Positions 1-64,000 of a stretch of DNA of 64,000 nt are shown here, in pieces. The stretch is from a virus. The notes under the pieces are model-generated. The model was not told where the DNA came from and searched no databases. It saw nothing but the letters and a program-made list of their open reading frames with translations. A program made the translations under genes and the position numbers. Numbering within the stretch: position 1 is the first letter of the stretch; the number at the start of each line of letters is the position of its first letter. The stretch is from positions 95,019-159,018 of IMG/VR virus record IMGVR_UViG_3300036715_001368; one strand, written 5' to 3'.

Positions 1-54
1 GATCCCTTGCGAGTGCACGGGACGAACGGTACGGTGCAGAACCTACGACGATAA
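1..54 (+). CDS. 3' end of an unidentified gene
   Basis: The first 17 codons of the window are open and end at a TAA (52-54). The peptide ends in VQNLRR. It is the tail of a gene that begins outside the window, so no function can be given. The next gene starts 18 bases later. Confidence 0.4.
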   Translation, partial: DPLRVHGTNGTVQNLRR

Positions 55-72
55 GCCAGGGCAGGTGACGAC

Positions 73-483
73 GTGGACGTGTACTTCGACATGAAAAGCG
101 GTGAGTTTGTCCTTGATCCGGACGAAGAGGACATCGCCAAGACGAACAGGGATCGGTTCGTTGTTCTGAACAGATCCGCTCGAGATCTGTGGCCGATCCT
201 GCCAGGGCACATCGTCAAGGATGGCAGCACCTTCAATGGTCAGCCGTACACGCACCTGATTTCTGTGGACGACACGGAGGGTCATGTGACGTCGACATTG
301 CCTCCAGAAGCTACCCAGAAGGTGCTCTTGGCAGTGGCCACGCAAGCGCTTGCGGATTCGAAGGGCGAAGAGCATCGAGAAGACGAGGCTGCCAATCGGT
401 TCACGGAGGAGACGGACGACTTCGTGATCGAGCCACGGCTGGACGATTACTCGTCCTACCCGGACGAGGACCCTGATGTCTGA
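73..483 (+). CDS. Unidentified acidic protein
   Basis: A 136-residue acidic protein that I do not recognise. It begins at a GTG 8 bases after an AGGTGA ribosome-binding sequence; a second GTG lies two codons later. No signal peptide or membrane span is visible, and the C-terminal third is rich in Asp and Glu (DDYSSYPDEDPDV). Its stop overlaps the start of the exonuclease gene, so the two are probably co-translated. A CGCAAGCGCTTGCG palindrome lies inside the gene at 341-354 and encodes part of TQALADS. Confidence 0.6.
   Translation: MDVYFDMKSGEFVLDPDEEDIAKTNRDRFVVLNRSARDLWPILPGHIVKDGSTFNGQPYTHLISVDDTEGHVTSTLPPEATQKVLLAVATQALADSKGEEHREDEAANRFTEETDDFVIEPRLDDYSSYPDEDPDV
341..354. repeat. Dispersed palindrome, exact copy 1
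   Basis: CGCAA-GCGC-TTGCG, inside the first complete gene. Confidence 0.8.
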
Positions 484-1396
484 TCTGCTCGATCTCTTGA
501 ACCCGTCTTCGGTCATCATGACGGACGATGCCGGGGAAACGTTCGGCAAGCGCCTCTTCAAGTCGCTGAAAATGGAGAAGAAGGTCGAACCCATTACGGC
601 GAAAGGATGGCTTCGAGGGAGCGCCATCGGTGACATGTGCGCCCGCGAGGAGGTCCTCGTTCATCGTCTCCAGAAGACGCGGATCAGGGAGGAGTCCGGC
701 GGCGGAGCGATGGTCTACGGCATCGGTTCGAACTTTCATTCATGGGTGCAGAAGAACGCACACCCGTTTCTTGTGGGCACGTGGAAGTGCATGAACAGGA
801 TTCGGATGCCGGATTGGCCGAAGGGCGCTTACCGATTCTGTGGCTACAGGACAGACTCTGACGAACACCCGCGCGTTCCTTTGCCCAAGACGGCGTGTCC
901 ACGCTGCCTGGGCGAAGACAAGTGGAAGTATATCGAGCGGATGTACGTCAACAGGGAGTACCGGGTACGCGGCCATCCTGACGGGTTTCGTCGGATCACG
1001 GATGATCCGGATGACGACGAGATCCTGGAGTTCAAGACCCAGGCTGAGTGGGGATGGAAGACCAAGGTCGAACCGTTCGCCGCCTACATGAAACAGGTAC
1101 AAGTCTACCTGTGGCTCACCGGACTGAAGAGAGCTCGCATCGTTCTTGTGAACAAGAACGGCGGCGGCGACAGCCCGAATGGATGGTTCAAGGAGCACGT
1201 GTACGGTCGGGACGAAAACGAGATCGAGATGATCAAGCGGAACGCGCGGAACGTCTGGAACGGCATCAGCGAGAACAAGCTTCCAGAGCGCGTCTGCTCC
1301 ACGCGATCTTGCAAGAGAGCTGAAAACTGTCAGCTCATGAACCACTGTTTCGCAACGAATGAAGGTGTTGTCTATGGACACGCAGCAGAGTTCTGA
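476..1396 (+). CDS. PD-(D/E)XK (RecB/Cas4-like) exonuclease
   Basis: A 306-residue predicted nuclease of the PD-(D/E)XK superfamily. The core motifs appear in order in the second half: GHPDGF, then an acidic stretch followed by ILEFKTQ (Glu-x-Lys), then a Gln and Tyr pair in the helix KQVQVYLWL. The C-terminus carries a cysteine cluster, C-x4-C-x5-C-x5-C (CSTRSC...C...C), and Cys56 lies near the N-terminus. This is the arrangement that binds a 4Fe-4S cluster in Cas4 and AddB-type nucleases. It probably resects or trims DNA ends during phage replication or recombination. It overlaps the gene before it and lies upstream of GroES, the RuvC-fold nuclease and SSB. The iron-sulfur assignment is inference. 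Confidence 0.85.
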   Translation: MSDLLDLLNPSSVIMTDDAGETFGKRLFKSLKMEKKVEPITAKGWLRGSAIGDMCAREEVLVHRLQKTRIREESGGGAMVYGIGSNFHSWVQKNAHPFLVGTWKCMNRIRMPDWPKGAYRFCGYRTDSDEHPRVPLPKTACPRCLGEDKWKYIERMYVNREYRVRGHPDGFRRITDDPDDDEILEFKTQAEWGWKTKVEPFAAYMKQVQVYLWLTGLKRARIVLVNKNGGGDSPNGWFKEHVYGRDENEIEMIKRNARNVWNGISENKLPERVCSTRSCKRAENCQLMNHCFATNEGVVYGHAAEF

Positions 1397-2126
1397 GACC
1401 AAGCAGACGATCGAGGAGAAGTACCAGTTCATCTTGCCGATGACTGGCCGAGTGCTCGTCGAGCTGGAGAAGGTGGTGGCGGAGAAGAAGGTCGGGTCCG
1501 TATGGATCGTCGACACGACCGCCAAGAACCACAAGTACCGGAAGGGCGTCGTCGTCAGTGTGAGCAAGGACGGCGTTCTTTGCGTGGGCGGCAAGCTGAG
1601 CCCGCACCTTCTCAAGTCTGGCGATGCGGTGCTGGTGCTTCGAACCGCTGGCCGTGACGTCTCGGGAGGTGCTGGACTGAAGCCTGGCACGCTGTGTTCG
1701 ATCTGGGAGAACTACGTTCTTGCGATTGTGCAGAACGACGAAGGAGGAGAGAAGATCATGGAACTCAAGCCGATGTATGACCGCGTGGTGCTGAAGCGAA
1801 TCGAGGGCAGTGACAAGACGCCCGGCGGGATCTTCATTCCGTCTACGGCTCAGGAGAAGAGCGACAAGGGGGAGGTTATTGCAGTTGGAGAAGGCCGACT
1901 GATGCAAGACGGAACGGTTCGCAAGATGGCCGTCGAGATCGGAGACCAGGTCTTGTTCAGCAAGTTCGCCGGCACCGAGGTGAAGATCAACGTTCCGAAG
2001 AAGGTGCAGGTCGGCAAGGACTCGAACGACGCACCGATCTACGAGGATCGCGTGGGCGAGGAGGAGCGCGTTATCGTCAAGGAGGACGACATTCTGGCCG
2101 TCATGCCCAAGGCCAAGGTCTCGTAG
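1374..2126 (+). CDS. Tandem (double) GroES co-chaperonin
   Basis: A 250-residue protein with two GroES-like halves. Residues about 17-120 form a divergent GroES-like barrel (ILPMTGRVLVELEKV...YRKGVVVSV). From Met129 a typical GroES follows: MYDRVVLKRI, TPGGIFIPSTAQEK, KGEVIAVGEG, GDQVLF, EDDILAVM. GroES caps the chaperonin in protein folding; phage versions help fold capsid proteins. The start at 1374 has an AAGGTG ribosome-binding sequence; an upstream in-frame ATG at 1359 does not. Met129 (1758) is itself preceded by a strong AAGGAGGAG, so a separate 122-residue single GroES may also be made. No GroEL is encoded in this window. Confidence 0.85.
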   Translation: MDTQQSSETKQTIEEKYQFILPMTGRVLVELEKVVAEKKVGSVWIVDTTAKNHKYRKGVVVSVSKDGVLCVGGKLSPHLLKSGDAVLVLRTAGRDVSGGAGLKPGTLCSIWENYVLAIVQNDEGGEKIMELKPMYDRVVLKRIEGSDKTPGGIFIPSTAQEKSDKGEVIAVGEGRLMQDGTVRKMAVEIGDQVLFSKFAGTEVKINVPKKVQVGKDSNDAPIYEDRVGEEERVIVKEDDILAVMPKAKVS

Positions 2127-2131
2127 CAGTC

Positions 2132-2665
2132 GTGTCGGTCGTCCTTGGACTCGATTTGTCGCTCACGAGCGCCGGAGCAGTCATCCTGTCGCAAGCACTT
2201 GCGAAGCCGCTTTCGATGACGACCGGGTACGCGTTGCCGAAGAAAGGGATCAAGGGACAGAGGAAAGAGCCGCTACCGGAGCGCGCTCGTCTCGATCGTC
2301 TCATTCAGATCGCGACGCATCTGGTCACGTTTGCGAAGGCGAACGGAGTGACCGCAGGCTTCGTCGAGAACTACGCATTCAATAGGCCGTACCAGGCCGC
2401 CCACTGCGGCGAGCTTGGAGGGGTCGTCAAGTGTCAGTTCTTTGTGAACCTCGGGATTGTGCTACAGCCAGTGACCGTGTCTTCGGCGCGCAAGTTCATG
2501 TGCGGGAAGATCCCTGCTTCAGCGAACAAGAAGACATGGGTGCAAAAGTTCCTGGCAAACAGGAACATCGAGTTCGATTCGCTGGACGAATCAGATGCGT
2601 ACGTGATTGCTAACTGGGGAATGAACGCGGTCGGGCTTCCGGCCATTTCTAGTGAGGAAGAATGA
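2132..2665 (+). CDS. RuvC-fold nuclease (Holliday junction resolvase-like)
   Basis: A 177-residue protein with an RNase H/RuvC fold. It opens with the strand motif GLDLSLTSAG carrying the first catalytic Asp. The second acidic residue is in FVENYAF, and the third is the Asp pair region DESDAYVIANWG. These match RuvC-like resolvases that cleave branched DNA before packaging. It starts at a GTG 6 bases after the GroES stop and overlaps SSB by ATGA. An exact copy of the dispersed palindrome lies near its 5' end (2190-2203, encoding QALA). Confidence 0.8.
   Translation: MSVVLGLDLSLTSAGAVILSQALAKPLSMTTGYALPKKGIKGQRKEPLPERARLDRLIQIATHLVTFAKANGVTAGFVENYAFNRPYQAAHCGELGGVVKCQFFVNLGIVLQPVTVSSARKFMCGKIPASANKKTWVQKFLANRNIEFDSLDESDAYVIANWGMNAVGLPAISSEEE
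2190..2203. repeat. Dispersed palindrome, exact copy 2
   Basis: CGCAA-GCAC-TTGCG, inside the RuvC-fold nuclease gene. Confidence 0.8.
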
Positions 2666-3000
2666 GTCGAGGAGGCAGTATCGTCGCGACAACAGGCAAT
2701 GTCGGAGACCCGATCGTTTTCGGAAAGACGCCGAAGAACGAGGACTGTTGCTCGTTCATGCTGGCTCTCGAAGAGCGAAACCAGACGTTTCCGACGTGGG
2801 TGAAGGTCAACATCTACGACGCGGGCAACGTCACTATGTGTAGGGAGCGCCTACTCAAGGGGGCCAGCGTCACCGTGTACGGGAAACTTATGAACCGAAG
2901 ACGTTCGAGCAACGAGCTCGCGGTCGAAGTGAAGGCGAGCGAGATCATCTTCAACGGCTCGACCGTCCGCAACAATGTGAATCAGGAGCAAGGTCGATGA
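2662..3000 (+). CDS. ssb: Single-stranded DNA-binding protein
   Basis: A 112-residue OB-fold protein. The pattern of an N-terminal strand, then FMLALEERNQTFPTWVKVNIYD, then LLKGASVTVYGKLMNRR and a VEVKASEI strand is typical of the SSB/PriB family. It coats single-stranded DNA in replication and recombination. It lacks the long acidic tail of bacterial SSB and ends soon after the fold. It overlaps both neighbours by ATGA, as expected for a replication operon. Confidence 0.75.
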   Translation: MSRGGSIVATTGNVGDPIVFGKTPKNEDCCSFMLALEERNQTFPTWVKVNIYDAGNVTMCRERLLKGASVTVYGKLMNRRRSSNELAVEVKASEIIFNGSTVRNNVNQEQGR

Positions 3001-3923
3001 CGACAGAAGACACCGCAGAGTTGAATGGTCAGAAGCTCGTGAAGAAGAACAAGCCCAAGAAGGACGAGAAGGCTGCCAAGGCAAAGAAGCCGAAGAAAGC
3101 AGACGACGCTGACCTCGAAGCCTCTGGCAAAGAGTCCGGAGAAGAGGAGGAGGTTCGTTCGATCATCCTGACGCCAGAAGAGAAGGAGAAACTCAGGTCC
3201 GAAGTTCGCTCCTACAGCGACAAGATCGAGAACCACTACTTCGATCTTGCCGCTCTGGTGTACCAGGTATACGACTCGGCCTCGTACCTCGACTGGGAAG
3301 GCCCGATCCACGACGACGAGACAGACAAGACCGAAGTCCGGAAGTACCTCACGTTCGCGGAGTACGTCGAGAACGAGCTTGGTATGGGTCAGCGCACCGC
3401 CGACTACTTCGTCTCGATGAGCCGGTTCTTCCTGATCGATATGCAGGACCACCCCGAGGTAACGACCAAGGTCAAGAAGCTCGGCTGGTCGAAGACCAAG
3501 GAGCTGGTCGGCGTCGTCAACGCGGAGAACGTCGATGAGTGGGTGGAGAAGGCCCAGAAGATGACGGTCTCCCAGCTCGCCGCAGCTTGTCGATCTGCCC
3601 TTCGTGGAGACGATGACAAGGACGACAAGAACGACGTGAAGCGAAAGTCGTTCACGTTCGTGGACGATCAGATCGATGTCGTCGAGAACGCGCTCGATCA
3701 CGCCAAGGAGACGTCCGGCAGCGACAAGGATGGGTTCGCCATGACGCTCATCTGCCAGGACTATCTGGCTGGCGCCGTTCGTCCGAAGGAAGGTTCGCAG
3801 CAGCTTGCGTACATCAAGCGCATGGAGTCGATCTTGGGTGGCATCAAGCTCATCGCGGTCGATGCTGATGCCAAGAAGGTCGTGTACGGCAAGCGTACCT
3901 TCAGCAGCTTGAGCGAGGACTGA
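2997..3923 (+). CDS. Unidentified protein, possibly replication- or partition-related
   Basis: A 308-residue protein. Residues about 15-50 are a Lys/Glu-rich, probably disordered tail. The body begins with a helix (TPEEKEKLRSEV) and contains FAEYVENELGMGQRTADYFVSM and LGWSKTKELVGVV, which look like short helix-turn-helix elements of the kind found in DUF3102-like and ParB-linked phage proteins. Charged linkers (DDDKDDKNDVKRK) separate the domains. Its place between SSB and the aminotransferase, and its ATGA overlap with SSB, suggest an early gene. The function is not established. Confidence 0.6.
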   Translation: MTTEDTAELNGQKLVKKNKPKKDEKAAKAKKPKKADDADLEASGKESGEEEEVRSIILTPEEKEKLRSEVRSYSDKIENHYFDLAALVYQVYDSASYLDWEGPIHDDETDKTEVRKYLTFAEYVENELGMGQRTADYFVSMSRFFLIDMQDHPEVTTKVKKLGWSKTKELVGVVNAENVDEWVEKAQKMTVSQLAAACRSALRGDDDKDDKNDVKRKSFTFVDDQIDVVENALDHAKETSGSDKDGFAMTLICQDYLAGAVRPKEGSQQLAYIKRMESILGGIKLIAVDADAKKVVYGKRTFSSLSED

Positions 3924-3925
3924 TA

Positions 3926-5032
3926 GTGGAGGCGAAAGCTGTTATCGGATGGGATCCGTCTGCGTTCGCGGTCATCGCATCGCGAATTCAGATGGCCCTT
4001 CAGACAGGACATGTGTCCCTCGGCGACAGTACGAAGCTGGTCGAGGGACTGTGGCCTGGTGAGGGTGGAGATAGGCATAGCGTCGTCGTCTCGAATGGGA
4101 CCACGGCGCTGGAGCTTGTCTGGCACTTGTTCAGGCCAAGGGTCGTGATTGCTCCAGAGATGACAGTGCCGATGGTGCACTGGTCCGCAAAGAACAGCCC
4201 AAGCCGCCCAACCCTGATCAAGGTTGATGTCGACGACACCCTCTGCGCCGACATCACCAAGATCGATGAAGCGATCGAACTCGCGAAGCTGAATGGATCA
4301 GACCTCTCGGATGTGGCCGTGTGCTACGTCATGACCGCAGGACTCGTAAGTCCGGGACTGGCTGCCGCAGCCGTAAGGTGGCGCTCGCTCGGCGTCAAGG
4401 TCGTGCTCGACATGAGTCACGCGCACGGCGCCACGTACAACGGATACGCTCCGTACACGTGGGCTGACGCAGCTACTTGGTCCTTCTACGCTACGAAGGT
4501 GCTGACCAGTGGCGAAGGCGGCATTGCATGGTTCAGTGACCCTCAGCACGCGGAGGATGCGAAGATCGTCGCGAACCAAGGAAAGAAGCGCGGTACCGGC
4601 AAGTTCATGGTGGAAGGCCGAGGGTATCGGCTCAGCGAGTTCGCGGCAGCCGTCATGGCCTACGAAGTCACCATGGCCCGCACGGTCTACCAGAAGCGAC
4701 AGAGTGTCGCGAAGTCGTACGAAGGTTTCGGGATTCCTGGGTTGCACCAGTTCGTCCCTCAGCTTCAGACCTCGTTCTACAAGTACGTGGTACCCGTCAG
4801 TGCCACCAAGTTCGCTCCAGATTCAGCCGATGCTGTGGAAGAGGCTTTCGCTTCTCTTGGTGTTCGCTGTACTGGTCGCGTTCATGGGTTCTCCGAAAAC
4901 GGAGGCCGCCCATGGTCAATGCCCAGAGCAAAGTTCTGGGCTCAGAATCACGTCTGTCTCCCGGTGGGTCGTCTCATGCATCCGATGATGCTGGAGACGA
5001 TCGAAGAAGCCTGGAAACAGATTCGCAAGTAA
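3926..5032 (+). CDS. DegT/DnrJ/EryC1/StrS-family aminotransferase
   Basis: A 368-residue PLP enzyme of fold type I. NGTTALELVWHLF is the typical N-terminal cofactor-phosphate loop. VVLDMSHAHGA carries the Asp and His that hold the pyridine ring. FYATKVLTSGEGG carries the Schiff-base Lys in the family's T-K-x-L-x-x-G-E-G-G context. These enzymes normally transaminate keto-sugars bound to nucleotides. The start is a GTG 3 bases after the preceding stop. Together with the WbqC proteins, glycosyltransferase and deacetylase downstream it suggests amino-sugar chemistry. The substrate is unknown. Confidence 0.85.
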   Translation: MEAKAVIGWDPSAFAVIASRIQMALQTGHVSLGDSTKLVEGLWPGEGGDRHSVVVSNGTTALELVWHLFRPRVVIAPEMTVPMVHWSAKNSPSRPTLIKVDVDDTLCADITKIDEAIELAKLNGSDLSDVAVCYVMTAGLVSPGLAAAAVRWRSLGVKVVLDMSHAHGATYNGYAPYTWADAATWSFYATKVLTSGEGGIAWFSDPQHAEDAKIVANQGKKRGTGKFMVEGRGYRLSEFAAAVMAYEVTMARTVYQKRQSVAKSYEGFGIPGLHQFVPQLQTSFYKYVVPVSATKFAPDSADAVEEAFASLGVRCTGRVHGFSENGGRPWSMPRAKFWAQNHVCLPVGRLMHPMMLETIEEAWKQIRK

Positions 5033-5066
5033 ACGCTCCGGCATTCAAACAAGAAAGAGACAGGTC

Positions 5067-6047
5067 ATGGCGACAACGTATGTGAGCATCGACAAGATCG
5101 AGACGAAGCCCCAGGTCCGGACGGTTTGGGAGCAGTCTGCTCTCGAAGAGCTGTCCGCCAGCGTGAAGGAATACGGCATCCTGGAGCCCCTGGTCGTTCG
5201 CTCGAAGAGCGGCAAGGACTCTGGGTACATCCTGGAGATCGGACGCCGGCGCCTTGAAGCTGCCAAGATGGCCGGACTGAAGAAGGTCCCCGTCACGGTC
5301 ACCAAGGAGCCGGTCGCGAACACGCCGGTCATCCAGCTCATCGAGAACCTCCAGCGCGAGGACATGAACGACATGGACCTCGCGAATGCGTTCAAGGGAG
5401 TCATGGAGACCCAGAGCCTCACGTTAGACCAGCTCGCCGAGAAGATCTCGAAGACGAAGGGCTTTGTGAAGCAGCGTCTCACGCTGACGAAGGCTGCCCC
5501 TGAGGTTCAGGAAGCCGTCCGTCGTGGCGACATCGAGTTCAGCGGAGCTCGCGCGTTGTGCGGTTTGCCGAAGGAGGAGCAGGCCAATGCACTCCAGGAA
5601 GCTGTCGCTGAGGAGGCGGAGGCGCGCAAGGATCGCGACGAGCGGAAGGCCAAGATGCTCGACCTCCCGGGCGTCGTTCGTGCAGAGTCGGGGGAGACCT
5701 CCGACGAGGAAGAGAAGGGAGAGGCGAAGGGTGAGGCGAATGCCGATTCCGAGGACAAGCAGCGCAAGCAGCGTGTGTCCAAGAAGAAGACGGAGCCGAA
5801 GGCGAAGACGTCCACGGTCAAGCGCATCACGCGCCGCCGCAAACGCGACAAGGCCGGCGCCCAGACCACCGCACGTCCGGTCGCCGAGCGCCTGGAAGAG
5901 AAGACGAAGGAGTGGGTGGCTGGCTTCATCGACGAGGACACCAAGGGCAAGGGCCTCGACGAGCAGCTCAGCGCCCAGAGCGCCAGGAACCTGCTGAAGC
6001 GGTTCACGGCGTACTTGCTCGAACAGCGCGCCCTCATGGTTCGCTGA
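5067..6047 (+). CDS. parB: ParB/Spo0J-family DNA-binding protein
   Basis: A 326-residue protein with the classic ParB order. The N-terminal ParB domain contains QPLV-like LEPLVVR, the CTP-binding box GRRRLEAAKMAG, and ENLQRED. A helix-turn-helix follows (LDQLAEKISKTKGFVKQRLTL). A long charged linker (about residues 185-270) leads to a C-terminal helical region. ParB proteins bind palindromic parS sites and segregate or organise DNA. No ParA is seen. The dispersed CGCAA-N4-TTGCG palindrome is a candidate target. It stands alone in the gap between two groups of genes. Confidence 0.85.
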   Translation: MATTYVSIDKIETKPQVRTVWEQSALEELSASVKEYGILEPLVVRSKSGKDSGYILEIGRRRLEAAKMAGLKKVPVTVTKEPVANTPVIQLIENLQREDMNDMDLANAFKGVMETQSLTLDQLAEKISKTKGFVKQRLTLTKAAPEVQEAVRRGDIEFSGARALCGLPKEEQANALQEAVAEEAEARKDRDERKAKMLDLPGVVRAESGETSDEEEKGEAKGEANADSEDKQRKQRVSKKKTEPKAKTSTVKRITRRRKRDKAGAQTTARPVAERLEEKTKEWVAGFIDEDTKGKGLDEQLSAQSARNLLKRFTAYLLEQRALMVR

Positions 6048-6053
6048 GGTTAC

Positions 6054-6079
6054 GTAGGGGGCCCATCAAGGCTCCCTAC
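6054..6079 (+). promoter_or_regulatory. Ten-pair hairpin after parB
   Basis: GTAGGGGGCC pairs with GGCTCCCTAC (one G-T pair) around the loop CATCAA, just after the parB stop. There is no T-run, so it may be a weak terminator, an RNA end protector or a control element for the next gene. Confidence 0.45.
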
Positions 6080-6146
6080 CACCCCACCCTCAGGAGCCAA
6101 AACGAGGCCACGGGAGGCTTCGGTAGCCATCATGCACGGAGCCACC

Positions 6147-6887
6147 ATGGGCATCCTCGTCAGCGTCCATCAGCCCCAAGTCTTCCATTCGATTCATCTG
6201 CTCAGTCGCATCATCAGATCCAACGTTCACGTGGTCATGGATCTGGCCCAGATCAACCGAAAGGTGGGGATGGCCACCTACCTGCTAGGCAGACGCGACG
6301 AAGATCCGGATCGTTCGCCCATTTCCATGAAGGTGCCGGTAAGCGGCGGAAACAGGGTCTCCTGTCTTGAGGCGAAAATCGGCGTTGATGACGGATGGGT
6401 CGACAAGCATCTCGGAATGTTCGATCACTTGTACTCACGAGCGACGCACTACCAAAGCACGAGACGACAGCTGGCTCTTTGTCTGACCGAATGGAGAGGG
6501 GCCAGTTTCGCATCGTTCGGGACCATGTGCCTTCGGTTTGCCTTTGGAGCCATGGGTCTCGAAAACCCGCCGACAGTCTTCAAGGAAAGCAGCCTACGAA
6601 TGCCTGTCGTCGGCGAAGATGGTACTGACCGCATCGCAGGTCTTGTGCAGACGGTCTACGGAACCGGGTACTACTGCGGAAGGCCAGAAGACAGGCCGTA
6701 TCTGGACGAGGATCGCCTCCGAGCTCGCGGAATCAAGACTCACGCTCAAGACTTCGTTCCACCGCCGGATGGAAACCTATCTTGGGTCCATGTGCTCGCG
6801 AAAGAAGGCCGCCAAGGACTACAGGCTGCCTTGATTGCAGGTCCACGCGACAAAGCAACGGACAGGGTGCTGCACTTTGCGCCGTAA
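6147..6887 (+). CDS. WbqC-family protein (copy 1)
   Basis: A 246-residue protein of the WbqC family, recognised from the N-terminal HQPQ motif (VHQPQVF), the VVMDLAQINRK strand and the later PVSGGNRV segment. Family members occur in O-antigen and other glycan clusters and are thought to transfer acyl or aminoacyl groups onto amino sugars. The start at 6147 is preferred to ATG 6132 because GGAG lies 8 bases before it. A paralogue lies at 8132. The pair brackets an unrelated DNA-metabolism-like gene. Confidence 0.75.
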   Translation: MGILVSVHQPQVFHSIHLLSRIIRSNVHVVMDLAQINRKVGMATYLLGRRDEDPDRSPISMKVPVSGGNRVSCLEAKIGVDDGWVDKHLGMFDHLYSRATHYQSTRRQLALCLTEWRGASFASFGTMCLRFAFGAMGLENPPTVFKESSLRMPVVGEDGTDRIAGLVQTVYGTGYYCGRPEDRPYLDEDRLRARGIKTHAQDFVPPPDGNLSWVHVLAKEGRQGLQAALIAGPRDKATDRVLHFAP

Positions 6888-6901
6888 CTTCCTCAAGACC
6901 T

Positions 6902-6946
6902 ACGGCACCCTCTTGATAGAATCACTACTCCCACTTCCCACTCCCA
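6902..6946 (+). promoter_or_regulatory. Conserved promoter-like element, copy A
   Basis: The core is CCCTCTTGATAGAATC, followed by a C-rich pyrimidine tract. The -10-like TAGAAT is at 6917-6922, about 45 bases before the next start codon. Closely similar elements lie at 25233 and 46239. Confidence 0.6.
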
Positions 6947-6967
6947 ACGGAGAGCAAGGTCATCGAC

Positions 6968-8128
6968 ATGAACGAGAAGCAGACTGGTTTCTTCGAAGCG
7001 CTGGGCGAAAAGCCACCTGAGCCAAAGAAGGCGAAAGAAGAAAAGCGCACTCATCCGACCATCAGGTACGTAGAGGTAGAAGCGCAGACGTCGGCCGGGA
7101 AGTACAAGGTCGACCTATTCGAAGGAGTGTGCTCCTGCTCGGCTCCAGTCGGGGAGGGGTGCTTCCACCTAAGGAAGGCCCGCGACGTCCATCTGAACAA
7201 GTGTGCCAAGACGCGGCACGAAGCCGTCAGTGCGATGCACAAGGAGATTCGACGCGGAGATGTTCAAGCCTCCCTGTACTGGGCGGACATCCTGTCAAGG
7301 CACTCCGACTACTACGTAAAGCGGTACGTTCGTCAGATCGTGGGCGAGGAGACGAGGAACTGGAACCTGTACTGGATGGCCCTTCGTCCAGGCGAGCACT
7401 CGTACCGAGACATGGTCGGAGCGATCGCCAGCTCGAGGAAGAAGTGGGAACACAAGAACGTCTGCCGTCCGTTCAAGGAGCAGCTGAAGGCGTTCTGGGA
7501 CCTCAACGAGAGCAACTACGACTTCAAGCCCGGCGAGGAGCTGATCGAAGAAACGCGCGCCGCTCTGAAGCGTGACGACATGCCATTGATCTTCAAGCTC
7601 TTCGCGGCCATCGAATGCAAGGAAGAAGACGAGACGACCTTGGCTTTCGAACATGTCCTGTGTGAAGAGGTTGAGCATCGGTTCGAAGACATGAAGAATC
7701 TCAAGTTCTTCATGGAGAAGTACCCGGGGTGGACGGGGCGCGACAATTGGGAGAATCGTCTCACCATGATCGAGATGCTCACCGGCGCATGGGACAAGAC
7801 CATGAACGAGTTCATCCACGATCCAGAAGGGGCCTACGAGTACGATGACGGTGCGCTTCTGAAGAAGTTCCCAGACTACGTTTACGACAAGCATCTGATT
7901 CAGGGGCAACGTCGCCTGGAGAAGTACTTCGACAAAATTGGTCCGATGAAACCTATGCCAGACAAGCTCGACATGCGCTGGTCAGGTCAATTTATGGGCG
8001 TCTCTTGGAGGTATGCTGCGTACGTCCAGTTCGGCGACAACTACGTCAACGCCAGGTGGGAGGACGTGAAGTGGTCGAAGGAGTTCTGGGAGTACACGCT
8101 GTCCATGCAGAAGGCTTGTGAGGGGTAA
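6968..8128 (+). CDS. SWIM zinc-finger protein with RarA/MgsA C-terminal-like domain
   Basis: A 386-residue protein. Residues 55-67 form a SWIM zinc finger, C-x-C-x7-C-x-H (CSCSAP...GCFH), after a short charged tail. Residues about 88-125 (SAMHKEIRRGDVQASLYW...VKRYVRQIVGEE) strongly resemble the helical C-terminal domain of the RarA/MgsA clamp-loader-like ATPases, but no AAA+ ATPase domain is present. The rest is helical and unrecognised. A role at replication forks is inferred from the two domains. It begins a new unit after promoter-like element A and sits between two WbqC paralogues. Confidence 0.65.
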   Translation: MNEKQTGFFEALGEKPPEPKKAKEEKRTHPTIRYVEVEAQTSAGKYKVDLFEGVCSCSAPVGEGCFHLRKARDVHLNKCAKTRHEAVSAMHKEIRRGDVQASLYWADILSRHSDYYVKRYVRQIVGEETRNWNLYWMALRPGEHSYRDMVGAIASSRKKWEHKNVCRPFKEQLKAFWDLNESNYDFKPGEELIEETRAALKRDDMPLIFKLFAAIECKEEDETTLAFEHVLCEEVEHRFEDMKNLKFFMEKYPGWTGRDNWENRLTMIEMLTGAWDKTMNEFIHDPEGAYEYDDGALLKKFPDYVYDKHLIQGQRRLEKYFDKIGPMKPMPDKLDMRWSGQFMGVSWRYAAYVQFGDNYVNARWEDVKWSKEFWEYTLSMQKACEG

Positions 8129-8131
8129 AGA

Positions 8132-8875
8132 ATGGAACGCGTTCACGGTCTTGTCATGGTGCAGCAGCCCCAGGTCTACCCGAAGTTGCACCGAATTCAT
8201 CGGTGGCTTCGAGTAGAGCGATACGTCTGCATGGACGACGCGCAAGTTGATCGTCCTGGTGGTATGGCTCGCTTCAGCTTCGTGCACAACAACGAGCCGC
8301 ATCGAATCTCGATTCCGATTACGGGCGGCAAGCGGGTCGCATGCAACCAGGCTAAGGTTTATCTGGACATCGGCCACATGCGAACGATCAAGGAGCACGT
8401 TCGAGTCACCCTCGGCAAGATGAAGTACGGTCAGGAGGTGAGCGAGTTCGTTGCCAAAACGCTAGACATGGCTCCACACTCGCTGTCGTTCGCCGAATGG
8501 ACGGAAGCATGCATGACGTATCTGACGATCTTGCTGTGCGAGCTGCCTGGATTCCAGGGGCCAGCCCGGTTCCTGGAGTCGAGGATTCCGTCCGTAAAGA
8601 CGTCCGGTCCATCGAATCGGATCCTGAGCGTCGTGAAGCTTGTTGGGGGTACCGCGTACTACACAGGCAGTCGCGGCTCGCCCAGCCGTGACTACCTTGA
8701 CGAGGTGACCTTCGCCGCTGAGGGGATCAAGATCCTGGAGCAGCAGTTTTACACGAACGACTTTCCAGTTGGTCTTGGCGACCGGACGTTTCTGGAGACC
8801 TGGGCAAGGTATGGTCTGACAGGAATGCTGGACATCCTGAATCGCGGAACGCTCGACAACAAGGAAGTCACCTGA
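8132..8875 (+). CDS. WbqC-family protein (copy 2)
   Basis: A 247-residue paralogue of the 6147 gene. The two share the start pattern (VQQPQVYPKLHRI versus VHQPQVFHSIHLL), the VCMDDAQVDRPGGMAR strand, and PITGGKRVACNQAK. GAGGGG lies just before the start. It overlaps the glycosyltransferase gene by TGATG. This arrangement supports a shared pathway in which the two WbqC proteins modify different positions or substrates. Confidence 0.75.
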   Translation: MERVHGLVMVQQPQVYPKLHRIHRWLRVERYVCMDDAQVDRPGGMARFSFVHNNEPHRISIPITGGKRVACNQAKVYLDIGHMRTIKEHVRVTLGKMKYGQEVSEFVAKTLDMAPHSLSFAEWTEACMTYLTILLCELPGFQGPARFLESRIPSVKTSGPSNRILSVVKLVGGTAYYTGSRGSPSRDYLDEVTFAAEGIKILEQQFYTNDFPVGLGDRTFLETWARYGLTGMLDILNRGTLDNKEVT

Positions 8876-10455
8876 TGCAACGACGCGTTCTCCTTGTGCC
8901 GCAGCTCGGACTTTCTCGCGCTCGGAGCGATTCTTCCTATCAGTTCATGATGGATCTGATTCGCTCATCGAGAGAGATGGATCGGAAGTTCTTCTTCTAC
9001 ATGATCCTGCCAGAGTGGGCCCAGGACCCGTGGCCTGATGAGCCGAACCAGTTCACGATCACGGTGCCGATGAACAAGGACTTCTGGATGAACGAGATGA
9101 TCGGCGTTCCGGCTGAGCCTCTCGCAGAAGCCTTTTGTCGTCGTGGCGGCAAGTACATCGTCGACATGCTCTACACGGAGATGGTTCGACCAAGCTGGTA
9201 CATGGGGCAGGTGATCAGTGACTATCGGTCGCGTCACAGTTTGCCAGTGTTCATCACTGATCCGATCACCATCGGCGGCTGGGTAAATCGAACATGGGAG
9301 CACCGGGTGGCGAACGCATACTCGTACCTGCACGGGTACCCGCTTGCCACGTCGACGTTCGAGGAGAATGGCTACCGAGAGCTGGTCACTGACTTCTTCA
9401 GGCCCGCGTACATCGACAAGTTCAACCAGCGCATCCACCGGGTGCCGGTCGCGATCGACATCGCCTCGTACCAGAAGGTTAGAGACGAGGAACAAGGCAA
9501 CAAGCACGAGAAGGTCTCGCTCTTCTGCGGCATGCGATTCAACGAAGACAAAGGCATCAAGTTCATCATGGATGTCTTCCGTACGCTCTACGCCAGCGGC
9601 CGTGACATCTACGTGTGCTCGACGACGGGGACCGATCAGATCAAGGGCACTCAGCAGATCCCGGACAAGGACATGTCGATGCTCAAGACGATGAAGTTCG
9701 GATGCCCTCGCGACGAGTACGTTCAAGAAGCTGCCAGGTGCCACGTCTTCTTGTCCGCGTCGAAAGTCGAGTCGTTCGCGATGCATATCGTTGAGCAACT
9801 CACGCTCGGCCTCATCGGAGTCCTGCCAAATGCTCAGTGGGTATGGGACTGGATCCCGAAGGAGTATCCGTTCGTCTACGAGCCTGGCGATCGCGTCGAG
9901 GCGTACACGATGATCTCATGGGTCATGGATAACTACGAGCGGGCCTACGAGATGGCCCGACCGTTCATGGACTATGTCGCGAAGGCTTACGACTCGAAAG
10001 AATCCTCTAAAGCGATCTTTGATGCGTTCAACCAGAGGATCGACGAGCGATTCGTTGACTACACGAAGAAGCCCCTGCGCTTCTCGAAAGGTGGCAAGTT
10101 CCGGTACCCGTTCCGCCTTGAGGTCTGTGACGCAGCAGATTCACTGGGCGAGAGCTTCTCGATGCCGCAGCTGCTCCAGGTGCTCAAGGCGCGGATGAAG
10201 GGCACAGACGTCGGCGTCTTCACCAAGCTCGGAGGACCGAGACTGGGCGTGCCTACGCTCTACGACATTCGGATGATGTTGGAGTCGTACGGTTGGACGG
10301 ATGCGTGCGACGGACCCAAGGTCAGGTTCGTGCGCGGGGACAACGTCATCGTTCCGAGCCACGCCTACGCAGATCAGATCGCTGCTGCCAAAGCAGGAAA
10401 GATTGCCCACGCCGCTGAAGCTGCTGCCGACGAAGAGGAGGATCTCGATGTATAA
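8875..10455 (+). CDS. GT-B glycosyltransferase (family 4-like) with C-terminal extension
   Basis: A 526-residue protein. The C-terminal Rossmann half of a GT-B enzyme is clear: VSLFCGMRFNEDKGIKFIMDVF, then DEYVQEAARCHVFLSASKVESFAMHIVEQLTLG, where the E-S-F and following Glu form the nucleotide-sugar binding motif. Residues about 420-500 form an extra domain (SMPQLLQVLKARMKG...VPTLYDIRMMLESYG) that could be a small helical DNA-binding module, and an acidic tail follows. The enzyme should move a sugar from a nucleotide donor to an unknown acceptor. The extension is unusual and could indicate a nucleic-acid acceptor. Confidence 0.75.
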   Translation: MQRRVLLVPQLGLSRARSDSSYQFMMDLIRSSREMDRKFFFYMILPEWAQDPWPDEPNQFTITVPMNKDFWMNEMIGVPAEPLAEAFCRRGGKYIVDMLYTEMVRPSWYMGQVISDYRSRHSLPVFITDPITIGGWVNRTWEHRVANAYSYLHGYPLATSTFEENGYRELVTDFFRPAYIDKFNQRIHRVPVAIDIASYQKVRDEEQGNKHEKVSLFCGMRFNEDKGIKFIMDVFRTLYASGRDIYVCSTTGTDQIKGTQQIPDKDMSMLKTMKFGCPRDEYVQEAARCHVFLSASKVESFAMHIVEQLTLGLIGVLPNAQWVWDWIPKEYPFVYEPGDRVEAYTMISWVMDNYERAYEMARPFMDYVAKAYDSKESSKAIFDAFNQRIDERFVDYTKKPLRFSKGGKFRYPFRLEVCDAADSLGESFSMPQLLQVLKARMKGTDVGVFTKLGGPRLGVPTLYDIRMMLESYGWTDACDGPKVRFVRGDNVIVPSHAYADQIAAAKAGKIAHAAEAAADEEEDLDV

Positions 10456-10717
10456 GCTCGGGGAGAGAAAGCTGACCAGTACGCAGTACGAGACGTTGAA
10501 AGCGATTGATCAGTACATCAAGACGATGGGGCATGCGCCCACGCATCATGAGCTCGCCGAGGTCATGAGGCTTCCGAATGCGCGGGCCGTAGCGAATCGT
10601 ATCGACGCGCTCGTCAACAAGGGTTACCTGGATCAGACGAAGTTTCAGCCACGAGGGATTCGACCCTCGAAGAAGGCAACGTCCGAGTATCCAGAGCTGG
10701 GAAGAATTGCATCATGA
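10448..10717 (+). CDS. LexA-type winged-helix DNA-binding protein
   Basis: An 89-residue protein that matches only the N-terminal domain of LexA: LTSTQYETLKAIDQYIKTMGHAPTHHELAEVM, then a recognition helix with RAVANRIDALVNKGYL. The peptidase half is missing, so it would be a small repressor or regulator that cannot self-cleave. GAGGAGG lies before the ATG. It overlaps the glycosyltransferase and the radical SAM gene, so it is translated with them. Confidence 0.75.
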   Translation: MYKLGERKLTSTQYETLKAIDQYIKTMGHAPTHHELAEVMRLPNARAVANRIDALVNKGYLDQTKFQPRGIRPSKKATSEYPELGRIAS

Positions 10718-11817
10718 GACCGAGTCGCAGTGACATCGAGCAGATCTTCGAAGGACGTCGCACCGTTCTGTACGCGCACGACCTCCGAGAGAGCCTGCTC
10801 ATGGACAACGTGTCCCCATTGAGCTGCGACTTCACGCTTTCGGATGCTTGCCAGCACAAGTGCCACTTCTGCGTCGACGATCGCAACGAGGTTTCTGGCC
10901 CGATCATGTCCGAGGAGGACGCCTTTCGGATCTTGACGCAGCTTCGCAAGCTTGGCGTGATGAGCGTGAACTTCGAAGGCGGAGGCGAGCCAACCATCGC
11001 TCCCGCTTTCGTGGCGGCCATGCGCCATGCTCACGGCAGCGGGATGCACGTCGGGCTCATCACGAACGGCGGCATGCTTCACAAAGAGGAGATTGCAAAC
11101 ACGCTCCTCGACTGCGCACGCTACGTGCGCATCAGTCTCGATGCGGTGTCCCCGGAGACTCACGAGACGAGTCACGGCGTGAAGGGGCAGTTCAACAAGA
11201 TCGTCGAGTCCATCAAGGAGCTCGTTCGACGTCGAGACGCGAAGACCTCGTCGCGGTCACCGTACGAAAAGCTTCCGGTGATCGGACTTGGCTACCTCAT
11301 CGACGAGAACACGTTCCAGGGCATGCACCACGCCTTGGCACTTGGGGAGCATACGGGTGTCGACTACGTGTCGTATCGACCCATGCACAGCGACAAGAAG
11401 TATGGTGGGTACTACCTTCGAGACGACATGAACTTCGCGCACTCGCAGGCGTTGAAGAGGGTCTCCGAAGTGGAGGGTGGTTCGCGAGTCTACGCAGCGA
11501 TCGACTGGCCCACCTCGAAGTATGTGCCCACCAAGAAGTGTTTTGCTCACCGAGGCAAGATCACGGTAGGAGCGACGGGCGACGTCTACACGTGCTGTAA
11601 CAAGCGGTACAACCAGGACTACAGCTTCGGTCAGCTCAGGCCTGACGTGCCGCTCGAGCGCCTATGGAGCGGGCCGAAGCGCAAGGACGTCATCAAGCGC
11701 CTGGAGAACGCCCTTCAGGACATGAGCCAACACTGCTCCTCTTGCAACAGCGACGATCTGAATCGAACGTATGTGGAGATGAAGCGTCCGAACCTGCATC
11801 ACCGCTTCATGGGTTGA
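10714..11817 (+). CDS. Radical SAM protein with SPASM-like cysteine tail
   Basis: A 367-residue radical SAM enzyme. Cys46-x3-Cys50-x2-Cys53 (CQHKCHFC) binds the catalytic 4Fe-4S cluster. VNFEGGGEPT is the SAM-binding GGE motif. The C-terminus has further cysteines (KKCFAH, YTCCNKR, HCSSCNS), as in SPASM/twitch enzymes that bind extra clusters. Such enzymes modify peptides, sugars or nucleotides by radical chemistry. The substrate is unknown. It sits in the modification cassette after the LexA-like regulator. The stop is TGAA. Confidence 0.85.
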   Translation: MRPSRSDIEQIFEGRRTVLYAHDLRESLLMDNVSPLSCDFTLSDACQHKCHFCVDDRNEVSGPIMSEEDAFRILTQLRKLGVMSVNFEGGGEPTIAPAFVAAMRHAHGSGMHVGLITNGGMLHKEEIANTLLDCARYVRISLDAVSPETHETSHGVKGQFNKIVESIKELVRRRDAKTSSRSPYEKLPVIGLGYLIDENTFQGMHHALALGEHTGVDYVSYRPMHSDKKYGGYYLRDDMNFAHSQALKRVSEVEGGSRVYAAIDWPTSKYVPTKKCFAHRGKITVGATGDVYTCCNKRYNQDYSFGQLRPDVPLERLWSGPKRKDVIKRLENALQDMSQHCSSCNSDDLNRTYVEMKRPNLHHRFMG

Positions 11818-11819
11818 AG

Positions 11820-11939
11820 ATGGAGAAGCAGACGTCGTTGAACCTGGACTCGCAAGAGTCGATCGACATCATGACTCGCGAGGAGTTTGGGTACGCGAGA
11901 GCAGCGCTGCATACCCAACGGAGCTTCCGCTCTCAATGA
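11820..11939 (+). CDS. Small unidentified protein
   Basis: A 39-residue reading frame (MEKQTSLNLDSQ to RSFRSQ). It is supported mainly by its fit: it starts 2 bases after the radical SAM stop and overlaps the next start by ATGA. There is no recognisable motif. Another frame across this stretch is also open from 11819 into the DUF1643 gene, so the coding assignment is uncertain. Confidence 0.35.
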   Translation: MEKQTSLNLDSQESIDIMTREEFGYARAALHTQRSFRSQ

Positions 11940-12409
11940 ACGGAGCGGTCTTCTCGGAGTCCGAGCACTATCGGTACCGATTGTGGCGTGTCTGGTCGAA
12001 GACGAAGGGTCGAGTCCTGTTCGTCATGCTCAATCCGAGCACGGCAGACTTCAAGAAGAACGACCCTACGGTTCGAAAGTGCATCATGTACGCCCAAAAG
12101 TGGGGCTATGGATCGGCCGAGGTCGTGAACATCTTCGCCTGGAGGTCTACGGACCCGAAGGCTCTCTACGACGCCAAGGACCCGGTCGGACCTGAAAACG
12201 ATCGTCACATCCTCCAGGCCGCGGGCAACGCGCAGAAGATCATCTGTGCCTGGGGTGCTCACGGCGCCCTCAAAGGCCGAGGTCACAACGTGCTGCGCAT
12301 GCTTCGTGATGACGGGTACCAGGTACAGGCTCTCCATCGAACGAAGGATGGACAGCCCGGACATCCCTTGTATCTCGCTGGAAGTGCGGTACCTGTCGAC
12401 TTTCTATGA
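11936..12409 (+). CDS. DUF1643 family protein
   Basis: A 157-residue protein that matches DUF1643 throughout: RYRLWRVWS, VLFVMLNPSTAD, NDPTVRKCIMYAQKWGYGSAEVVNIFAWRSTDP, GPENDRHI, and IICAWGAHG. The family is common in phages and mobile elements and its biochemical role is unknown. It overlaps both neighbours. Confidence 0.85.
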   Translation: MNGAVFSESEHYRYRLWRVWSKTKGRVLFVMLNPSTADFKKNDPTVRKCIMYAQKWGYGSAEVVNIFAWRSTDPKALYDAKDPVGPENDRHILQAAGNAQKIICAWGAHGALKGRGHNVLRMLRDDGYQVQALHRTKDGQPGHPLYLAGSAVPVDFL

Positions 12410-12690
12410 AAGCTGACCAGGTCGTCTGTCCACGCTGTCTCGCGAACCACGGCCACAAAGCACTCGGATGCGCTACGCCACACACGCATGCCCACATGAT
12501 CTGTGGGACGTGCAACTGGTCGTGGACGACCTACGACGTCTCATACCTGAAGCTGGAGAACGTGTTCGAGAGGTTCAGGAACGGACTCGATCCGGAGCCT
12601 GTCTTCGAGAAAAACGACGGAACGAAAGACGAGTCGAAGTGGTGGGTGAACGACGACGGTTCGCATAGAGCGAACCCCGACGTGAGGTAA
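12406..12690 (+). CDS. Small zinc-ribbon-like protein
   Basis: A 94-residue protein. The N-terminal half has two Cys pairs, VVCPRCLANHGHK and HMICGTCNWSW, which could form a zinc ribbon. The C-terminal half is acidic and ends with NPDVR. It overlaps the DUF1643 stop by ATGA. The function is unknown. Confidence 0.5.
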   Translation: MKADQVVCPRCLANHGHKALGCATPHTHAHMICGTCNWSWTTYDVSYLKLENVFERFRNGLDPEPVFEKNDGTKDESKWWVNDDGSHRANPDVR

Positions 12691-12702
12691 GGACGAAGAG
12701 CC

Positions 12703-13155
12703 ATGGCAAGATGGAACGTTGGCGAGAAAAACGGCCAATGGAAGGGTGGTCGAACCGTAACCAAGGACGGGTACGTCTTGATCATGGTCGGAAAAGACCA
12801 TCACCTCGCAGACGTTCGTGGATACGCGTACGAACATCGCCTCGTTGCGGAGAGAAAGCTTGGAAGAAGACTTCGTCGCGATGAAGAGGTTCATCACGAC
12901 GATGAAAATAAGTCGAACAACAGTCCTGGCAACCTAGTCGTGACACGCGGCACCAAGAGACGACTTCGACATTTTGTTCATCATCGCACCAAGCCTTCTG
13001 TGCTGAAGAGACCAGAACAAAGAAATCGCACTGTGCTCTGCGCTTGCGGTTGCAAGACGGAGATGAAGAGGTTCGACAAGTACGGTCGACCAAGACGATT
13101 CATGCCAAGTCACAACATGAGAGTGAGGGCACGATGGGCCAAAAAACGTCCATAG
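12703..13155 (+). CDS. HNH homing endonuclease
   Basis: A 150-residue HNH nuclease. AYEHRLVAERKLGRRLRRDEEVHHDDENKSNNSPGNL contains the conserved His-His and Asn residues of the HNH active site. The N-terminal NGQWKGGRTVTKDGYVLI is a typical DNA-binding NUMOD-like lead. A C-terminal CACGCKTEM looks like a small zinc knuckle. Such genes are mobile within phage genomes. The 3' end overlaps the next gene by 22 bases. Confidence 0.85.
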   Translation: MARWNVGEKNGQWKGGRTVTKDGYVLIMVGKDHHLADVRGYAYEHRLVAERKLGRRLRRDEEVHHDDENKSNNSPGNLVVTRGTKRRLRHFVHHRTKPSVLKRPEQRNRTVLCACGCKTEMKRFDKYGRPRRFMPSHNMRVRARWAKKRP

Positions 13156-13946
13156 AGTGGTGCGACCATACGTTCAACCCGTGGGCTGGATGTGCGAAGA
13201 TCAGTCCAGCTTGTAAGTCATGTTATGCGGAAAACATCTCGCATAGGTTCGGCTGGAATGTATGGGGCACCGAGTCCCCTCGAAGGTTCTTCGGCGATAA
13301 GCACTGGAACGAACCGGTGAAGTGGGACCGCGCCGTCAAGGATCCCAACAAAAGACCCAAGGTCTTCTGCGCGTCGATGGCTGATGTATTCGAGCTGCGG
13401 AGCGATCTTGATGTCCACCGCGATCGCCTGTGGAAGCTGATCGAAGCTACGCCTGGCCTCGTTTGGCTGCTGCTCACGAAGCGTCCAGAGAACGTGAAGA
13501 AGATCTATGGAGAGACGCTACGAGCCAACATGTGGCTCGGTACGACGGTCGAGAACCAGAAGTACACGTCACGCATCGAGAGCCTGTTGAGAATCAACGC
13601 TCCGGTGAGGTTTCTGTCATGTGAGCCGATGCTGGGCCCGATCGACTTCAACACGTGCGGCATTTGGCATCCGGGAATGCATGACATGTACCTGGAGGGC
13701 GTTCACTGGGTCATAGCAGGAGGAGAGTCTGGGCCAGGAGCTCGTCAGCCAAGCCTCGACTGGTATCGAACGATCCGCGATCAGTGTGGGTACGCCAAAG
13801 TGCCGTTCTTCTTCAAGCAGCACGGTAACTGGGCGCCTGGAGCGAACGGGCTTGTGCGGCTCCGGAGTAAGAAAGACGGAGGCCGCCTACTGGATGGCGT
13901 CGAACACAACGGCGTCCCCCTCGACCAGAACGGGAATCCGCGATGA
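13134..13946 (+). CDS. Phage Gp37/Gp68 family (DUF5131) protein
   Basis: A 270-residue member of the DUF5131 family. It has the diagnostic IEWCDHTFNPWAGCAKISPACKSCYAE, FCASMADVFE, WLLLTKRPEN, LGTTVENQ, FLSCEPMLGPI and WVIAGGESGPGARQ. The first Cys motif resembles radical SAM proteins (C-x7-C-x2-C) and the fold is thought to be related. It is widespread in phages and its reaction is unknown. The start at 13134 has GAGGG upstream. Confidence 0.9.
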   Translation: MGQKTSIEWCDHTFNPWAGCAKISPACKSCYAENISHRFGWNVWGTESPRRFFGDKHWNEPVKWDRAVKDPNKRPKVFCASMADVFELRSDLDVHRDRLWKLIEATPGLVWLLLTKRPENVKKIYGETLRANMWLGTTVENQKYTSRIESLLRINAPVRFLSCEPMLGPIDFNTCGIWHPGMHDMYLEGVHWVIAGGESGPGARQPSLDWYRTIRDQCGYAKVPFFFKQHGNWAPGANGLVRLRSKKDGGRLLDGVEHNGVPLDQNGNPR

Positions 13947-14386
13947 ACCGCAACGGCATGGAGGAGTGGGAGGTCAACGTTCAGCAACGTCCGGCCCGCG
14001 AGAACCACCACCTTGTCTGTCCTGAGTGCGGCGCGAAGCTCGTTCTTCGTTCTCGTAGGGACGGGAAGTGGTTCTACGGATGCGAGATGTGGATGGACAC
14101 GAAGTGCGACGGCGGGATCGGGGCGCATCCAGACGGCACACCGCTCGGGATCCCGGCGAACAAGGAGACGAAGAAGGCGAGGGTCGAGGCCCATCGATCC
14201 TTCGATCGCCTTTGCACCGAAGGGAAGATGTCGAAAGGCAAAGCCTACAAGTGGATGAAGAAGACGTTGCAGCTCGCGAACGGCATGAGCCACATCGCGA
14301 TGATGACGAAGAGTCAGTGCGAGGCACTGGTGGCGGCAGTAGACACGAAGCTCGGGAAGAAGGAACAGCATGTCGACGACAGATGA
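13943..14386 (+). CDS. Topoisomerase-like zinc-finger (DUF3268-like) protein
   Basis: A 147-residue protein. The N-terminal half has a topoisomerase-I-type C4 zinc finger: CPECGAKLVLRSRRDGKWFYGCEMWMDTKCDGGIGAH, followed by PDGTPLGIPA. The second half is helical (GKAYKWMKKTLQLA...MTKSQCEALVAAV). The family is common in phages next to DNA-modifying genes. Its stop overlaps the methyltransferase start by 17 bases. Confidence 0.75.
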   Translation: MNRNGMEEWEVNVQQRPARENHHLVCPECGAKLVLRSRRDGKWFYGCEMWMDTKCDGGIGAHPDGTPLGIPANKETKKARVEAHRSFDRLCTEGKMSKGKAYKWMKKTLQLANGMSHIAMMTKSQCEALVAAVDTKLGKKEQHVDDR

Positions 14387-16010
14387 AAAGGTGTACACGC
14401 TCCTCTGCCCATTCGGAGGGATTGGCGCAGGAGCCTTGGGATTCCTTCGTGCTCGGTTGAAGATGCTCGGAGTCGAGGCTCGGTGGAAGGTCATCGGCAA
14501 CATCGACAACGACAAGCTTGCCTGTGAAGACTTCGAGTACCTGACGAAGTCGAAGGCCGTCTGCGCCGACATCCAGGCGATGACGGCCAAGGAGCTGATC
14601 GCTCACTTCGGTCCGGAGCCACCGGACGCTGTCTTCAGCAGCCCGCCGTGCAAGGGCTTCAGTGGTCTGCTCTCGGAGAAGCGGTCGAAGACGGACAAGT
14701 ACCAGAAGATGAACCGGCTCATCCTCGACTGGATGGAGCTGATGTTCAAGGCATGGCCAGAAGGCCCTCGGCTCGTACTCATCGAGAACGTGCCCAGGAT
14801 CCAGTCACGCGGCGCTCCGCTTCTCCGCCAGATCAAGGAGATACTGAACGCGCACGGTTACGTCTGCCACGGCAGCACTCATGATTGTGGTGAGCTCGGT
14901 GGTCTCGGCCAGCATCGTCAACGCTTCCTGCTCGTTGCTCGAAAGTATAAAAAGGTCCCTGCGATTCTGTTTCAACCGATCAAGAAGCGGGTGAAGGCGT
15001 GCGGCGAAGTCCTGGAGAAGCTGCCCATGCCGAATGATCCGGCTGGCGGCCCCATGCACGTTCTTCCAAAGGTCTCGTGGTTGAACTGGGTCCGGTTGTC
15101 CCTCATCCCAGCTGGTGGAGACTGGAGGGATCTCCCGGGCGTGCTCGAGGAAGGACAGGAGCGCCGATCCAAGTTCAAGCGTAAGGCCGTTGAGAGCTGG
15201 TACGCACCAACGGGGACGATTGGCGGACCGGGCTCGAATGGTGTCGAGAATGTCGCGGATCCGCGCGTCACGTCCATCTCGAACAGCCAGAACACTCACC
15301 AGAACAAGTACGCCATCATCGAGTGGGACAAGGCAAGCAAGACTGTCATCGGAGCGGCGAGGCCAGGCTCAGGAGCCCTGAACGTGGCTGACCCTCGCAT
15401 CCCCAAGGACATCAAGCTCAACATCGTGATGCCACCTGCGGTCTGCTACGACCATGGCTATGGGGTCCTGGACTTCTGGAATCAGCCATCCTCCACCATC
15501 GCCGCGGGGTCAGCTGTAGGTCAGGGCGCGTATTCGGTAGCTGATCCTCGCCTGATCCCGAAGGCAGAGCCGTACAAAGGAACGTACGGAGTGCTCGACT
15601 GGAAGGAGGTGGCGAAGACCGTCACCGGCAACGCTCGTCTCGATACGGGCACGTTCGCCGTGGCGGATCCGCGAGACAACCGTCCGCACTGGATTATCAA
15701 CAAGCTCACGGACAAGCCACCGTTCGTCCCAGTCATCGTAGCCGAGGACGGAACGTGGCACCGACCGCTAACCACCCTGGAGCTTGCCGCCCTTCAGTCG
15801 ATCCCGACAGAAGTGGACGGGAAGCCCTTGAAGCTCGCCGGGAACAGCATCTCTGGCTGGCGCGAGCGAATCGGGAACGCCGTTCCGGTGGACACGGCTG
15901 AAGCCATTGGCGTAAGGATGCTCACGGTCCTTCTGGAGAGCGATACGAACGCATTCATGCTGTCTTCTGGTGGAGCGGTATGGGTGGAGCCAGCACGGCT
16001 CGACTCGTAA
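14370..16010 (+). CDS. C5 cytosine DNA methyltransferase with repeated target domain
   Basis: A 546-residue methyltransferase. FGGIGAG (about 15-21) is the SAM motif I; SSPPC with Cys94 is the catalytic PC motif IV; ENVP (139-142) is motif VI; QHRQRF (181-186) is motif VIII; GNAVP near the end is motif X. Between VIII and X lies a long target-recognition region with four repeats ending in VADPR and alternating with YGVLDW/TVTG-like segments. It should transfer a methyl group to C5 of cytosine, protecting DNA from host or phage nucleases. No cognate restriction enzyme is seen. Confidence 0.9.
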   Translation: MSTTDEKVYTLLCPFGGIGAGALGFLRARLKMLGVEARWKVIGNIDNDKLACEDFEYLTKSKAVCADIQAMTAKELIAHFGPEPPDAVFSSPPCKGFSGLLSEKRSKTDKYQKMNRLILDWMELMFKAWPEGPRLVLIENVPRIQSRGAPLLRQIKEILNAHGYVCHGSTHDCGELGGLGQHRQRFLLVARKYKKVPAILFQPIKKRVKACGEVLEKLPMPNDPAGGPMHVLPKVSWLNWVRLSLIPAGGDWRDLPGVLEEGQERRSKFKRKAVESWYAPTGTIGGPGSNGVENVADPRVTSISNSQNTHQNKYAIIEWDKASKTVIGAARPGSGALNVADPRIPKDIKLNIVMPPAVCYDHGYGVLDFWNQPSSTIAAGSAVGQGAYSVADPRLIPKAEPYKGTYGVLDWKEVAKTVTGNARLDTGTFAVADPRDNRPHWIINKLTDKPPFVPVIVAEDGTWHRPLTTLELAALQSIPTEVDGKPLKLAGNSISGWRERIGNAVPVDTAEAIGVRMLTVLLESDTNAFMLSSGGAVWVEPARLDS

Positions 16011-16050
16011 CCTACGTTCGTTGCATGCAAGCGTCACCGCGTTGTAGAGT

Positions 16051-16073
16051 TTCCTTCGTACCTACCGAAGGAA
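16051..16073 (+). promoter_or_regulatory. Hairpin covering the oxygenase ribosome-binding site
   Basis: TTCCTTCG pairs perfectly with CGAAGGAA across a 7-base loop, and the 3' arm contains the AAGGA ribosome-binding sequence of the gene at 16080. The TTGCATGCAA palindrome at 16021-16030 lies just upstream. Folding would hide the ribosome-binding site. Confidence 0.55.
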
Positions 16074-16079
16074 CGATCG

Positions 16080-16877
16080 ATGTACAGCTCGAATGGCGTT
16101 GCACTATCAAAGTCGTGCACCGCACCCATGGTCGACAGCAGTGACCTGCTCGGGGATCAAGAGGCGCTTCGCAAGCGCTACGCAGAGGACGGCTACCTGA
16201 AGTTCTCGGGTCTGCTCCCAAAGAAGCGGGTACTCGGTATCCGGAAGCTGTACTTCGACCTGTTCAACTTCAAGTCGGATGGGTGTCCTTCACATGGAAC
16301 GCCAGGCCATCCAGCTTTTTCGTTTGTTCGGTCGGAGGTCTTCGATTCGTTCGCCAAGCCAGAGGAGATGTTTCAGATCTCTGAGGCGCTCTTGCAGATA
16401 GATTCAGTGGTTCCGCTCAAGCGGAGACCGCTCCGTCACTTCAAGAAAGGACACGCTGCCTCGCGGGCGCATGCGGATCTGAGCTACGTCGATCAGGGCA
16501 CCAAGGACGTCGTCACGTTCTGGGTGCCGATCGGGGACTGTCTCGCAGATACGGGGTCTCTCACGTACCTCGAAGGATCGCACAAGATCGGCATCGACAA
16601 GCTGCGTCAGACGATGAGCGATCGCACCGACAGTCCGAATGACAAGCGGCGCCTCAGCCACGATCTGCAAGCACTTGCGGAACGAACGGGAAGGAAATGG
16701 CTGGTCAGCGACTTCGAGGCTGGAGACGTGGTCTGCCACTCTCCGTACATCATCCATGCTTCGCTCGACTGTCGCACCGATGAACCGCGGCTATCCACGG
16801 ACCTTCGCTTCGTGCGGCTCGGAGACGAGATCGACCCGCGCTGGTTGAAAGACTGGCGAGCAGACGACGGTTACTAG
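16080..16877 (+). CDS. Phytanoyl-CoA dioxygenase (PhyH)-like Fe(II)/2-oxoglutarate oxygenase
   Basis: A 265-residue protein with the PhyH facial triad. His131-x-Asp133 (HADLSY) and the distal His226 (YIIHASLD) would bind Fe(II). The Arg in STDLRFVRLG would bind 2-oxoglutarate. DTGSLTYLEGSH is a typical PhyH loop. It should hydroxylate a small molecule, lipid or modified sugar/base; the substrate is unknown. It follows a leader of about 70 bases with a hairpin over its ribosome-binding site, so its translation may be controlled. A near copy of the dispersed palindrome lies at 16666. Confidence 0.8.
   Translation: MYSSNGVALSKSCTAPMVDSSDLLGDQEALRKRYAEDGYLKFSGLLPKKRVLGIRKLYFDLFNFKSDGCPSHGTPGHPAFSFVRSEVFDSFAKPEEMFQISEALLQIDSVVPLKRRPLRHFKKGHAASRAHADLSYVDQGTKDVVTFWVPIGDCLADTGSLTYLEGSHKIGIDKLRQTMSDRTDSPNDKRRLSHDLQALAERTGRKWLVSDFEAGDVVCHSPYIIHASLDCRTDEPRLSTDLRFVRLGDEIDPRWLKDWRADDGY
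16666..16679. repeat. Dispersed palindrome, near copy (one change)
   Basis: TGCAA-GCAC-TTGCG, inside the PhyH-like gene. Confidence 0.6.
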
Positions 16878-16952
16878 CTATAGATCGCTCGTTTTCGAAC
16901 AGAGACGGTTGTATGAATCGGTCATGGACAAGAGTCCGGACAGGTTCTTCTG

Positions 16953-17738
16953 ATGAGAGTTCTGGTAGTCGCTCCGCATGCGGATGACGAAGTGCTCGGA
17001 GCTGGTGGGTACATGGCGAAGCTCGCCAACGCTGGTCACGAGGTCTTCGTCTTGATCATGTGCGATCGTTCAGAGGGGCATTCGTACGATCCGCAGTTGA
17101 TCGGATTCCTTCGCGATTGCGCCCTGAAAGCAAACGCGATTCTTGGAACGAAAGCGGTGTTCTTCGCTCACCTTCGCGAGGAACGACTTGACACGTCACT
17201 TTCGGACGTCATCGTTCCGATTGAGAAGCACATTGCCATGATCCGTCCATCACTTGTGATGCTGCCGCATCGAGGCGACGTGAACCAAGATCATCGAGCG
17301 GTCTTCGAGGCTGGGCTTGTGGCCACGCGCACGCTCGGTAACTGGGAAGACAAGTACACCGAGAACGAGCTCCGCGGCGCCGCTTCTCCGTACAAGCAGA
17401 AGGAGAAGACGGCTCGACGTTACAACGTGCAGAAGGTCCTCTGTTACGAGGTCCCCTCAACGACAGAGCAAGCTCCGCCAGGGTGGGGGTTCAATCCGAA
17501 TGTCTTCGTCGACATCACCGACACTCTGGAACAAAAGGTAAGAGCTCTCGCTTGCTACACCAGCGAGACGGATGCCTTTCCGTTTCCTCGATCTCTCGAA
17601 GGTATGCGAGTGGTCGCTAGGTTCAGAGGTATGGCTGCCTCCTTCGAAGCCGCCGAGGCGTTCGAGTTGAAAAGGGAGATCGTGTTCACTACCAACGGAA
17701 GCAGTACGACGAAGAGTAAGGTGAAGAGGAAGCGATGA
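16953..17738 (+). CDS. PIG-L (LmbE-type) N-deacetylase
   Basis: A 261-residue zinc deacetylase of the PIG-L family. APHADDE (7-13) supplies zinc-binding His and Asp residues, and LPHRGDVNQDHRA (about 105-116) supplies the second metal-binding His. These enzymes remove N-acetyl groups from GlcNAc-linked molecules. It would expose an amine that the neighbouring GNAT proteins could acylate. It heads a tight group with overlapping starts (17735, 18249, 19124, 20500). Confidence 0.9.
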   Translation: MRVLVVAPHADDEVLGAGGYMAKLANAGHEVFVLIMCDRSEGHSYDPQLIGFLRDCALKANAILGTKAVFFAHLREERLDTSLSDVIVPIEKHIAMIRPSLVMLPHRGDVNQDHRAVFEAGLVATRTLGNWEDKYTENELRGAASPYKQKEKTARRYNVQKVLCYEVPSTTEQAPPGWGFNPNVFVDITDTLEQKVRALACYTSETDAFPFPRSLEGMRVVARFRGMAASFEAAEAFELKREIVFTTNGSSTTKSKVKRKR

Positions 17739-18265
17739 GTGAAAAGATCGGAGAGTTCAGGATCTCGAACCTCGTTCCTGAGGACTACGCATCGATCATC
17801 TCTGTCGAGATATCGGCCTTCAGTGGAGACAAGGTGATGGGCGTCGAAAACATCGCGGACCTGTACGTGTACGACGGACTCAGGTTCTCGCTCAAAGCCA
17901 CTGTGGACGACAGTGACATGGTTGGCTACATGCTCGTGCACGTGATGGCGGAGAACGAGAGTCGTCGCATGCTCTACCTGGCTGACTTCGCCGTCAGACC
18001 AGAGTTTCAACGCATGAACGTCGGATGGCAGATGATGCGGTCGTTCATGTGCGCGATGAAAGAAGAGAGGGTTGTTACGCTCTTCGACATGGAGCTTGTC
18101 GAAGGCTCACACAAGATGATGGAGAAGCGTCGCGACGACATATCGAAGCTCGGGTGGGAGAAGCTGAGCGAGCACAAGCTCTCCGACTATCACGGCGATC
18201 AAGACCATGCCTGGTACCACCTGTACGCGCTCTGCCCGAAAGACACCGATGCTGGTTCAAGATGA
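17735..18265 (+). CDS. GNAT acetyltransferase
   Basis: A 176-residue GNAT-fold protein. ISNLVPEDYASIISVE is the usual N-terminal strand and helix. MLYLADFAVRPEFQRMNVGWQMMRSFM contains the acetyl-CoA loop in the form Q-x-x-x-x-G-x-Q. It should acetylate an amine from acetyl-CoA. It overlaps the deacetylase by ATGA, which suggests a deacetylation/re-acylation pair. Confidence 0.85.
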   Translation: MSEKIGEFRISNLVPEDYASIISVEISAFSGDKVMGVENIADLYVYDGLRFSLKATVDDSDMVGYMLVHVMAENESRRMLYLADFAVRPEFQRMNVGWQMMRSFMCAMKEERVVTLFDMELVEGSHKMMEKRRDDISKLGWEKLSEHKLSDYHGDQDHAWYHLYALCPKDTDAGSR

Positions 18266-19124
18266 ACACTTGGTGGACTCGCTCTTCCTCGATCTGAAAG
18301 AGAAGAACGCGCAGCACGTAGCGGACACCCTCTGGTATCGAAAGGCCATCACTGGTCGCGCCAAGCCGTTTGTGTTCATTGGTCGACAGAGTCATGTGTT
18401 CGCGTGGCAGCTCGAAAGCGGAGCCTCTGAAGTGTGGGGCGGCGAGACGTTCGTGGAGCAAGATGCGCTTCCGATGAACGAGGTCGACGCTTGTCAGTTC
18501 GTCGAGGAAATGCCGAAACCTTTTTGGTCGTTCACGTCTGGCGCCCATGAGATCTTGAAGCCAAAGCTCCAGGACGAGTACTCGTCGATGCGGATCGATC
18601 TTTGTCCATATCGATCGATGGAAGAGTACGAGGCCACGGTCTGGTCGAGCAAGCGTCGCCGAAACCTGACTCAAGAACTTCGCCAGTACGACAGGTTCAG
18701 TAGATCGCTGTCGACACTATTTGATGCGCGGGATCTGTCATGGTTGCTGGACCTGAATGCGACTGTGTCCATCAAGATGGGCGAGGTTCCGTACTACGAG
18801 AGTGGCAACAGGCTCGGAGGCTTGTGCAAGCTTCTCGGAACTGCGTCTGCGCTGGGATTCTATCGGTGCCTCAAGATCTACGATGGCGAGCGCCTCGCGG
18901 CGGCGGAAGTGTTTGTCGAGCATGCGCCGACCAGATCGATCCTGTCATTCATGGGGCACGCGCTTCCTGAATACTCAGGACTCGGAAAAGTCCTGTACAA
19001 AGAAGTGATCGCCAGAGCCATCAGCGTTGGAATCGAAACGGTCGACGTTGGAAATTACAAGAGCGACATCAAACTTCTGTTCAAGTATCGACCGCTGCCA
19101 ACGTACGACGTGGAGATTGTGTGA
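18249..19124 (+). CDS. FemAB/GNAT-like acyltransferase
   Basis: A 291-residue protein. The C-terminal half carries a GNAT-like domain: GFYRCLKIYDGERLAAAEVFV, then LSFMGHALPEYSGLGKVLYKEVIARAISVGIETVDVG. This is the arrangement of FemAB-type and Mig-14-like transferases that use charged tRNA or acyl-CoA. The N-terminal half is unassigned. I prefer ATG 18249 to the ATG at 18207 because the longer form would overlap the upstream gene by 59 bases. A substrate amine made by the deacetylase is plausible. Confidence 0.65.
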   Translation: MLVQDEHLVDSLFLDLKEKNAQHVADTLWYRKAITGRAKPFVFIGRQSHVFAWQLESGASEVWGGETFVEQDALPMNEVDACQFVEEMPKPFWSFTSGAHEILKPKLQDEYSSMRIDLCPYRSMEEYEATVWSSKRRRNLTQELRQYDRFSRSLSTLFDARDLSWLLDLNATVSIKMGEVPYYESGNRLGGLCKLLGTASALGFYRCLKIYDGERLAAAEVFVEHAPTRSILSFMGHALPEYSGLGKVLYKEVIARAISVGIETVDVGNYKSDIKLLFKYRPLPTYDVEIV

Positions 19125-20503
19125 TGAAAAAGGTCTTTGTTACAGGAACATGGGGCCGACCGAACGGACTCGAAGCCAACATCTATCGTTCAACCAACGG
19201 AGACGCACTCGTTCGTCGATACCCGGACTTCGATGAGTACGACGTTTGGAAGAATGCACATACCACCGCGGATCACGATCCGTTTGGTGACGGCGAGAAG
19301 AGAGACTGGGCCAAGTACTACGGTCACATTGACTCGATGATCAAGAGCGGCAAATGGGACGCGATCATCTGCTGTTTCCTCGACGATGCCATCACTGGAG
19401 GGATGTCCAAGTACGCGGAGAAGATTCCAACGCTGTGCGTGAACAGAGAAGCGGCCAGGCTCGAGGACGACCGATGGTTTGCTCGATCGGTTACGTCGAA
19501 GTACGGCGTGGCCGCTTCTGCAATGGAGCTCGTCCGGACAAAGCAGGAGGCGCTTGCCTTCCTGAGTAACGACTGCCCGTGGGAGGGATGCGTTGTGAAA
19601 CTGCTCGACTCCACGACACATGAGGTCGTTGCGGAGATCTACGATACGAAGAAGGAAGCCATCTCGGCCATCGAGTCGCGGCCAGACGCTTGGTTTCCGA
19701 GCGTCATCGAAGAGAAGCTGTCTGGTCACGAAGTCGCGTTCTCGGTGCTCGTCAGCCACGAAACAGACCAGATCATCCCGATGGTCACCGATTTCGAGTA
19801 CACGCGGTTGGCCACCGGAGACCTGGGTCGAGAGACGAGCGAGATGGGCTCGCACGACATCGCTGGAGTCTCTGACAGGGTGCTCCAGGAAATCTTTTGG
19901 CCAATGATGCCTTGGTTCAAGGAGGTCGGCTACACGGGCTGGCTCGATGCGAGCTGCATGTACAATCCGAAGACAGACACGCTAACGGTTTTCGAGTTCA
20001 TGACCAGACTTGGAAGTAGCCAGTTCGAGCTGGCGATGACACTGCTCGGCACGGACTTCTCGGAAATCGTCCAGAGGATGCACCGAAAGGCCCTTCGTCC
20101 AGACGATGTCCGGTGGCGGTACAAGCACGGTGTAGGCGTTGTGGTCTGCGACAGCTACGCGATGACCGGAGAAAGTGACCGCCGACACATTGTTTCCGGT
20201 CCGGTGAAGGAACTGATCTACGGTCGCGTCTTCGCCGACTACGGCTTCCAGACGCTGTCGAGAATGAACTGTGTCTTCGACAAGCAGGAACGCATGGTGA
20301 CGAGAGGCGATCGCGTCTACAACGCCATTGGAGCTGGTGACACGTTTCCCATCGCGAAGAAGCATGCCTACAGCGTTGCTCGGTTCTGCAAGTTCACGGG
20401 CGCGTACTACAGGACAGACATCGGCTATCGCTGGGAAGACGATGAGGCGAAGGGCGCGCTGGGTGAGAGCGGGGTCCTTCCGAGAGGCTGGTACCGAGAA
20501 TGA
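19124..20503 (+). CDS. PurD-like ATP-grasp ligase
   Basis: A 459-residue ATP-grasp protein. CVVKLLDSTTHEVVAEIYD, VIEEKLSGHEVAFSVLVS and PMVTDFEYTRLATGDLGRETSEMGSHD match the ATP-grasp core of phosphoribosylamine-glycine ligase (PurD) in order. PurD joins glycine to an amine through an acyl phosphate. This homologue lacks a recognisable PurD N-terminal domain and has a different C-terminus. It probably couples an amino acid or small acid to an amine in the modification pathway. The start ATG overlaps the preceding stop (TGATG). Confidence 0.75.
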   Translation: MKKVFVTGTWGRPNGLEANIYRSTNGDALVRRYPDFDEYDVWKNAHTTADHDPFGDGEKRDWAKYYGHIDSMIKSGKWDAIICCFLDDAITGGMSKYAEKIPTLCVNREAARLEDDRWFARSVTSKYGVAASAMELVRTKQEALAFLSNDCPWEGCVVKLLDSTTHEVVAEIYDTKKEAISAIESRPDAWFPSVIEEKLSGHEVAFSVLVSHETDQIIPMVTDFEYTRLATGDLGRETSEMGSHDIAGVSDRVLQEIFWPMMPWFKEVGYTGWLDASCMYNPKTDTLTVFEFMTRLGSSQFELAMTLLGTDFSEIVQRMHRKALRPDDVRWRYKHGVGVVVCDSYAMTGESDRRHIVSGPVKELIYGRVFADYGFQTLSRMNCVFDKQERMVTRGDRVYNAIGAGDTFPIAKKHAYSVARFCKFTGAYYRTDIGYRWEDDEAKGALGESGVLPRGWYRE

Positions 20504-21078
20504 AGGTCAAGATTTCGTTATGGAATCCGCTCGAAGACGTGATCGAAACGTTCATGTTTTTGCTTGGATTGTCGGGCTCCATCGTCTTCATGCGTCACAG
20601 GTGGCTGGCGCTTGCTGCCGCGCTGATTGGTGCCCTTGGAGCCGCGAGACTCCTGACCCAGGCCATCGGGCGTTCGCGTCTGCGCAACAGCATGCGTTAC
20701 GTCACAGTCCACGGGCTCATGATCGTTGGGAACCGGGTACCCTCTCCAGAGTACGTGGAGCAGGTGATTTCGGAGACGTTCGAGTGGCTCACCGAAAACG
20801 CACGGTTCGAGGAGAAAGACTTCGAGAGACTGCTTCATGGGTGTGTTCTCGAAGTCATCGACGCACCGTTGCCGGAGTGGTGCGACCTCACATGCCCGTG
20901 GGCATTGCTTCCATGGGACTCAGGCAAGTGGATGCGTTGCGGAATGAACGATGGGCGCAAGCTACCGGCTCTGCCGCATGTTTTGTTACATCGCGCGATG
21001 TACGTGAAGTATGGGATGATCGAGTCAGTTGATGTGCATGAAGCGGCCGATGACGTCGGCTTCGATAGGACGGGCTGA
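20500..21078 (+). CDS. Membrane-anchored unidentified protein
   Basis: A 192-residue protein. Residues about 17-32 (FMFLLGLSGSIVFM) and 36-53 (LALAAALIGALGAARLL) form two membrane spans near the N-terminus. The soluble remainder has Cys residues (EWCDLTCPW, WMRCGM) but no known motif. It overlaps the ATP-grasp gene by ATGA, so it may anchor or export the pathway product. Confidence 0.6.
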   Translation: MKVKISLWNPLEDVIETFMFLLGLSGSIVFMRHRWLALAAALIGALGAARLLTQAIGRSRLRNSMRYVTVHGLMIVGNRVPSPEYVEQVISETFEWLTENARFEEKDFERLLHGCVLEVIDAPLPEWCDLTCPWALLPWDSGKWMRCGMNDGRKLPALPHVLLHRAMYVKYGMIESVDVHEAADDVGFDRTG

Positions 21079-21080
21079 AC

Positions 21081-22109
21081 ATGGCGAATGAAAAGAAAAA
21101 GACGCAGCCCGTATCTACGGACCCGCCGGCGCCTGCTACCGAAACGTTGCCGTCAGCTCCCATGCCGCCCACTCCAGCGTTCGACATGGCGATGCCCCCA
21201 ATTCCGTCACTGGCCGGGGCAAGTCTTCCGGCCTTTGCGATGACTCGCATAGAGACGGTCAAGACTGAGGTTCACAACGCTGAGCCTGTGACCGAGAGCA
21301 AGTCGCTCAAGGTGTGGGACGTTCCGGTCGACCTCATCGATCCAAACGTAGACAACCCGAACGAGATGGACGAGGAGACCTTCAACGTTCTCGCAGAAGA
21401 GATCGACGAGCAGCACGAAGGTTCACCTGGCTTCATCGAACCGATTCACCTGGTCCGCTTGAACAACGGTCGATTCCAGCTCGTTGGCGGAGAGCACCGA
21501 TGGCGAGCAGTGAAGGCTCTCGGTAGGAAGACGATTCCAGCCTTGATCTTCGAGGGAGGCAATTGGGACAAGGAGGAGTTCCGGGAGTTCATGCTCTTCC
21601 GCTTGAACCACCTCCGCGGCAGTTTGAACACCGACAAGTTCCTGAAGCTGTACCAGAAGCATGCCGAGAAATATGGCAACGAGCAGCTTCAAAGGCTCTA
21701 CGCCTTCACCGACAAGGACTACTGGGCAAGCCTCACGGGAGGCACGAAGCAGGCGCTCAAGGACATGGGCATGTCGCAGGAGATGCTCAACGACTTCGAC
21801 GAGAAGAGCAAAGAGGTAAAGACGGTCGACGACCTCGCCTCCATCCTGAATGGCTTGTTCTCGAAATACGGGAACGACCTTCGGTACAACTTCATGGTCT
21901 TCGTTTTCGGCGGCAAAGAGCATCTCATGATCCGAATGGACAAGGAGATGACTGCCCAGATGGAGAAAGTGAAGAGGTTCTGTCGAGACAATCAGATCGA
22001 CGTGAACCTGCTCTTCAAGCCAGTGGTGAGTCGCATCAAGGACTTCGCAGAAGATCCAGAGACGCTGGCCAGGCTGAAGTCGACCGGTGAAGTCGACGGC
22101 TTCAAGTGA
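21081..22109 (+). CDS. ParB/sulfiredoxin-fold protein (second ParB-like)
   Basis: A 342-residue protein. Residues 1-70 are Pro/Ala-rich and probably disordered. Then comes a ParB-type fold: VPVDLIDPNVDNPNEMDEETFNVLAEEI, EPIHLVRLNNGRFQLVGGEHRWRAVKALG. The GGEHRWRA box corresponds to the nucleotide-binding box of ParB. The C-terminal part lacks the helix-turn-helix typical of ParB and does not resemble the 5067 protein. It may act as a nuclease-like or CTP-binding protein. The two ParB-like proteins probably have different jobs. Confidence 0.8.
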   Translation: MANEKKKTQPVSTDPPAPATETLPSAPMPPTPAFDMAMPPIPSLAGASLPAFAMTRIETVKTEVHNAEPVTESKSLKVWDVPVDLIDPNVDNPNEMDEETFNVLAEEIDEQHEGSPGFIEPIHLVRLNNGRFQLVGGEHRWRAVKALGRKTIPALIFEGGNWDKEEFREFMLFRLNHLRGSLNTDKFLKLYQKHAEKYGNEQLQRLYAFTDKDYWASLTGGTKQALKDMGMSQEMLNDFDEKSKEVKTVDDLASILNGLFSKYGNDLRYNFMVFVFGGKEHLMIRMDKEMTAQMEKVKRFCRDNQIDVNLLFKPVVSRIKDFAEDPETLARLKSTGEVDGFK

Positions 22110-22156
22110 CGTAATCTCGCAAACATAGACTCGTTGACACGCGGCAGATTTGCATG

Positions 22157-22196
22157 CGGACGCGAACGTGTGTCATGGTGCCGGGCCTCGCGTCCG
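22157..22196 (+). promoter_or_regulatory. Nine-base inverted repeat in the leader of the lytic enzyme gene
   Basis: CGGACGCGA and TCGCGTCCG pair perfectly across 22 bases, within the 118-base gap before the ATG at 22228. A possible TAGACT -10-like sequence lies at about 22123. It could be a leader hairpin that delays lysis gene expression. Confidence 0.45.
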
Positions 22197-22227
22197 GCTG
22201 GGCAGTACGACAACAAGGAGAGAGACG

Positions 22228-22950
22228 ATGAACTTGGTGATGTCAATCGTTGTGTGGCTTGTGAGTGCGATGATCGGCTGGGTTCCATTGACCGATCACC
22301 GCGGCAACGGAGATACGCAGGCTCAGACGGAGCAGAGGTATGAGGACATCGCGCTCGACGCGTTGAAGGTTGCCTTCGACGAGAACGAGAAGCCGATCTT
22401 CTCTGGAGAGTTTGGTCGTACCAGGACGGCGCTCCTCATGCTTGCCATCTCGCGATGGGAGTCGAACTACGCCAAGAGGATTGACAGCGGTGACTGTCGC
22501 AAGGGTGAATGCGACAACGGCATGGCAATGTGCATCATGCAGGTACACGCCGAAGGCGGCGGGCTCGTGCTCGAAGGCGACACGTACAAGTTTGCCAACA
22601 GCAAGAGCAAGGTTTGGAGGGACGAGCACTCCGATCAGATCATCGACTTGAAGGCGCTCAAGGATCGAAAGAACTGCTTCAGGGCGGCGCTGCACAAGAT
22701 TCGCGAATCCTTCATGGCGTGTTCGTGGATGTCGGTCGAAGACCGGCTCGGGATCTACACGGGCGAAGGATGCAAGAAAGACGCTGAAGGGCACCCGAAG
22801 CCAAACATGCTGAGCAGAACCAGGGTGAAGACGTACCTCTGGGCCATGAATCGAACGGTGGCGATCCCTGTCAACGATGCAATGATCGCCCCCATGTTTA
22901 GGTCGGTCGACGGACTGTCAGTGGTGGATACGGCTACCGTGGATCGTTGA
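22228..22950 (+). CDS. Exported lytic-transglycosylase-like protein
   Basis: A 240-residue protein. Residues 1-18 (MNLVMSIVVWLVSAMIGW) form an uncleaved signal anchor or signal peptide. AISRWESNY (about 73-81) carries the Glu-Ser pair typical of lysozyme-fold transglycosylases. CDNGMAMCIMQVHAEGG is the following M-x-I-x-x-x segment, here with extra Cys residues that could form disulfides. It would cleave peptidoglycan, as endolysin or virion-associated enzyme. The start at 22228 has AAGGAG upstream. It converges on and overlaps the minus-strand gene by 17 bases. Confidence 0.6.
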   Translation: MNLVMSIVVWLVSAMIGWVPLTDHRGNGDTQAQTEQRYEDIALDALKVAFDENEKPIFSGEFGRTRTALLMLAISRWESNYAKRIDSGDCRKGECDNGMAMCIMQVHAEGGGLVLEGDTYKFANSKSKVWRDEHSDQIIDLKALKDRKNCFRAALHKIRESFMACSWMSVEDRLGIYTGEGCKKDAEGHPKPNMLSRTRVKTYLWAMNRTVAIPVNDAMIAPMFRSVDGLSVVDTATVDR

Positions 22951-23461
22951 GGACGATGTTGTAGCGACGACTGTCTTCGTTGACCATCTCGTCGTAGTGA
23001 TGCCTCATGTCCGCGGGCGTGAGCTCGTGCAGCAGCTCGTATATGGTGGCGACGTGTGCTTCGACTTCGTCGCTGCCATCGTTCATCGTCTGGAGAATTC
23101 GGCTCGTATGAGCACACGTCCCCATGATGATGATCCGACCATCGGTCAGAGGAAAGAATGGGTAGATCTTGCAGTCGGTTGCCCACTGAACCTTGCCCCC
23201 AGCTGAAGGGTGGATGCCGCAGCCATGGCTTGAGAGAAACGAGCAGTTTCCGTTGCTGTAGATGGTGAGTCGAACGGTTCCGTCGACGATAGACCCGATA
23301 TCGGCCATCGTCTGATGTAGCGGCTGGTCCTCGATGCTCACTAGAATCTGATCGTCGTCCTTTCCGTGACAGCAGTACGTGCATCCGTCGCTGGCGCAGT
23401 CTGTGAAGTAGGCGATGGAAGCTGAGAGTCGAGCCCATTTCGATTCTTTGGTTTCGTTCAT
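22934..23461 (-). CDS. YkgJ-type zinc/iron-chelating cysteine-cluster protein
   Basis: A 175-residue minus-strand protein. It has the diagnostic pattern of the family: C-x2-C-C (CTYCCHG), NGNCSFLSSHGCGIHPS, and CKIYPFFPL. Members bind a metal through a conserved Cys cluster and their role is unknown. It is one of only two minus-strand genes here. It runs away from the papain-like protease gene, with a 48-base divergent gap between the starts. A second, frame-broken YkgJ-like fragment lies at 25.9 kb. Confidence 0.8.
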   Translation of the reverse strand: MNETKESKWARLSASIAYFTDCASDGCTYCCHGKDDDQILVSIEDQPLHQTMADIGSIVDGTVRLTIYSNGNCSFLSSHGCGIHPSAGGKVQWATDCKIYPFFPLTDGRIIIMGTCAHTSRILQTMNDGSDEVEAHVATIYELLHELTPADMRHHYDEMVNEDSRRYNIVLNDPR

Positions 23462-23509
23462 GTCAGAGATAGGATGCATCAGGGGCAAGAAAGCCTCAAT
23501 GGAGGATGC

Positions 23510-24415
23510 ATGGATCTTTCGCTCTACAAGGCAGGAGCTCGCCCTGACTCTACGGAACAGCACGACGCGGCTCCGGATTACGAGTCCAAGTACAAAGCCG
23601 GGGTCACCAGGATTTCGTCGCTGTACGTGAACATGGCATCGGACCTTCGCCAGTTCAGTCCCAGGACCAGGCATGACCAGGGCGGCGCAGGTACGTGTGT
23701 CACGAACTCCGGGACGCGTGGGCTAGAGATCAAGCGCGTCATGAAGTTCTTCGCTGCTGCCAAGGCGCGAGGGCTGTCCGATGCAGATGCTCTGAAAGAG
23801 GCGTTTTCCAACCACGTAGCTCTCTCTCGGGCTGCCTTGTACTATGAGGCACGCGAGCTGATGGAGCCGATGGAGATCGACAAGGACTCGGGCACTAGAA
23901 ACTCGCTCGCCGCCGCCGCCCTGTCGACGTGGGGCGTCCCGCCAGAGGTTCCGATTGTCGGCCGGCCTGCATCTGAGTGCTGGGGGTACTCGGACCAGCT
24001 GGCGTACCTCTGTACGCCCCCGAGCTGGATGGCGATGAGGAGCGCTGCCGCGCACAAGATCAACGGCTGGGCGAAGCTGAAGTCGACAGGGTCAGATCTC
24101 GTCGAAGACGTCATCGCGAACCTGGCTGTCGGCAACCCAGTGTGGTGGGCGAAACCGGTCGGAGCGAATTACCTCCAGTACAAGAAAGGCGACGTCATCA
24201 GGCCTGTCAACGGAACGGTGGCTGGCAACCATGCCACCCTGCTCGTCGGCTGGGATCCGCTCAAGAACGGGGGCGTCTTCTGGGACGAGAACTCGTGGGC
24301 GAACTCGTGGGGTGATGATGGCTTTGCAATGGTCTCGCCGGACGTCATCGAACAAGAAGGTTTCGACCTGATCGTGCTCGAGGGTGGATGGGAAACATGG
24401 CTAGAAACGGTATGA
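23510..24415 (+). CDS. Papain-like (C1) cysteine protease
   Basis: A 301-residue protein with the papain triad in order. Cys63 lies in DQGGAGTCVTNS; His241 in AGNHATLLVGWD; Asn261 in DENSWANSWGDDGF, the standard N-S-W-x-x-x-W-G motif. It lacks an obvious N-terminal signal peptide. The start at 23510 has GGAGG just upstream. C1 peptidases are common in bacteria and eukaryotes but unusual in phages. It could process virion or host proteins. It stands between a divergent YkgJ protein and an HNH gene that may be a later insertion. Confidence 0.85.
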   Translation: MDLSLYKAGARPDSTEQHDAAPDYESKYKAGVTRISSLYVNMASDLRQFSPRTRHDQGGAGTCVTNSGTRGLEIKRVMKFFAAAKARGLSDADALKEAFSNHVALSRAALYYEARELMEPMEIDKDSGTRNSLAAAALSTWGVPPEVPIVGRPASECWGYSDQLAYLCTPPSWMAMRSAAAHKINGWAKLKSTGSDLVEDVIANLAVGNPVWWAKPVGANYLQYKKGDVIRPVNGTVAGNHATLLVGWDPLKNGGVFWDENSWANSWGDDGFAMVSPDVIEQEGFDLIVLEGGWETWLETV

Positions 24416-24860
24416 CCGCTGCACATCGCTTGATTCCAGGCCTCACCAACTGGAAGCGAATGCATCGACGATGCTCTCCGAAGAATAAAGAAAGCGACGT
24501 TATTACTTCGACCGAGGCATTGTGGTTTGCAGTCGATGGAAGACGTTCGATGGGTTCCTGGAAGACATGGGTCAACGACCAACGAAAGATCACACGATCG
24601 AGCGTATGAACAATGACGGTCCGTACACCAAGTCCAACTGTTGCTGGGCCACCAGGAAGACGCAGGCAAGAAATAGAAGTAGCACTCGACTACTGACGCT
24701 CAACGGAAAGACTCAGTGCTACGCAGCATGGGCAGAGGAAATGGGATTGAGTCAAAATACAATCTACAATCGTCTGAGAATCGGATGGTCTGTTGATGAA
24801 GCGCTCACGATGAGGCCTTCACCATTTGGTAGAGGCATACGGAATCAGGAGGTGGCATGA
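24412..24860 (+). pseudogene. HNH endonuclease broken by a one-base frameshift
   Basis: The gene begins MTAAHRLIPGLTNWKRMHRRCSPKNK in one frame and continues in another from about 24498: YYFDRGIVVCSRWKTFDGFLEDMG, TIERMNNDGPYTKSNCCWATRKTQARNR, and a C-terminal KTQCYAAWAEEMGLSQNTIYNRL repeat. Together the parts match phage HNH proteins of the YGGRGI-V-C-x-x-W type. Restoring one base (GACGTTATT to GACCGTTATT) joins them. It overlaps the protease stop by ATGA and the next gene by ATGA. It is either a decayed gene or a sequencing error. Confidence 0.75.
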
Positions 24861-25228
24861 GTACGTTCAAGAAAGCGTCCCAGGTCTTCGTTTGCTTTGT
24901 GGCCTCGCTGATCGTGATCGCGTGTGGAGGTTCGAACCAGATCCCTACGCATCACGCAGCCACGGACACCGCGAGCTGCGATTCGGCCTGCAAGCACTTG
25001 CGGGGCGAAGATGGATCTGGGTTGAATTGCCCGGAGGGTCAGCCGCTCCAGCCGGACAAGGAGCATCCGAAGGGACAGACCTGCACTGAGTTCTGTGAGT
25101 ACACGCAGAGCCAGGGACATGCCCTACACCCGTCGTGCGTCGTGAACGTGAAGTCGTGCGAAGAAATCGAGCCACTCTGTCAGCGAAAGAGCTCACTGAA
25201 TGGTGCCGAACCAAGCCCTTTTCACTAG
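24857..25228 (+). CDS. Cys-rich exported lipoprotein
   Basis: A 123-residue protein with a bacterial lipoprotein signal. Lys-Lys at the start is followed by a hydrophobic run (VFVCFVASLIVIAC) and then Cys-Gly-Gly. The lipid-bearing Cys would be about residue 22. The mature part contains nine more Cys residues (SCDSACKHL, CTEFCEYT, SCVV, SCEEIEPLC), suggesting disulfide bonds in the periplasm. Function is unknown; superinfection exclusion or host-surface change is possible. A near copy of the palindrome lies at 24989. Confidence 0.7.
   Translation: MSTFKKASQVFVCFVASLIVIACGGSNQIPTHHAATDTASCDSACKHLRGEDGSGLNCPEGQPLQPDKEHPKGQTCTEFCEYTQSQGHALHPSCVVNVKSCEEIEPLCQRKSSLNGAEPSPFH
24989..25002. repeat. 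Dispersed palindrome, near copy (one change)
   Basis: TGCAA-GCAC-TTGCG, inside the lipoprotein gene. Confidence 0.6.
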
Positions 25229-25232
25229 TCCC

Positions 25233-25275
25233 ACGGCCCCCTCTAGATAGAATCAAACTCTCCCCCTCCCACCCA
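25233..25275 (+). promoter_or_regulatory. Conserved promoter-like element, copy B
   Basis: CCCCTCTAGATAGAATCA is followed by CTCCCCCTCCCACC. The -10-like TAGAAT is at 25248-25253. It lies in the 215-base gap between the lipoprotein gene and the gene at 25444. The rest of that gap shows no convincing gene. Confidence 0.6.
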
Positions 25276-25443
25276 ATCGGGGGGGGCGGTCTACGTTCGT
25301 TTCGGACAGATACCCGTGGTTTTCGATACGGAACACACTGGGCCGCACCAACGCATGCGGCTGATGTCCGCGACACTTTGATGGACGACGATGTCCGGCT
25401 CGCCCAACAGACGCGACTCGGTCACCGCCTTTGGAGGACTCCC

Positions 25444-25884
25444 ATGAGTATGGACAGACGGCTTTGCGCTCTACTGCACGAATGGATCTCGATGCTGAAG
25501 CCCAACGGCGTCTACGAAGACTGGATGATATGTGACCTGGAGAAGGTCGGCATCCTGTACGACGAGAAGGCCAAGATGATCGGCAACGTGAACATGGGCA
25601 TGCATCCGATCCGTGTCTTCACGCTTGATGAGTGGTGTGAGCGTTTCAAGAAAGAGGCCGACGCCAAGAGCGAGCTCTCTGGAACGCTGCCAGAGAGCTG
25701 GAAGGGAATGCTTGGTGTCGAGATTGCAGAAGACATCTGCAAGATGCTCAACATGCCGCCCATCTGGATGAACTTCACGGGCCAGGAGCACAGGTTCAAC
25801 GCCTGCTTGGACATGCTGAAGCACGTAGCCAACATGGAGCAAGGTCATGGACAGAAAAAGACACCTCAAGGCCCTGCGGGCTGA
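25444..25884 (+). CDS. Unidentified protein
   Basis: A 146-residue soluble protein (MSMDRRLCALLHEWISML...). I do not recognise it. The start at 25444 is chosen because GGAGG lies 7 bases upstream; an in-frame ATG at 25381 has no such sequence. It is the first gene after promoter-like element B. Its last 38 bases overlap a possible frame-broken YkgJ-like gene. Confidence 0.65.
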   Translation: MSMDRRLCALLHEWISMLKPNGVYEDWMICDLEKVGILYDEKAKMIGNVNMGMHPIRVFTLDEWCERFKKEADAKSELSGTLPESWKGMLGVEIAEDICKMLNMPPIWMNFTGQEHRFNACLDMLKHVANMEQGHGQKKTPQGPAG

Positions 25885-26124
25885 TCTCGATACCGCAACG
25901 TGTACAGAGCTATCGACGCGACCATCTCGTCGATGATCGACATTGCGCGCTACGACAAAGGCTGGACCACCCCATTCACGGTCGGATGCGACGCCTGCTG
26001 CTATGACTTTGCTCTCGTCACTCAGTACGAGATCATTCCGATCATCGACTCGCTCCGAAGGCTGCCAGCATCATCAAAGGAGAAGATGCGAGCCTCGCTT
26101 GAGGCTCGGGTCTCCAAGATGTAG
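25847..26124 (+). pseudogene. Possible frame-broken YkgJ-like small protein
   Basis: ATG 25847, after AAGG, reads MDRKRHLKALRADLDT and then loses its frame. A second frame from about 25894 reads RNVYRAIDATISSM...VGCDACCYDFALVTQYEI and ends in EARVSKM at 26124. The CDACC motif resembles the C-x2-C-C start of YkgJ proteins, and one added base (GATACCGC to GATACCCGC) would join the parts. Alternatively only the second part is used, from GTG 25900. The joined form is inference. Confidence 0.45.
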
Positions 26125-26195
26125 TTCATGGGAATCGACATCCGATTCTGGCTTCGTACACATCAGCCACAAAAGGACAGACGGCTGTCGCGCTC

Positions 26196-26312
26196 ATGCT
26201 CTTGCCAGCGATGCTTCTGGCGGCATGGAGACTTGTGGAGGGAAAGAACGAGAGCTACGCACAATGGTTCAACGCGCTCGCACTAGAGGCAGAAGAGGTG
26301 GATCAGGTCTGA
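26196..26312 (+). CDS. Possible small membrane protein
   Basis: A 38-residue reading frame, MLLPAMLLAAWRLVEG then a soluble tail ending EEVDQV. The frame is open further upstream but without an ATG. It has one hydrophobic stretch. There is no ribosome-binding sequence. It fills the space between two genes and is weakly supported. Confidence 0.25.
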   Translation: MLLPAMLLAAWRLVEGKNESYAQWFNALALEAEEVDQV

Positions 26313-26350
26313 GAAATCGATACGATGAATTTGTAGACAAGGAGTTTGTC

Positions 26351-26692
26351 ATGGGACAAGTAGGCACACAGACGACGATCAAGCGACGCAGAGCCACGAA
26401 GACGGAGCCGGAGGCAACGGCGCTGCCGGCCGTAGTAGAGGACAAGGGAATCTCGAAGAGAGAGAAGAAGCAGCTCTTCGAAGCGTACGAAGACGCCTCT
26501 GGTGAGAAGGTGGACGCCCAGGATGCCTTCAAGAAGGCCGAGGAGAAGGTCAGCCAGATCGTGAGGGAGATCCACGACAAGTGTGGCAACGGGCCCTTCC
26601 ACTGGAGCGGGAAGATCGTCACGATCGCTTCCCGCAACGGGAAGTGGTTCTTTCGTAGCAAGAGCGACGAGGACATCGAGGTCATCGGCTGA
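26351..26692 (+). CDS. Unidentified protein with coiled-coil
   Basis: A 113-residue protein. A basic start (KRRRATKTE) is followed by a likely helical coiled-coil (KREKKQLFEAYEDASGEK...KKAEEKVSQIVREI) and a short C-terminal beta segment (GKIVTIASRNGKWFFRSK). AAGGAG lies about 8 bases before the ATG. A strong hairpin terminator follows. The function is not known. Confidence 0.6.
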   Translation: MGQVGTQTTIKRRRATKTEPEATALPAVVEDKGISKREKKQLFEAYEDASGEKVDAQDAFKKAEEKVSQIVREIHDKCGNGPFHWSGKIVTIASRNGKWFFRSKSDEDIEVIG

Positions 26693-26720
26693 AAGGTGTA
26701 CCGGGTACCCAAACCAGGAG

Positions 26721-26757
26721 GGCGGCAAGGAGAGGTCCTTGCCGCCATTTGCATTTC
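26721..26757 (+). terminator. Rho-independent terminator
   Basis: GGCGGCAAGGA and TCCTTGCCGCC pair perfectly (11 pairs) around the loop GAGG, followed by ATTTGCATTTC. It lies 29 bases after the gene ending at 26692. Confidence 0.75.
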
Positions 26758-26768
26758 AAGGAGAAGGC

Positions 26769-27314
26769 ATGGACACTCAGCTACTGAAGAAGCTCACGAA
26801 CAAGGCCGCTTTCCTCAAAGAGGGATCGATCCTTGGGTTCCCGTTCTCCGCAAGGCTCGCGGGAGCCATGTACAACTGCGCAACCAACGGTTTCTACGCG
26901 GTTGCTGTGCATGGACCGGCAGAGTACCCGATGCGCAAGCTCGGCGATGCTGCCAGCTGGGACAAGTTCATCAACTTGTTCGAGGATGTGCTCCCGTTCA
27001 AGTCTGCATGGAGTGATTGCAATGAGTTCGAGGCCATCCGTTGGTGGGCAGGGACGCCAACGTGGGAGGTAGATGAGGATGGACACTCGAATGTGTTTGC
27101 TCCGGGCAGCCTTCTGGGCGTCCTCTTGAACAAGGAGCTTCTTTCGCAAGTGCTTGCGGTGGTGCCGTGCCCTAGAAGTCAGGTCAGGGTTCGGGTCACA
27201 CAGACATGGTCCGATCCGATTATGTTTGCCTGTAGGGAGTGGGCGTTTGTCCTCATGCCTCTCCAGCACCCAGGTGGCGACAAGGTCGATACGTTTTGCT
27301 CAAAGCGGAGGTAG
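26769..27314 (+). CDS. Unidentified protein
   Basis: A 181-residue soluble protein, starting MDTQLLKKLTNKAAFLKEG after a good AAGGAGAAGGC ribosome-binding region. It has no recognised domain. Trp-rich segments (SAWSDCNEFEAIRWWAG) occur in the middle. An exact dispersed palindrome lies at 27145 (encoding SQVLAVV). It is the first gene after a terminator. Confidence 0.6.
   Translation: MDTQLLKKLTNKAAFLKEGSILGFPFSARLAGAMYNCATNGFYAVAVHGPAEYPMRKLGDAASWDKFINLFEDVLPFKSAWSDCNEFEAIRWWAGTPTWEVDEDGHSNVFAPGSLLGVLLNKELLSQVLAVVPCPRSQVRVRVTQTWSDPIMFACREWAFVLMPLQHPGGDKVDTFCSKRR
27145..27158. repeat. Dispersed palindrome, exact copy 3
   Basis: CGCAA-GTGC-TTGCG, inside the unidentified gene at 26769. Confidence 0.8.
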
Positions 27315-27323
27315 ACTGAGGCC

Positions 27324-28025
27324 ATGAGCGAAACCGAACAGACAACAGACCAAGCAGCCGAGCCCACGCCGGAACCCAAGGTAGAGACTCTCGTTCCTAC
27401 CGTGCGAACCACACCCACGATGACGCAGTACGCTCATGCGCTTCTGAAGGTGTGGCCGGAAGCTTCGAAGGCCCAGGCGGCAATCCTGTGGGCACAGTTC
27501 GCCGTCGAAACCGGCGCGGGAGCATGCTGCTGGAACTGGAACCTTGGCAACGTGAAACATGTGAAGGGTGACGGCTTCGACTACATGGCGCTGAAGGGCG
27601 TCTGGGAGATCGTCAACGGCCAACGCGTCGAGATCCCTGCCACCGATCCGGGGGCGTGGTTTCGATCGTACCCGGATCTGGATACGGCGATGCACGGACA
27701 CTTCGTCTTCCTCCAGAAGCACTACGCTCCTGCGTGGAAGTACGTGATTGGTACGCCCACCGAAGGTCCAAGTGTCGAGTCCTTCGTGCATGCGCTCAAG
27801 GTGAAGGGTTACTTCACAGCTCCGGAAGACGCGTATCGGAATGGCATGAAGGTGCATTTCGACAAGTTCATGGTCGCGTCCGGCTATGATGAGGCGCTTG
27901 CGGCCATCAGGGCTGAGCAGCCTGTAGACAAGACGCCGCAGCCGATCCCGCACATCTATGCTGGCGTCGATATCGAGCCGCTCAAGTACGACTGGACTGA
28001 CGACGACAGGCCAGTCGTCGCGTGA
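27324..28025 (+). CDS. Glucosaminidase-type peptidoglycan hydrolase
   Basis: A 233-residue protein with a FlgJ/LytG-like glucosaminidase domain. KAQAAILWAQFAVETGAG carries the catalytic Glu (about residue 62). CWNWNLGNVK is the family's N-x-N-L-G-N-x-K loop, and WFRSYPDLDTAMHGHFVFL matches the F-x-x-Y strand and helix. It cleaves the N-acetylglucosamine linkage in the cell wall. No signal peptide is visible, as in many endolysins. It overlaps the next gene by GTGA. Confidence 0.85.
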   Translation: MSETEQTTDQAAEPTPEPKVETLVPTVRTTPTMTQYAHALLKVWPEASKAQAAILWAQFAVETGAGACCWNWNLGNVKHVKGDGFDYMALKGVWEIVNGQRVEIPATDPGAWFRSYPDLDTAMHGHFVFLQKHYAPAWKYVIGTPTEGPSVESFVHALKVKGYFTAPEDAYRNGMKVHFDKFMVASGYDEALAAIRAEQPVDKTPQPIPHIYAGVDIEPLKYDWTDDDRPVVA

Positions 28026-28540
28026 TCGACTCCATCCCTCAGGACATCAACGATCAGATCGCCATCGCCACTGCGACCGAGAATCTCGTTCAGGTGCTCG
28101 GTCCGGAGAACGAATGGTGGTTGGTCGCCCCGTTCTACGTTGCACCCGTAGGTATCGGTCAGGCAGAGACTCTCGCCGAGAGTCTTGGGTTCGAGCTCCC
28201 GACACCGAAGCTGGTGGACGCCATCTACGAAGCGTCCGATCTCAAGGTCGATGCCTCTAAGATGATCTTCACGCCAAAGGAAGGATCGGACTACTCGTTC
28301 AAGACGATGGCGTCGCAAGCCACCTTCGACATCACGTACATGAAGCTGACCAAGCAGATCCTCGGGAAGTCGTTCACGCTGCTTGGCGGCTCGCACAAGG
28401 ACGTCGTGAAGAAAGACGGCGTCATCGGCATCTACGGATGGCAGCCTGCACGAGGTTCTACGATCCAGGGCTTCTACACGAAGCACGACCACGGCTGGAT
28501 CGACTACAGTCAAGGCTTGCGGCTCGTTCGACGAGCCTGA
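28022..28540 (+). CDS. Conserved protein of unknown function, lysis-linked
   Basis: A 172-residue protein starting at a GTG that overlaps the glucosaminidase stop. It has a recognisable conserved pattern: WWLVAPFYVAPVGIGQAETLAESLGFELPTPKLVDAIYEAS, LLGGSHKDVVKKDGVIGIYGW, and GFYTKHDHGWIDYSQGLRLV. I have met this pattern in many uncharacterised bacterial and phage proteins. Conserved His and Asp residues suggest an enzyme. Its position behind the lysin suggests a cell-wall role. Confidence 0.6.
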   Translation: MIDSIPQDINDQIAIATATENLVQVLGPENEWWLVAPFYVAPVGIGQAETLAESLGFELPTPKLVDAIYEASDLKVDASKMIFTPKEGSDYSFKTMASQATFDITYMKLTKQILGKSFTLLGGSHKDVVKKDGVIGIYGWQPARGSTIQGFYTKHDHGWIDYSQGLRLVRRA

Positions 28541-28597
28541 TACGACACGTTCAGCAGTGGCAAGACACATGCAAGGCCGTAGACACTGGAGTGTCCA

Positions 28598-29053
28598 ATG
28601 ACGATCCACAAGGTGAAGATGTGCGGCTGCGGCCACGAGGCGAGCTGGCACGCGGAGAACGGTACTGGTCCATGTACGTATGGGCACGATCACCCGTTCA
28701 AAGGCTGTACCTGTGAAGGTTTCGGTCGCCGCCGACACCCGGTACCTTCCGATGATCCGGCGCCGAAGGCGAAGGTTCCTTGGATGGAGAAGCGGCTGAA
28801 AGAGATCGGCAACCAGCTCGACGTCCTGGAGCGCGACTTCGCCCGCGGTATCAAGGCCGTGAGGACGAATGTCGACATGCTCTTCTCGAACTTCGATCCG
28901 GTAGCACGGATGAAGGAAGTCAGAGACACACTCAAGTATCAGCTGGATCGAGTGAACAAGTACGTCGCGTCGGCGGAGGCTGCGCAGAAAGAAGCTAGGA
29001 ATGGTGGCAGTCAAAGAGTGCCACGAGTGCAAGAAGAATCGAAAGACGAGTGA
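28598..29053 (+). CDS. Zinc-binding protein with coiled-coil tail
   Basis: A 151-residue protein. The N-terminus has a Cys/His cluster, MCGCGHEASWHAE...CTYGHDHPFKGCTCEGFG, a small zinc-binding module. The remainder is helical (WMEKRLKEIGNQLDVLERDFARGIKAVR...). The function is unknown. The last 53 bases overlap the next small gene. Confidence 0.6.
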   Translation: MTIHKVKMCGCGHEASWHAENGTGPCTYGHDHPFKGCTCEGFGRRRHPVPSDDPAPKAKVPWMEKRLKEIGNQLDVLERDFARGIKAVRTNVDMLFSNFDPVARMKEVRDTLKYQLDRVNKYVASAEAAQKEARNGGSQRVPRVQEESKDE

Positions 29054-29147
29054 GTTCGGCCCATGCAAGGCGAGCCGTGATGGCCTCGCATACTGGTGCA
29101 AGAAGTGTCGTTCTGACCACGAGGATGACCGCTCGTGCAACTTCTGA
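29001..29147 (+). CDS. Small zinc-finger protein
   Basis: A 48-residue protein: ECHECKKNRKTSEFGPC, then GLAYWCKKCRSDHED. The C-x2-C...C-x2-C spacing is the zinc knuckle found next to HNH nucleases and in DNA-binding phage proteins. AGGA lies directly before the ATG. It is short but its Cys pattern is persuasive. Confidence 0.6.
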   Translation: MVAVKECHECKKNRKTSEFGPCKASRDGLAYWCKKCRSDHEDDRSCNF

Positions 29148-29193
29148 AAGTCGTCGATGACCGGCGATGAGTTTCGAGAGAGGATGAAAGAGG

Positions 29194-30096
29194 ATGCCGT
29201 ATTCAGCCAAGATCATTGCTGACTCCATTGGTCCCACTGGAGCTCGCCTGACGACGTGGGAATTAAGTTATCCAAGGTTTTGTCATAGTGAACTCATGAC
29301 TCACCGTATGTTCTCGCGCAATGCTGCCAGTTCGCGTGCCATCCCGCTCGAGAAGATGCTCAGTCGAGTCTCGGAAGATCCGGCTATGCCCAAGTTCTGG
29401 GGAGAGAACCAGTCCGGCATGCAAGCCGCTCAAGAGTTGTCGACAGAGGACATCGAAGAGGCAAAGAGGATCTGGCTCGAAGCGCGCGACCTCATGGTCA
29501 AGTACGCCAGGAAGCTCGGATCGCCGAAGGACAAAGGTGGGCTGAATGTTCACAAGCAGATCGCCAACAGGCTCACTGAGCCGTGGATGCACATCACTGT
29601 GCTCGTGTCGGCCACGAACTTCATGAACTGGTATGGGCTACGCGATCACGCGATGGCCCAGCCCGAGCTTGCCTGGGTGGCTCACGAGATGCTCCAGGTC
29701 ATCAAGGCAGCAAAGCCGGTGAAGATGCCATTTGGTAGCTGGCACCTACCGCTCGTTCCAGACGAGAACAAGCTTCTGCGTGAAGGCTTCTCGGAAGACG
29801 ACATCAAAATGATCTGTGCAGGGCGTTGTGCACGCGTCTCGTACCTGACGCATGATGGTCAGCGAGATCCGAAGGCCGACATCGAGCTCGCCACGAAACT
29901 GCTCTCGAATGGCCACATGAGTCCGTTCGAGCACGCGGGGAGAGCACTCGAAGAGCTGACATGGTCCGGCAACTTCAGGGGCTTCGAGCAGCTCAGGAAG
30001 ACGCTTCCTGGTGAGTCTCTGTTCGCGCACAACTCGAACATGGCGGAGCTGATGGAGATCGAGGGTTTGTCTGTGACTGATCGGCTGGCCGTATGA
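29194..30096 (+). CDS. thyX: Flavin-dependent thymidylate synthase
   Basis: A 300-residue ThyX. The signature R-H-R-x2-S-x-N-x2-S-x-R appears as THRMFSRNAASSR (36-47), with Thr in place of the first Arg. Substrate and flavin residues are visible in RCARVSYLTHDGQ and GHMSPFEHAGRA. The enzyme makes dTMP from dUMP with flavin, methylene-tetrahydrofolate and NADPH. It also has an insertion (residues about 60-115). With dNMP kinase, HD nucleotidase and dUTPase it forms the phage thymidylate supply. It overlaps the next gene by ATGA. Confidence 0.85.
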   Translation: MPYSAKIIADSIGPTGARLTTWELSYPRFCHSELMTHRMFSRNAASSRAIPLEKMLSRVSEDPAMPKFWGENQSGMQAAQELSTEDIEEAKRIWLEARDLMVKYARKLGSPKDKGGLNVHKQIANRLTEPWMHITVLVSATNFMNWYGLRDHAMAQPELAWVAHEMLQVIKAAKPVKMPFGSWHLPLVPDENKLLREGFSEDDIKMICAGRCARVSYLTHDGQRDPKADIELATKLLSNGHMSPFEHAGRALEELTWSGNFRGFEQLRKTLPGESLFAHNSNMAELMEIEGLSVTDRLAV

Positions 30097-30401
30097 ACTG
30101 GAAGCGTAAGGACATGCCAACGATCATGAGCGGTATCGTCGTTCGATACCAGCTCGACGATGGATACTACTCGGGCGAGGTCTCGGTATCGCGCGAAGGT
30201 GTCGCTATCAGTGGCGTTTGGCCCACGATGTGCCTCGAGGCCGATCTGGAAGAAATGAAAGCCGTTATGGAGTTGGCTCGGCATCAGTATGCACACATCG
30301 TCAAATCGCAGAAGGCACGGCCCTTCGATGATGATCTTGTCATCCTGAGAACGAAGATCGGTTCGTTCGCCATTCGAAAGGTCGAAGCATCGTCCGTGTA
30401 A
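30093..30401 (+). CDS. Unidentified small protein
   Basis: A 102-residue protein with beta-rich character (SGIVVRYQLDDGYYSGEVSV) and a helix in the middle (LEEMKAVMELARHQYAHI). No known domain. Its start overlaps the ThyX stop. Confidence 0.55.
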   Translation: MNWKRKDMPTIMSGIVVRYQLDDGYYSGEVSVSREGVAISGVWPTMCLEADLEEMKAVMELARHQYAHIVKSQKARPFDDDLVILRTKIGSFAIRKVEASSV

Positions 30402-30424
30402 AAGAGCCGTGGTATGAATGACTC

Positions 30425-32347
30425 ATGTCCACGGATGCGCTGACGTTCTCGTCGTCCGAAATTACGCTCCACTGGCTGGAGCAGTACGTCTCCGATGGCC
30501 TCAACCGAAAACTCGGAGCCACATCGGCGCGCGGCGTCTACAGAGGCTTCGATCTCGTTCCGTCCGTGACGGACCTTCACGTCACAGTGAAAGCAGACCC
30601 GACGTTCCTGGACCATGCAGCCCAGGTCATGCTCAACGGAGGCGAGCACGGTGTCGCTGTCAAAAAGAGCGGCGGCGACTTCGACATCGACCTCACGGCC
30701 TTCGCGAACAAGACGGTCGTCCTGGCCTTGTACGTGAACTACACGGTGAGCGCGACCACCACAGGCGCGTTACGCATCTACCAGCTGTACCCAGTAGACC
30801 AGTTTACTGGAGCGACAGAGAAGCCGATCCTCACGATCCTCGGGACGGTCCGCGTTCCGGGTGCCGGTACCATTGCGGACGAAGACATCACGCCAGGGCT
30901 GCGCATGGAGGCGTGGGCCGAAGCAGGTCGTGCCGCCACCATCCCGAGACAGCTCATTCGCAACGGCAGCTTCGAGCAGTCGGAGGTTGGGTCTCTGGGG
31001 CCATACTCGGCCTGGTACTGGGTCAAGAATCCGGCGGGCGCTTCGATCAGCTACTGGACTCCGATCAAGACAGACTCTGCCAACAGCGGTGAATCCCGAA
31101 GCATGGAGCTTCAGTGGGTGAACGCGACAGGAGCCGTTTCGTCATCGATCGGTCAGGCCGTCAATGCGCAGGTCGCGGTCGGTGACTACATGCGTGTTCG
31201 CCTCAAGGTAAAAGCCCTCCAGGTTCCGTCCGGAGGATCGCTCAAGATCGTTCTGAACTACCAGGACATCGACGGTGTCGATATGGGTGCGCCATCCGTC
31301 TATACGATTCCAATGACCGCGGTCGATGCGATCTATCGACAGATCGATCAGAAGTTCAAGGTTCCGTCAGGGGCAGCCTTCCTCAGCCACTTCGAGATTG
31401 TTGCGGACAACATCGTCGCAGCTAGCGATGCGGCCGTCGTTCGTGTCGATGATGCAGAAGTGTGGGCAGACACGCGTACGCCCGCCAAGGTATTGAAGAA
31501 AGACGTCGCACAGAGCGTCATGGCCACGGCGCTCCAGCTTCTGCCAGATCCCGCCAACGGTGGAGCAGCAGCCGTTGCTGACCTCGCTCGAGCTTTGTCT
31601 CTCGCTTTGGATGCATCGGGTGCAGAGGCGGTTGTGAACGCGGGACGTCGAGACGCCGGGACCGTGAACCATCCGATCTTGCAATGGCTCGGACGCATGA
31701 GACTCGGTTCTGGAAAGACCAGTCTTCTTGATCCGACGCTCACAACCACGCACGACGCCTCTGGCGGAGTCGCTCCAGTGTCACTGATCTGGGAGAGCGT
31801 CCCTACTTCCGGAACGACCAAGACGCGCATCTACGTTTCGATGACTGGTGAGTTCATCGTTACCGTGAATGCTGCTGCAACCGTGAACGTCACGCTCACA
31901 TGGGCAAAAGACACCGCAGGCACCGCGGCCGTGAAACTGTCCGTGGGGTTCCTGAATGCCCAAGCCGATGTCATCGGCTACGTACGCCTCGCTGCAAACG
32001 ACACGAACTGGACAGAGAGCGGCTGGGATGAGGTTGACAGCGTTGTCGGCATCACGCGCGCCATCGGCATTGCCGACACGATGGACAGTGCCGGTGGGCA
32101 CGACAAGTTCGTCACCTTCACCGCTGGATCGATCACGTATGCTCTCATCAATCCGGCTCTCTTCAAGGGTCGAAGCTTGATGATGGCGGACAACTCGTTC
32201 CTGCTGGCGTTGGGCGCAGGGATTACGCTGACGCGCTTCGGTACGGAGAAGATCGATGGCGTAGCAGCGGACTACGAGCTGAACATGCCAGGTGGTCGCT
32301 GGGTGCTGAAGTCAGATGGCGTTGACTGGCACTTGTTTTCTTGCTGA
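30425..32347 (+). CDS. Tail fibre or baseplate-type structural protein
   Basis: A 640-residue acidic, Gly/Ala/Thr-rich protein with beta-strand character. The region LIRNGSFEQSE...WYWVKNPAG is typical of carbohydrate-binding (CBM-like) jelly-roll modules in phage fibres. The C-terminal part (ALGAGITLTRFGTEKI...MPGGRWVLKSDGVDWHL) looks like a repeat-ended receptor-binding tip. It lies directly before the Gly-rich protein, as fibre genes often do. The receptor role is inference. Confidence 0.6.
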   Translation: MSTDALTFSSSEITLHWLEQYVSDGLNRKLGATSARGVYRGFDLVPSVTDLHVTVKADPTFLDHAAQVMLNGGEHGVAVKKSGGDFDIDLTAFANKTVVLALYVNYTVSATTTGALRIYQLYPVDQFTGATEKPILTILGTVRVPGAGTIADEDITPGLRMEAWAEAGRAATIPRQLIRNGSFEQSEVGSLGPYSAWYWVKNPAGASISYWTPIKTDSANSGESRSMELQWVNATGAVSSSIGQAVNAQVAVGDYMRVRLKVKALQVPSGGSLKIVLNYQDIDGVDMGAPSVYTIPMTAVDAIYRQIDQKFKVPSGAAFLSHFEIVADNIVAASDAAVVRVDDAEVWADTRTPAKVLKKDVAQSVMATALQLLPDPANGGAAAVADLARALSLALDASGAEAVVNAGRRDAGTVNHPILQWLGRMRLGSGKTSLLDPTLTTTHDASGGVAPVSLIWESVPTSGTTKTRIYVSMTGEFIVTVNAAATVNVTLTWAKDTAGTAAVKLSVGFLNAQADVIGYVRLAANDTNWTESGWDEVDSVVGITRAIGIADTMDSAGGHDKFVTFTAGSITYALINPALFKGRSLMMADNSFLLALGAGITLTRFGTEKIDGVAADYELNMPGGRWVLKSDGVDWHLFSC

Positions 32348-32371
32348 ATGTGTAGACTGATGAGGTAGAAC

Positions 32372-33253
32372 ATGGCTCGACCGCAGCAGAAGAAGTTCAC
32401 CACATCCGGCTCGTTCGCCGTCCCGCCGAATGTGTTCATGATGCACCTTCGCTTCTGGGGAGGCGGCGGCGGCGGCGGCGGCGGATGTGGAGGCCAGCAG
32501 GGGGCAACCACAATAACGGCTTGCGGAGGCTCTGGTGGAGCCGGGTCTCAGGAAGTAGACCAGTTCGTTCCGGTCACCCCCGGCGACACGATTACCGTCA
32601 CCCTTGGTGCGGGCGGAACGGCGGGCGTGGCGGGCGCGACCAACGGTGGAGCTGGCGGTCACGGAGGCGATGGTGGAGACACCACGATTCAGATCGGCGC
32701 CAACACGTACACCGCATCAGGTGCCGGTGGCGGACGCGGAACGCTCGGCATCTCGGCCACCCCGTACATCACGCTTGGTGGCTGTGCGGCCAAGAGCGCT
32801 ACCGTCGAGTTTCCAACGTCCACTGGAACGTCAGGCATCCAGGACGGTGCCGGACTGACAAGACGAGCTCACGGCGACGGTGGCTGGTCTGGTTCTGGAG
32901 GGTCCACGATCTCCAGCGGCGCCGCCTCTGGAGCGAACAGCAAGAACGGAAACGCAGGAGGAGCACTGTCCATCGGAGGGGCCAACAACGGCGGCATCGG
33001 CGGCTGTGGATCTGGTGGCGGCGGAGCGGGTCCTGGCGGTCCAGGTGGAGCTGGCCAGAACGGTAGCAACGGTAGCAACGTTCCCCTCGCCTCGACCATC
33101 GGTATTGATGGCGTGTCACCCGCGCCCAACAGTGGAGCAGGTGCTTCAGGCGGCTCTGGTGGTGGCGGAAACCAGATCGGTGGATTTAACAGTAGCGGTG
33201 GAGCTGGTGCGGTCGGTGGGACAGGCTACGCAGAGATCACGTGGTGGCAATGA
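32372..33253 (+). CDS. Glycine-rich tail protein
   Basis: A 293-residue protein with long runs of Gly, Ala and Ser, such as GGGGGGGGCGG near residue 35 and repeated GGAGGxG segments. It starts FTTSGSFAVPPNVFMMHLRFWGGGGG and ends GAGAVGGTGYAEITWWQ. This is the family of glycine-rich phage tail and fibre-tip proteins whose C-terminal beta strand (YAEITW) closes the fold. Binding of a host-surface target is inferred. It overlaps the kinase by ATGA. Confidence 0.7.
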   Translation: MARPQQKKFTTSGSFAVPPNVFMMHLRFWGGGGGGGGGCGGQQGATTITACGGSGGAGSQEVDQFVPVTPGDTITVTLGAGGTAGVAGATNGGAGGHGGDGGDTTIQIGANTYTASGAGGGRGTLGISATPYITLGGCAAKSATVEFPTSTGTSGIQDGAGLTRRAHGDGGWSGSGGSTISSGAASGANSKNGNAGGALSIGGANNGGIGGCGSGGGGAGPGGPGGAGQNGSNGSNVPLASTIGIDGVSPAPNSGAGASGGSGGGGNQIGGFNSSGGAGAVGGTGYAEITWWQ

Positions 33254-33978
33254 TCATAGGGATCAGTGGAAAGGCCAGGTCTGGAAAAGACTCTGTTGCC
33301 GAAGCAGTCCGCAACCAGGTTGGCGCCTTCAGTATGGCCATGTCCGATCCAGGAAAACGATTCCTGAGAGACTGCTTCGGCTTTACGCACGAGCAGCTCT
33401 GGGGTAACAAGAAAGAGGCTCAGGACCTCAGATTTCCGCTGAGCTCGAAGATGCTTGCGGTCGCGGAAGCAGAACACAAGGCTGCGATCTACAGAGGCGA
33501 TCACGACCATGTCATGGAGACGCATCTGACGCCGAGGAGGACGTTCCAGGTCATGCTGGAGGGTCTTCGCGAGCTGTACGATCCTGTCTGGATCGACCTC
33601 GTATTGTCTCAGGCCAAGCTGTTGCTTGAGAGTGAAGGTACCTGGTATTCGCCAGCGGACGGCATCTTCGGTTCTACCGTCGCACGTGATCCGATCCCGG
33701 CGGTGCTCATCACCGACGTTCGTAACACGAACGACATGAAGCGGCTACGTTCGCTGGGCCACAAGGTTGTTCGAGTTCGTCGCCGGGAACCAGGTCTCAC
33801 TGGCGCAAGAAGCGTTCACATCAGTGAGACGATGCAGGACGACATGGACGACATGTTCTTCGATGCGGTGATCGATAACGATTCGAGCCTTGGTCACTTG
33901 AGAGATATAGCCATCACGATGTATCGATCGTTTCTCGATGGAGAGCATCGATCGGTAGAAGGGCTCTGGCTGAGATAG
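33250..33978 (+). CDS. Deoxynucleoside monophosphate kinase
   Basis: A 242-residue P-loop kinase. IIGISGKARSGKDSVAEAV carries the Walker A loop. AVLITDVRNTNDMKRLRSLGHKVVRVRR is the phosphate-binding and second catalytic strand, as in T4 gp1-like dNMP kinases. It phosphorylates dNMPs to dNDPs for DNA synthesis. The ATG overlaps the Gly-rich protein stop. Confidence 0.8.
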   Translation: MIIGISGKARSGKDSVAEAVRNQVGAFSMAMSDPGKRFLRDCFGFTHEQLWGNKKEAQDLRFPLSSKMLAVAEAEHKAAIYRGDHDHVMETHLTPRRTFQVMLEGLRELYDPVWIDLVLSQAKLLLESEGTWYSPADGIFGSTVARDPIPAVLITDVRNTNDMKRLRSLGHKVVRVRRREPGLTGARSVHISETMQDDMDDMFFDAVIDNDSSLGHLRDIAITMYRSFLDGEHRSVEGLWLR

Positions 33979-33987
33979 GAGATCGAC

Positions 33988-34653
33988 ATGAGTGAGGGCA
34001 CTGACGAGAGAATCGGACCGTGGATGGGGACGTGGAGCGGAGGTAGGTTCTATCCGCTCGATCCAAGACCAGAGGAGGTCTTCCTGCTCGACATTGCGCA
34101 GTCACTGTCGAAACAGTGTCGTTACCTCGGACACAGTCTGAGGTTCTACTCGGTGGCGCAGCACTCGACGATCTGTGCCACTATCCTGCTCGGATCGCAC
34201 GGGCCGCTAATGGCGATGCAGGGACTTCTGCATGACGCCGCGGAGGCGTACCTCGGAGATCTGATTAGCCCGCTCAAGATCGGGACCAGGATAGGGGAGA
34301 TGTACCTGGAGCACGAAGCCAAGCTGCACGACGTCATCATGACTCGATTCGGACTGTTCGCCGGCGACCTGCCAGATCCGGTGAAGGAAGCGGATCGACG
34401 GGTCCTTGCCACCGAGGCAAAGACTCTCGTCGCGTCCACCAAGGGATGGAACCTTGCTCAGCCGTACGCGTTCCTTGTTGCCCCGGTGGGCCCGGAGGAG
34501 GCGCTGATGCAGTTTTTGAAGACGGCCGACATGCTATGGAAGATGCTCCACAACGGCCAGTCGGTCTACCATGTGAGCAACCCCACCTTCTCCTCATCTC
34601 CGCCGCCCAAAGAGGTTACGGAAGCTCTCGGAGAGCCTACGCCAGCCTTCTAA
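33988..34653 (+). CDS. HD-domain 5'-deoxynucleotidase-like protein
   Basis: A 221-residue HD-domain hydrolase. It has the YfbR-like sequence RFYSVAQHSTICATILLG, LLHDAAEAYLGDLISPLK, and MLWKML. The H...HD...D residues bind the metal. YfbR removes phosphate from dNMPs. It could convert dCMP or dUMP to adjust the pool. It lies next to dNMP kinase and ThyX. Confidence 0.8.
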   Translation: MSEGTDERIGPWMGTWSGGRFYPLDPRPEEVFLLDIAQSLSKQCRYLGHSLRFYSVAQHSTICATILLGSHGPLMAMQGLLHDAAEAYLGDLISPLKIGTRIGEMYLEHEAKLHDVIMTRFGLFAGDLPDPVKEADRRVLATEAKTLVASTKGWNLAQPYAFLVAPVGPEEALMQFLKTADMLWKMLHNGQSVYHVSNPTFSSSPPPKEVTEALGEPTPAF

Positions 34654-34661
34654 GTGGGATC

Positions 34662-34715
34662 ACAAGTCGTAACTTGTAAACTGCACTGGAACGTGGCTCC
34701 TTCGTAGTGTACGAA
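34662..34715. promoter_or_regulatory. Two palindromes in a short intergenic gap
   Basis: ACAAGT-CGTA-ACTTGT (34662-34677) and TTCGTA-GTG-TACGAA (34701-34715) both lie in the 85-base gap before the gene at 34739. They look like operator sites for a dimeric regulator. Confidence 0.5.
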
Positions 34716-34738
34716 AGCAGTATGAGGGATCGTCAGCC

Positions 34739-35248
34739 GTGACCGTCTTTGTACGTGACAACGGACTGGAAGGCGCGGAGCACGAGATCGAGTTCGTCGA
34801 TTGCGGCGGTCTCGATGAGTACTACGCAGAGTTGTTTCTTCTACGAGACGGAGAGTCGCGAATCCTTGGACTCGTGCCTCGCCGTATGTGGAAGGAGCAC
34901 AAGGTGCTGATCCCATTCGAGCAGTGGCTCGGGCCTGACGATTTCTTCGTTCAGCAGAAGGATTCGAACTGCGCACATGTCAGCGCCATGAAGGCCGGCA
35001 AAGCGCAGCACTTCAGGCTGAACATGGAGATGTGGGGCACGGCCCCAGCCGAAGTCATGCTTCCGGTGTTCAAGACGTGGCGAGCAATGTACCGAAAAGG
35101 CTGCTCCACTGCGTTCGCTCGTGCGGCATACTTGGTGACCAGAGCCAAGGGCGAGCTCGAAACGTTCGTGAACGGCAAGACAAATCCGAGACAGTTGATT
35201 CTCGACGACGAAGAGGAGAAGGACGATGGAAGAGAGGGCACCGGATAA
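34739..35248 (+). CDS. Unidentified protein
   Basis: A 169-residue soluble protein starting at GTG. It has beta-rich and helical parts with a Trp-rich stretch (AFKMW..PAEVMLPVFKTWRAMYRKG) but no recognised domain. Two palindromes lie in its leader, so it may be regulated. Its last bases overlap the following gene by 23. Confidence 0.55.
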   Translation: MTVFVRDNGLEGAEHEIEFVDCGGLDEYYAELFLLRDGESRILGLVPRRMWKEHKVLIPFEQWLGPDDFFVQQKDSNCAHVSAMKAGKAQHFRLNMEMWGTAPAEVMLPVFKTWRAMYRKGCSTAFARAAYLVTRAKGELETFVNGKTNPRQLILDDEEEKDDGREGTG

Positions 35249-35513
35249 GAAGCGAGCCACCCCTATGTGCAGACGCTGCGCCAAGGGCGTGCACTGCCCT
35301 GTGGGCATCAAGCTCCAGAGAGAGCTCCAGCTCGCTCGAGATCTGCACGCTCTCGACGACAACAAGGGACGACGAAAGCGTCGCGTCAGGGCGTACAGGG
35401 CTTGGCAGAAGCACGTGAGCGGAGAGAAGGTTCAGACGATGAACCTGGTCCTTCCGGAGACGGACTTTGTCGTCATCGACTTCGGATGCATCGGCATGGT
35501 CGGTGTCGCATGA
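35226..35513 (+). CDS. Small zinc-binding-like basic protein
   Basis: A 95-residue protein. The N-terminal segment has CRRCAKGVHCPVGIK, a likely Cys4-like metal site, then basic residues (KGRRKRRVRAYRAWQK). Its C-terminus is hydrophobic (TDFVVIDFGCIGMVGVA). It is co-translated with both neighbours (overlaps). No function is known. Confidence 0.5.
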   Translation: MEERAPDKKRATPMCRRCAKGVHCPVGIKLQRELQLARDLHALDDNKGRRKRRVRAYRAWQKHVSGEKVQTMNLVLPETDFVVIDFGCIGMVGVA

Positions 35514-35761
35514 GCAAGGTTGCGGGTCTGAACGCACATCGGCTCAAGAGCAATCCGGAGGAAGCCAAGTTCGCCATGTGGTGGGACAGGTGGAATAGGC
35601 ACGGTAGCACGCTTGCTCACGCCCTCTACGTTGGCGATGGTGACGGATCTCACCCACCGGAGCCAAGCGAGCGCGACAAGATCGTTGCTGCCACCGTTAT
35701 TCAGTGGCTCGGGTCTCCGACTGGGAAAGCGTTCCTGAACGACGTCGGCTACGAGAAGTAG
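35510..35761 (+). CDS. Unidentified small protein
   Basis: An 83-residue soluble protein, beginning MSKVAGLNAHRLKSNPEEAKFAMWWDRW. It overlaps the preceding stop by ATGA. No motif is recognised. Confidence 0.5.
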   Translation: MSKVAGLNAHRLKSNPEEAKFAMWWDRWNRHGSTLAHALYVGDGDGSHPPEPSERDKIVAATVIQWLGSPTGKAFLNDVGYEK

Positions 35762-35780
35762 AACGACAAGGAGGTTGGTC

Positions 35781-36056
35781 ATGGATATCGTGAAGAGGGC
35801 GAAAGAGTCCCTCAAGGGACAGGCGCGCCGAGCGGTCACCAAGATGCGTCTGCGCAATCGCTTGCGGAGCCCAGAGCCTCTCGGGCTCGGCGACCTCCTG
35901 GAGCTTGTTTCAGCCAGCTTGGACGAAGCCTGGGACGAACGGGACCGCAAGCGAGAAGAGGGAAAGGAACGCTATCGCGCTCTCGGTTTCGCCTACGACG
36001 ACGATGATGCGGCTGACTACTACGACGTGTTTCACCACGACGTGGGTGACAGATGA
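35781..36056 (+). CDS. Small basic and acidic unidentified protein
   Basis: A 91-residue protein: a basic N-terminal half (VKRAKESLKGQARRAVTKMRLRNRLR) and an acidic C-terminal half (YDDDDAADYYDVFHHD). The AAGGAGG sequence before ATG 35781 fixes the start. An exact palindrome lies at 35853. It overlaps the next gene by ATGA. Confidence 0.55.
   Translation: MDIVKRAKESLKGQARRAVTKMRLRNRLRSPEPLGLGDLLELVSASLDEAWDERDRKREEGKERYRALGFAYDDDDAADYYDVFHHDVGDR
35853..35866. repeat. Dispersed palindrome, exact copy 4
   Basis: CGCAA-TCGC-TTGCG, inside the gene at 35781. Confidence 0.8.
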
Positions 36057-36262
36057 GCGAGCCAAATGACTACGACGACGAGCAGCTCTTTGAGAGCTAC
36101 TGCCGCATGACGTGTTTGAGCGGAAGCGAGCGTGGGAGATGTCCGTGCAAAAATCCAAAGGAATGCAAGCTGCAAGAGCACCCAGACTACGCAGCTCATC
36201 GAGAGCAGGCGTCGACGATGATGGGTCTGATGATACAGGCGGACCCGCATCGGAAAGAGTGA
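36053..36262 (+). CDS. Small Cys-containing protein
   Basis: A 69-residue protein with four to five Cys residues (SYCRMTCLSG, GRCPCKNPKECK) and a C-terminal helix. It fits between two genes by overlap at both ends. No function is known. Confidence 0.5.
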   Translation: MSEPNDYDDEQLFESYCRMTCLSGSERGRCPCKNPKECKLQEHPDYAAHREQASTMMGLMIQADPHRKE

Positions 36263-36942
36263 GGTACCGGGTACCGCCCAAGAGATGGAACCCTGACATC
36301 GTCATCAACCAGCTCGCGACGGTGTACGGCGTCACGATTCAGTGGAAGCCGTTCGGTGACATGCAGAAGAACATCCGCGGCCCGTACGTGCACGGGTGCG
36401 TTCCAGAAGAAGAAACGGTCGTCTTCGCAACGAACCGTGGCCTTGAGGCAGGTGTAGAGGTATACCTGCACGAGCTTGTACACGTCATCACGCAGGCGCC
36501 GTACTCGACCATCGATCAGCAGCCAGAGGAGCACATGCTCTTCCAGTTCGAGCGCGCGCTCGCAAAGGAGGTGCTTGATCGGTACGACTACGAGCGCGTC
36601 GTGAAGTGGCAAGAGTGGACCATGATGAGGGTCGTCGGAGACGGTGTGGCGCTCGGCAGCTACCCGTACTACTGGAGCACGAGGTGGTGGAAGGAAGGCT
36701 ACCGACGATGTCGGCTGGTTGGTCTTCTGGACAACGACAATAGACCAACCTTCGAAAGGGCTGATTGGTGGAAACTGCCCATCGAGCTCGAAGCGGTGGG
36801 TCGATCAACATTCAGCAAAAGGGAGACAGACAGATGGACGGAACTGCACGCGTACGACAAAAAAGAAAGAAGGATTCGGCACACGGAATGGGAAAGGCTC
36901 AGATCCGCTCGTTACCGACTCCTCGCGGGCCCTTCCCTTTGA
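36259..36942 (+). CDS. HExxH zinc metallopeptidase-like protein
   Basis: A 227-residue protein with the zincin motif HELVH (71-75) in VEVYLHELVHVITQ. The start is taken as GTG 36259, because homologous-looking sequence (RYRVPPKRW...) begins there and because it overlaps the previous stop. The following residues are aromatic and basic (YYWSTRWWKEGYRRCR). It may cleave a protein during infection, but no further family can be assigned. Confidence 0.6.
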   Translation: MRYRVPPKRWNPDIVINQLATVYGVTIQWKPFGDMQKNIRGPYVHGCVPEEETVVFATNRGLEAGVEVYLHELVHVITQAPYSTIDQQPEEHMLFQFERALAKEVLDRYDYERVVKWQEWTMMRVVGDGVALGSYPYYWSTRWWKEGYRRCRLVGLLDNDNRPTFERADWWKLPIELEAVGRSTFSKRETDRWTELHAYDKKERRIRHTEWERLRSARYRLLAGPSL

Positions 36943-37247
36943 CTGTCATGTTCGACAAGACGGTGATGCGGCCAGGCTGCATCCTGATTCAGGCGGCTGC
37001 GGGCATGCTGATTGGTCCTTGGGATCTGAACTTGATCTCGCATGGAGAGGGCTGGCTCGTGAGTCATACGGTAGACATGAAGCCGTACACGATTCACACG
37101 AAAGAAGAGTTCGATCAGGTAAGGATGCTCGTCATGGGCTTCCACATGGTCAAGGAGAACGAGCGTGTCGAGCGATCCGAAGAAAGAGCAGGACTTGATG
37201 CCCCTCGACTGCGAGGTCGAGCGCGAGAAGATGCTGAAACAGGCTGA
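36834..37247 (+). CDS. Unidentified basic protein
   Basis: A 137-residue protein with a basic N-terminus (RVRQKRKKDSAHGMGK) and a middle region TVMFDKTVMRPGCILIQAAAGMLIGPWD. It has no clear domain. GGGAG lies before ATG 36834. It overlaps the metallopeptidase by 109 bases and the next small gene by 83, so one of the overlapping ends may be shorter in reality. Confidence 0.45.
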   Translation: MDGTARVRQKRKKDSAHGMGKAQIRSLPTPRGPFPLTVMFDKTVMRPGCILIQAAAGMLIGPWDLNLISHGEGWLVSHTVDMKPYTIHTKEEFDQVRMLVMGFHMVKENERVERSEERAGLDAPRLRGRAREDAETG

Positions 37248-37293
37248 CGAAGATCCATTCGGTATCAACGAAGATGAAGGCGACGATGAGTAG
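37165..37293 (+). CDS. Small acidic protein
   Basis: A 42-residue frame: VSSDPKKEQDLMPLDCEVEREKMLKQADEDPFGINEDEGDDE. GTG start with AAGGAG 9 bases upstream and a strongly acidic C-terminus. It overlaps the end of the gene before. A coding role is plausible but unproved. Confidence 0.4.
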   Translation: MSSDPKKEQDLMPLDCEVEREKMLKQADEDPFGINEDEGDDE

Positions 37294-37354
37294 GTTGCAC
37301 ACGGCAGGCGGGGCCTCTGTTGCATCGAAGAGCATTCCGGGCAAAGACAAATGA
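37286..37354 (+). CDS. Very short coupled reading frame
   Basis: A 22-residue frame (MSRLHTAGGASVASKSIPGKDK) whose start overlaps the preceding stop and whose stop overlaps the next ATG. It is supported only by this fit. Confidence 0.25.
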   Translation: MSRLHTAGGASVASKSIPGKDK

Positions 37355-37644
37355 GAGACCCGCTGTTTGGACTCTGGGATGAGGTGCGCGAGCCGTTTCG
37401 CGTGATGCCGGAGCTCAGATGGAACAGCAGCAATGCGGAGCAGTACGTGCTCAAGGCGATCCGCAAACATGTGCGCACCGACTTCCTCGGTCAGCCGTAC
37501 CAGCCGAACCAGAAGAAGAAGAAGCCTCGCGGGCCCAGGGCAAAGTCAAAGGATAGACACGCGCGAAATGTGTTCGAGCATCGAGTGCAGCTCATCCTGG
37601 CGTTCTGGAGATCCAGTCGTCGTGAGATCATGGAGAGAACATGA
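37351..37644 (+). CDS. Basic unidentified protein
   Basis: A 97-residue protein with a Lys/Arg-rich middle (NQKKKKPRGPRAKSKDRHAR) that could bind nucleic acid. A one-change relative of the dispersed palindrome lies at 37462. It overlaps both neighbours by ATGA. Confidence 0.5.
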   Translation: MRDPLFGLWDEVREPFRVMPELRWNSSNAEQYVLKAIRKHVRTDFLGQPYQPNQKKKKPRGPRAKSKDRHARNVFEHRVQLILAFWRSSRREIMERT

Positions 37645-38372
37645 AGTGGAAGCTGATCGACGTACTGCCAACGGGCGAGGTCGCCGGACTTGGTAGCGGT
37701 CCAGACTTCGATAGAGTTGTCATGTCCAAGACGTATCCGAAGTCGACGTTCGGCCAGATGCTTCGTCAGGGCCGGCTCAACGAAGACATGACTCTCCGCA
37801 CAGCCGCCATCGCGAGCGGAATGACGGTGGTCGAAATCAGCTCGCTTGAGCGCGGCCAGCAGACGCTGTCGAGCGAGCAGTGGGCACAGTTGTTCTCGCT
37901 CTTGTTCGATGGAACGAACAGGCCTGTTACGCGGCGCCACCAAAGGCTGCTGAACGATGACCTCAAGATCAAACGCATCGTCCTTCGGGATCCGAGTGGC
38001 CTGATACAAGAGAGCGTGATGGAACTGCTTCGAAAACGTCTGCATGAAAGACTGCATGAAAGACTGCTCGATGCACTGGTCAGCCTAGATGATGTCAAGC
38101 TCGTATGTGATCAGGCCATCGACAGCATGCAGAGCCTCGTTCCTCCGACGCGGCACGACTACTCGATCGAAGGAGATAAGATCGTCATCTTGTTCTCGAA
38201 CACGAATGACGAGGTCTACGACATCCTCGCGAAGACGTTCATGGAGTGTGCGATCAAGAAGTACGGGTCTGTGCCAACGGAAAGCTTGGCAGCCTTGTTC
38301 AAGACGCTCGAAGTGCATCGCCCACTCGCCAAGAAGGTGCTCATGGATCTCATGCTCGAGGACGAACGATGA
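37641..38372 (+). CDS. Helix-turn-helix (Cro/CI-like) protein
   Basis: A 243-residue protein. Residues about 35-90 (FGQMLRQGRLNEDMTLRTAAIASGMTVVEISSLERGQQTLS) resemble an XRE-type helix-turn-helix, as in phage repressors. The remainder is helical with a central LRKRLHERLHERLLDALV segment made by a 12-base tandem duplication. It may be a transcription regulator. It overlaps its neighbours by ATGA. Confidence 0.55.
   Translation: MKWKLIDVLPTGEVAGLGSGPDFDRVVMSKTYPKSTFGQMLRQGRLNEDMTLRTAAIASGMTVVEISSLERGQQTLSSEQWAQLFSLLFDGTNRPVTRRHQRLLNDDLKIKRIVLRDPSGLIQESVMELLRKRLHERLHERLLDALVSLDDVKLVCDQAIDSMQSLVPPTRHDYSIEGDKIVILFSNTNDEVYDILAKTFMECAIKKYGSVPTESLAALFKTLEVHRPLAKKVLMDLMLEDER
38040..38063 (+). repeat. 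12-base tandem duplication
   Basis: CTGCATGAAAGA occurs twice in a row, followed by CTGC. It adds four residues (RLHE) without breaking the frame. Confidence 0.7.
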
Positions 38373-38692
38373 GCGTTCATTTGTGTGATCGCCACATCAC
38401 TCGCAAGGAGCAGCTCGGCTACCTGGAGTGGCACGACAAAGCAGCCCAGTCAGCCCGGAAAGGAGAGAAGCAGGTTCGCTGCACCCAGTGCAGTCTGTAC
38501 TTCTTCCCATGGGAGATGAAGTCGACTCCGAAGAAGAAGCGTCGTACGAAGAAGAGATGCGTGTTGCCATTCTCGTCTTCTGTTTCGTTGCCGCCAGCTG
38601 CTCCAGCCAAGAAGCGCAGACAAGGCCAGATCACGGCGACTGTATCCCGCTCGGAGAAGCGCTCAAGTGCTCGCCAGACTTCGTCACGCTGA
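38369..38692 (+). CDS. Small phage zinc-binding protein
   Basis: A 107-residue protein. The N-terminal half matches a small phage family with a W-H...RGEKQ...C-x2-C core: YLEWHDKAAQSARKGEKQVRCTQCSLYFFPWE. A basic segment follows. Its final third overlaps the next gene by 136 bases, where the sequence becomes less protein-like, so the true end may matter little. Confidence 0.6.
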   Translation: MSVHLCDRHITRKEQLGYLEWHDKAAQSARKGEKQVRCTQCSLYFFPWEMKSTPKKKRRTKKRCVLPFSSSVSLPPAAPAKKRRQGQITATVSRSEKRSSARQTSSR

Positions 38693-38766
38693 AGACATGC
38701 TACCGATGCTACGCATTCGGAGACGCATCGAATGACGCGGGCATCTGCTGTCGATGCTGTAGCTGA
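38557..38766 (+). CDS. Small Cys-rich lipoprotein
   Basis: A 69-residue frame with a lipoprotein signal: MRVAILVFCFVAASC, where the lipobox Cys is about residue 15. The mature part has eight more Cys residues (DCIPLG, KCSPDF, TCYRCYAF, GICCRCCS). It is nested in the end of the preceding gene. It could be an o-spanin-like or exported protein. Its A-rich end leads into a terminator. Confidence 0.5.
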   Translation: MRVAILVFCFVAASCSSQEAQTRPDHGDCIPLGEALKCSPDFVTLKTCYRCYAFGDASNDAGICCRCCS

Positions 38767-38801
38767 AAAGAGAAACGGTCACCCTCTTGCGAAGGTGACC
38801 G
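38764..38801 (-). terminator. Terminator for the minus-strand gene (possibly bidirectional)
   Basis: CGGTCACC and GGTGACCG pair perfectly (8 pairs, 10-base loop). Read on the minus strand, the stem is followed by TTTCTCTTTT. It ends the unit of the gene at 38913-39278. Confidence 0.7.
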
Positions 38802-38912
38802 ATTCAATGAGTGCCTCTGCCCATACCCGCAGTGTGCTCGTCTTGTAACGAGTCGACCAGTCAGAGGTTTCTTTGCAGAACGGACGGCATACCGCTCACT
38901 CTCCTCCTTGCC

Positions 38913-39278
38913 TCAGGTTGCCGGGGCAGTCGGAGGCGCGTCGGGGGCAGCGGGGGCAGCGGGGGCCGAAGCCGTGTTCGCGACGATTGCAGCAGCAAGC
39001 GGATCGGCCGAAGCCTTGAGCTGCGCCGCGAGAGCATCGACTGCTGCCTGGTTGCCAGAGTTCGCCGCGAGCTCCGCAGCGATGGTCTGGATGAGGTGGA
39101 TCGCAGAGGCCTCTGCGTCGGTGTTCGCCTTGACTTGAGCCGTGAGAGCAGAAAGGTCGAGAGCCATCTTGAATTCTCCTTCGAGGACGACTGCAAGAGC
39201 GAACTCGATCTTCCGTTGCGAAGCCCGTACGTCGGCAAGCTCCGAGAGAACGAGGTCCAGTTTCTTGTTGGGGTCCAT
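38913..39278 (-). CDS. Minus-strand Ala-rich protein
   Basis: A 121-residue protein read leftward: MDPNKKLDLVLSELADV, then MALDLSALTAQVKANTDAEASAIHLIQTIAAELAANSGNQ, ending in Pro/Ala (PAAPAAPDAPPTAPAT). The form from MALDLS (start 39167) is preceded by AAGGAG, so two starts are possible. This resembles short phage virion or tail-associated proteins. It has its own terminator and its own strand, which may mark an inserted unit. Confidence 0.7.
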   Translation of the reverse strand: MDPNKKLDLVLSELADVRASQRKIEFALAVVLEGEFKMALDLSALTAQVKANTDAEASAIHLIQTIAAELAANSGNQAAVDALAAQLKASADPLAAAIVANTASAPAAPAAPDAPPTAPAT

Positions 39279-39346
39279 GTTGTTGGAACTGAAGAAAACC
39301 ACGCCAACGAGCCGGCGTCCAGAAACCGTGACACGAAGGAACGAAG

Positions 39347-39730
39347 ATGAACGAGAAGACAGAACTGGTGAGTGAAAAGGACAAAGAAGAAGCGCAATCG
39401 CTTGCGCAGAAGCTTGTCGACTGTGTCTCAACGGCCACGCAGCTCGATCACGAAAAGGGCGAGCCGTTGAACGTCGACGACTGGTGCCGGAACGCCGAGA
39501 AGCCAGCTCTCTGTCAGAGCTGCGGAGGCGAGTTGCTATGTGCACCGTGGTGCAAAGGACACAAGAGCGTGCACCAGTGTGCTCTGGAGCTGATCGTCGA
39601 TCGACATGAGCTCGCGGATGAGCACAAGGGTCCAGGCACGATCAGAAACCACGACATCGCTCAACGCGTCGTCTCGCTCTATCGCATGGCATCAACGCTG
39701 AAGGAAGCGGCAACGCTGAAGGAAGCATGA
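39347..39730 (+). CDS. Unidentified Cys-containing protein
   Basis: A 127-residue protein. DWCRNAEKPALCQSCGGELLCAPWCKGH carries six Cys residues, a likely zinc site. The end has an 18-base tandem repeat giving TLKEAATLKEA. An exact palindrome lies at 39393. Its ATGA overlaps the following gene. Confidence 0.55.
   Translation: MNEKTELVSEKDKEEAQSLAQKLVDCVSTATQLDHEKGEPLNVDDWCRNAEKPALCQSCGGELLCAPWCKGHKSVHQCALELIVDRHELADEHKGPGTIRNHDIAQRVVSLYRMASTLKEAATLKEA
39393..39406. repeat. Dispersed palindrome, exact copy 5
   Basis: CGCAA-TCGC-TTGCG, extended to 16 bases by a flanking G...C pair; encodes AQSLAQK. Confidence 0.8.
39693..39726 (+). repeat. 18-base tandem duplication
   Basis: CAACGCTGAAGGAAGC plus two bases is duplicated at the end of the gene, adding six residues (ATLKEA) in frame. 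Confidence 0.7.
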
Positions 39731-40011
39731 GCGCAATGATGCGCATCAAGGTCGACAAGAAAATGTTTCAGATGGTCAAGCCAGACACCTATGGCTACGC
39801 CACCGACGAGAACGGAAAAAGAAGACGAAAGAGGCTTGCCCTCTGTAGATGCGCCGTACCGTGTCAACGCACGTTCCGTTGCAATCACCCACTGCACACC
39901 GGGCGCCGACTCGTGCCCTACTGCAACGGCGCACCGCCAGAAGACTACTGCAACGAGTGTTGGCTGAAGCCTCAGGCAAAGAAGCGAAAACCTCCAGGAG
40001 AAAAGACATGA
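39727..40011 (+). CDS. Cys-rich zinc-binding-like protein
   Basis: A 94-residue protein. After a basic stretch (KRRRKRLALCRCAVPCQRTFRC) come further Cys and Pro residues (YCNGAPPEDYCNECW). Eight Cys residues suggest two zinc sites. It overlaps both neighbours by ATGA. Confidence 0.5.
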   Translation: MSAMMRIKVDKKMFQMVKPDTYGYATDENGKRRRKRLALCRCAVPCQRTFRCNHPLHTGRRLVPYCNGAPPEDYCNECWLKPQAKKRKPPGEKT

Positions 40012-40308
40012 GCGACAGAACAAAAGAGCTGGAGGCACAGATCGACGACGCCAGAAGAACTGCCGCGGGCTGTTGCTGAAATAGAGCGCCTTCGAACGTA
40101 CTCAGATGGTCTCGACGTCATGCGCATGAAGGTCATGAGAGAGCAGCGGCGGCCGGTAACGGCAGAGAATCGCCTTACAGCGCTTTACCAGCGCTTTACC
40201 AGCGCTTTACCAGCGCTTTACCAGCGCTTTACCAGCGCGAACGAGATTCTTCAGATGCTCCACGCACATGTCGCAGAGATGTACGTCCGCAAGCAATTGC
40301 GTAGATGA
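40008..40308 (+). CDS. Coiled-coil protein interrupted at UGAA (possible +1 frameshift)
   Basis: The frame from ATG 40008 reads MSDRTKELEAQIDDARRTAAGCC and stops at TGA 40077, followed by A. In the +1 frame from ATA 40081 the protein continues IERLRTYSDGLDVMRMKVMREQRR...NEILQMLHAHVAEMYVRKQLRR to 40308. The join at TGAA would restore a single coiled-coil protein of about 98 residues. The second half crosses an 11-base tandem repeat. It may be a real recoding site, an insertion error, or two genes with the second starting at ATG 40120. The palindrome at 40288 lies at its end. Confidence 0.45.
40179..40238 (+). repeat. 11-base tandem repeat, about 5.5 copies
   Basis: AGCGCTTTACC occurs five times in a row, plus AGCGC. 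Because 11 is not a multiple of 3, each change of copy number shifts the reading frame. It encodes LTALYQRFTSALPALYQRF. Confidence 0.8.
40288..40301. repeat. Dispersed palindrome, exact copy 6
   Basis: CGCAA-GCAA-TTGCG, near the end of the frame-broken gene. Confidence 0.8.
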
Positions 40309-40409
40309 TGTGCAAGTGTGGCCACTGCACCCCCGAAAGAGGGCTACGGCCCGTTACTTTACCCTCTGCCCGTCAGCAAGAGGTTGGCACCTCCATCCCC
40401 ATGAAGTAG
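40305..40409 (+). CDS. Possible small Cys-containing protein
   Basis: A 34-residue frame (MMCKCGHCTPERGLRPV to GTSIPMK) whose start overlaps the preceding stop. The C-x-C-x2-C start resembles other small metal-binding phage proteins. There is no clear ribosome-binding sequence. Confidence 0.3.
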   Translation: MMCKCGHCTPERGLRPVTLPSARQQEVGTSIPMK

Positions 40410-40448
40410 ATCGAGTACCCGGTTCATCGACAGCAGTAGGAGACGACG

Positions 40449-40802
40449 ATGAGTGAAGAGAAGAAAGACAGCGTGTGGTTCATAGATTCGTACGCATGGT
40501 CGGTCGGAGCAGCCGCGCTCGTCATTGGTCTGACGTTGGGCGCGTCGATCCAGGCTGGCATCCCGAGCTCGAAGGTGAAGGAGCTAGAGGCGAAGGTGAA
40601 GGCGGCCGACGAGCGCGCCATCGCGAGTGAACAGATTCAAGGCGTGCTCGATCTCCAGACACGTCAGATCGATCACGTCGAACGGCTCGTCCTGAAGATG
40701 CAGTATGACCAGGACAAGGACCTCAAGATGAGGGAGACGGGATGGACCTACCCGCTGCTATGCAAGACCGCTACTCCGCCAGCGGATGCGGGAGAACACT
40801 GA
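40449..40802 (+). CDS. Membrane protein with coiled-coil
   Basis: A 117-residue protein. A single membrane span lies near the start (WSVGAAALVIGLTLGASIQA), followed by a long helical coiled-coil (KVKELEAKVKAADERAIASEQIQGVLDLQTRQIDHVERLVLK). The layout is that of a holin/spanin-like or other inner-membrane phage protein. It overlaps the next start by TGATG. Confidence 0.6.
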   Translation: MSEEKKDSVWFIDSYAWSVGAAALVIGLTLGASIQAGIPSSKVKELEAKVKAADERAIASEQIQGVLDLQTRQIDHVERLVLKMQYDQDKDLKMRETGWTYPLLCKTATPPADAGEH

Positions 40803-40996
40803 TGGGAATCACGTTCACGTGCACCATCTGCAAGAAGCAGCACCCAAGTCCAGGCATCGATCCTCAGAGTCGTGTGCCAAAGTTCCCGTCAGCGACGTTG
40901 ACGACATCGCGCAACGACAAGAACGAATGGTACGCGCACTGCATCGTTCCGTGCGCGACCGCCGACCTCGTTGCTGTGCTGGAGGGACATGAATAG
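40802..40996 (+). CDS. Small Cys-containing protein
   Basis: A 64-residue protein, MGITFTCTICKKQHP, then a middle region and HCIVPC. The four Cys residues suggest a metal site. It is tightly coupled to its neighbours (start overlaps previous stop). Confidence 0.5.
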   Translation: MGITFTCTICKKQHPSPGIDPQSRVPKFPSATLTTSRNDKNEWYAHCIVPCATADLVAVLEGHE

Positions 40997-41306
40997 AGAG
41001 ATCAGGGTCCAGGCTCCAGGAACCAAGGAGCCGGCGCATGTCGACGACTTCATCGAGGACTACAGGACGGATGCGTACGCATCGTTCGTCCTGAACTACT
41101 TCCGCATGAGCGCGACGCTGCGCATTAAGATCGCCGCGTACATGAAGGGTCACCTTCTCTTCTGCACGCGCGAGGGCACACGCTATCGAGTGACGGGCGC
41201 TTCTCGTCTCGGTGACGTGTGGCTTGCAAAAGACTACGCTCGTGACGCAGGTTACGACCTGCGTGTCGACATTGGGACGTGCTCAGGCTGGGGACCAAAG
41301 CCATGA
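40989..41306 (+). CDS. Unidentified small protein
   Basis: A 105-residue protein, with a beta-rich core (GTRYRVTGASRLGDVWLAKDYARDAGYDLRV). GGAGGG lies directly before ATG 40989. No domain is recognised. Confidence 0.5.
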   Translation: MNREIRVQAPGTKEPAHVDDFIEDYRTDAYASFVLNYFRMSATLRIKIAAYMKGHLLFCTREGTRYRVTGASRLGDVWLAKDYARDAGYDLRVDIGTCSGWGPKP

Positions 41307-41337
41307 AACCCAAAGCCATGAAACCCAAAGCCATGAA
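41301..41337 (+). repeat. 15-base tandem repeat with embedded start codons
   Basis: CCATGAAACCCAAAG occurs twice, and a third partial copy CCATGAA follows. Each copy begins with an ATG in the frame of the small membrane protein. Confidence 0.7.
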
Positions 41338-41470
41338 GCCCCGTTACGGCCGCAGCGTTGATGCCTGGGCTGCGGACGCGATTCTGTACATCATGCTCTT
41401 GTCGATCTTCATGCTCGTGGGCCTCACGGCATGGTGGATAGCCCGATGGATCGTGAGTACGGGACCTTGA
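41303..41470 (+). CDS. Small membrane protein
   Basis: A 55-residue protein. After a repeated MKPKA leader comes one membrane span (ILYIMLLSIFMLVGLTAWWIARWIV). Three ATGs (41303, 41318, 41333) could serve as starts. It overlaps the preceding stop. Size and layout fit a holin or small membrane effector. Confidence 0.55.
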   Translation: MKPKAMKPKAMKPRYGRSVDAWAADAILYIMLLSIFMLVGLTAWWIARWIVSTGP

Positions 41471-41527
41471 AGTAGAAGTCTGCTTCCGAACTTTGCTACA
41501 CTGACGATCCACGTTCTTGGGAGAGGG

Positions 41528-42268
41528 ATGACAATGAGCCAACGAGTGACGTTGTACACGGGCGACTGGATGAAGAACGTGGTGAAAGCGAAGACGCCGG
41601 ACCAGTTGGTCTCGGGTGACAAAGCCATCTTCTTGGTCGACGACTTCGTTGGAACGTCCAAGGGAGCCCGGCTCGGGTTCGAGGTCCTCCGGGTCATGGC
41701 AACGCTCAGCAGTCTGCACATCTGGGTGAAACCGTGGATCGACGAGACCATGTGCCTCAAGATCAGATTCGATGCCGTCACGGGCGAAGGCACGTGGATG
41801 CGTACCAAGATGATGGATAGTGCGAACAAGTTCGAGCGTGCGCTCGATCAGCTCAACGGGCTCGTCGAGAAGCATCCGGATCCCAGGAACATGCAGCTCC
41901 ACGTCAATGCAGACGCCATCGAGAAGCTGCTGGACGCCTCGTTCAACTGCGAAGACGAAGAGCCGCCCACCGATCCCAGCCCTTCGACACGTGCGAAAGA
42001 GGATTCGAGCGTCGAGCTGCCCGACATCGATCCCGTCGAGACAGAGGTGAAGAGCGACAAGCCGGTCGATATCCTGGACACAAGCGCCGACTTCGACACC
42101 TGGATGAAGAACCTCTGCGCTGCGCTCAACGTGCCGACGCACATGCTCGATGAGGTGCGCAAGTTCGAGTCAGAGGAACCCGGGACGGACGAGGTCCACG
42201 GGCCCGCCAAGACCAGCGGTCACGCTCAGATGCTGTACGATGAGTCGCTGAACAAGCTCGCGAGGTAG
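41528..42268 (+). CDS. Unidentified acidic protein
   Basis: A 246-residue acidic protein. The N-terminal region (RVTLYTGDWMKNVVKAKTPDQLV...) is beta-rich; the C-terminal part is low-complexity, acidic and probably disordered (EEPPTDPSPSTRAKEDSSVELPD). The start is either 41528 or ATG 41534; both have GGGAG nearby. It lies before the tRNA-like RNA. Confidence 0.55.
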   Translation: MTMSQRVTLYTGDWMKNVVKAKTPDQLVSGDKAIFLVDDFVGTSKGARLGFEVLRVMATLSSLHIWVKPWIDETMCLKIRFDAVTGEGTWMRTKMMDSANKFERALDQLNGLVEKHPDPRNMQLHVNADAIEKLLDASFNCEDEEPPTDPSPSTRAKEDSSVELPDIDPVETEVKSDKPVDILDTSADFDTWMKNLCAALNVPTHMLDEVRKFESEEPGTDEVHGPAKTSGHAQMLYDESLNKLAR

Positions 42269-42286
42269 ATGGCCTCGCGGATAGTA

Positions 42287-42441
42287 GAGGGGACAGACGG
42301 TCGATACCGGAGGTTGGCTTCCTCCGGCGAGGCACCTGGGATGGTGCGATGGCCCTCGGTGGCAAGGAGGCGGGCCTCGACATGGCCTGTCGCCCCGCTG
42401 AACGCTTCGTGGTTCGAATCCACACGTCCGTCTGTCCCCTC
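42287..42441 (+). ncRNA. tRNA-like structured RNA (about 155 bases)
   Basis: The ends pair as a 17-position helix (16 pairs, one T-T mismatch): 42287-42303 with 42425-42441. Directly next to it is a T-arm-like hairpin, GTGG-TTCGAAT-CCAC. Near the 5' side is a 7-pair hairpin, CCGGAGG-TTGGCTT-CCTCCGG, whose loop contains GG like a D-loop. The middle has two more possible hairpins (GCACC...GGTGC; CGACA...TGTCG). It is too long for an ordinary tRNA and its acceptor helix is too long. It sits in an otherwise empty gap. Confidence 0.55.
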
Positions 42442-42533
42442 TTCTGTCCAGCATTGTCTAGGTGCGTCGCGTTACGGTGCGCCACCGGGTCATGTTGTTG
42501 CTCTCTGGTAGGACAAGAAGTAGCGTTGTCTCA

Positions 42534-42980
42534 ATGGACGGCGAAAACGAGCTAGCAAGCCAGGAAGAGAACCCGGTAGCGAACCCAGTAGCGAAGCAGC
42601 GCAAGGTCGCACGAGGCTACAAGCGCACGTTCAAGTTCAAGTACACGGACCTAGCCAAGCTCCTCGACATGACGCCGGCAGCGGCCAGGAAGGCGGCTCA
42701 GAGGGGACGATTCGACCCGAACAGCCTCCAGAGCATCTTCGAGTTCGCAGCGTCACGGGGCCTTGTGTCCGCACCTACTCCCCAGCCTGTGAACAACGCG
42801 GCAGAAGACGTCCGCAAGCACTTGCGGAACGCAGCCGAGACAATGCTCATGGCGATGAAAGAGGTTGCGGTCGCTATCGAGGCCACCATCGAGGCCGAAG
42901 GAAAGAAACCGCCCGTCGAGTCTCTCGCGCCTTCCATGCTCGCGAAACTGGTCAACAAGAAAACAGGAACGGATCCGTAG
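42534..42980 (+). CDS. Possible DNA-binding protein
   Basis: A 148-residue protein with a basic N-terminal region (KQRKVARGYKRTFKFKYTDLAKLLDMTPAAARKAAQRGRFDP), which looks like a helix-turn-helix. The remainder is helical. A 12-base tandem repeat gives NPVANPVA near residue 17. An exact palindrome lies at 42813. The start has no strong ribosome-binding sequence. Confidence 0.5.
   Translation: MDGENELASQEENPVANPVAKQRKVARGYKRTFKFKYTDLAKLLDMTPAAARKAAQRGRFDPNSLQSIFEFAASRGLVSAPTPQPVNNAAEDVRKHLRNAAETMLMAMKEVAVAIEATIEAEGKKPPVESLAPSMLAKLVNKKTGTDP
42570..42593 (+). repeat. 12-base tandem duplication (one change)
   Basis: AACCCGGTAGCG then AACCCAGTAGCG, encoding NPVANPVA in frame. Confidence 0.65.
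42813..42826. repeat. Dispersed palindrome, exact copy 7
   Basis: CGCAA-GCAC-TTGCG, extended to 16 bases; encodes RKHLRN. Confidence 0.8.
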
Positions 42981-43322
42981 ATGGCCGAGTACAAGGGCAA
43001 CATGATCGTGGAGAAGGGAACGTACGTCGGAGCAACGTTGCGGCCCGCACAAAAGAACCTGCTCGGTCACATGCAGCAGCCGGGGAATGGTGGAGGTTGG
43101 CTCATCAGAGACAAGATACGGGCGTACCCCGCAGCGCTCATGAGCCTCTTCGAGCGCGGTCTTATCGACGTAGAGTGGAAGGACGGGGCCATCGTCGCGG
43201 CCAAGATCACCGACAAAGGCAGGACGCAGTTTCCGATGGAGGTACCTGCGCAGGTTCTGCCGAAGGACACTGGAAAGTTCATGATCGAGATGGCAGAAGA
43301 GGACCATGGGCAACGAGGTTGA
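42981..43322 (+). CDS. Small winged-helix-like protein
   Basis: A 113-residue protein. IRDKIRAYPAALMSLFERGLIDVEWKDGAIVAAKITDKGRTQ has the helix-helix-strand-wing pattern of small DNA-binding winged helices. Its start is adjacent to the preceding stop. The target is unknown. Confidence 0.5.
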   Translation: MAEYKGNMIVEKGTYVGATLRPAQKNLLGHMQQPGNGGGWLIRDKIRAYPAALMSLFERGLIDVEWKDGAIVAAKITDKGRTQFPMEVPAQVLPKDTGKFMIEMAEEDHGQRG

Positions 43323-43407
43323 TGTTGTCGTCCTTGTCCTCGTGGTCGTAGCTATCGTGTGGAGGGAAGTCTCGGACGACAATGGTAACGAGACAGACGC
43401 TGAGTAG
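43306..43407 (+). CDS. Very small membrane protein
   Basis: A 33-residue frame, MGNEVDVVVLVLVVVAIVWREVSDD. A single hydrophobic span of about 14 residues is flanked by charges. GAGG lies 3 bases upstream. It overlaps the end of the preceding gene. Confidence 0.4.
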   Translation: MGNEVDVVVLVLVVVAIVWREVSDDNGNETDAE

Positions 43408-43468
43408 ACGAAGATCGGGCACGGTGCGTTTGTCCGCATAGACGGCGACACCGGGACAGGGTGAGGAC

Positions 43469-43765
43469 ATGAAAAGTGTGACGACGACAACCGCCTGCGT
43501 GACGCAGGTGTTCTTGAGCGCGAGGGGCATCAAGCTCGTGGTGGCAGCTTTGCTCGAGCGAACGCCGGAGATCGAACGGTTCGCTCGCGAGCAGAGCGCC
43601 AACGGCGACACGGTACATGTGACGATCGGTAAGCCGGACTTCGCGCAAGCACTTGCGCTGCTGGAGGAGTCTATCGAGAAGACAGGTGCCCAGCACGAGA
43701 TGGGGTCTGATCTCGTCAATCGCATCGAAGCGTTTTTGGGCACCCACGAGACTGAAGACCTGTGA
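43469..43765 (+). CDS. Unidentified small protein
   Basis: A 98-residue protein with a helical pattern (LVVAALLERTPEIERFAREQ...) and no known motif. An exact palindrome at 43644 encodes AQALALL. It starts 60 bases after the previous small frame and overlaps the next gene by TGATG. Confidence 0.5.
   Translation: MKSVTTTTACVTQVFLSARGIKLVVAALLERTPEIERFAREQSANGDTVHVTIGKPDFAQALALLEESIEKTGAQHEMGSDLVNRIEAFLGTHETEDL
43644..43657. repeat. Dispersed palindrome, exact copy 8
   Basis: CGCAA-GCAC-TTGCG, extended to 16 bases (GC...GC). Confidence 0.8.
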
Positions 43766-44064
43766 TGGCAACGAAGAAGATAAGGAGCCGTTCGACGAAG
43801 GGCAGCGTTGATGCGCCTAGCGCTCCGACAGACAACAAGATCGCTCTCTTCCTGGAGAAGGAGTCGAAAGGCGCCCTCGCGAAGATGGCCGGCGCTCTGC
43901 ACTACCGCTTCATCGGAGAAGCTATCAGGCTTCTGATCCAGAAGGCGGTGTGCGGTAAGGTCGCCGAGAAGAAGTTCGCGAACGACCTGATACACGAGGC
44001 GTCCTCGAACGTAGGGGTCAAGGCCTCGGCGGAACGCCTCAAGGCAGTGCTCGGAGGCATCTGA
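43765..44064 (+). CDS. Unidentified small basic protein
   Basis: A 99-residue protein with a basic N-terminus (TKKIRSRSTKGSV) and a helical body (LEKESKGALAKMAGALHYRFIGEAIRLL). No function is known. Coupled to its neighbour by TGATG. Confidence 0.5.
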   Translation: MATKKIRSRSTKGSVDAPSAPTDNKIALFLEKESKGALAKMAGALHYRFIGEAIRLLIQKAVCGKVAEKKFANDLIHEASSNVGVKASAERLKAVLGGI

Positions 44065-44065
44065 A

Positions 44066-44647
44066 GTGCGCATCGTAGAGAACGGCGAAGACGAGAGCGT
44101 GCAGCTCTTGGTGTCGCCGGAGGAGTACAGCCAGATCACGAAGTGGTCACTGGACCCGGTCCTCCACGCGGATCGCTCGAAGCCTATCGCAGAGTTCGAG
44201 CGACTCATCGGATCGCCTATGTACGAGAGAATCCGGGAGTATTCGAACGAGAGACGCCAGGTAAACATCGTCATCGAGAAGAAGCGCGACCCGGAGCTCG
44301 ACGCTCGGCAGAGCATGTACAACGAGATGTTCCGCGTCAATGCAACGCTCTTGGTCAGTGCAGCACTGGCTCGTGGCGGCGTACGAGCCATCGTCTGGGC
44401 CCGTGCGACGCTTCAGGCACTAGAGCAAGACGACTTCGAGTGGGTCGTTCGGCAGATGAACCCGTACGAGATTGCTGGCCAAAGCATCTTGACGACGGAA
44501 GAGCGTCTGGAGCCGTTCCGCTGGCTCGTTGATTTCTACAAGACAGCGATGGGTGATCGTCCGTCACGGGTTCTCGACGCGAATCAGTTCGCGTACGAGT
44601 ACAGCGTCTTCCGCCGACAGCTGAGCACGTTGCTGCATGGTGAATGA
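44066..44647 (+). CDS. Unidentified protein
   Basis: A 193-residue protein with a helical N-terminal half (EEYSQITKWSLDPVLHADRS...YERIREYSNERRQ) and no clear domain. GTG start 2 bases after the previous stop. It may be an internal virion or regulatory protein. Confidence 0.5.
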   Translation: MRIVENGEDESVQLLVSPEEYSQITKWSLDPVLHADRSKPIAEFERLIGSPMYERIREYSNERRQVNIVIEKKRDPELDARQSMYNEMFRVNATLLVSAALARGGVRAIVWARATLQALEQDDFEWVVRQMNPYEIAGQSILTTEERLEPFRWLVDFYKTAMGDRPSRVLDANQFAYEYSVFRRQLSTLLHGE

Positions 44648-44659
44648 CATGGGGCAAGC

Positions 44660-44791
44660 ATGGAGCTGATGATGGATCATGAAACGTATGTGAAGATCCT
44701 CATGTTCGCGCCCTTCGCTATCGGAGCTGGCTTCGGGTTCTGTCTTGGCGCCATGGTCGAGAGGGTGAGGCAAGAGAAAGGTCGACGATGA
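44660..44791 (+). CDS. Small membrane protein
   Basis: A 43-residue frame: MELMMDHETYVKILMFAPFAIGAGFGFCLGAMVERVRQEKGRR. One membrane span lies in the middle and the C-terminus is basic. It overlaps the next start by ATGA. It is a candidate holin or membrane effector. Confidence 0.5.
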   Translation: MELMMDHETYVKILMFAPFAIGAGFGFCLGAMVERVRQEKGRR

Positions 44792-44943
44792 GCTCGGGAG
44801 ATGCCGACACCGTCCAGAAAGGACTCTGCTTCGTGTGCGGCGAGCTCTCGGAGAGCTGCATCTGCTCTGCGGGCGCATCGCGAAGAAAGGTGCTGTGCCC
44901 AAGCAGACCGGAACGTGTCCGGTATGCAAGGAGCCGATCATGA
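44788..44943 (+). CDS. Small Cys-containing protein
   Basis: A 51-residue frame with CFVCGELSESCICS near residue 14, a compact Cys cluster, then a basic C-terminus. Its ATG overlaps the preceding stop and its stop overlaps ATG 44940. Another frame here encodes CPVCKEPI, so a frameshift cannot be excluded. Confidence 0.4.
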   Translation: MSSGDADTVQKGLCFVCGELSESCICSAGASRRKVLCPSRPERVRYARSRS

Positions 44944-45311
44944 GCAACCAGGAGCAGTACGAGATCTGGTCTGCTCGTGCCGCAGTGGAACGAGCTGCCG
45001 TCAGACATCCGCACGCACTGGATGCTGGTGGCGAAGATGTCCTTGTTGAAGTACAAGCCGGTCTGAAGGAGAAGAAGATGGAACCGTCATTCGATTTTGG
45101 TGAAGCACTCAAGAAGCTGAAGGCAGGGCTCAAGGTCTCGCGCGCAGGGTGGAACGGCAAGGGCATGTGGCTCGCACTCCAGCAGCCAGATGCGAACAGC
45201 AAGATGTCGCTGCCGTACGTCTACATGAAGACGGCGCAGGGAGATCTGGTGCCATGGCTCGCGTCGCAGACGGACATCCTCGCCAATGACTGGATAGCGG
45301 AGGCGATATGA
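44940..45311 (+). CDS. tad2: Tad2-type anti-Thoeris (DUF2829) protein
   Basis: A 123-residue protein. Residues 47-123 match DUF2829/Tad2 along their full length: FDFGEALKKLKAGLKVSRAGWNGKGMWLALQ, SLPYVYMKTAQGDLVPWLASQTDILANDWIAEAI. Tad2 binds and sequesters the signal molecule of Thoeris defence, protecting the phage. A strong AAGGAG before the in-frame ATG at 45078 suggests the 77-residue Tad2 is also made alone. The 46-residue N-terminal extension (MSNQEQYEIWSARAAVERAAV) is unusual. The role is inferred from family. Confidence 0.8.
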   Translation: MSNQEQYEIWSARAAVERAAVRHPHALDAGGEDVLVEVQAGLKEKKMEPSFDFGEALKKLKAGLKVSRAGWNGKGMWLALQQPDANSKMSLPYVYMKTAQGDLVPWLASQTDILANDWIAEAI

Positions 45312-45475
45312 AAGTCGGGAGCGTGGTCGTAGAGCTGGGTAAGGAGACGAAGAAGACCGTGGAGTCGGTCAGGGAGACGAAGAGCGAGACGTTCGTCGGC
45401 GTCGTGTGGTTCGACACGCACAACTGCTTGCACCGCAAGACGGTGAACGCCAAGCACCTGTTCGAGGTCGCGTGA
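45308..45475 (+). CDS. Small YodC-like (DUF2158-like) protein
   Basis: A 55-residue protein, MKVGSVVVELGKETKKTVESV..., ending FVGVVWFDTHNCLHRKTVNAKHLFEVA. The beta pattern resembles small DUF2158 phage proteins. It overlaps its neighbours by ATGA and TGATG. Confidence 0.5.
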   Translation: MKVGSVVVELGKETKKTVESVRETKSETFVGVVWFDTHNCLHRKTVNAKHLFEVA

Positions 45476-45777
45476 TGGCTCAGACATCCACGAACCGAGA
45501 GCACATCGGGATGCTAGAGCACGCACTCGCTTGCGTGCTGAAGGAAGAGGTGCGTGAAAGCTTCGAGGACATGAAAGAGAAGCTCTTGGCCCGCCCCACG
45601 CACGACCTGAGCGAGAAGCAGCTCAAGTTCGTGAAGAATGTCCTCGATCAGCACGACGTTCCTCAGTACGAGAACCTGGTATCGCGCGGGCTCGTTCCTC
45701 GAGGCAAAGAAGTGGAGACGCCTCCCGCACTCCAGAACCTGCCGAAGAGGCCGCCCTCACGTAGGGTAGAGGAGTAG
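45475..45777 (+). CDS. Unidentified small protein
   Basis: A 100-residue protein, helical and charged (EEVRESFEDMKEKLLARPTHDLSEKQLKFVKNVLDQH), with a Pro-rich, basic end. A one-change palindrome lies at 45522. It follows the YodC-like gene by TGATG. Confidence 0.5.
   Translation: MAQTSTNREHIGMLEHALACVLKEEVRESFEDMKEKLLARPTHDLSEKQLKFVKNVLDQHDVPQYENLVSRGLVPRGKEVETPPALQNLPKRPPSRRVEE
45522..45535. repeat. Dispersed palindrome, near copy (one change)
   Basis: CGCAC-TCGC-TTGCG; the outer ACGCA...TGCGT also pair. Confidence 0.5.
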
Positions 45778-45787
45778 GCTGTAGATC

Positions 45788-45952
45788 ATGTTCGCAGAAG
45801 ACCCGCCGAAGCCACCTCCGAATCCGATCGTCATCGCCGTGGTTACCGCGGCCCTGACGACGGTCGCTACCAAGCTCGCAGAGTGGGCAGTCCACGAGCT
45901 AAAGAAGAAGTACGGCACCAAGGAGAAATACGAAGAGCACCATGATCGGTGA
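45788..45952 (+). CDS. Small membrane-associated protein
   Basis: A 54-residue frame: MFAEDPPKPPPNPIVIAVVTAALTTVATKLAEWAV then a basic end. A Pro-rich leader precedes one hydrophobic stretch. It overlaps the next start by TGATG. Candidate small membrane effector. Confidence 0.5.
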   Translation: MFAEDPPKPPPNPIVIAVVTAALTTVATKLAEWAVHELKKKYGTKEKYEEHHDR

Positions 45953-46137
45953 TGACGAGATGCGAAAAGCATGTGTTCGACGAATCTGTCGACGCAGGTA
46001 GGCGTGTGGTGCAGAAAGTCGTCGCTGACTTCAACCGGCTGAGTCCCACCATCGAGACGGTCAAGAAGGGACGACTCACGCAGTACCTGCGTCATCGCCA
46101 AGCAAGGCTTCTGACTTCGATCAACGTTCACGAGTGA
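45952..46137 (+). CDS. Unidentified small protein
   Basis: A 61-residue protein, MTRCEKHVFDESVDAGRRVVQKVVADFNRLSPTIETVKKGRLTQYLRHRQARLLTSINVHE. Basic C-terminal half. It is the last gene before a terminator. Confidence 0.5.
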   Translation: MTRCEKHVFDESVDAGRRVVQKVVADFNRLSPTIETVKKGRLTQYLRHRQARLLTSINVHE

Positions 46138-46167
46138 AGGGTCCGCGGCTTCGGCTACGGGCCCTTT
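46137..46167 (+). terminator. Terminator with UUCG loop
   Basis: AAGGGTCCG pairs with CGGGCCCTT (9 pairs, one G-T) around an inner GC-UUCG-GC hairpin, followed by TTTC. It begins at the stop of the gene before. Confidence 0.7.
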
Positions 46168-46238
46168 CGCACGTTCATCACCCAACCCTCCATCCTGCTC
46201 TTTCCACTGCCACACGAAGACTTACGGAGTGCTCCATG

Positions 46239-46280
46239 GGCCACCTCTGATAGATTCTTCTCTCCCCCTCCCACCTCCCA
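46239..46280 (+). promoter_or_regulatory. Conserved promoter-like element, copy C
   Basis: CCACCTCTGATAGATTC is followed by CTCTCCCCCTCCCACC. The -10-like TAGATT is at 46251-46256, about 38 bases before ATG 46295. Confidence 0.6.
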
Positions 46281-46294
46281 AGAGGCCAAAGACG

Positions 46295-47584
46295 ATGAGC
46301 AAGGAAACGAGACCTGAAGGCGGAGCCACGCATGTCATCGACGCTGTTCCCAAGAAGTCCATGCGCGAGTTCATTGTGAAGGAGCTCGAAGACGACCGTC
46401 TGCCCGAGCAGTACCAGTTGGGTAGCAAGTCGGCACACCGCATCGAGTCCTATGAGAACCCAGGCAGTCTCTCGAAGGAGGACCTGATCGCGTTTGCAGA
46501 GAACTTGCGACGCGTCACAGGGGATGTCGTTCACGAAGACGGGAAGATCCTGGATGTCCTGTACAAGTGGGTCGACCAGTCTATCGAGAGCGCGGAGATC
46601 GCACGCGACTCCTTGAACTCCACGCTTCGTCTCGTGAAAGGATGGGAGGAGAACATCGAGGCCGAGAAGGATTGCAAGAAGAAGATTGCGATGCTCAACG
46701 AGTACAGAGACCTCCTGACGGGAGGTAGCAATGCAGCAGAGGCTCGCATCGCCATCGGACTTGCTACGTACATCTCGACTCCAGATGGACAGTCATCGGC
46801 GATCGGTCTCGCTCGGTGGGCGGCCAACGGCTTCCCGCAGATCACCATGGGTCACAAGTACGCAGCGGCGCTCCTGGTGACGAACGTGACGGAAGAGGCG
46901 GTCGACTCCGCGCGACCTCCCTGGGACGGGTTCGTGATCGAAGTGCCACCAGGATTGTTGCCCATCTGGCACCCCGAGCACGACCGGCACTATGACGTGA
47001 AGCGCATCATTGTCTCCCAGCACGCGAACCATCACACGAACGGCGAGAAGGCATGGATGTACGTCGCGATGACGGAGACGACCATGAACATGTGGCGCTT
47101 CGGCGTCAGCTCGCGCGAGCTGCTCCCGCCCATCGTCGCTGATGACAGGATGGAGAACTACCCGGCACTGATGCCGATGAGCGGCTCTGACAAGAGGGTT
47201 TCCTCGCTCATCGGTCGGCTGGTCATCAATGTCTGTCTCGCGATGAGTGATCCGAGCAACGTGACGGAAGTCGGTCCGAACCACAGGGCGTACCGCCAGT
47301 CGGCGAGCCAGCGCACCACGCCAGAACCTCTCCTACGAACGTTCCAGGTCGGCAAGCCCATCAAGCTCGACTTCCGCGATCGCGTGAAGGAATACGTGCT
47401 GCATGGAGATCGGGCCAAGAGCAGCATCAACGTGCAGAGCCTCGTGTGCGGCCACTTCAAGATGCAGCCACACGGGCCCAAGAACACGCTTCGGAAGTTG
47501 ATCTGGAGGCAACCGTTCTGGAGAGGGCCAGAGGACGCGCCGATCCTCGTGCGCCCTCATGAGATCGAAAAGGAGGAGGCATGA
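46295..47584 (+). CDS. Large unidentified protein
   Basis: A 429-residue protein that I do not recognise. It contains charged helical stretches (GKILDVLYKWVDQSIESAEIARDSLNS...EENIEAEKDCKKKIAML) and a mixed alpha/beta C-terminus. It is the first gene after promoter-like element C and a terminator, so it starts a transcription unit. A replication or early host-takeover role is possible. It overlaps the next gene by ATGA. Confidence 0.6.
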   Translation: MSKETRPEGGATHVIDAVPKKSMREFIVKELEDDRLPEQYQLGSKSAHRIESYENPGSLSKEDLIAFAENLRRVTGDVVHEDGKILDVLYKWVDQSIESAEIARDSLNSTLRLVKGWEENIEAEKDCKKKIAMLNEYRDLLTGGSNAAEARIAIGLATYISTPDGQSSAIGLARWAANGFPQITMGHKYAAALLVTNVTEEAVDSARPPWDGFVIEVPPGLLPIWHPEHDRHYDVKRIIVSQHANHHTNGEKAWMYVAMTETTMNMWRFGVSSRELLPPIVADDRMENYPALMPMSGSDKRVSSLIGRLVINVCLAMSDPSNVTEVGPNHRAYRQSASQRTTPEPLLRTFQVGKPIKLDFRDRVKEYVLHGDRAKSSINVQSLVCGHFKMQPHGPKNTLRKLIWRQPFWRGPEDAPILVRPHEIEKEEA

Positions 47585-47832
47585 TTCCCTGTCGGTTCGA
47601 GGATCGTGGCGGCAAGAAGTACGAGGTACCCATCGATTGGACGTGGTCGCTTTCTGACCCAGGAACACTGAAGGCAGCTCTGAAGTGGGTGATAGGAGTC
47701 GATCCACTGAAACTCGAGTTCATGAAGATCGAAGCCTTGTGTCCACAGTGCAAGGAACCGGTACCGATCGTAGGCATCACGCACGTTGGCTGCCTCTCGT
47801 GTGGATGGCAGCAGAATCCGGAGAGGCCATGA
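47581..47832 (+). CDS. Small zinc-ribbon protein
   Basis: An 83-residue protein. CPQCKEPVPIVGITHVGCLSCGW is a zinc ribbon (C-x2-C...C-x2-C). It may bind nucleic acid or another protein. It overlaps its neighbours by ATGA. Confidence 0.55.
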   Translation: MIPCRFEDRGGKKYEVPIDWTWSLSDPGTLKAALKWVIGVDPLKLEFMKIEALCPQCKEPVPIVGITHVGCLSCGWQQNPERP

Positions 47833-48167
47833 GGACGGGAACCATGATGGCGCTGTTCGCGATTGCCATCGTCGCATTCCTGGCGCCACTGGTCATAGAA
47901 GACGTTCGTATGCATCGAGAGCTGGACGATGCAGAAGCCAAGCTCGTGACGATGCGAGCCAAGGTCGCCGAGCAGAAGAAGATCCTCGATGAGCAGTCGG
48001 AAGCCGTTCGAGTCGAACAGGACAGGGTGCAGGCAGAACTAGATCGCACCAATGCAGAGAACGCGCTTTTCGAACGAAGCCTCGAAGAGGCTCATCTTCG
48101 TAAGCTTGCGTGGGATCTTGAGCGCGGGATGCGCGAATGGGAGAAGACGCGAGACGGAGGACGGTGA
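47829..48167 (+). CDS. i-spanin-like membrane protein
   Basis: A 112-residue protein. An N-terminal span (MALFAIAIVAFLAPLVI) is followed by a long coiled-coil (MHRELDDAEAKLVTMRAKVAEQKKILDEQSEAVRVEQDRV). This is the layout of inner-membrane spanins (Rz-like). No outer partner is clear, but lipoprotein genes lie elsewhere. It overlaps the next gene (TGATG). Confidence 0.5.
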   Translation: MRTGTMMALFAIAIVAFLAPLVIEDVRMHRELDDAEAKLVTMRAKVAEQKKILDEQSEAVRVEQDRVQAELDRTNAENALFERSLEEAHLRKLAWDLERGMREWEKTRDGGR

Positions 48168-48451
48168 TGAAGAAGAAGGACCCGACATTGAAAGACGACA
48201 GTCCGGTCACCGACAAGCGGCTCGACCTGATCATCGAGAACCCCATCGCAGCAGGACTCTCTGGTCTGCTACTGGCTCGTGAGATGAAGCGAGAGCGCGC
48301 ACTGCTCAAGGCAGCAAAGGGAGTGGTTGCAGCGGCCGACTGGTACATCACGCTCGGCACGGATGCCAAGAAGCGAGACCTCGTACTCGCTCTGGAGGAG
48401 TACCGAAAAGCAGAGACCGTACATGCTGAAGGAAACAGGAGAGGACGATGA
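48167..48451 (+). CDS. Unidentified basic protein
   Basis: A 94-residue protein, MKKKDPTLKDDSPVTDKRLDLIIENPIAAGLSGLLLAREMKRERALLK. Possible weak helix in the middle. It overlaps the next start by ATGA. No function is known. Confidence 0.45.
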   Translation: MKKKDPTLKDDSPVTDKRLDLIIENPIAAGLSGLLLAREMKRERALLKAAKGVVAAADWYITLGTDAKKRDLVLALEEYRKAETVHAEGNRRGR

Positions 48452-48714
48452 GCGCTCGGCACTCGAGTACTGACTGGAACCCGCGATACGTTTCGTACGC
48501 AAATGCTTGCGGGCACACGCCAGAAGAGCAGCTCGAAGAGGACCGCAGACGTTGGCCAGGAGGCGTCAACGCTGGATTCATGATCTGGATCGATCAAGGT
48601 ATGCTTGCGTTTCTTGAACTCCGAAAGGACGTGGATAGAGACGTGATGTCAGAAAAAGACCATGCAGACTTCAGCACGTTCTTGTCTCAGTGGAAGGTCT
48701 GCACATGTTCGTGA
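48448..48714 (+). CDS. Unidentified small protein
   Basis: An 88-residue protein ([39 protein letters not shown]...). An exact palindrome at 48498 encodes ANACGH. It ends with a Cys pair (VCTCS). Coupled by overlap to both neighbours. Confidence 0.5.
   Translation: [88 protein letters not shown]
48498..48511. repeat. Dispersed palindrome, exact copy 9
   Basis: CGCAA-ATGC-TTGCG, inside the gene at 48448. Confidence 0.8.
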
Positions 48715-48851
48715 AGCGAAAGCCGATCGACAACAGCGCCAGCTTTCCAGAGCAAGTGCTCGTTGTTGCTTTGATCCTTCCGCCATACGTACTGATGAAG
48801 GGTCTGGCTTGGTTGTGGACGACGTACGAAGAGAAAAGGAGAGGGACATGA
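48705..48851 (+). CDS. Small membrane protein
   Basis: A 48-residue frame: MFVKRKPIDNSASFPEQVLVVALILPPYVLMKGLAWLWTTYEEKRRGT. A basic start, one membrane span with Pro-Pro, and a basic tail. AAGG lies 8 bases upstream. It overlaps the following start. Confidence 0.5.
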   Translation: MFVKRKPIDNSASFPEQVLVVALILPPYVLMKGLAWLWTTYEEKRRGT

Positions 48852-50119
48852 CGAAGAAGAAGGGTGAAGAGACGTACGAGGAGTGGCTGAAGCGCGTTGC
48901 TTCGGGAAACGGATCGACGTGGGATCTCAGTGTGGAGAAGACAAGGGACCTTGCCTCGAAGGTGCTCTCGCTTCAGGCCAAGGTCGCCGAGCTCGAAAAG
49001 CTCCAGAATGGCTTGGTCACGTACGGCAACAAGTCTCGTGATCGGCGATGGCAGCTCGAGGACCAGGTCATGATCCTCGCAAACACGCTCGGAGCTATGC
49101 TCGTGAAGCTCGGCGTCGTAGTGAACGACGTATCGTTCAACGGTCCGCAGCTGGTTGACATGGCTCGCGGCTACATCGACTCGATGGACCAGATGCCTCG
49201 TGGTGCCGGAAACGATCATGGGATGACGCTCGACGAGCTCGTTGGAGTAGCAGAGTGCGTCGAGCAAGCTGCACCGTTCGACATCAACGGTCAGCCTCCG
49301 CACCCGCTCACGAGCCCGCACTACGAGGACTTGATGAAGTGCCGCGCCGTGCTCGATGAGATCGGCAAGATCGTCATCAAGGCCGATGCGAATCGACACG
49401 CATCGCTTGTGGACAACGTGCGCATGATCGCAGGGCAACGAGACGACCGCGGAGCTGAGACCGTGGCTCTCGGTGCGCAGATCGATCGCCTGACCACTGA
49501 GCTGGAGAAGGCGCGTTCCGGATGCGCTCACTCGCCAGACGTCGACAAGAACACAGCTCTGATCGAAGCGCAGAAGGTCATCAACGATGCGAACAACGCG
49601 CTCATGGGGTGGAACCAAGATCCGCACCACCAGGCAACGGCCCACCATGACACGCTCGACAAGGAGTACATGCGCGTGTGCCGCATGGTGCAGAAGGCGC
49701 ATGACATCCTGTCCGGATACGTCATGCGACGATTCGAAGGTGGGTCACCGCCCTTGGTTGCGATGCAGAACGGCGATACGCCAAAGCTTCCGATTGACCT
49801 GCCTTGTGGACGCTGCGGTGATACGCGCATCGATCCGGAGAACGATGGGCCGTGTGGAGAGTGCCGTAGCTATCCGCCACACCAGCGACGTCTTCTCGAT
49901 ATGATCACCGGATGGGGGCAGTACATAGAGAAGTGCCTGGAGAACCGACGCGACATCCTTGCTCGTGATGGAACGTACGATGCGGAGTCGGAAAAGCTCC
50001 GTGACCTGTACCAGCTCGCAGGAAGTAGCTCGAACATGGACCAGTCGAAGGTCACCGGGCTCGTCATGTTTCAGGTGCTCCAGCTCTTGCTCAACGGGAT
50101 CGAGCAGAAGAAGGCGTAA
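48848..50119 (+). CDS. Coiled-coil protein with a zinc-knuckle segment
   Basis: A 423-residue protein. Residues 20-60 form a coiled-coil (VEKTRDLASKVLSLQAKVAELEKLQNG). A further helix (DRLTTELEKARSG) follows. Near the end, CGRCGDTRIDPENDGPCGEC is a zinc-knuckle (C-x2-C...C-x2-C). Its function is unknown. AAAGGAG lies before the start. It is one of the larger proteins in the accessory run. Confidence 0.55.
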   Translation: MTKKKGEETYEEWLKRVASGNGSTWDLSVEKTRDLASKVLSLQAKVAELEKLQNGLVTYGNKSRDRRWQLEDQVMILANTLGAMLVKLGVVVNDVSFNGPQLVDMARGYIDSMDQMPRGAGNDHGMTLDELVGVAECVEQAAPFDINGQPPHPLTSPHYEDLMKCRAVLDEIGKIVIKADANRHASLVDNVRMIAGQRDDRGAETVALGAQIDRLTTELEKARSGCAHSPDVDKNTALIEAQKVINDANNALMGWNQDPHHQATAHHDTLDKEYMRVCRMVQKAHDILSGYVMRRFEGGSPPLVAMQNGDTPKLPIDLPCGRCGDTRIDPENDGPCGECRSYPPHQRRLLDMITGWGQYIEKCLENRRDILARDGTYDAESEKLRDLYQLAGSSSNMDQSKVTGLVMFQVLQLLLNGIEQKKA

Positions 50120-50124
50120 CGAAG

Positions 50125-50397
50125 ATGGCGACGACGAAGAAGAACAGGAAGCCGAAGGCGAAACCTAGGACGAAGCCCGAGACGAAGCCTGAGGCCAAGT
50201 GGATCGATCCCAACGCCTGGGTCCTGATCAAGAAGGGCGACAAGTACCTGACCGGCTTCTCGGTAGAGGACCGGGTGGACTCCATGTCACCAGCGCCTCC
50301 GACCTGGGGCGGCGAAGAGGACGGTGTCGAATACAGGGCCGAGCAGGGTGTTCCGCTGGCCAAGTCTCTTGGTGCTGTGGCCGTGGAGGCGGAGTGA
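50125..50397 (+). CDS. Basic-tailed unidentified protein
   Basis: A 90-residue protein with a Lys/Pro-rich start (KKNRKPKAKPRTKPETKPEAK), built from short repeats, followed by a beta-like body (WVLIKKGDKYLTGFSVEDRVD). Unknown function. Confidence 0.5.
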   Translation: MATTKKNRKPKAKPRTKPETKPEAKWIDPNAWVLIKKGDKYLTGFSVEDRVDSMSPAPPTWGGEEDGVEYRAEQGVPLAKSLGAVAVEAE

Positions 50398-50399
50398 AC

Positions 50400-50468
50400 A
50401 TGGGCAACGCAAAGAAGATCGATGACCACGTCCTCCATGGTGTGCGACAGGTGATGGTGAATTGGTGA
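50400..50468 (+). CDS. Very short coupled reading frame
   Basis: A 22-residue frame (MGNAKKIDDHVLHGVRQVMVNW) that starts 2 bases after the preceding stop and overlaps the next start. Supported only by position. Confidence 0.25.
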   Translation: MGNAKKIDDHVLHGVRQVMVNW

Positions 50469-50764
50469 AGCTATCGCTTCTGGAACCCGTGCTTAGCTGG
50501 TCGCCGAGCCAGACGAGCTACACGCACCAGCTTTCGTTCAACTGCCCAACGTGCGGACCTCCGTACAAGATCCTGGTGAACGTGGTTCTCGGCAACGACC
50601 TGTCGAAACGACCCGACGCAGCATGGCTGCTTACGTTCGGAAACCCAACAGACTGGAACTCGGCGTCGGTGGTCCCATCGATCGTGAACCACAACCATGG
50701 ACGGAAGAAGAAGTGCTCGTTCCACGGGACGATCACAAGCGGAGAGGTCACGTTCGAGACATGA
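50465..50764 (+). CDS. Unidentified zinc-site protein
   Basis: A 99-residue protein, taken from GTG 50465. QLSFNCPTCGPPYKI suggests half a zinc ribbon. Later NHNHGRKKKCSFHG adds His and Cys. It overlaps the ASCH gene by ATGA. Confidence 0.5.
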   Translation: MKLSLLEPVLSWSPSQTSYTHQLSFNCPTCGPPYKILVNVVLGNDLSKRPDAAWLLTFGNPTDWNSASVVPSIVNHNHGRKKKCSFHGTITSGEVTFET

Positions 50765-51258
50765 AGATCCTCAGCGTCAGGCAGCCGTGGACGTGGGCCC
50801 TGGTCTACGCGGGCAAGGACATCGAAAACCGTACCTGGTACGCGGACTACCGCGGTCCAGTAGCTCTGCACGCGGGCAAGACGATGACCAAAGACTCGGT
50901 GCGCCAAGCCATGTTCACGTTCAACATGGCCGAAGTGGGCCACTTCCACGTTTCGAAGTGCGAAAGGGGCGGCATCATCGGCTGGGCTCAGATCACGGGA
51001 TGCCAGAAGAACGGAGCGCCTGGATCTCGAAAAAGTGTGTGGGCGGTCGCTGGATGTTACGGTTTCCATATCGAGAGACCGAAGCCACTGCCGTTCATAG
51101 AAACGCTCGGCAGCCTCGGTCTCTGCGAGCTCTCGAAAGAGAGGTTCGGTGAGATGGTAAGGGAGGAGGAAGAGCGCCGATGTCGGAGCCCGTTGATGAG
51201 ACCACCGTTCACGAGCATGGAGCTGGCTCAGATCCAGAATGTGATGGCGGCGTTCTAG
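50761..51258 (+). CDS. ASCH-domain protein
   Basis: A 165-residue ASCH-fold protein. MKILSVRQPWTWALVYAGKDIENR and RGGIIGWAQITGC are characteristic: the basic groove and the G-x-K-x-x-E-like segment. ASCH domains bind RNA or modified nucleosides; some are nucleases or amidohydrolases. The C-terminus is charged. It overlaps the next gene by 79 bases. Confidence 0.75.
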   Translation: MKILSVRQPWTWALVYAGKDIENRTWYADYRGPVALHAGKTMTKDSVRQAMFTFNMAEVGHFHVSKCERGGIIGWAQITGCQKNGAPGSRKSVWAVAGCYGFHIERPKPLPFIETLGSLGLCELSKERFGEMVREEEERRCRSPLMRPPFTSMELAQIQNVMAAF

Positions 51259-51620
51259 GAGAACTGTACTCGTCGCCTGGAGACATCGGAGAGCACCTCG
51301 CTGATTTGTATCAGCCGCCCCCGACAGCGGTCCGCAAGTACAACATCGGGTCGGTCGTCGAAACGCCATTCGGAGAGACGGTGTACGACCATCATGCTGC
51401 GCACTATCGCCGCGGGTGCGAGGGGTGCGACGTTCTCTGCGTGCGCGACCAGAACAGAATCGAGTCAGGGTCCACGAACCCATCTCCGCAAGCACTTGCG
51501 AAGCAGGGTGCGGAGCCAGATCCCAGGTGGAGCACGCGACGATCTCCCATGGTCACCATGGTGACGTTGGCAACGGTCGCTCTCGCTGTTGGCGCCCTCA
51601 TCGGTGCGAAAAAGCTATGA
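51180..51620 (+). CDS. Membrane-tailed unidentified protein
   Basis: A 146-residue protein with a C-terminal span (VTLATVALAVGALIGAKK). It contains CEGCDVLC near the middle. An exact palindrome lies at 51487, encoding QALAKQG. Tail-anchored topology would place it on the inner membrane. Unknown function. Confidence 0.5.
   Translation: MSEPVDETTVHEHGAGSDPECDGGVLGELYSSPGDIGEHLADLYQPPPTAVRKYNIGSVVETPFGETVYDHHAAHYRRGCEGCDVLCVRDQNRIESGSTNPSPQALAKQGAEPDPRWSTRRSPMVTMVTLATVALAVGALIGAKKL
51487..51500. repeat. Dispersed palindrome, exact copy 10
   Basis: CGCAA-GCAC-TTGCG, inside the gene at 51180. Confidence 0.8.
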
Positions 51621-51892
51621 GCGAAGACGACATCCCGACGTGCCCGAGCTTCCGTCCATGCGAGCACAAGGAATGGAGCGAGTACTGGTGTAAGAACTGC
51701 GGCATCCTGAGAAAGGCGTGGTTCTCGCCAGAGGCCGACGAGAAGTATCCGATCGGCTTCATGTCGCCGTTCCAGAACGAAAAGACATGCTACCTACGCA
51801 TCAGCGAAGCGGAGGACATGGTCGAAGCTCTCCAGAAGGCGGTCGCAGAGGCGAAAGCAGCCGAAGAGCGCAAGAAACAGAGCCTCCCATGA
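51617..51892 (+). CDS. Small zinc-finger protein
   Basis: A 91-residue protein. CPSFRPCEHKEWSEYWCKNCGILR gives Cys and His residues for one zinc site. The C-terminal half is a helix (EAEDMVEALQKAVAEAKAAEERKK). It overlaps its neighbours. Confidence 0.5.
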   Translation: MSEDDIPTCPSFRPCEHKEWSEYWCKNCGILRKAWFSPEADEKYPIGFMSPFQNEKTCYLRISEAEDMVEALQKAVAEAKAAEERKKQSLP

Positions 51893-52215
51893 CAGCGTCT
51901 GCCGTCCTGAGTCAGTCTATCGGAGTTGCCATCGCAGAGCAGCCGATCATCCGCACCGAAGGTCCTCCAGCGAGGTTCGGAGGAGCGAAGGTGGTCGGCT
52001 GCTTTCTTTTTGTGGCGCTACCAGGCGGCCGCTACGAGGTCTGGAACTCGGTCATCAGGGCGACCTTCTGGACGTACAGCTCCAGTTGGGACGAGCTGGA
52101 GAGGGAGTACCTTCGGCAGTCGGAGTCGTGGATGAAGAAGGCCGAGAACAAGAAGGTGCAGGGCTCGGCTTGGAGGAAGAACAACTTTGGTCCACCGAAG
52201 CAGGCTGCCGAGTAG
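51889..52215 (+). CDS. Unidentified protein
   Basis: A 108-residue protein. GCFLFVALPGGRYEVWNSVIRATFWTYSSSW is beta-rich and the C-terminus is helical and charged. Its ATG overlaps the preceding stop. No match is known to me. Confidence 0.45.
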   Translation: MTASAVLSQSIGVAIAEQPIIRTEGPPARFGGAKVVGCFLFVALPGGRYEVWNSVIRATFWTYSSSWDELEREYLRQSESWMKKAENKKVQGSAWRKNNFGPPKQAAE

Positions 52216-52220
52216 CCGTT

Positions 52221-52646
52221 ATGACCATCCTCGCCTCAGAAGACAGGGTCCAGGTCCTGTACCTCGAAGACGACAAAGACGCGCGCGAGCTCGTTGTCGA
52301 AGTGCTCGAGAAAGAGGGCTACGACGTCTGGATCGCCAACGACGTCGGTGCTGCGCTCGGGCTCCTCGCTAATGAATGGAAGCCGGATCTGATCTTGATG
52401 GATCAGGGCATGCCGTACCTGGTCGAATTCGGCATACACATGGAGAGGATCGAACAAGAGGCCCGCCGCCGCATCCCGACCATCGTGCTCGAAGTGTTTC
52501 CGAACAAGGTGACGCGAGTCGAGTCAGATGGCCGCGTTCAGAAGCCGTTTCGGATGGCCATGTTGCTCATGGAGATCGAACGAGTCTTCAGAGACGCGAA
52601 AGCTGGCGCTGTCACGGTACGGCCGAGTACATTGAAATCAACCTGA
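52221..52646 (+). CDS. Standalone response-regulator receiver domain
   Basis: A 141-residue CheY-like protein. Glu16-Asp17-Asp18 (YLEDDKDAR) forms the acidic pocket. Asp61 in LILMDQGMP is the phospho-acceptor. Lys108 in VQKPF is the conserved Lys. The usual Thr/Ser switch residue after the fourth strand is not clear. No output domain or histidine kinase is near. It could take phosphate from a host kinase or sequester it. Confidence 0.8.
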   Translation: MTILASEDRVQVLYLEDDKDARELVVEVLEKEGYDVWIANDVGAALGLLANEWKPDLILMDQGMPYLVEFGIHMERIEQEARRRIPTIVLEVFPNKVTRVESDGRVQKPFRMAMLLMEIERVFRDAKAGAVTVRPSTLKST

Positions 52647-52654
52647 GGCGAGTC

Positions 52655-52811
52655 ATGAAGAAGTTCTTGTGAATATGCATCCAGCCTGATCCTGGTCATC
52701 GGTGCGCTCTTCGGGTGCCCGCCACGACCCAGGTACGTTGACGGAGTCGGCTGGTGGCCACGCCAGGTAGACGAAGAGGAAGGTTGGGTGATCGACCTGA
52801 TCCACGAGTAG
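52655..52811 (+). CDS. Lipoprotein frame interrupted at UGAA (possible +1 recoding)
   Basis: ATG 52655, after GAGG, reads MKKFL and stops at TGA 52670 with A next. In the +1 frame from TAT 52674 the sequence continues YASSLILVIGALFGC then PPRPRYVDGVGWWPRQVDEEEGWVIDLIHE to TAG. Joined, this is a typical lipoprotein signal with lipobox LFGC and a short mature part. No start codon lies in the second frame before the membrane segment. The tRNA with an eight-base anticodon loop begins 9 bases after the stop. A programmed shift, an insertion error, or a decayed gene are the options. Confidence 0.55.
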
Positions 52812-52820
52812 TCGCAGCAT

Positions 52821-52894
52821 CCGTGCTTAGCTCAGTTGGAAGAGCAGCCGAACTTCAAGTCGGTCTGTCACGGGTTCGAGTCCCGTAGCGCGGT
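52821..52894 (+). tRNA. tRNA with an eight-base anticodon loop (UCA within it)
   Basis: The acceptor stem CCGTGCT/AGCGCGG has seven pairs. The D-arm is GCTC-AGTTGGAA-GAGC. The T-arm ACGGG-TTCGAGT-CCCGT is perfect. The anticodon stem GCCGA/TCGGT has five pairs but encloses eight bases, ACTTCAAG, instead of seven. A UCA triplet follows U, so it would read UGA; UUCA read as four bases would decode UGAA. CCA is not encoded. Identity is uncertain. The structure otherwise fits every tRNA rule. Confidence 0.75.
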
Positions 52895-52910
52895 CGAAGG
52901 AGAAAGCATC

Positions 52911-53168
52911 ATGTCGATAAAAGAGTTACGCGAGTCGGCGGAGAAGGTTCTTCAAGAGAGCCTGAAGACGGAGGCGCCTGGTCGTGGGCCCAAAGGCAGA
53001 GACAGCCACGATTACGAAGAAGTCGTCGACCAGTTTCGTGACGCCATCGTTCGTGTGGCGAACGAGGTCGCGAGGGACTATGGACAAGGTTCGTTTTCGA
53101 AGCAGAGTCTTCCTCACCTCACCGAGTTGTGTGAGTTCATCGCAACCAAGTGCGTCCAGGGTTCGTAG
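52911..53168 (+). CDS. Protein with shared (L/M)-x-E leader, copy 1
   Basis: An 85-residue protein starting MSIKELRESAEKVLQES. Two other proteins at 53701 and 54414 share this start. LQE followed by Ser fits a T4-type prohead protease site. The rest is helical and acidic (DSHDYEEVVDQFRDAIVRVANEVARDY). AAGGAG precedes the ATG. A capsid-internal protein is the inferred role. Confidence 0.6.
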   Translation: MSIKELRESAEKVLQESLKTEAPGRGPKGRDSHDYEEVVDQFRDAIVRVANEVARDYGQGSFSKQSLPHLTELCEFIATKCVQGS

Positions 53169-53221
53169 AAAAGGTTCGCCTGCTCTACGCGGCAACGAAG
53201 TCGCAGAAGGCAGAAGGCATC

Positions 53222-53611
53222 ATGGAAAGAGCGTTCAAGATCGGTTGCAGGGTCATCTTCTTCGACAGCCACCGAAAGGCACACGAGGCGATCGTCACGA
53301 ACTGGTTCCACGGAGGACCGGACGGACAGACCGTCAAGGAGCTTCAGGACATCCACGACAAGCGGAACGCGGCGAACCCGCCCGAACGCCGCTGGCCGAT
53401 GAACATGCCCTGCTGCAACGTCGTGTACGTTTCGAGCGACACGTCGGAGACCGACTCCTACGGCCGGCAGATGAAACGCCAGACCTCTTGTTCGTACGGT
53501 CGTCAGCAAGGTCCCACGGGTTTCCTGGGGATGTGCTGGGCCTGGCCGGATGAGGAAGAGGAAGCGAAGGCGCTCGCAGCCAAGTCGTTCGACGAGGCGG
53601 TGGCGCGCTAG
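53222..53611 (+). CDS. Unidentified protein
   Basis: A 129-residue protein, MERAFKIGCRVIFFDSHRKAHEAIVTNWF, with later Cys residues (MPCCNVVYVSS, SCSYGR). The start at 53222 has GAAGG upstream; an in-frame GTG at 53150 would overlap the preceding gene. Unknown function. Confidence 0.5.
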   Translation: MERAFKIGCRVIFFDSHRKAHEAIVTNWFHGGPDGQTVKELQDIHDKRNAANPPERRWPMNMPCCNVVYVSSDTSETDSYGRQMKRQTSCSYGRQQGPTGFLGMCWAWPDEEEEAKALAAKSFDEAVAR

Positions 53612-53700
53612 GTCTGACCAGAACCCAAGCGGAACCTTGAGTGGGACCGTACAGCTTGGTTTCGATGCCGCGTAGAGAAGACGAACCAGAGGAGTCAATC

Positions 53701-54126
53701 ATGTCGTTGAAAGAGCTTCGTGCGATGAGCGAGTCTGTGATGGGTGAGAGCCGTCTCGAAGAGGCGTTCCGGTTCACAGCCAACGGCAAAGCGTACGAGG
53801 GCTTTGGGAAGGGCAAGCTCACCGCGCACATGGACGGACCTGTTGTTGGCGAGATTCAGATCGGAAAGGAGACCGTTCGTATTCGTTCTGATTGGCAGCC
53901 GGATTCACAGACGGTCGCCGAGTTGAAGAAAGCGAACCACGGAAAGGTGCCTCAAGAGATCGAGATCACGTTCCATGGACCGAACTTGCCGATGGACAGT
54001 CCCAAGAGCGTCAGGGAGCTGGAAGGGTTCTTGAAGGGAGAGTTCGATCTCTGGGGCGACATGAAGGCGATCAACATCGGCTCCGCCACCATCGAGCGCA
54101 ACTTCACTGTGACGGTAAAGAAGTGA
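53701..54126 (+). CDS. Protein with shared (L/M)-x-E leader, copy 2
   Basis: A 141-residue protein starting MSLKELRAMSESVMGES. The leader matches the 52911 and 54414 proteins. The remainder is beta-rich (EEAFRFTANGKAYEGFGKGKLTAHMDGPVVGEI...). AGAGGAG precedes the ATG. A cleaved leader of about 16 residues is predicted. Confidence 0.6.
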   Translation: MSLKELRAMSESVMGESRLEEAFRFTANGKAYEGFGKGKLTAHMDGPVVGEIQIGKETVRIRSDWQPDSQTVAELKKANHGKVPQEIEITFHGPNLPMDSPKSVRELEGFLKGEFDLWGDMKAINIGSATIERNFTVTVKK

Positions 54127-54224
54127 CTCCCGACGAGCTCGCCAAGAAGATGGGACCGTGGGCGAACCAGCTTGTATGGCTACCCGGTGTACCTGGTGGG
54201 CTCGGCTCGCTGTGTGAGAGATAA
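54123..54224 (+). CDS. Possible small protein
   Basis: A 33-residue frame starting at GTG 54123, which overlaps the preceding stop: VTPDELAKKMGPWANQLVWLPG... There is no further support. Confidence 0.3.
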   Translation: MTPDELAKKMGPWANQLVWLPGVPGGLGSLCER

Positions 54225-54234
54225 GGAGCAAGTC

Positions 54235-54417
54235 ATGGACACGAACAAGGTCAAGTACGGCATCATCATCTTCGGCGTGGCGCTCTTTGTCTTCTGTCTC
54301 AGCGCTCTCGTCTGGTCCCTGTTCCGAAAGCCGGTGACCGATGGCCCGATGCCGGAGCCGTGGCCCACCGCTCGAGAAGGCGTGACGGTGACCGAGTCCG
54401 ATGGGGGTCGTCGATGA
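54235..54417 (+). CDS. Small membrane protein
   Basis: A 60-residue protein: MDTNKVKYGIIIFGVALFVFCLSALVWSLFRKPVTD... One strong membrane span (GIIIFGVALFVFCLSALVWSL). AAGGAG precedes the ATG. It lies between two genes that carry the shared leader, so it may be made late. Confidence 0.6.
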   Translation: MDTNKVKYGIIIFGVALFVFCLSALVWSLFRKPVTDGPMPEPWPTAREGVTVTESDGGRR

Positions 54418-54626
54418 GCCTCGCAGATCTGCGCCGACTCGAAGAGAGCGTGCTGGGTGAAGCCTCGATGAAGGTCGGAGACTGGACGTTTCCGTACAAG
54501 AGGCCTAGCGGAACGAAGGCTGCTCAGATCAAGAAGATCGAGAAGGACATCGCCTACCTGTCCGATGGCAGCTCGATGCACATCAGCTACGCGAAGCCCG
54601 TGAAGAAGGGCGACGTGGCTGACTGA
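54414..54626 (+). CDS. Protein with shared (L/M)-x-E leader, copy 3
   Basis: A 70-residue protein starting MSLADLRRLEESVLGEASMK. It shares the leader with 52911 and 53701, here LGE before Ala. The rest is short and basic (TFPYKRPSGTKAAQIKKIEKDI). A small capsid-internal or cleaved protein is inferred. Confidence 0.6.
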   Translation: MSLADLRRLEESVLGEASMKVGDWTFPYKRPSGTKAAQIKKIEKDIAYLSDGSSMHISYAKPVKKGDVAD

Positions 54627-54650
54627 CGTCAGTCGGTGTAGAACTAGAGA

Positions 54651-55448
54651 ATGTCAGTGGCCCCGGTTCTAGGCTCAATCGCGCGAGGTCAGTCACGACC
54701 TCGCAAGCATCCGATGATCCGGCAGTCGCAGAACATCACCATGCGCAAGGTGGAGGCGCTGCCGTGCTTTCTGGAGGTGCGCCGGCGCCTGCGACAGGGA
54801 GAGCCAGCGCTCACCCTGGCTCGCGAGCTTCAGAGCCGAGGCTTCATGACCGATGTCGCACTCGATGCGGTGCGCATAAGGCTCGGAACCTACCGTCGCC
54901 TGAAGCTCCAGAACGCGGCTATCATCGCTCTGCATGCGCCGAAGTCGGTGCAGGAAAAGTTGAAGGGACTCGAAATGGCCTTGGACGAGCTGGTGGAGAT
55001 GGAGGAGATGTTCAAGCTCCAGAAGGAGCGCATCAGGGCCTTCCGCGAGACGGAGAAGGCGATGCCCATCCCGATCAAGCAGATCGACGACAGCATGCGT
55101 GTCGCTCTGGAGATCGTCGGCGCCCATGCAGAACTGCGCATGGAGCTCGGCGAACTCGATCGCGCACCGACGAAGGTGGATCTGAACGTCGACACCAAGA
55201 CCATGATGTTGGTGGAGAACCGCTACGGCAAAGAGTCGCTTCAGCGCGTGCTCGCCGATCCGAAGAAGCGTTCCAAGGTGGCTGGCATCGTCGAGAAGCT
55301 GCTCATGAACCCGCGTCTACAGTCGAGCGCCCTGTCTGCCCTCGAAGGCATCCACGCTCCCGCAGCGACGGTGGTGTCGGCGGACGATGACGATGTCGTC
55401 GATGCTCCGCAAGCGATTGCAGAACCGCCAGCGCAGCCAGAGAAGTAA
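54651..55448 (+). CDS. Unidentified helical protein, possibly small terminase-like
   Basis: A 265-residue protein. Residues about 40-85 (CFLEVRRRLRQGEPALTLARELQSRGFMTDVALDAVRIRLGTYRRL) look like a helix-turn-helix. A long helix follows (LKGLEMALDELVEMEEMFKLQKERIRAFRETEK). HTH plus helical oligomerisation is the layout of small terminase subunits, but this is only suggestive. A one-change palindrome lies at 55408. The ATG has no strong ribosome-binding sequence. Confidence 0.4.
   Translation: MSVAPVLGSIARGQSRPRKHPMIRQSQNITMRKVEALPCFLEVRRRLRQGEPALTLARELQSRGFMTDVALDAVRIRLGTYRRLKLQNAAIIALHAPKSVQEKLKGLEMALDELVEMEEMFKLQKERIRAFRETEKAMPIPIKQIDDSMRVALEIVGAHAELRMELGELDRAPTKVDLNVDTKTMMLVENRYGKESLQRVLADPKKRSKVAGIVEKLLMNPRLQSSALSALEGIHAPAATVVSADDDDVVDAPQAIAEPPAQPEK
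55408..55421. repeat. Dispersed palindrome, near copy (one change)
   Basis: CGCAA-GCGA-TTGCA, at the 3' end of the gene at 54651. Confidence 0.5.
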
Positions 55449-55506
55449 AGCTACCCGGTATCCGTAGATCACTTGTGACTGTGGCGAAATCGTCCATGCT
55501 CGACCC

Positions 55507-55773
55507 ATGGCTGACGACAAGACCAGGTTCAAGGGGACATCGCTGCCGAAGTCCATGCGGCGTGAGGCGAAAAAGGAGATGAGCCGGCTCGGTGAAGAGC
55601 TAGTGGTTCGAGCCGAGATGGCTCGCATCTGGGCCTCTCTCAACGTCATGGTCGAGCAAAATGTGAATGCAGGCGGCCTCAAGGCCGACAGACAGCTGTT
55701 GATGAAGAAGGCTCAGTCCACGTTTGTGGATGCAGGAGAGCGCCTCTTCGAGCTGCTACGAAAACAAAGCTGA
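55507..55773 (+). CDS. Unidentified helical protein
   Basis: An 88-residue protein, MADDKTRFKGTSLPKSMRREAKKEMSRLGEELVVRAEMARIWASLNVMVEQ. Helical and basic at the N-terminus. It is followed directly by a strong terminator. Confidence 0.5.
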   Translation: MADDKTRFKGTSLPKSMRREAKKEMSRLGEELVVRAEMARIWASLNVMVEQNVNAGGLKADRQLLMKKAQSTFVDAGERLFELLRKQS

Positions 55774-55782
55774 TGCACCAGA

Positions 55783-55819
55783 CCCCGCTCGTCCCTTGGG
55801 ATGCGCGGGGTTTTCTTTT
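55783..55819 (+). terminator. Rho-independent terminator
   Basis: CCCCGC and GCGGGG pair, with a short inner TCCC/GGGA pairing, followed by TTTTCTTTT. It is the clearest intrinsic terminator in the window. Confidence 0.85.
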
Positions 55820-55839
55820 GTGCCTGTTATGGTGCCAGT

Positions 55840-56583
55840 GTGAGCGACGACAAGATCATCAGCCTGACGAAGCGAATCCAGGACAAGAAACTGGAGAAAG
55901 CACCTCCGTCCGCTGTGCATACGGACAAGGAGGTGGACGACGACAGGCTGCCAAAGGTGCTGACAGGATTTGGTCAGAAGATCGATCTCGTCGAGGAGCG
56001 AAAGAAGCGTCGCAAGGAGTCGAAGACAGAGATCGTGGGCGAACCAGATGGACGCGTCCGAATCAGCGGTCGCTGCAAAGAGCCGCACTCGGACAACGAG
56101 TTTGAGTGGAGGTTCGACGAACAACAGCTGCGCGACTTCATCAGCAGGCTGTACCATGCCTCTGAGGTCGCGAAGTACAAGAGGGCGCTCGTGGGTAGGG
56201 CCGAGTTTCGGCTGATCATCGCTGGCTCCAGAAACCTGTCGAGGAACGAGGTCGGCCACCACCTCGTCTCGGACATGCTCAGGGAGTCGGGCTTCGTTCC
56301 GACGATGATCCTGTGCGGCGAATGCAAGGGACCGGACCACTGGGGTGCGGAATGGGCCGCGCAGAGCCACCTCGAAGTGAAGCACTACCCGGTCGCGAAG
56401 GGACCGCGTCGCAACTACGTCTTCAGGAACGAAGCGATGGCCGTCTACGCACACGGACTGCTGGCCATCTGGGATGGTAAAAGCGCTGGAACCAAGGACA
56501 TGATCGAGCGCGCGATCTCGAAGAAGCTCCGCACGTTCGTTTACAGAACAGATCTGAAGAAAGGGTACTGGGCACATGAGTGA
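55840..56583 (+). CDS. SLOG-fold (DUF2493/YspA-like) protein
   Basis: A 247-residue protein. The C-terminal half carries the SLOG core: FRLIIAGSRNLSRNEV, ILCGECKGPDHWGAEWAAQSHLEVKHYPVAKGPRRNYVFRNEAMAVYAHGLLAIWDGKSAGTKDM. SLOG proteins bind nucleotide-related ligands and occur in defence and NAD-related systems. The N-terminal half is unassigned. The GTG start lies about 20 bases after the terminator, so a promoter must overlap it. Confidence 0.8.
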   Translation: MSDDKIISLTKRIQDKKLEKAPPSAVHTDKEVDDDRLPKVLTGFGQKIDLVEERKKRRKESKTEIVGEPDGRVRISGRCKEPHSDNEFEWRFDEQQLRDFISRLYHASEVAKYKRALVGRAEFRLIIAGSRNLSRNEVGHHLVSDMLRESGFVPTMILCGECKGPDHWGAEWAAQSHLEVKHYPVAKGPRRNYVFRNEAMAVYAHGLLAIWDGKSAGTKDMIERAISKKLRTFVYRTDLKKGYWAHE

Positions 56584-56947
56584 GAACAAGCCGTACATGT
56601 CACCTGAGTCGATGGCAGAGAAGAAGGCGGAAGAGGACAAGAAGCGCCAGCAGGTCGATGAGACCATCGGGCGCTGGACCATCGGCCTCGCCACTGCCAT
56701 CCAGGCCAGCATAGATGACCTCAAGATCCCACCGAGCAAGGGCGCGACGCTCATTGTTGCCACCACGCTCATGAGGATCGCGTGCCGACTCGTGAAGAAG
56801 AACGGGATCGAGACCGCCAAGTTCATGGGCGCCTTCGAAGCCATCATGCAGAAGGAGTTTGCTCCTGCGGACGCGCAGCCAGAAGACGTGCCTCAGGTCA
56901 CGCCACACGGAACGCCAGATGGCCGTCCCCTCATCGTTCTTGGGTGA
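56576..56947 (+). CDS. Unidentified helical protein
   Basis: A 123-residue protein with a Lys/Glu-rich start (SMAEKKAEEDKKRQQVDETIG) and a helical body containing GATLIVATTLMRIACRLVKK. No match known. It overlaps the SLOG gene by ATGA. Confidence 0.5.
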   Translation: MSENKPYMSPESMAEKKAEEDKKRQQVDETIGRWTIGLATAIQASIDDLKIPPSKGATLIVATTLMRIACRLVKKNGIETAKFMGAFEAIMQKEFAPADAQPEDVPQVTPHGTPDGRPLIVLG

Positions 56948-56950
56948 CAC

Positions 56951-57574
56951 ATGGAGCCAAAGAAGATGACTCCGCTCGCCTCGTTCCAGGTCGCTGCTCT
57001 CCTCAAGGACATGTTCTCTTCGGACCCAGAGACGGGATTTGCCCTACTCGACATCCATGCGCCGACCTCCATGCTCCTCCCGAGCAAGGTGCCGATCGAA
57101 ACGGCTGGGCTGTATCGCGGGAGGCCGATCATTGATCTCCTCAGTGTCCTCAACGGCTTCGCGTTGCGAGCGCGCGGCGACTCCGTGGCTATCCCACGGG
57201 TGGGCGAGAATCATCGTCCGGCCCCAACGTTCGACTTTCGTGTCCAAGGTGTTGGAGATTCGTGCAAGCCGATCTTCGAACCAGAAGCGATGGTCGGCTA
57301 CTTGAACGAGATCGTGAGGTGCGACTTTCACGCGCTCTACTACCTGTTCGCTCCGACGATCTCCTGCAATGAGGCGATGGCAGATCGTGGTGACCTACCG
57401 ATCAGATCGCCGATATCACCCGGGAAGATGGGCGCCCACGCATCCGTCTCTTTACTCGACGTCTTGAATGCCGCATGTGGGTATGGGGCCGACGCAACGT
57501 GTCTCATCTCCTTCTCGCCCCATGAACCGGGCTTTGTTGTCGTAAGTCGGGACATGACGGACACTGTGATGTGA
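56951..57574 (+). CDS. Unidentified protein
   Basis: A 207-residue soluble protein, mixed alpha/beta (SFQVAALLKDMFSSDPETGFALLDIHAPTSMLLPS...). Unknown. It overlaps the next gene (GTGA). Confidence 0.5.
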   Translation: MEPKKMTPLASFQVAALLKDMFSSDPETGFALLDIHAPTSMLLPSKVPIETAGLYRGRPIIDLLSVLNGFALRARGDSVAIPRVGENHRPAPTFDFRVQGVGDSCKPIFEPEAMVGYLNEIVRCDFHALYYLFAPTISCNEAMADRGDLPIRSPISPGKMGAHASVSLLDVLNAACGYGADATCLISFSPHEPGFVVVSRDMTDTVM

Positions 57575-57999
57575 GCTTTGATCGCAAGTTTCTCAACGGC
57601 ATCCGGGATCGACTTGATCGCGTAAAGATGGATAAGACGTCGCTTCTTGCGAAGCTGTACGCGGACGACGTTGTCTGGCTCATCGGCCAACTAGAGCTCG
57701 CCCTTGCCAGGTGTGTCGATCTTCGAGGGGAAAACGAACGGCTCAAGAAGTCGCTCGACAACACAACCATGGACCTGAAGGCCGTCGCCGCCGGATATGA
57801 GCACGCATGCGAGCGCGCCGAGAAGTTGAAGAAGCAGATGGAGTCCGATGGCGTGCATCCAGATGAAGCCCGAAAGAGAGGACGCTTCTCGCTGACCGAA
57901 GAACAGATCGAGCATGCGGTGGACAAGACAAGGAACTCGATGCCACCCAAGCGGCGTCGCTCGACTCCGTGGATGCCGATTCCTTCGAGGAAGCGATGA
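57571..57999 (+). CDS. Coiled-coil protein
   Basis: A 142-residue protein with a helical core (WLIGQLELALARCVDLRGENERLKKSLDNTTMDLKAVAAGYEHACERAEKLKKQME) of heptad character. The C-terminus is basic (PPKRRRSTPW). GTG start overlapping the previous stop. Unknown function. Confidence 0.5.
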   Translation: MSFDRKFLNGIRDRLDRVKMDKTSLLAKLYADDVVWLIGQLELALARCVDLRGENERLKKSLDNTTMDLKAVAAGYEHACERAEKLKKQMESDGVHPDEARKRGRFSLTEEQIEHAVDKTRNSMPPKRRRSTPWMPIPSRKR

Positions 58000-58619
58000 G
58001 CGCGGTCAGCGGACGTCACTGTCGCCACTGCGGAAACATCTTCGTCGTTGCCAGTGGTTCGAAGAGAAGGTTCTGTTCAGACAGGTGCCAAGCACTCGCT
58101 GATGGTCGCTCGTGGAATGACCTTGCGAACACGGCCAGGGTCGATGGTGGCGACTACTGGAAGCTGCATCTGCCGGACCACCCGAATGCGAACAAGCAGG
58201 GCCACGTTTACGAGCACGTGTGGGTTGCGTCCATGAAGCTCGAAAGAGCGATCCTTGTAACCGAGGATGTGCACCACAAGAACGAAAACAAGCGAGATAA
58301 CCGGCCTGAAAACCTGGAAGTGCTCACGAAGAGTGGTCACCAGAGAGAGCACGCCGGCTGGTCTATGGTGGGTGGGCAGTGGAAGAAGCCATGCGGGCGA
58401 TGCAAAGAATTGTTCCCAGCAACGCTTGATCACTTTTCTTCGCGAAATGCTGAAGGCACACTGTTGAGTAGCTACTGCAAGAAGTGCCAGACGGAACACA
58501 AGAGAGAGTATCGCGCGCAAGTGCTTGCGAAGGAGAACGACAATGAGAACGATTGCGATGACGACACATCCGGCAGCGCTGCTCGCAGCGATACTGCTTA
58601 CGGAGACCCAGGAGGCTAG
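57996..58619 (+). CDS. HNH endonuclease with flanking zinc knuckles
   Basis: A 207-residue HNH protein. An N-terminal C-x2-C/C-x3-C zinc site (CRHCGNIF, FCSDRC) precedes YEHVWVASMKLERAILVTEDVHHKNENKRDNRPENLEV, the HNH core. A C-terminal CGRCKELFP...YCKKCQ site follows. Such genes often move between phages. The start at 57996 overlaps the previous stop (ATGA). The 3' end overlaps the next gene by 77 bases and contains an exact palindrome (58516). Confidence 0.85.
   Translation: MSAVSGRHCRHCGNIFVVASGSKRRFCSDRCQALADGRSWNDLANTARVDGGDYWKLHLPDHPNANKQGHVYEHVWVASMKLERAILVTEDVHHKNENKRDNRPENLEVLTKSGHQREHAGWSMVGGQWKKPCGRCKELFPATLDHFSSRNAEGTLLSSYCKKCQTEHKREYRAQVLAKENDNENDCDDDTSGSAARSDTAYGDPGG
58516..58529. 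repeat. Dispersed palindrome, exact copy 11
   Basis: CGCAA-GTGC-TTGCG, inside the HNH gene just before the start of the next gene. Confidence 0.8.
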
Positions 58620-59142
58620 CCAGCCACCGATTCAGGTCGATGCCGTCGACAAGGATGGAAACATCCTCGACCGTGTTGCGGACATAGCTGCACCAGGGGT
58701 GCTGGGGCTCACGGAGCCATCGGACGAGTCGTCTGGTGAACCAGCCTCGAAAGAGATGTCGCGCGCTGAGCGTCGACGCATGGAGAAGGCAGCCGAGAGG
58801 GCGGCCATGCAGGGGCGACTCATCGTTCAGAGTAATGGTCCGAACAATCGTCAACGACGCGCTCAGGCAGCGCACGACCGCAAGATGAACGCCAAGAACA
58901 AGCAGTTCGCCGCCCGCATCAGGAAAGATGCTCCCGAGCTCAAGGCCAAGGTGCTCGACAACATCGACCGTCGCCTCAACGAGCTGGAGACGAAGACGGA
59001 CGTGAACGGCATGGACCACGTCGAGATCGAACAGCTCAAGACGGCGAAGAAGATCATGGAGGCGGACTCGGGCAACGAAGCGATGCGAGAAGCGCTCTTC
59101 GAAGCCGCAAAGGAAGCAATCGAGAAGGAGGTCTCTCAATGA
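58543..59142 (+). CDS. Unidentified helical protein
   Basis: A 199-residue protein starting MRTIAMTTHPAALLAAILL, a weak hydrophobic start, then an acidic linker. The middle is basic and helical (SRAERRRMEKAAERAAMQGR...). AAGGAG lies 8 bases before the ATG. Possible structural or scaffold protein. Unknown. Confidence 0.55.
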   Translation: MRTIAMTTHPAALLAAILLTETQEASQPPIQVDAVDKDGNILDRVADIAAPGVLGLTEPSDESSGEPASKEMSRAERRRMEKAAERAAMQGRLIVQSNGPNNRQRRAQAAHDRKMNAKNKQFAARIRKDAPELKAKVLDNIDRRLNELETKTDVNGMDHVEIEQLKTAKKIMEADSGNEAMREALFEAAKEAIEKEVSQ

Positions 59143-59522
59143 GCGAGTTTCCCGCAGACGCCGGACACCGTGACTACCGAGATCTCGCGCAGCAGTTCTT
59201 GTTCGTCACCGGCGGGCCAAAGAACGAGTGGACATCGGCAGATGTTGGGCGCGTGGCCGTGCAGCTCCAGGCCCTCGCTGAAGGAGGTGCGCTCGCCTTC
59301 CAAAAGTTGATGGACTCCGGTTGGTTCATCGGGCAGAAGATGACCGAGAACAAGTTGGACGCTATTCCAAAGATGGAGGAGGTCTGCGTCAGCGTCTCCA
59401 CCGGGAGCCTGTACCAGCTACTCACGGAGCGTCGGCTACTCGAGGCGCGCGTTCAGGAGCTTCTGGAAAGAAACACCGAGCTGCTCCTGGAGAACCAATC
59501 GCTCAAGGCCACTGCGCCGTGA
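59139..59522 (+). CDS. Unidentified protein with coiled-coil end
   Basis: A 127-residue protein. The end (LYQLLTERRLLEARVQELLERNTELLLENQSL) is a coiled-coil. It overlaps the neighbour genes by ATGA and GTGA. Possibly a structural or scaffold-like protein. Confidence 0.5.
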   Translation: MSEFPADAGHRDYRDLAQQFLFVTGGPKNEWTSADVGRVAVQLQALAEGGALAFQKLMDSGWFIGQKMTENKLDAIPKMEEVCVSVSTGSLYQLLTERRLLEARVQELLERNTELLLENQSLKATAP

Positions 59523-59950
59523 GCGCATTTGTCAGTGTCCGCAAGGTTCTGGCTGGAGCCATCATCCCCGAGTACAAGACCCCTGGAGCGGTGGGCATGG
59601 ACCTGTGTGCGGCCGAGGAGAAGTTCGTCTTCGCGGGAGGTCAGCGCGCATTCAGGACTGGCCTCGCGTTCTCGATCCCCGAGGGCCTCGAAGGGAGCAT
59701 TCGCTCGCGTTCGGGACTGGCTTTCAACGACGGCATCCACGTGGTCGAAGGCACGATCGACCAAGACTATCGTGGAGAGGTGCGAGTGTTGCTCTTCAAC
59801 GCTGGTCGCTCACCGTTCTTTGTTCACACGGGCGATCGTATCGCTCAGATCGTTTTCAACCTGGTTGCTCGGGTCTCTCTCAAAGAAGAAGAGGTGCTCG
59901 AGGAAACCAAGAGAGGAACCAATGGCTTTGGATCAACAGGGCGCCGGTAA
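59519..59950 (+). CDS. dut: dUTPase
   Basis: A 143-residue trimeric-type dUTPase. The five motifs are visible in order: AVGMDLCA, an internal RTGLAFSIPEG region, RSRSGLAFN, GTIDQDYRGEV with GDRIAQIVF, and RGTNGFGSTG at the end. It hydrolyses dUTP to dUMP and prevents uracil in DNA while feeding dUMP to ThyX. GTG start. Confidence 0.92.
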   Translation: MSAFVSVRKVLAGAIIPEYKTPGAVGMDLCAAEEKFVFAGGQRAFRTGLAFSIPEGLEGSIRSRSGLAFNDGIHVVEGTIDQDYRGEVRVLLFNAGRSPFFVHTGDRIAQIVFNLVARVSLKEEEVLEETKRGTNGFGSTGRR

Positions 59951-60194
59951 ACCGAAGCGTATAGCTCGCGCGTGGAAGTACTCCATCTGTGGGAACAAAG
60001 GGACGAAGCCGCATCTGCGTCGTCTCACCGACAACGGGAAGATGCTGGGCGGCATAGCGGACACGAAGTCGCTCTGCAACAAGCACGTGGCGTACGACCA
60101 CTTGACCGAGATCAGCGAAGAAGCCTTGCGAAAAGTCTGTCCTCACTGCGTTCGTGCGTATCGGAAGTACACTGCTGGTACACCGCAGAACTGA
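59922..60194 (+). CDS. Small zinc-containing protein
   Basis: A 90-residue protein. The beginning is basic (GKPKRIARAWKYSICGNKG) and the C-terminal half has KSLCNKH and VCPHCVRAYRKY, a possible zinc site. It overlaps the dUTPase end. GAGAGGA precedes the ATG. Confidence 0.5.
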   Translation: MALDQQGAGKPKRIARAWKYSICGNKGTKPHLRRLTDNGKMLGGIADTKSLCNKHVAYDHLTEISEEALRKVCPHCVRAYRKYTAGTPQN

Positions 60195-60205
60195 GGGAGA
60201 CGAAG

Positions 60206-60550
60206 ATGGCCAAGATCATGGCGCCGTTCGCGCGCGAGTACCTGAAAACGCATCCGACAGCAGGGAAGCTCGCGGAGGATGGAAGCGCACACGTTCCTGA
60301 CATACAGGTCGCTATGTCTGGCTCTGGAGCAGTGCTGTCCTTCCACCCGTTTCGTGATGCCGTGATCGCATCGGCTACGTACCTGATGCTGGATGCGGAT
60401 CGCACCGGGCTGCATCCGAACGCCATCCAGAAGGAGGACGTGAAGAAGCTTCATGAGATCGCCCCTGGGACCACTGTCTATGTTCCGTTCGATGGGAAGT
60501 GGTTGTTGGGCCAGATCGTCACGATGGCCGAACTCCGCGGCATGACATGA
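60206..60550 (+). CDS. Unidentified protein
   Basis: A 114-residue beta-rich protein (VPDIQVAMSGSGAVLSFHPFRDAVIASATYLML...). GGGAG precedes the ATG. No known match. It is the last gene before a structured gap. Confidence 0.5.
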   Translation: MAKIMAPFAREYLKTHPTAGKLAEDGSAHVPDIQVAMSGSGAVLSFHPFRDAVIASATYLMLDADRTGLHPNAIQKEDVKKLHEIAPGTTVYVPFDGKWLLGQIVTMAELRGMT

Positions 60551-60570
60551 AACCTTCCGTGCTTCGCTCA

Positions 60571-60620
60571 GGCAGGGTGAGTCTGCTACCGTGTTTCTGA
60601 GACACGGTTCGGACCCTGCC
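60571..60620 (+). promoter_or_regulatory. Nested hairpin in the gap before the virion genes
   Basis: GGCAGGGT pairs with ACCCTGCC, and inside it CCGTGT pairs with ACACGG. There is no T-run, so it may be an attenuator, a leader RNA or a processing site at the start of the structural block. Confidence 0.5.
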
Positions 60621-60701
60621 ATGAAGACCTGGATGACGAAGATGCGCACGAATCCTGGCTCCATGTCTTCGCAAGTGATTGCGGTACGTGAGGAGAGCTA
60701 G
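60621..60701 (+). CDS. Possible very short frame
   Basis: A 26-residue frame (MKTWMTKMRTNPGSMSSQVIAVREES) directly after the hairpin and just before the structural gene. It contains an exact palindrome. Weakly supported. Confidence 0.25.
   Translation: MKTWMTKMRTNPGSMSSQVIAVREES
60670..60683. repeat. Dispersed palindrome, exact copy 12
   Basis: CGCAA-GTGA-TTGCG, 22 bases before the structural gene at 60705. Confidence 0.8.
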
Positions 60702-60704
60702 ACC

Positions 60705-61562
60705 ATGACCATTGCCGCCGCCGTCAAGTACACCCAGAACGCTGTTGTCGGCTCTGCTGGTGTCGCCTACATGGGCGTGACCGGACTCGCGGTTACCGTC
60801 GCGAATGGCGACGACACGGGGGTCGTGGCGTGGAAGTTCGAGGTGCTCGACGTTCCCATAGGGAGCTCTGTACCGACAGGTGTCGTGCAGAGCGGTATCA
60901 CGGCGACATGGACGTTCACGCCTGACGTCGCCGGAGGGTACCTGGTACGCATCACGGTGACCGATGCACTGGGCAACACGGTCATGAGCATCGCGCTCTG
61001 TTTCGGCGTACTGGAGGCCACGGGTCGCTTTGTGCCGCCGTTTGCGGCCATCGGCGCGTCGGTAAACTTCACGAGCCAGGCGCGTGGCTGGGCGAAGTAC
61101 GTGAACCAGTACCTGAAGCAGATCGACCTCATCGGCGGCACGACAGACGCGAACACGGCTGTCACCATGCAACCGAACACGGATTGGCAAGGCACGCCAC
61201 GCGTCATCGGAGGCAAGGGCCTGATCCAGACCACGAACAACACGCCCGCCGACAGTTCGCAACTCCACACGATCACGTCGGGCAAGACCTGTACGTTCTA
61301 CGCGGACGTGGTTGCGACGCAGACGGCGGGCGCCGGCAATCCGGACTCGGCCGAGTTCCAGATCAAGTGCGTCATCAGAAACGACGGTGGTGTGCTGACG
61401 CAGGTCATGGCTCCAGCTCCTGTCGACATGCACGCGAACACGACGGGCACCGCATGGTTCGCTGGGTTCGTACTCTCAGGGGCTGGTGTGAAGATCGAAG
61501 TCACAGGGGACACCGGCAAGAACGTCGATTGGACGTACACGTTCTCGGCGCAGGAGGGGTGA
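60705..61562 (+). CDS. Virion or tail-associated beta-rich protein
   Basis: A 285-residue protein rich in Gly, Thr, Val and beta segments (AYMGVTGLAVTVANGDDTGVVAWKFEVLDVP, PDVAGGYLVRITVTDALGN), typical of virion decoration or fibre proteins. The C-terminal jelly-roll-like part (WFAGFVLSGAGVKIEVTGD) supports this. AGGAGAG precedes the ATG. It begins the structural block. Confidence 0.6.
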   Translation: MTIAAAVKYTQNAVVGSAGVAYMGVTGLAVTVANGDDTGVVAWKFEVLDVPIGSSVPTGVVQSGITATWTFTPDVAGGYLVRITVTDALGNTVMSIALCFGVLEATGRFVPPFAAIGASVNFTSQARGWAKYVNQYLKQIDLIGGTTDANTAVTMQPNTDWQGTPRVIGGKGLIQTTNNTPADSSQLHTITSGKTCTFYADVVATQTAGAGNPDSAEFQIKCVIRNDGGVLTQVMAPAPVDMHANTTGTAWFAGFVLSGAGVKIEVTGDTGKNVDWTYTFSAQEG

Positions 61563-61563
61563 G

Positions 61564-61800
61564 ATGCCTGCTGTAGTCGGACTACCCACCATCGTCATCA
61601 CGAACGCGCCAGGAACGTTTCCGCCCATCATCACGAAAGTCACGCCTAGTGATCTCTCAGCAGGCATCAGCGTTCTGGTGACGATCGAAGGTCATCTGCT
61701 CAGTGGAACGATTTCGGTAACGCTCGCTGGAGTCGCGGCGACATCGGTCAGCAACATCTCGGACAGCAAGATCACTTGCATGTCCGGTCTCTACCCCTAG
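61564..61800 (+). CDS. Small Ig-like (IPT/TIG-like) protein
   Basis: A 78-residue protein, PPIITKVTPSDLSAGISVLVTIEGHLLSGTISVTLAGVAATSVSNISDSKITC, with the alternating strand pattern of an IPT/TIG immunoglobulin-like domain. It may sit on the virion surface. It follows 1 base after the preceding stop. Confidence 0.6.
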   Translation: MPAVVGLPTIVITNAPGTFPPIITKVTPSDLSAGISVLVTIEGHLLSGTISVTLAGVAATSVSNISDSKITCMSGLYP

Positions 61801-61819
61801 TCAGTGAGAGAAGAACGTA

Positions 61820-62797
61820 ATGGCGAACGCATATTGTTTGAATCAGGTACCCGCGCTCTACGGCAACGCGTGGTTTCTGTTGTTCACCATGCTGACAAGT
61901 GCTGGCTGGACGGTGAAGGCGTCTGGGGACGGTCTCTCGGCCTACAGCTCTACGACGACCGTCTTCAGTGCAGGCAACACGGGCGCACCAGGAGCGAACG
62001 CGTTCGGACAGAACAAGGCGTGGATCCGACTCCAGGATCCCGGCGTCGGCCGTGAGATCATCTTCCAGCGCGACGGAACAAGCGGTCTTCGTGCGAAGTA
62101 TTCGCCCAGCGCGAAGTTCACAGGCGGCTCGGGCTCAGCAACCCAGACGCCGAGCGCCACCGATGAGCAGTATCTGCTTGGTGGCGGTACCGATGCTGTT
62201 CCGACGTTTCAGGTGACTCTTCCTTCTGCCGCGAACACCGGGACGGCCAAGTTCCAGGGCGCAGCGATGGGAACTGCACCCTATGGTTTCTGGTTCGCAT
62301 GCACGGTCGTTGGATCGGGCAGCACGAACATGGCCATCATGATGGACCCTGTCACTGGAGACCCGTCCGACAACGACCCGGTACAGTTCCACATGGCAAA
62401 TGGGACCAACGCTGGATTCAGGGCAGCTACGCTTGGTGATTCGACCCAGGGTCCGATAAACGCGGGCGGTGCGTACAATCCCGCGTTCTACAACACGGGC
62501 AAGACGACGTGGCTCTCGTCGGCTGCACTGGGGTTCGTTGTTCCGCCAAGCGGTGTTCAAGTAGCTGGCAGTGGAGGGGCAGTGTCTCCGTTCGGAGGGT
62601 CCATCGTTGGACTGCCGATCTTCTGGTATCGCAACGGCGCGCTCGCCACGGCGCAAGGACAGAAGGGCGTGTCGTCGATGATGAGGTGGACCGGTGTCGC
62701 CAGGACGACGTTCGTCGATACCGCTGGAGCCAAAGCCTGGCTCTGCGTCGGTGACGTCTATCTGCCCTGGGATGGAACCACTGTTGCAACGAACTGA
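61820..62797 (+). CDS. Virion or tail protein
   Basis: A 325-residue Gly/Ser/Thr-rich protein (TVKASGDGLSAYSSTTTVFSAGNTGAPGANAFGQNKAWIRLQDP, FQRDGTSGLRAKYSPSAKF). It has beta-rich, low-charge character, as in phage coat or fibre proteins. The start has a weak ribosome-binding sequence. Confidence 0.55.
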   Translation: MANAYCLNQVPALYGNAWFLLFTMLTSAGWTVKASGDGLSAYSSTTTVFSAGNTGAPGANAFGQNKAWIRLQDPGVGREIIFQRDGTSGLRAKYSPSAKFTGGSGSATQTPSATDEQYLLGGGTDAVPTFQVTLPSAANTGTAKFQGAAMGTAPYGFWFACTVVGSGSTNMAIMMDPVTGDPSDNDPVQFHMANGTNAGFRAATLGDSTQGPINAGGAYNPAFYNTGKTTWLSSAALGFVVPPSGVQVAGSGGAVSPFGGSIVGLPIFWYRNGALATAQGQKGVSSMMRWTGVARTTFVDTAGAKAWLCVGDVYLPWDGTTVATN

Positions 62798-62799
62798 TC

Positions 62800-63096
62800 A
62801 TGGCAGACGTACCCATCATTGATCTGAATGCGACGTTCATCGCACGGGATGAGCTCAAAGACGTAGACGACCTGTCGTTGATCGACTCCGTGTATGCGCT
62901 CTTTGTGTCGGATGGGAACACGCTCATCCCGTTCGATGAGGCACCGTTTCAGAACTTCCAGATCACAAGAACGAAGGTGAACTCGTTCCTCACGTGGACG
63001 TTCGCATTCAGGGCGAACCTGTACAGCCAGAACGCCAGCGTAACGACTGGGATCGGGGCAAACAACCCGAACACGTTCATCACGGTCTACTACTGA
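62800..63096 (+). CDS. Small structural-type protein
   Basis: A 98-residue protein ending SFLTWTFAFRANLYSQNASVTTGIGANNPNTFITVYY. The aromatic, beta-rich C-terminus is typical of virion proteins. It follows directly after the preceding gene. Confidence 0.5.
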   Translation: MADVPIIDLNATFIARDELKDVDDLSLIDSVYALFVSDGNTLIPFDEAPFQNFQITRTKVNSFLTWTFAFRANLYSQNASVTTGIGANNPNTFITVYY

Positions 63097-63106
63097 AAGG
63101 CATGTA

Positions 63107-64000
63107 GTGTCCGTCAAGACCCACCTCGGTCGTCATCGATCAGAGCGCTCCAAAGAGGAGGAGATGAAGATCCTGCTCGAGGAGCTCGACAACCTCGACG
63201 ACGATGAGCGTGAGGCCGTTCACGTCATGCTCTCAGAGACGCTGAAGAATCGACCCTTCGAGTCGGTGAAGACGCATCGTCTGCCGGATGGAACGGTGCT
63301 CGAAGACCGAGGCAAGCCGCTCTTCGATCTGATCCAAGAGACGGAGTACCTGAAGCAGGTCGTTGATGTCGACACCTGGATTAAGGACTCGTATTTCATG
63401 GGTCAGTGCGCGTTCAAGTGGCCGAGGTGGCAGGAGGACTTGAGGGAGCTTTTTGGACCGAGCGGCTACCACGAGGCGATCCTCACGGGCGCCATCGGCA
63501 TCGGCAAGAGCACATTCGTCGAGATGGCGCTCCTGCGCATGATCTACGAGTACTCCTGCCTTCGGAATCCGCAGCGCACCTACGGCTTGATGCCGGGCGA
63601 TAAGATCTATATCGTCGTCTTGAACGTGAATACGGACCTCGCCCAGAAGGTCGTCTTCGAAGGGCTAGTCAACAAGCTCGAACAGAGTCCGTACTTCCAG
63701 AAAGAGTACGAGTTCGAGGCGACGCAGAAGGTCATTCGATTCCCGAATGGGCTCAGAATCATTCCGCGAGCGAGCACCGATACCAGCGCACTCGGCCTCA
63801 ACGTCATTGGAGGCGTTCTCTCGGAGGTGAACTTCAACGATGGAGGTCACTTCGATTCGAAGCGTCAGGCGTCCGCAACCACGGCTTCGCGTTCGCGCCA
63901 TGGCATCGAGATGGACATCGGCAAGGTGTACTCGGAGCTGATCACGCGCTTGAAGTCACGATTCGGTCGCGTCGGAAAGTTACCAGGCCTGGTCCTCCTG
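63107..64000 (+). CDS. terL: Terminase large subunit (truncated by the window edge)
   Basis: The N-terminal 298 residues of a large terminase. An N-terminal helical region leads to TGAIGIGKS (127-135), a Walker A loop, followed by FVEMALLRMIYEY. LNVIGGVLSEVNF (about 231-243) is the Walker B strand with Glu240 as catalytic carboxylate. It pumps DNA into the prohead with ATP. The nuclease domain lies beyond the edge. The start is GTG 63107. Confidence 0.85.
   Translation, partial: MSVKTHLGRHRSERSKEEEMKILLEELDNLDDDEREAVHVMLSETLKNRPFESVKTHRLPDGTVLEDRGKPLFDLIQETEYLKQVVDVDTWIKDSYFMGQCAFKWPRWQEDLRELFGPSGYHEAILTGAIGIGKSTFVEMALLRMIYEYSCLRNPQRTYGLMPGDKIYIVVLNVNTDLAQKVVFEGLVNKLEQSPYFQKEYEFEATQKVIRFPNGLRIIPRASTDTSALGLNVIGGVLSEVNFNDGGHFDSKRQASATTASRSRHGIEMDIGKVYSELITRLKSRFGRVGKLPGLVLL

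Follow-up and report, generated by a model that had tools for sequence, protein, structure and literature searches.

Several described systems bring together enzymes of the kinds considered here. The bacillithiol and mycothiol pathways (BshA-BshB-BshC and MshA-B-C-D, respectively) build on a GT4-fold glycosyltransferase (GT) and a PIG-L deacetylase. Among DNA modifications, the ParB-superfamily protein DpdB has been reported beside the base-modifying enzyme DpdA (PMC6392294), and ParBc proteins have been reported near CmoX (PMC12783734). Glycosyltransferase-based hypermodification of cytosine is known from the glucosylated hydroxymethylcytosine of T4 and from phage TET-dependent systems, whereas the phage YerA41, which carries GT genes, has thymidine oligosaccharide DNA with a sugar-like adduct of ~1 kDa (PMC9023294).

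The window (the whole stretch of 64,000 nucleotides analysed from IMG/VR record IMGVR_UViG_3300036715_001368) carries on its plus strand a cassette of amino-sugar genes. Another IMG/VR record is 100% identical across the region, and thus repeats the assembly rather than representing an independent phage. Similar gene sets are found beside DNA-handling and packaging genes in many phages, so the sugar is probably put on the phage's own DNA. Judging from its genes, the cassette is a larger version of a locus widely distributed among phages, with a GT, a ParB-like protein and terminase genes as its core; most likely, it would hypermodify the phage's own DNA with an amino sugar.

All the enzymes named in the original prediction are present, each with a Pfam match. 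That of the GT-B glycosyltransferase (8875..10455) is weak (6e-4), but the assignment is strong by structural comparison: its AlphaFold model (pLDDT 83.9, pTM 0.84) finds BshA with UDP/GlcNAc as best Foldseek match in the PDB (3.7e-13), and the enzyme, of the GT4 retaining type, is predicted to have a BshA/MshA-type fold and a winged-helix-like tail. The tail (about residues 410-490) is modelled with pLDDT 74, and its top Foldseek matches are largely winged-helix domains, none of them significant (best E 0.08); used alone as a tblastn query, it gave chance-level matches only. Upstream, next to a conserved 308-aa protein, g126, that marks the left boundary of the locus (2997..3923; phrog_17202, 1.8e-26; homologs in 13 related loci), lies the DegT/WecE-type PLP sugar aminotransferase (3926..5032; Pfam 7e-34), which keeps its PLP lysine motif FYATKVLTSGEGG, has homologs in nine related loci and counts AHBA synthase, perosamine synthase and ArnB among its PDB matches. 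Two WbqC proteins are encoded (WbqC-1, 6132..6887, Pfam 7e-11; WbqC-2, 8132..8875, 2e-10), and a WbqC scan of IMG/VR returned only the same phage and the contig of locus L022. The radical SAM/SPASM enzyme (10714..11817; 6e-17) has an intact CxxxCxxC motif and a distant likeness to SkfB, DesII and cytosylglucuronate decarboxylase, and the PhyH-type Fe(II)/2-oxoglutarate oxygenase (16080..16877; 3e-14) an intact HxD motif; the roles of both in the cassette are guesses.

Comparison of about 55 loci revealed a conserved phage order of recombination genes, ParB, variable amino-sugar genes, GT, ParB2 and terminase. Many phage loci keep the order GT-ParB2-TerS-TerL, as do cultured phages infecting Stenotrophomonas, Rhodobacter, Agrobacterium, Rhizobium and Vibrio, and unrelated phages have the cassette's gene families around GT-ParB2 as well. 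Compact versions in Vibrio VH2_2019, Stenotrophomonas DLP3/DLP5 and Rhodobacter RcZahn indicate that the core is neither unique nor due to chance. Gene order, whose comparison had been proposed as a check, is therefore partly conserved rather than conserved nowhere, and the combination, which the original prediction did not recognise from any described phage system, has parallels in these smaller versions in cultured phages. The window brings GT and ParB2 homolog together in one locus, with ParB2 (21081..22109; Pfam 8e-11; phrog_26387, 1e-49) not directly before TerS and TerL: TerL homology lies at the start of the record, and a candidate small terminase subunit, with homologs in 17 loci and outside any Pfam family, at 54651..55448. 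The order is rearranged and TerS displaced in this genome, so that, with ParB2 far from the candidate TerS, the packaging linkage rests on the relatives, in many of which homologs of this candidate are placed between ParB2 and TerL. A small gene between ParB2 and TerL was considered as a ThyX handle and rejected: it does not match Thy1 and probably encodes TerS. What does match Thy1 is a permuted ThyX-like protein (29194-30096), generic in that its family is found in >1000 phage records.

ParB2 is the partner of the GT in most related loci, with homologs found in 48 of them, and a homolog of ParB1 (5067..6047; ParB N domain and HTH, Pfam 1e-17 and 3e-16) directly precedes the GT in two loci (L019 and L023). 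A relative of ParB2 (8e-10) is also encoded by Arthrobacter phage Mufasa8, flanked by a DpdA-like gene on one side and genes for deazaguanine synthesis on the other, at a site where relatives carry GT-ParB. Partition is another role of ParB proteins, and counts against a DNA-modification reading. A further candidate partner is U386 (6968..8128), assigned through its family profile to a SWIM-like CxCx(n)CxH motif plus a RarA/MgsA C-terminal-like domain. The window protein itself carries the SWIM-like motif and has no Pfam match, family members match SWIM (4e-7) and MgsA_C (6.6e-13, 1e-8), and the best PDB matches of the profile are MgsA/RarA C-terminal domains (3ctd, 6e-4; 3bge, 0.06). PIG-L/DegT genes are present in 11 of the 13 loci with this family versus 1 of the 27 without it (Fisher 3.8e-7), and locus L161, retrieved by the U386 profile alone, also has GT, WbqC, PIG-L and ParB2.

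The original prediction had left the target between a host glycan and phage DNA. Amino-sugar decoration, as predicted from the genes, is supported, and phage DNA is now the better supported target, owing to the winged-helix-like tail of the GT model, the linkage of ParB2 to terminase in relatives and the ParB2 relative beside DpdA in Mufasa8. Alteration of a glycan on the host surface (O antigen or LPS core), which could for instance exclude other phages, is an unlikely alternative, though the best placed of those considered. DegT, WbqC and PIG-L would fit just as well into pathways for surface glycans, a point against the DNA reading, and epimerases are also found there (family knowledge). 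For the homologous GT of DLP3, the authors suggested a part in LPS modification (PMC7326821), and cyanophages are thought to carry surface-sugar clusters (PMC7824862). On the other hand, the cassette genes include no recognised flippase, polymerase or O-antigen acetyltransferase family, and the GT, with its predicted winged-helix-like tail and its ties to ParB2, terminase and the SWIM/MgsA_C family, counts against this reading.

The coupling by overlap that had been predicted is borne out by the 1-nt overlap of WbqC-2 with the GT and by the 4-nt overlaps of PIG-L/GNAT, GNAT_6/PurD and PurD/U192. The PIG-L/BshB-type sugar N-deacetylase (16953..17738; Pfam 7e-20), the GNAT N-acyltransferase (17735..18265; 9e-6), the GNAT_6 acyltransferase (18207..19124; 8e-6), the PurD-like ATP-grasp amide ligase (19121..20503; 2e-12), U192 (20500..21078; 192 aa, hydrophobic N-terminal part, without Pfam or PHROG match) and, after a gap of 2 nt, ParB2 are a single tightly coupled unit. 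The GNAT_6 protein begins with MPGTTCTRSARKTPMLVQDEH, and its true start is probably nearer 18249 than 18207. PIG-L keeps its HADDE and HRGDVNQDH motifs and matches diacetylchitobiose deacetylase (4e-11) and BshB1 (2e-8) in the PDB. The ligase matches GAR synthetase (5e-20) and, under the model cut-off, TIGR00877 (1.2e-32); scans returned only the same phage in IMG/VR and nothing in GTDB, and by Pfam or PDB comparison it is the only ligase identified in the cassette. In locus L020, PIG-L is paired with an unrelated ATP-grasp protein.

The notion of a single multi-enzyme cassette holds for the amino-sugar decoration genes but not uniformly, as it is split by a block running from a DUF1643 protein (11936..12409; Pfam 1.7e-51), through an HNH endonuclease, DUF5131 and DUF3268 (12703..14386; Pfam), to a cytosine-C5 DNA methyltransferase (14370..16010; 1e-18). 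The original prediction did not mention these genes, nor ParB1, ParB2 and U386. It is doubtful that DUF1643, with a relative elsewhere in DLP3 (DLP3_128, 5e-25), belongs to the cassette. The methyltransferase, which shares ~40% identity with enzymes of Pseudomonas phages H66 and LKA5 and is absent from the 7 cultured cassette phages, is by its sequence likely of an ordinary, common phage type. It has the SPPC motif, and its motif X, placed by eye and inspected for the Cx-SAM-binding Arg, reads GNAV with the Asn kept; it is probably not CmoX, since no CmoA was found and motif X looks canonical. That the methyltransferase and PhyH substitute for TET is only a guess, as both are absent from the tested cultured relatives. 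An explanation somewhat less probable than a host glycan is that there is no single pathway, but a GT-ParB core to which recombination added independent accessory genes. The block unrelated to sugars, with its common methyltransferase, fits this explanation, as do the absence of PhyH from the related phages searched and of any homolog of the PurD-like ligase from the related loci, whereas the coupled unit from PIG-L to ParB2 and the joint occurrence of WbqC, U386, PIG-L and GT in L022, L032, L161 and VH2_2019 speak against it.

It is quite improbable that a protein of the virion, for instance of capsid or tail, is what the cassette glycosylates: in relatives the GT adjoins terminase, near structural genes, and the WcaG product was detected in DLP3 virions by mass spectrometry, but that preparation also contained bacterial proteins and perhaps non-structural ones (PMC7326821), and it is not evident what ParB2 and the SWIM/MgsA_C protein would do in glycosylating proteins. 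Equally improbable is a soluble mycothiol- or bacillithiol-like glycoside made as cofactor, decoy or toxin, since, for all that GT, PIG-L, amide ligase and GNAT form the mycothiol-biosynthesis set and the GT fold is nearest BshA/MshA, the ligase resembles PurD and was not recognised as a cysteine ligase, neither ParB nor terminase is linked to BshA and MshA (family knowledge), and the BshA/MshA chains of ~360-400 residues have no winged-helix-like tail.

For DNA hypermodification, we infer from gene content, gene order, motifs and the predicted GT fold a pathway that would start with an unusual amino sugar supplied by DegT, together with host or WbqC enzymes, or with host UDP-GlcNAc. Its winged-helix-like tail, ParB2 and the SWIM/RarA-C-like protein would keep the BshA-fold GT on the DNA, where it would link the N-acetylated sugar to a handle on a base. 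The acetyl group would then be removed by PIG-L to expose an amine, which the GNATs would re-acylate and/or the PurD-like ligase would couple to an amino acid, with PhyH, radical SAM and WbqC proteins performing further tailoring. Finally, the bulky product would hide the DNA from host nucleases. More tentatively, this may be a class of DNA hypermodification of its own, in which a DNA-bound BshA-like GT and a ParB protein add an N-acetyl amino sugar to an undescribed base handle, PIG-L and an ATP-grasp ligase or GNAT turn it into an acylated or aminoacylated amino sugar, and phages exchange tailoring genes around a shared GT-ParB core. Profile searches for the handle, which divergent enzymes may escape, gave no match to Tet_JBP (PF12851) in the genome or its relatives, to thymidylate-synthase-type hydroxymethylases (PF00303) or TGT/DpdA (PF01702) in the genome, or to CmoA (TIGR00740). 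We know of no cultured relative with modified DNA. If correct, this proposal would unite many unexplained phage GT, PIG-L, WbqC and DegT genes into a modular system, extend the known chemistry of phage DNA to amide-linked and deacetylated sugars, suggest ParB-like proteins as shared partners of base-modifying enzymes, and make the cultured phages DLP3, VH2_2019, RcZahn, Klevey and DanielleIgnace direct test material.

With bacillithiol and mycothiol synthesis, the window shares the GT4 fold and the PIG-L deacetylase, then an amide ligase plus GNAT, and differs in its PurD-like ligase, DNA-linked partners and winged-helix-like GT tail. In the 7-deazaguanine system, a related ParB accompanies the base-modifying enzyme, in Arthrobacter phages at the corresponding end of the genome; here no TGT/DpdA was found and a GT takes its place. 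The CmoX/CmoY system shares with the window a C5-methyltransferase homolog, an amide ligase and ParBc neighbours, whereas here no CmoA match was found, motif X appears to keep GNAV, and a PurD-like ATP-grasp ligase stands against CmoY, a member of the AMP-forming ligases. For YerA41, the likeness drawn is in glycosyltransferase genes and a sugar-like DNA adduct. The likeness proposed to T4 and TET-dependent systems stops short of the PF00303 and Tet_JBP families, and the C5-methyltransferase, a feature of TET-dependent systems, is present but of a type common in unrelated phages. Literature searches gave nothing on WbqC, PIG-L, ParB and GT as a system that modifies phage DNA. The closest systems are the loci of DLP3/DLP5, RcZahn, Rhizobium phage RHph_Y1_11 and VH2_2019/KarBoss, which are annotated but not described as a DNA-modification system. 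Like the window, they combine the GT-ParB core with varied sets of DegT, PIG-L, WbqC, epimerase and methyltransferase genes; their core lies near terminase, whereas the terminase genes of the window are non-adjacent, and the window additionally has the PurD-like ligase, two GNATs, PhyH and radical SAM.

The cassette of amino-sugar genes (window positions 3926-20503) belongs to a phage locus that is real, modular in build and conserved between phages, and of which the window carries a larger version than the other loci examined. A search of IMG/VR with a profile of ParB2 (21081-22109) gave 80 loci, and gene maps were drawn for the better ones and for cultured phages. This gene-order comparison, proposed in the original prediction, revealed an arrangement that repeats across loci: helicase and recA, exonuclease, small genes, the 308-aa protein g126 (2997-3923 in the window), sometimes ParB1 (5067-6047), variable sugar genes, a glycosyltransferase (GT), ParB2, a candidate small terminase (TerS), the large terminase (TerL) and portal. 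The GT was present in 31 of the 43 loci having enough upstream sequence, and in 26 it lay no more than three genes from ParB2; in 26 of the 43, TerS or TerL came within three genes downstream of ParB2. Two loci, L019 and L023, are the nearest in order (g126-ParB1-GT-ParB2, with sugar genes absent in between). L022 shows g126-U386-WbqC-GT-PIG-L-ParB2, followed by TerS and TerL. Vibrio phage VH2_2019 carries PIG-L, WbqC, a U386-family protein, methyltransferase, WbqC, GT, ParB2 and terminase; Stenotrophomonas phage DLP3 carries PIG-L, WcaG, DegT, methyltransferase, GT, ParB and terminase, and RcZahn and RHph_Y1_11 are alike. The DLP3 methyltransferase (15594-16274 of locus L013), annotated as Erm, has been reported to confer erythromycin resistance (PMC7326821) and, going by its position, may also serve the sugar locus. 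Neighbours pooled over loci include UDP-GlcNAc 2-epimerase, UDP-sugar dehydrogenase, NAD epimerases and methyltransferases. In L020 the stretch between U386 and ParB2 (912-10247) encodes two GT4-type, two GT10-like and one GT2 enzyme, PIG-L and an ATP-grasp protein differing from that of the window, possibly an oligosaccharide version of the cassette.

Members of the U386 family (6968-8128 in the window) match MgsA_C and SWIM domains. PIG-L or DegT occurs in 11 of 13 loci with this family versus 1 of 27 without it (Fisher 3.8e-7), an association made descriptive by shared ancestry and cut-off flanks. The U386 profile alone recovered a further locus, L161, which also carries two GTs, WbqC, PIG-L and ParB2.

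In the window, every enzyme originally named was supported by Pfam and NCBIfam, and the catalytic motifs are complete in PIG-L, the radical SAM enzyme, DegT and PhyH. Two ParB proteins, the SWIM/RarA-C-like U386, DUF1643, HNH, DUF5131, DUF3268 and a cytosine-C5 methyltransferase extend that list. Spacing defines a coupled unit U386-WbqC2-GT, with a 258-nt gap directly after the GT (8875-10455); the coupling by overlap originally noted was borne out in a second unit, PIG-L-GNAT-GNAT_6-PurD-U192-ParB2 (U192, 20500-21078), through 4-nt overlaps. A block running from DUF1643 to the C5-methyltransferase splits the two halves of the cassette. This methyltransferase shares about 40% identity with enzymes of Pseudomonas phages H66 and LKA5, and an equivalent was absent from the seven cultured cassette phages compared, so it is not counted as a secure pathway member. 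The conserved upstream gene run also holds a 255-aa protein with two Cpn10-like stretches (1359-2126). A Tad2-like (Thoeris anti-defence) domain protein is encoded in the same genome, and its family recurs near the GT-ParB2 locus of one relative. The window is the final 64 kb of a 159,018-base record, at whose start (32-1348) TerL homology begins and appears truncated, so the genome is probably circular or permuted, with the record broken within its terminase gene.

The GT model (pLDDT 83.9) has a GT-B fold, with BshA as the closest Foldseek match and MshA among the matches, and an extra C-terminal domain. Modelled alone, this domain has helices and strands in the order typical of a winged helix. 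Winged-helix proteins make up many of its top Foldseek matches, but the best E-value is only 0.08. Judging from the enzyme families, the BshA/MshA-type GT would move an N-acetyl amino sugar, which PIG-L would deacetylate. PurD joins an amine and glycine as an amide, and GNATs acylate amines. With these amide and acyl steps following transfer and deacetylation, a re-decorated amino sugar would be the natural product class. The likely sugar carrier is suggested by the genomic partners. The search for a base attachment point gave no match to Tet_JBP, PF00303, TGT or CmoA. A ThyX-like protein (29194-30096) has its two profile segments in swapped order (60-190, then 15-58), resembling a circular permutation; it is 40% identical to DLP3_107, which adjoins the DLP3 terminase, and its family occurs in more than 1000 phage records. 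A weak match to deoxynucleotide monophosphate kinase (DNMK-like, T4 gene 1-like) lies at 33241-33978. Both could alter the nucleotide pool, and neither is specific to the locus.

Between the two targets originally considered, host glycan and phage DNA, we moderately favour DNA. Host glycan stays a live rival, LPS modification having been proposed by one group for the homologous GT of DLP3 (PMC7326821). A virion protein as target and a soluble glycoside as product are live rivals too. The claim of an undescribed phage system stood in part: relatives of the locus are already known as annotated genes, but no description of it as a DNA-modification system was found in the literature searched. The case for DNA as the target draws on the U386 family, the winged-helix-like tail of the GT and the ParB partners. 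In Arthrobacter phage Mufasa8, a ParB2 relative lies between a DpdA-like gene and FolE, QueC, QueD and more preQ0 genes (L141, 9247-13682). GT-ParB occupies that genome end in the Arthrobacter phages Kitkat, BeatusComedenti and DanielleIgnace, possibly one DNA modification swapped for another at a fixed position. According to the CRB2 paper, DpdB, of the ParB superfamily, is usually found with DpdA (PMC6392294), and ParBc proteins have been reported near the DNA carboxymethyltransferase CmoX (PMC12783734).
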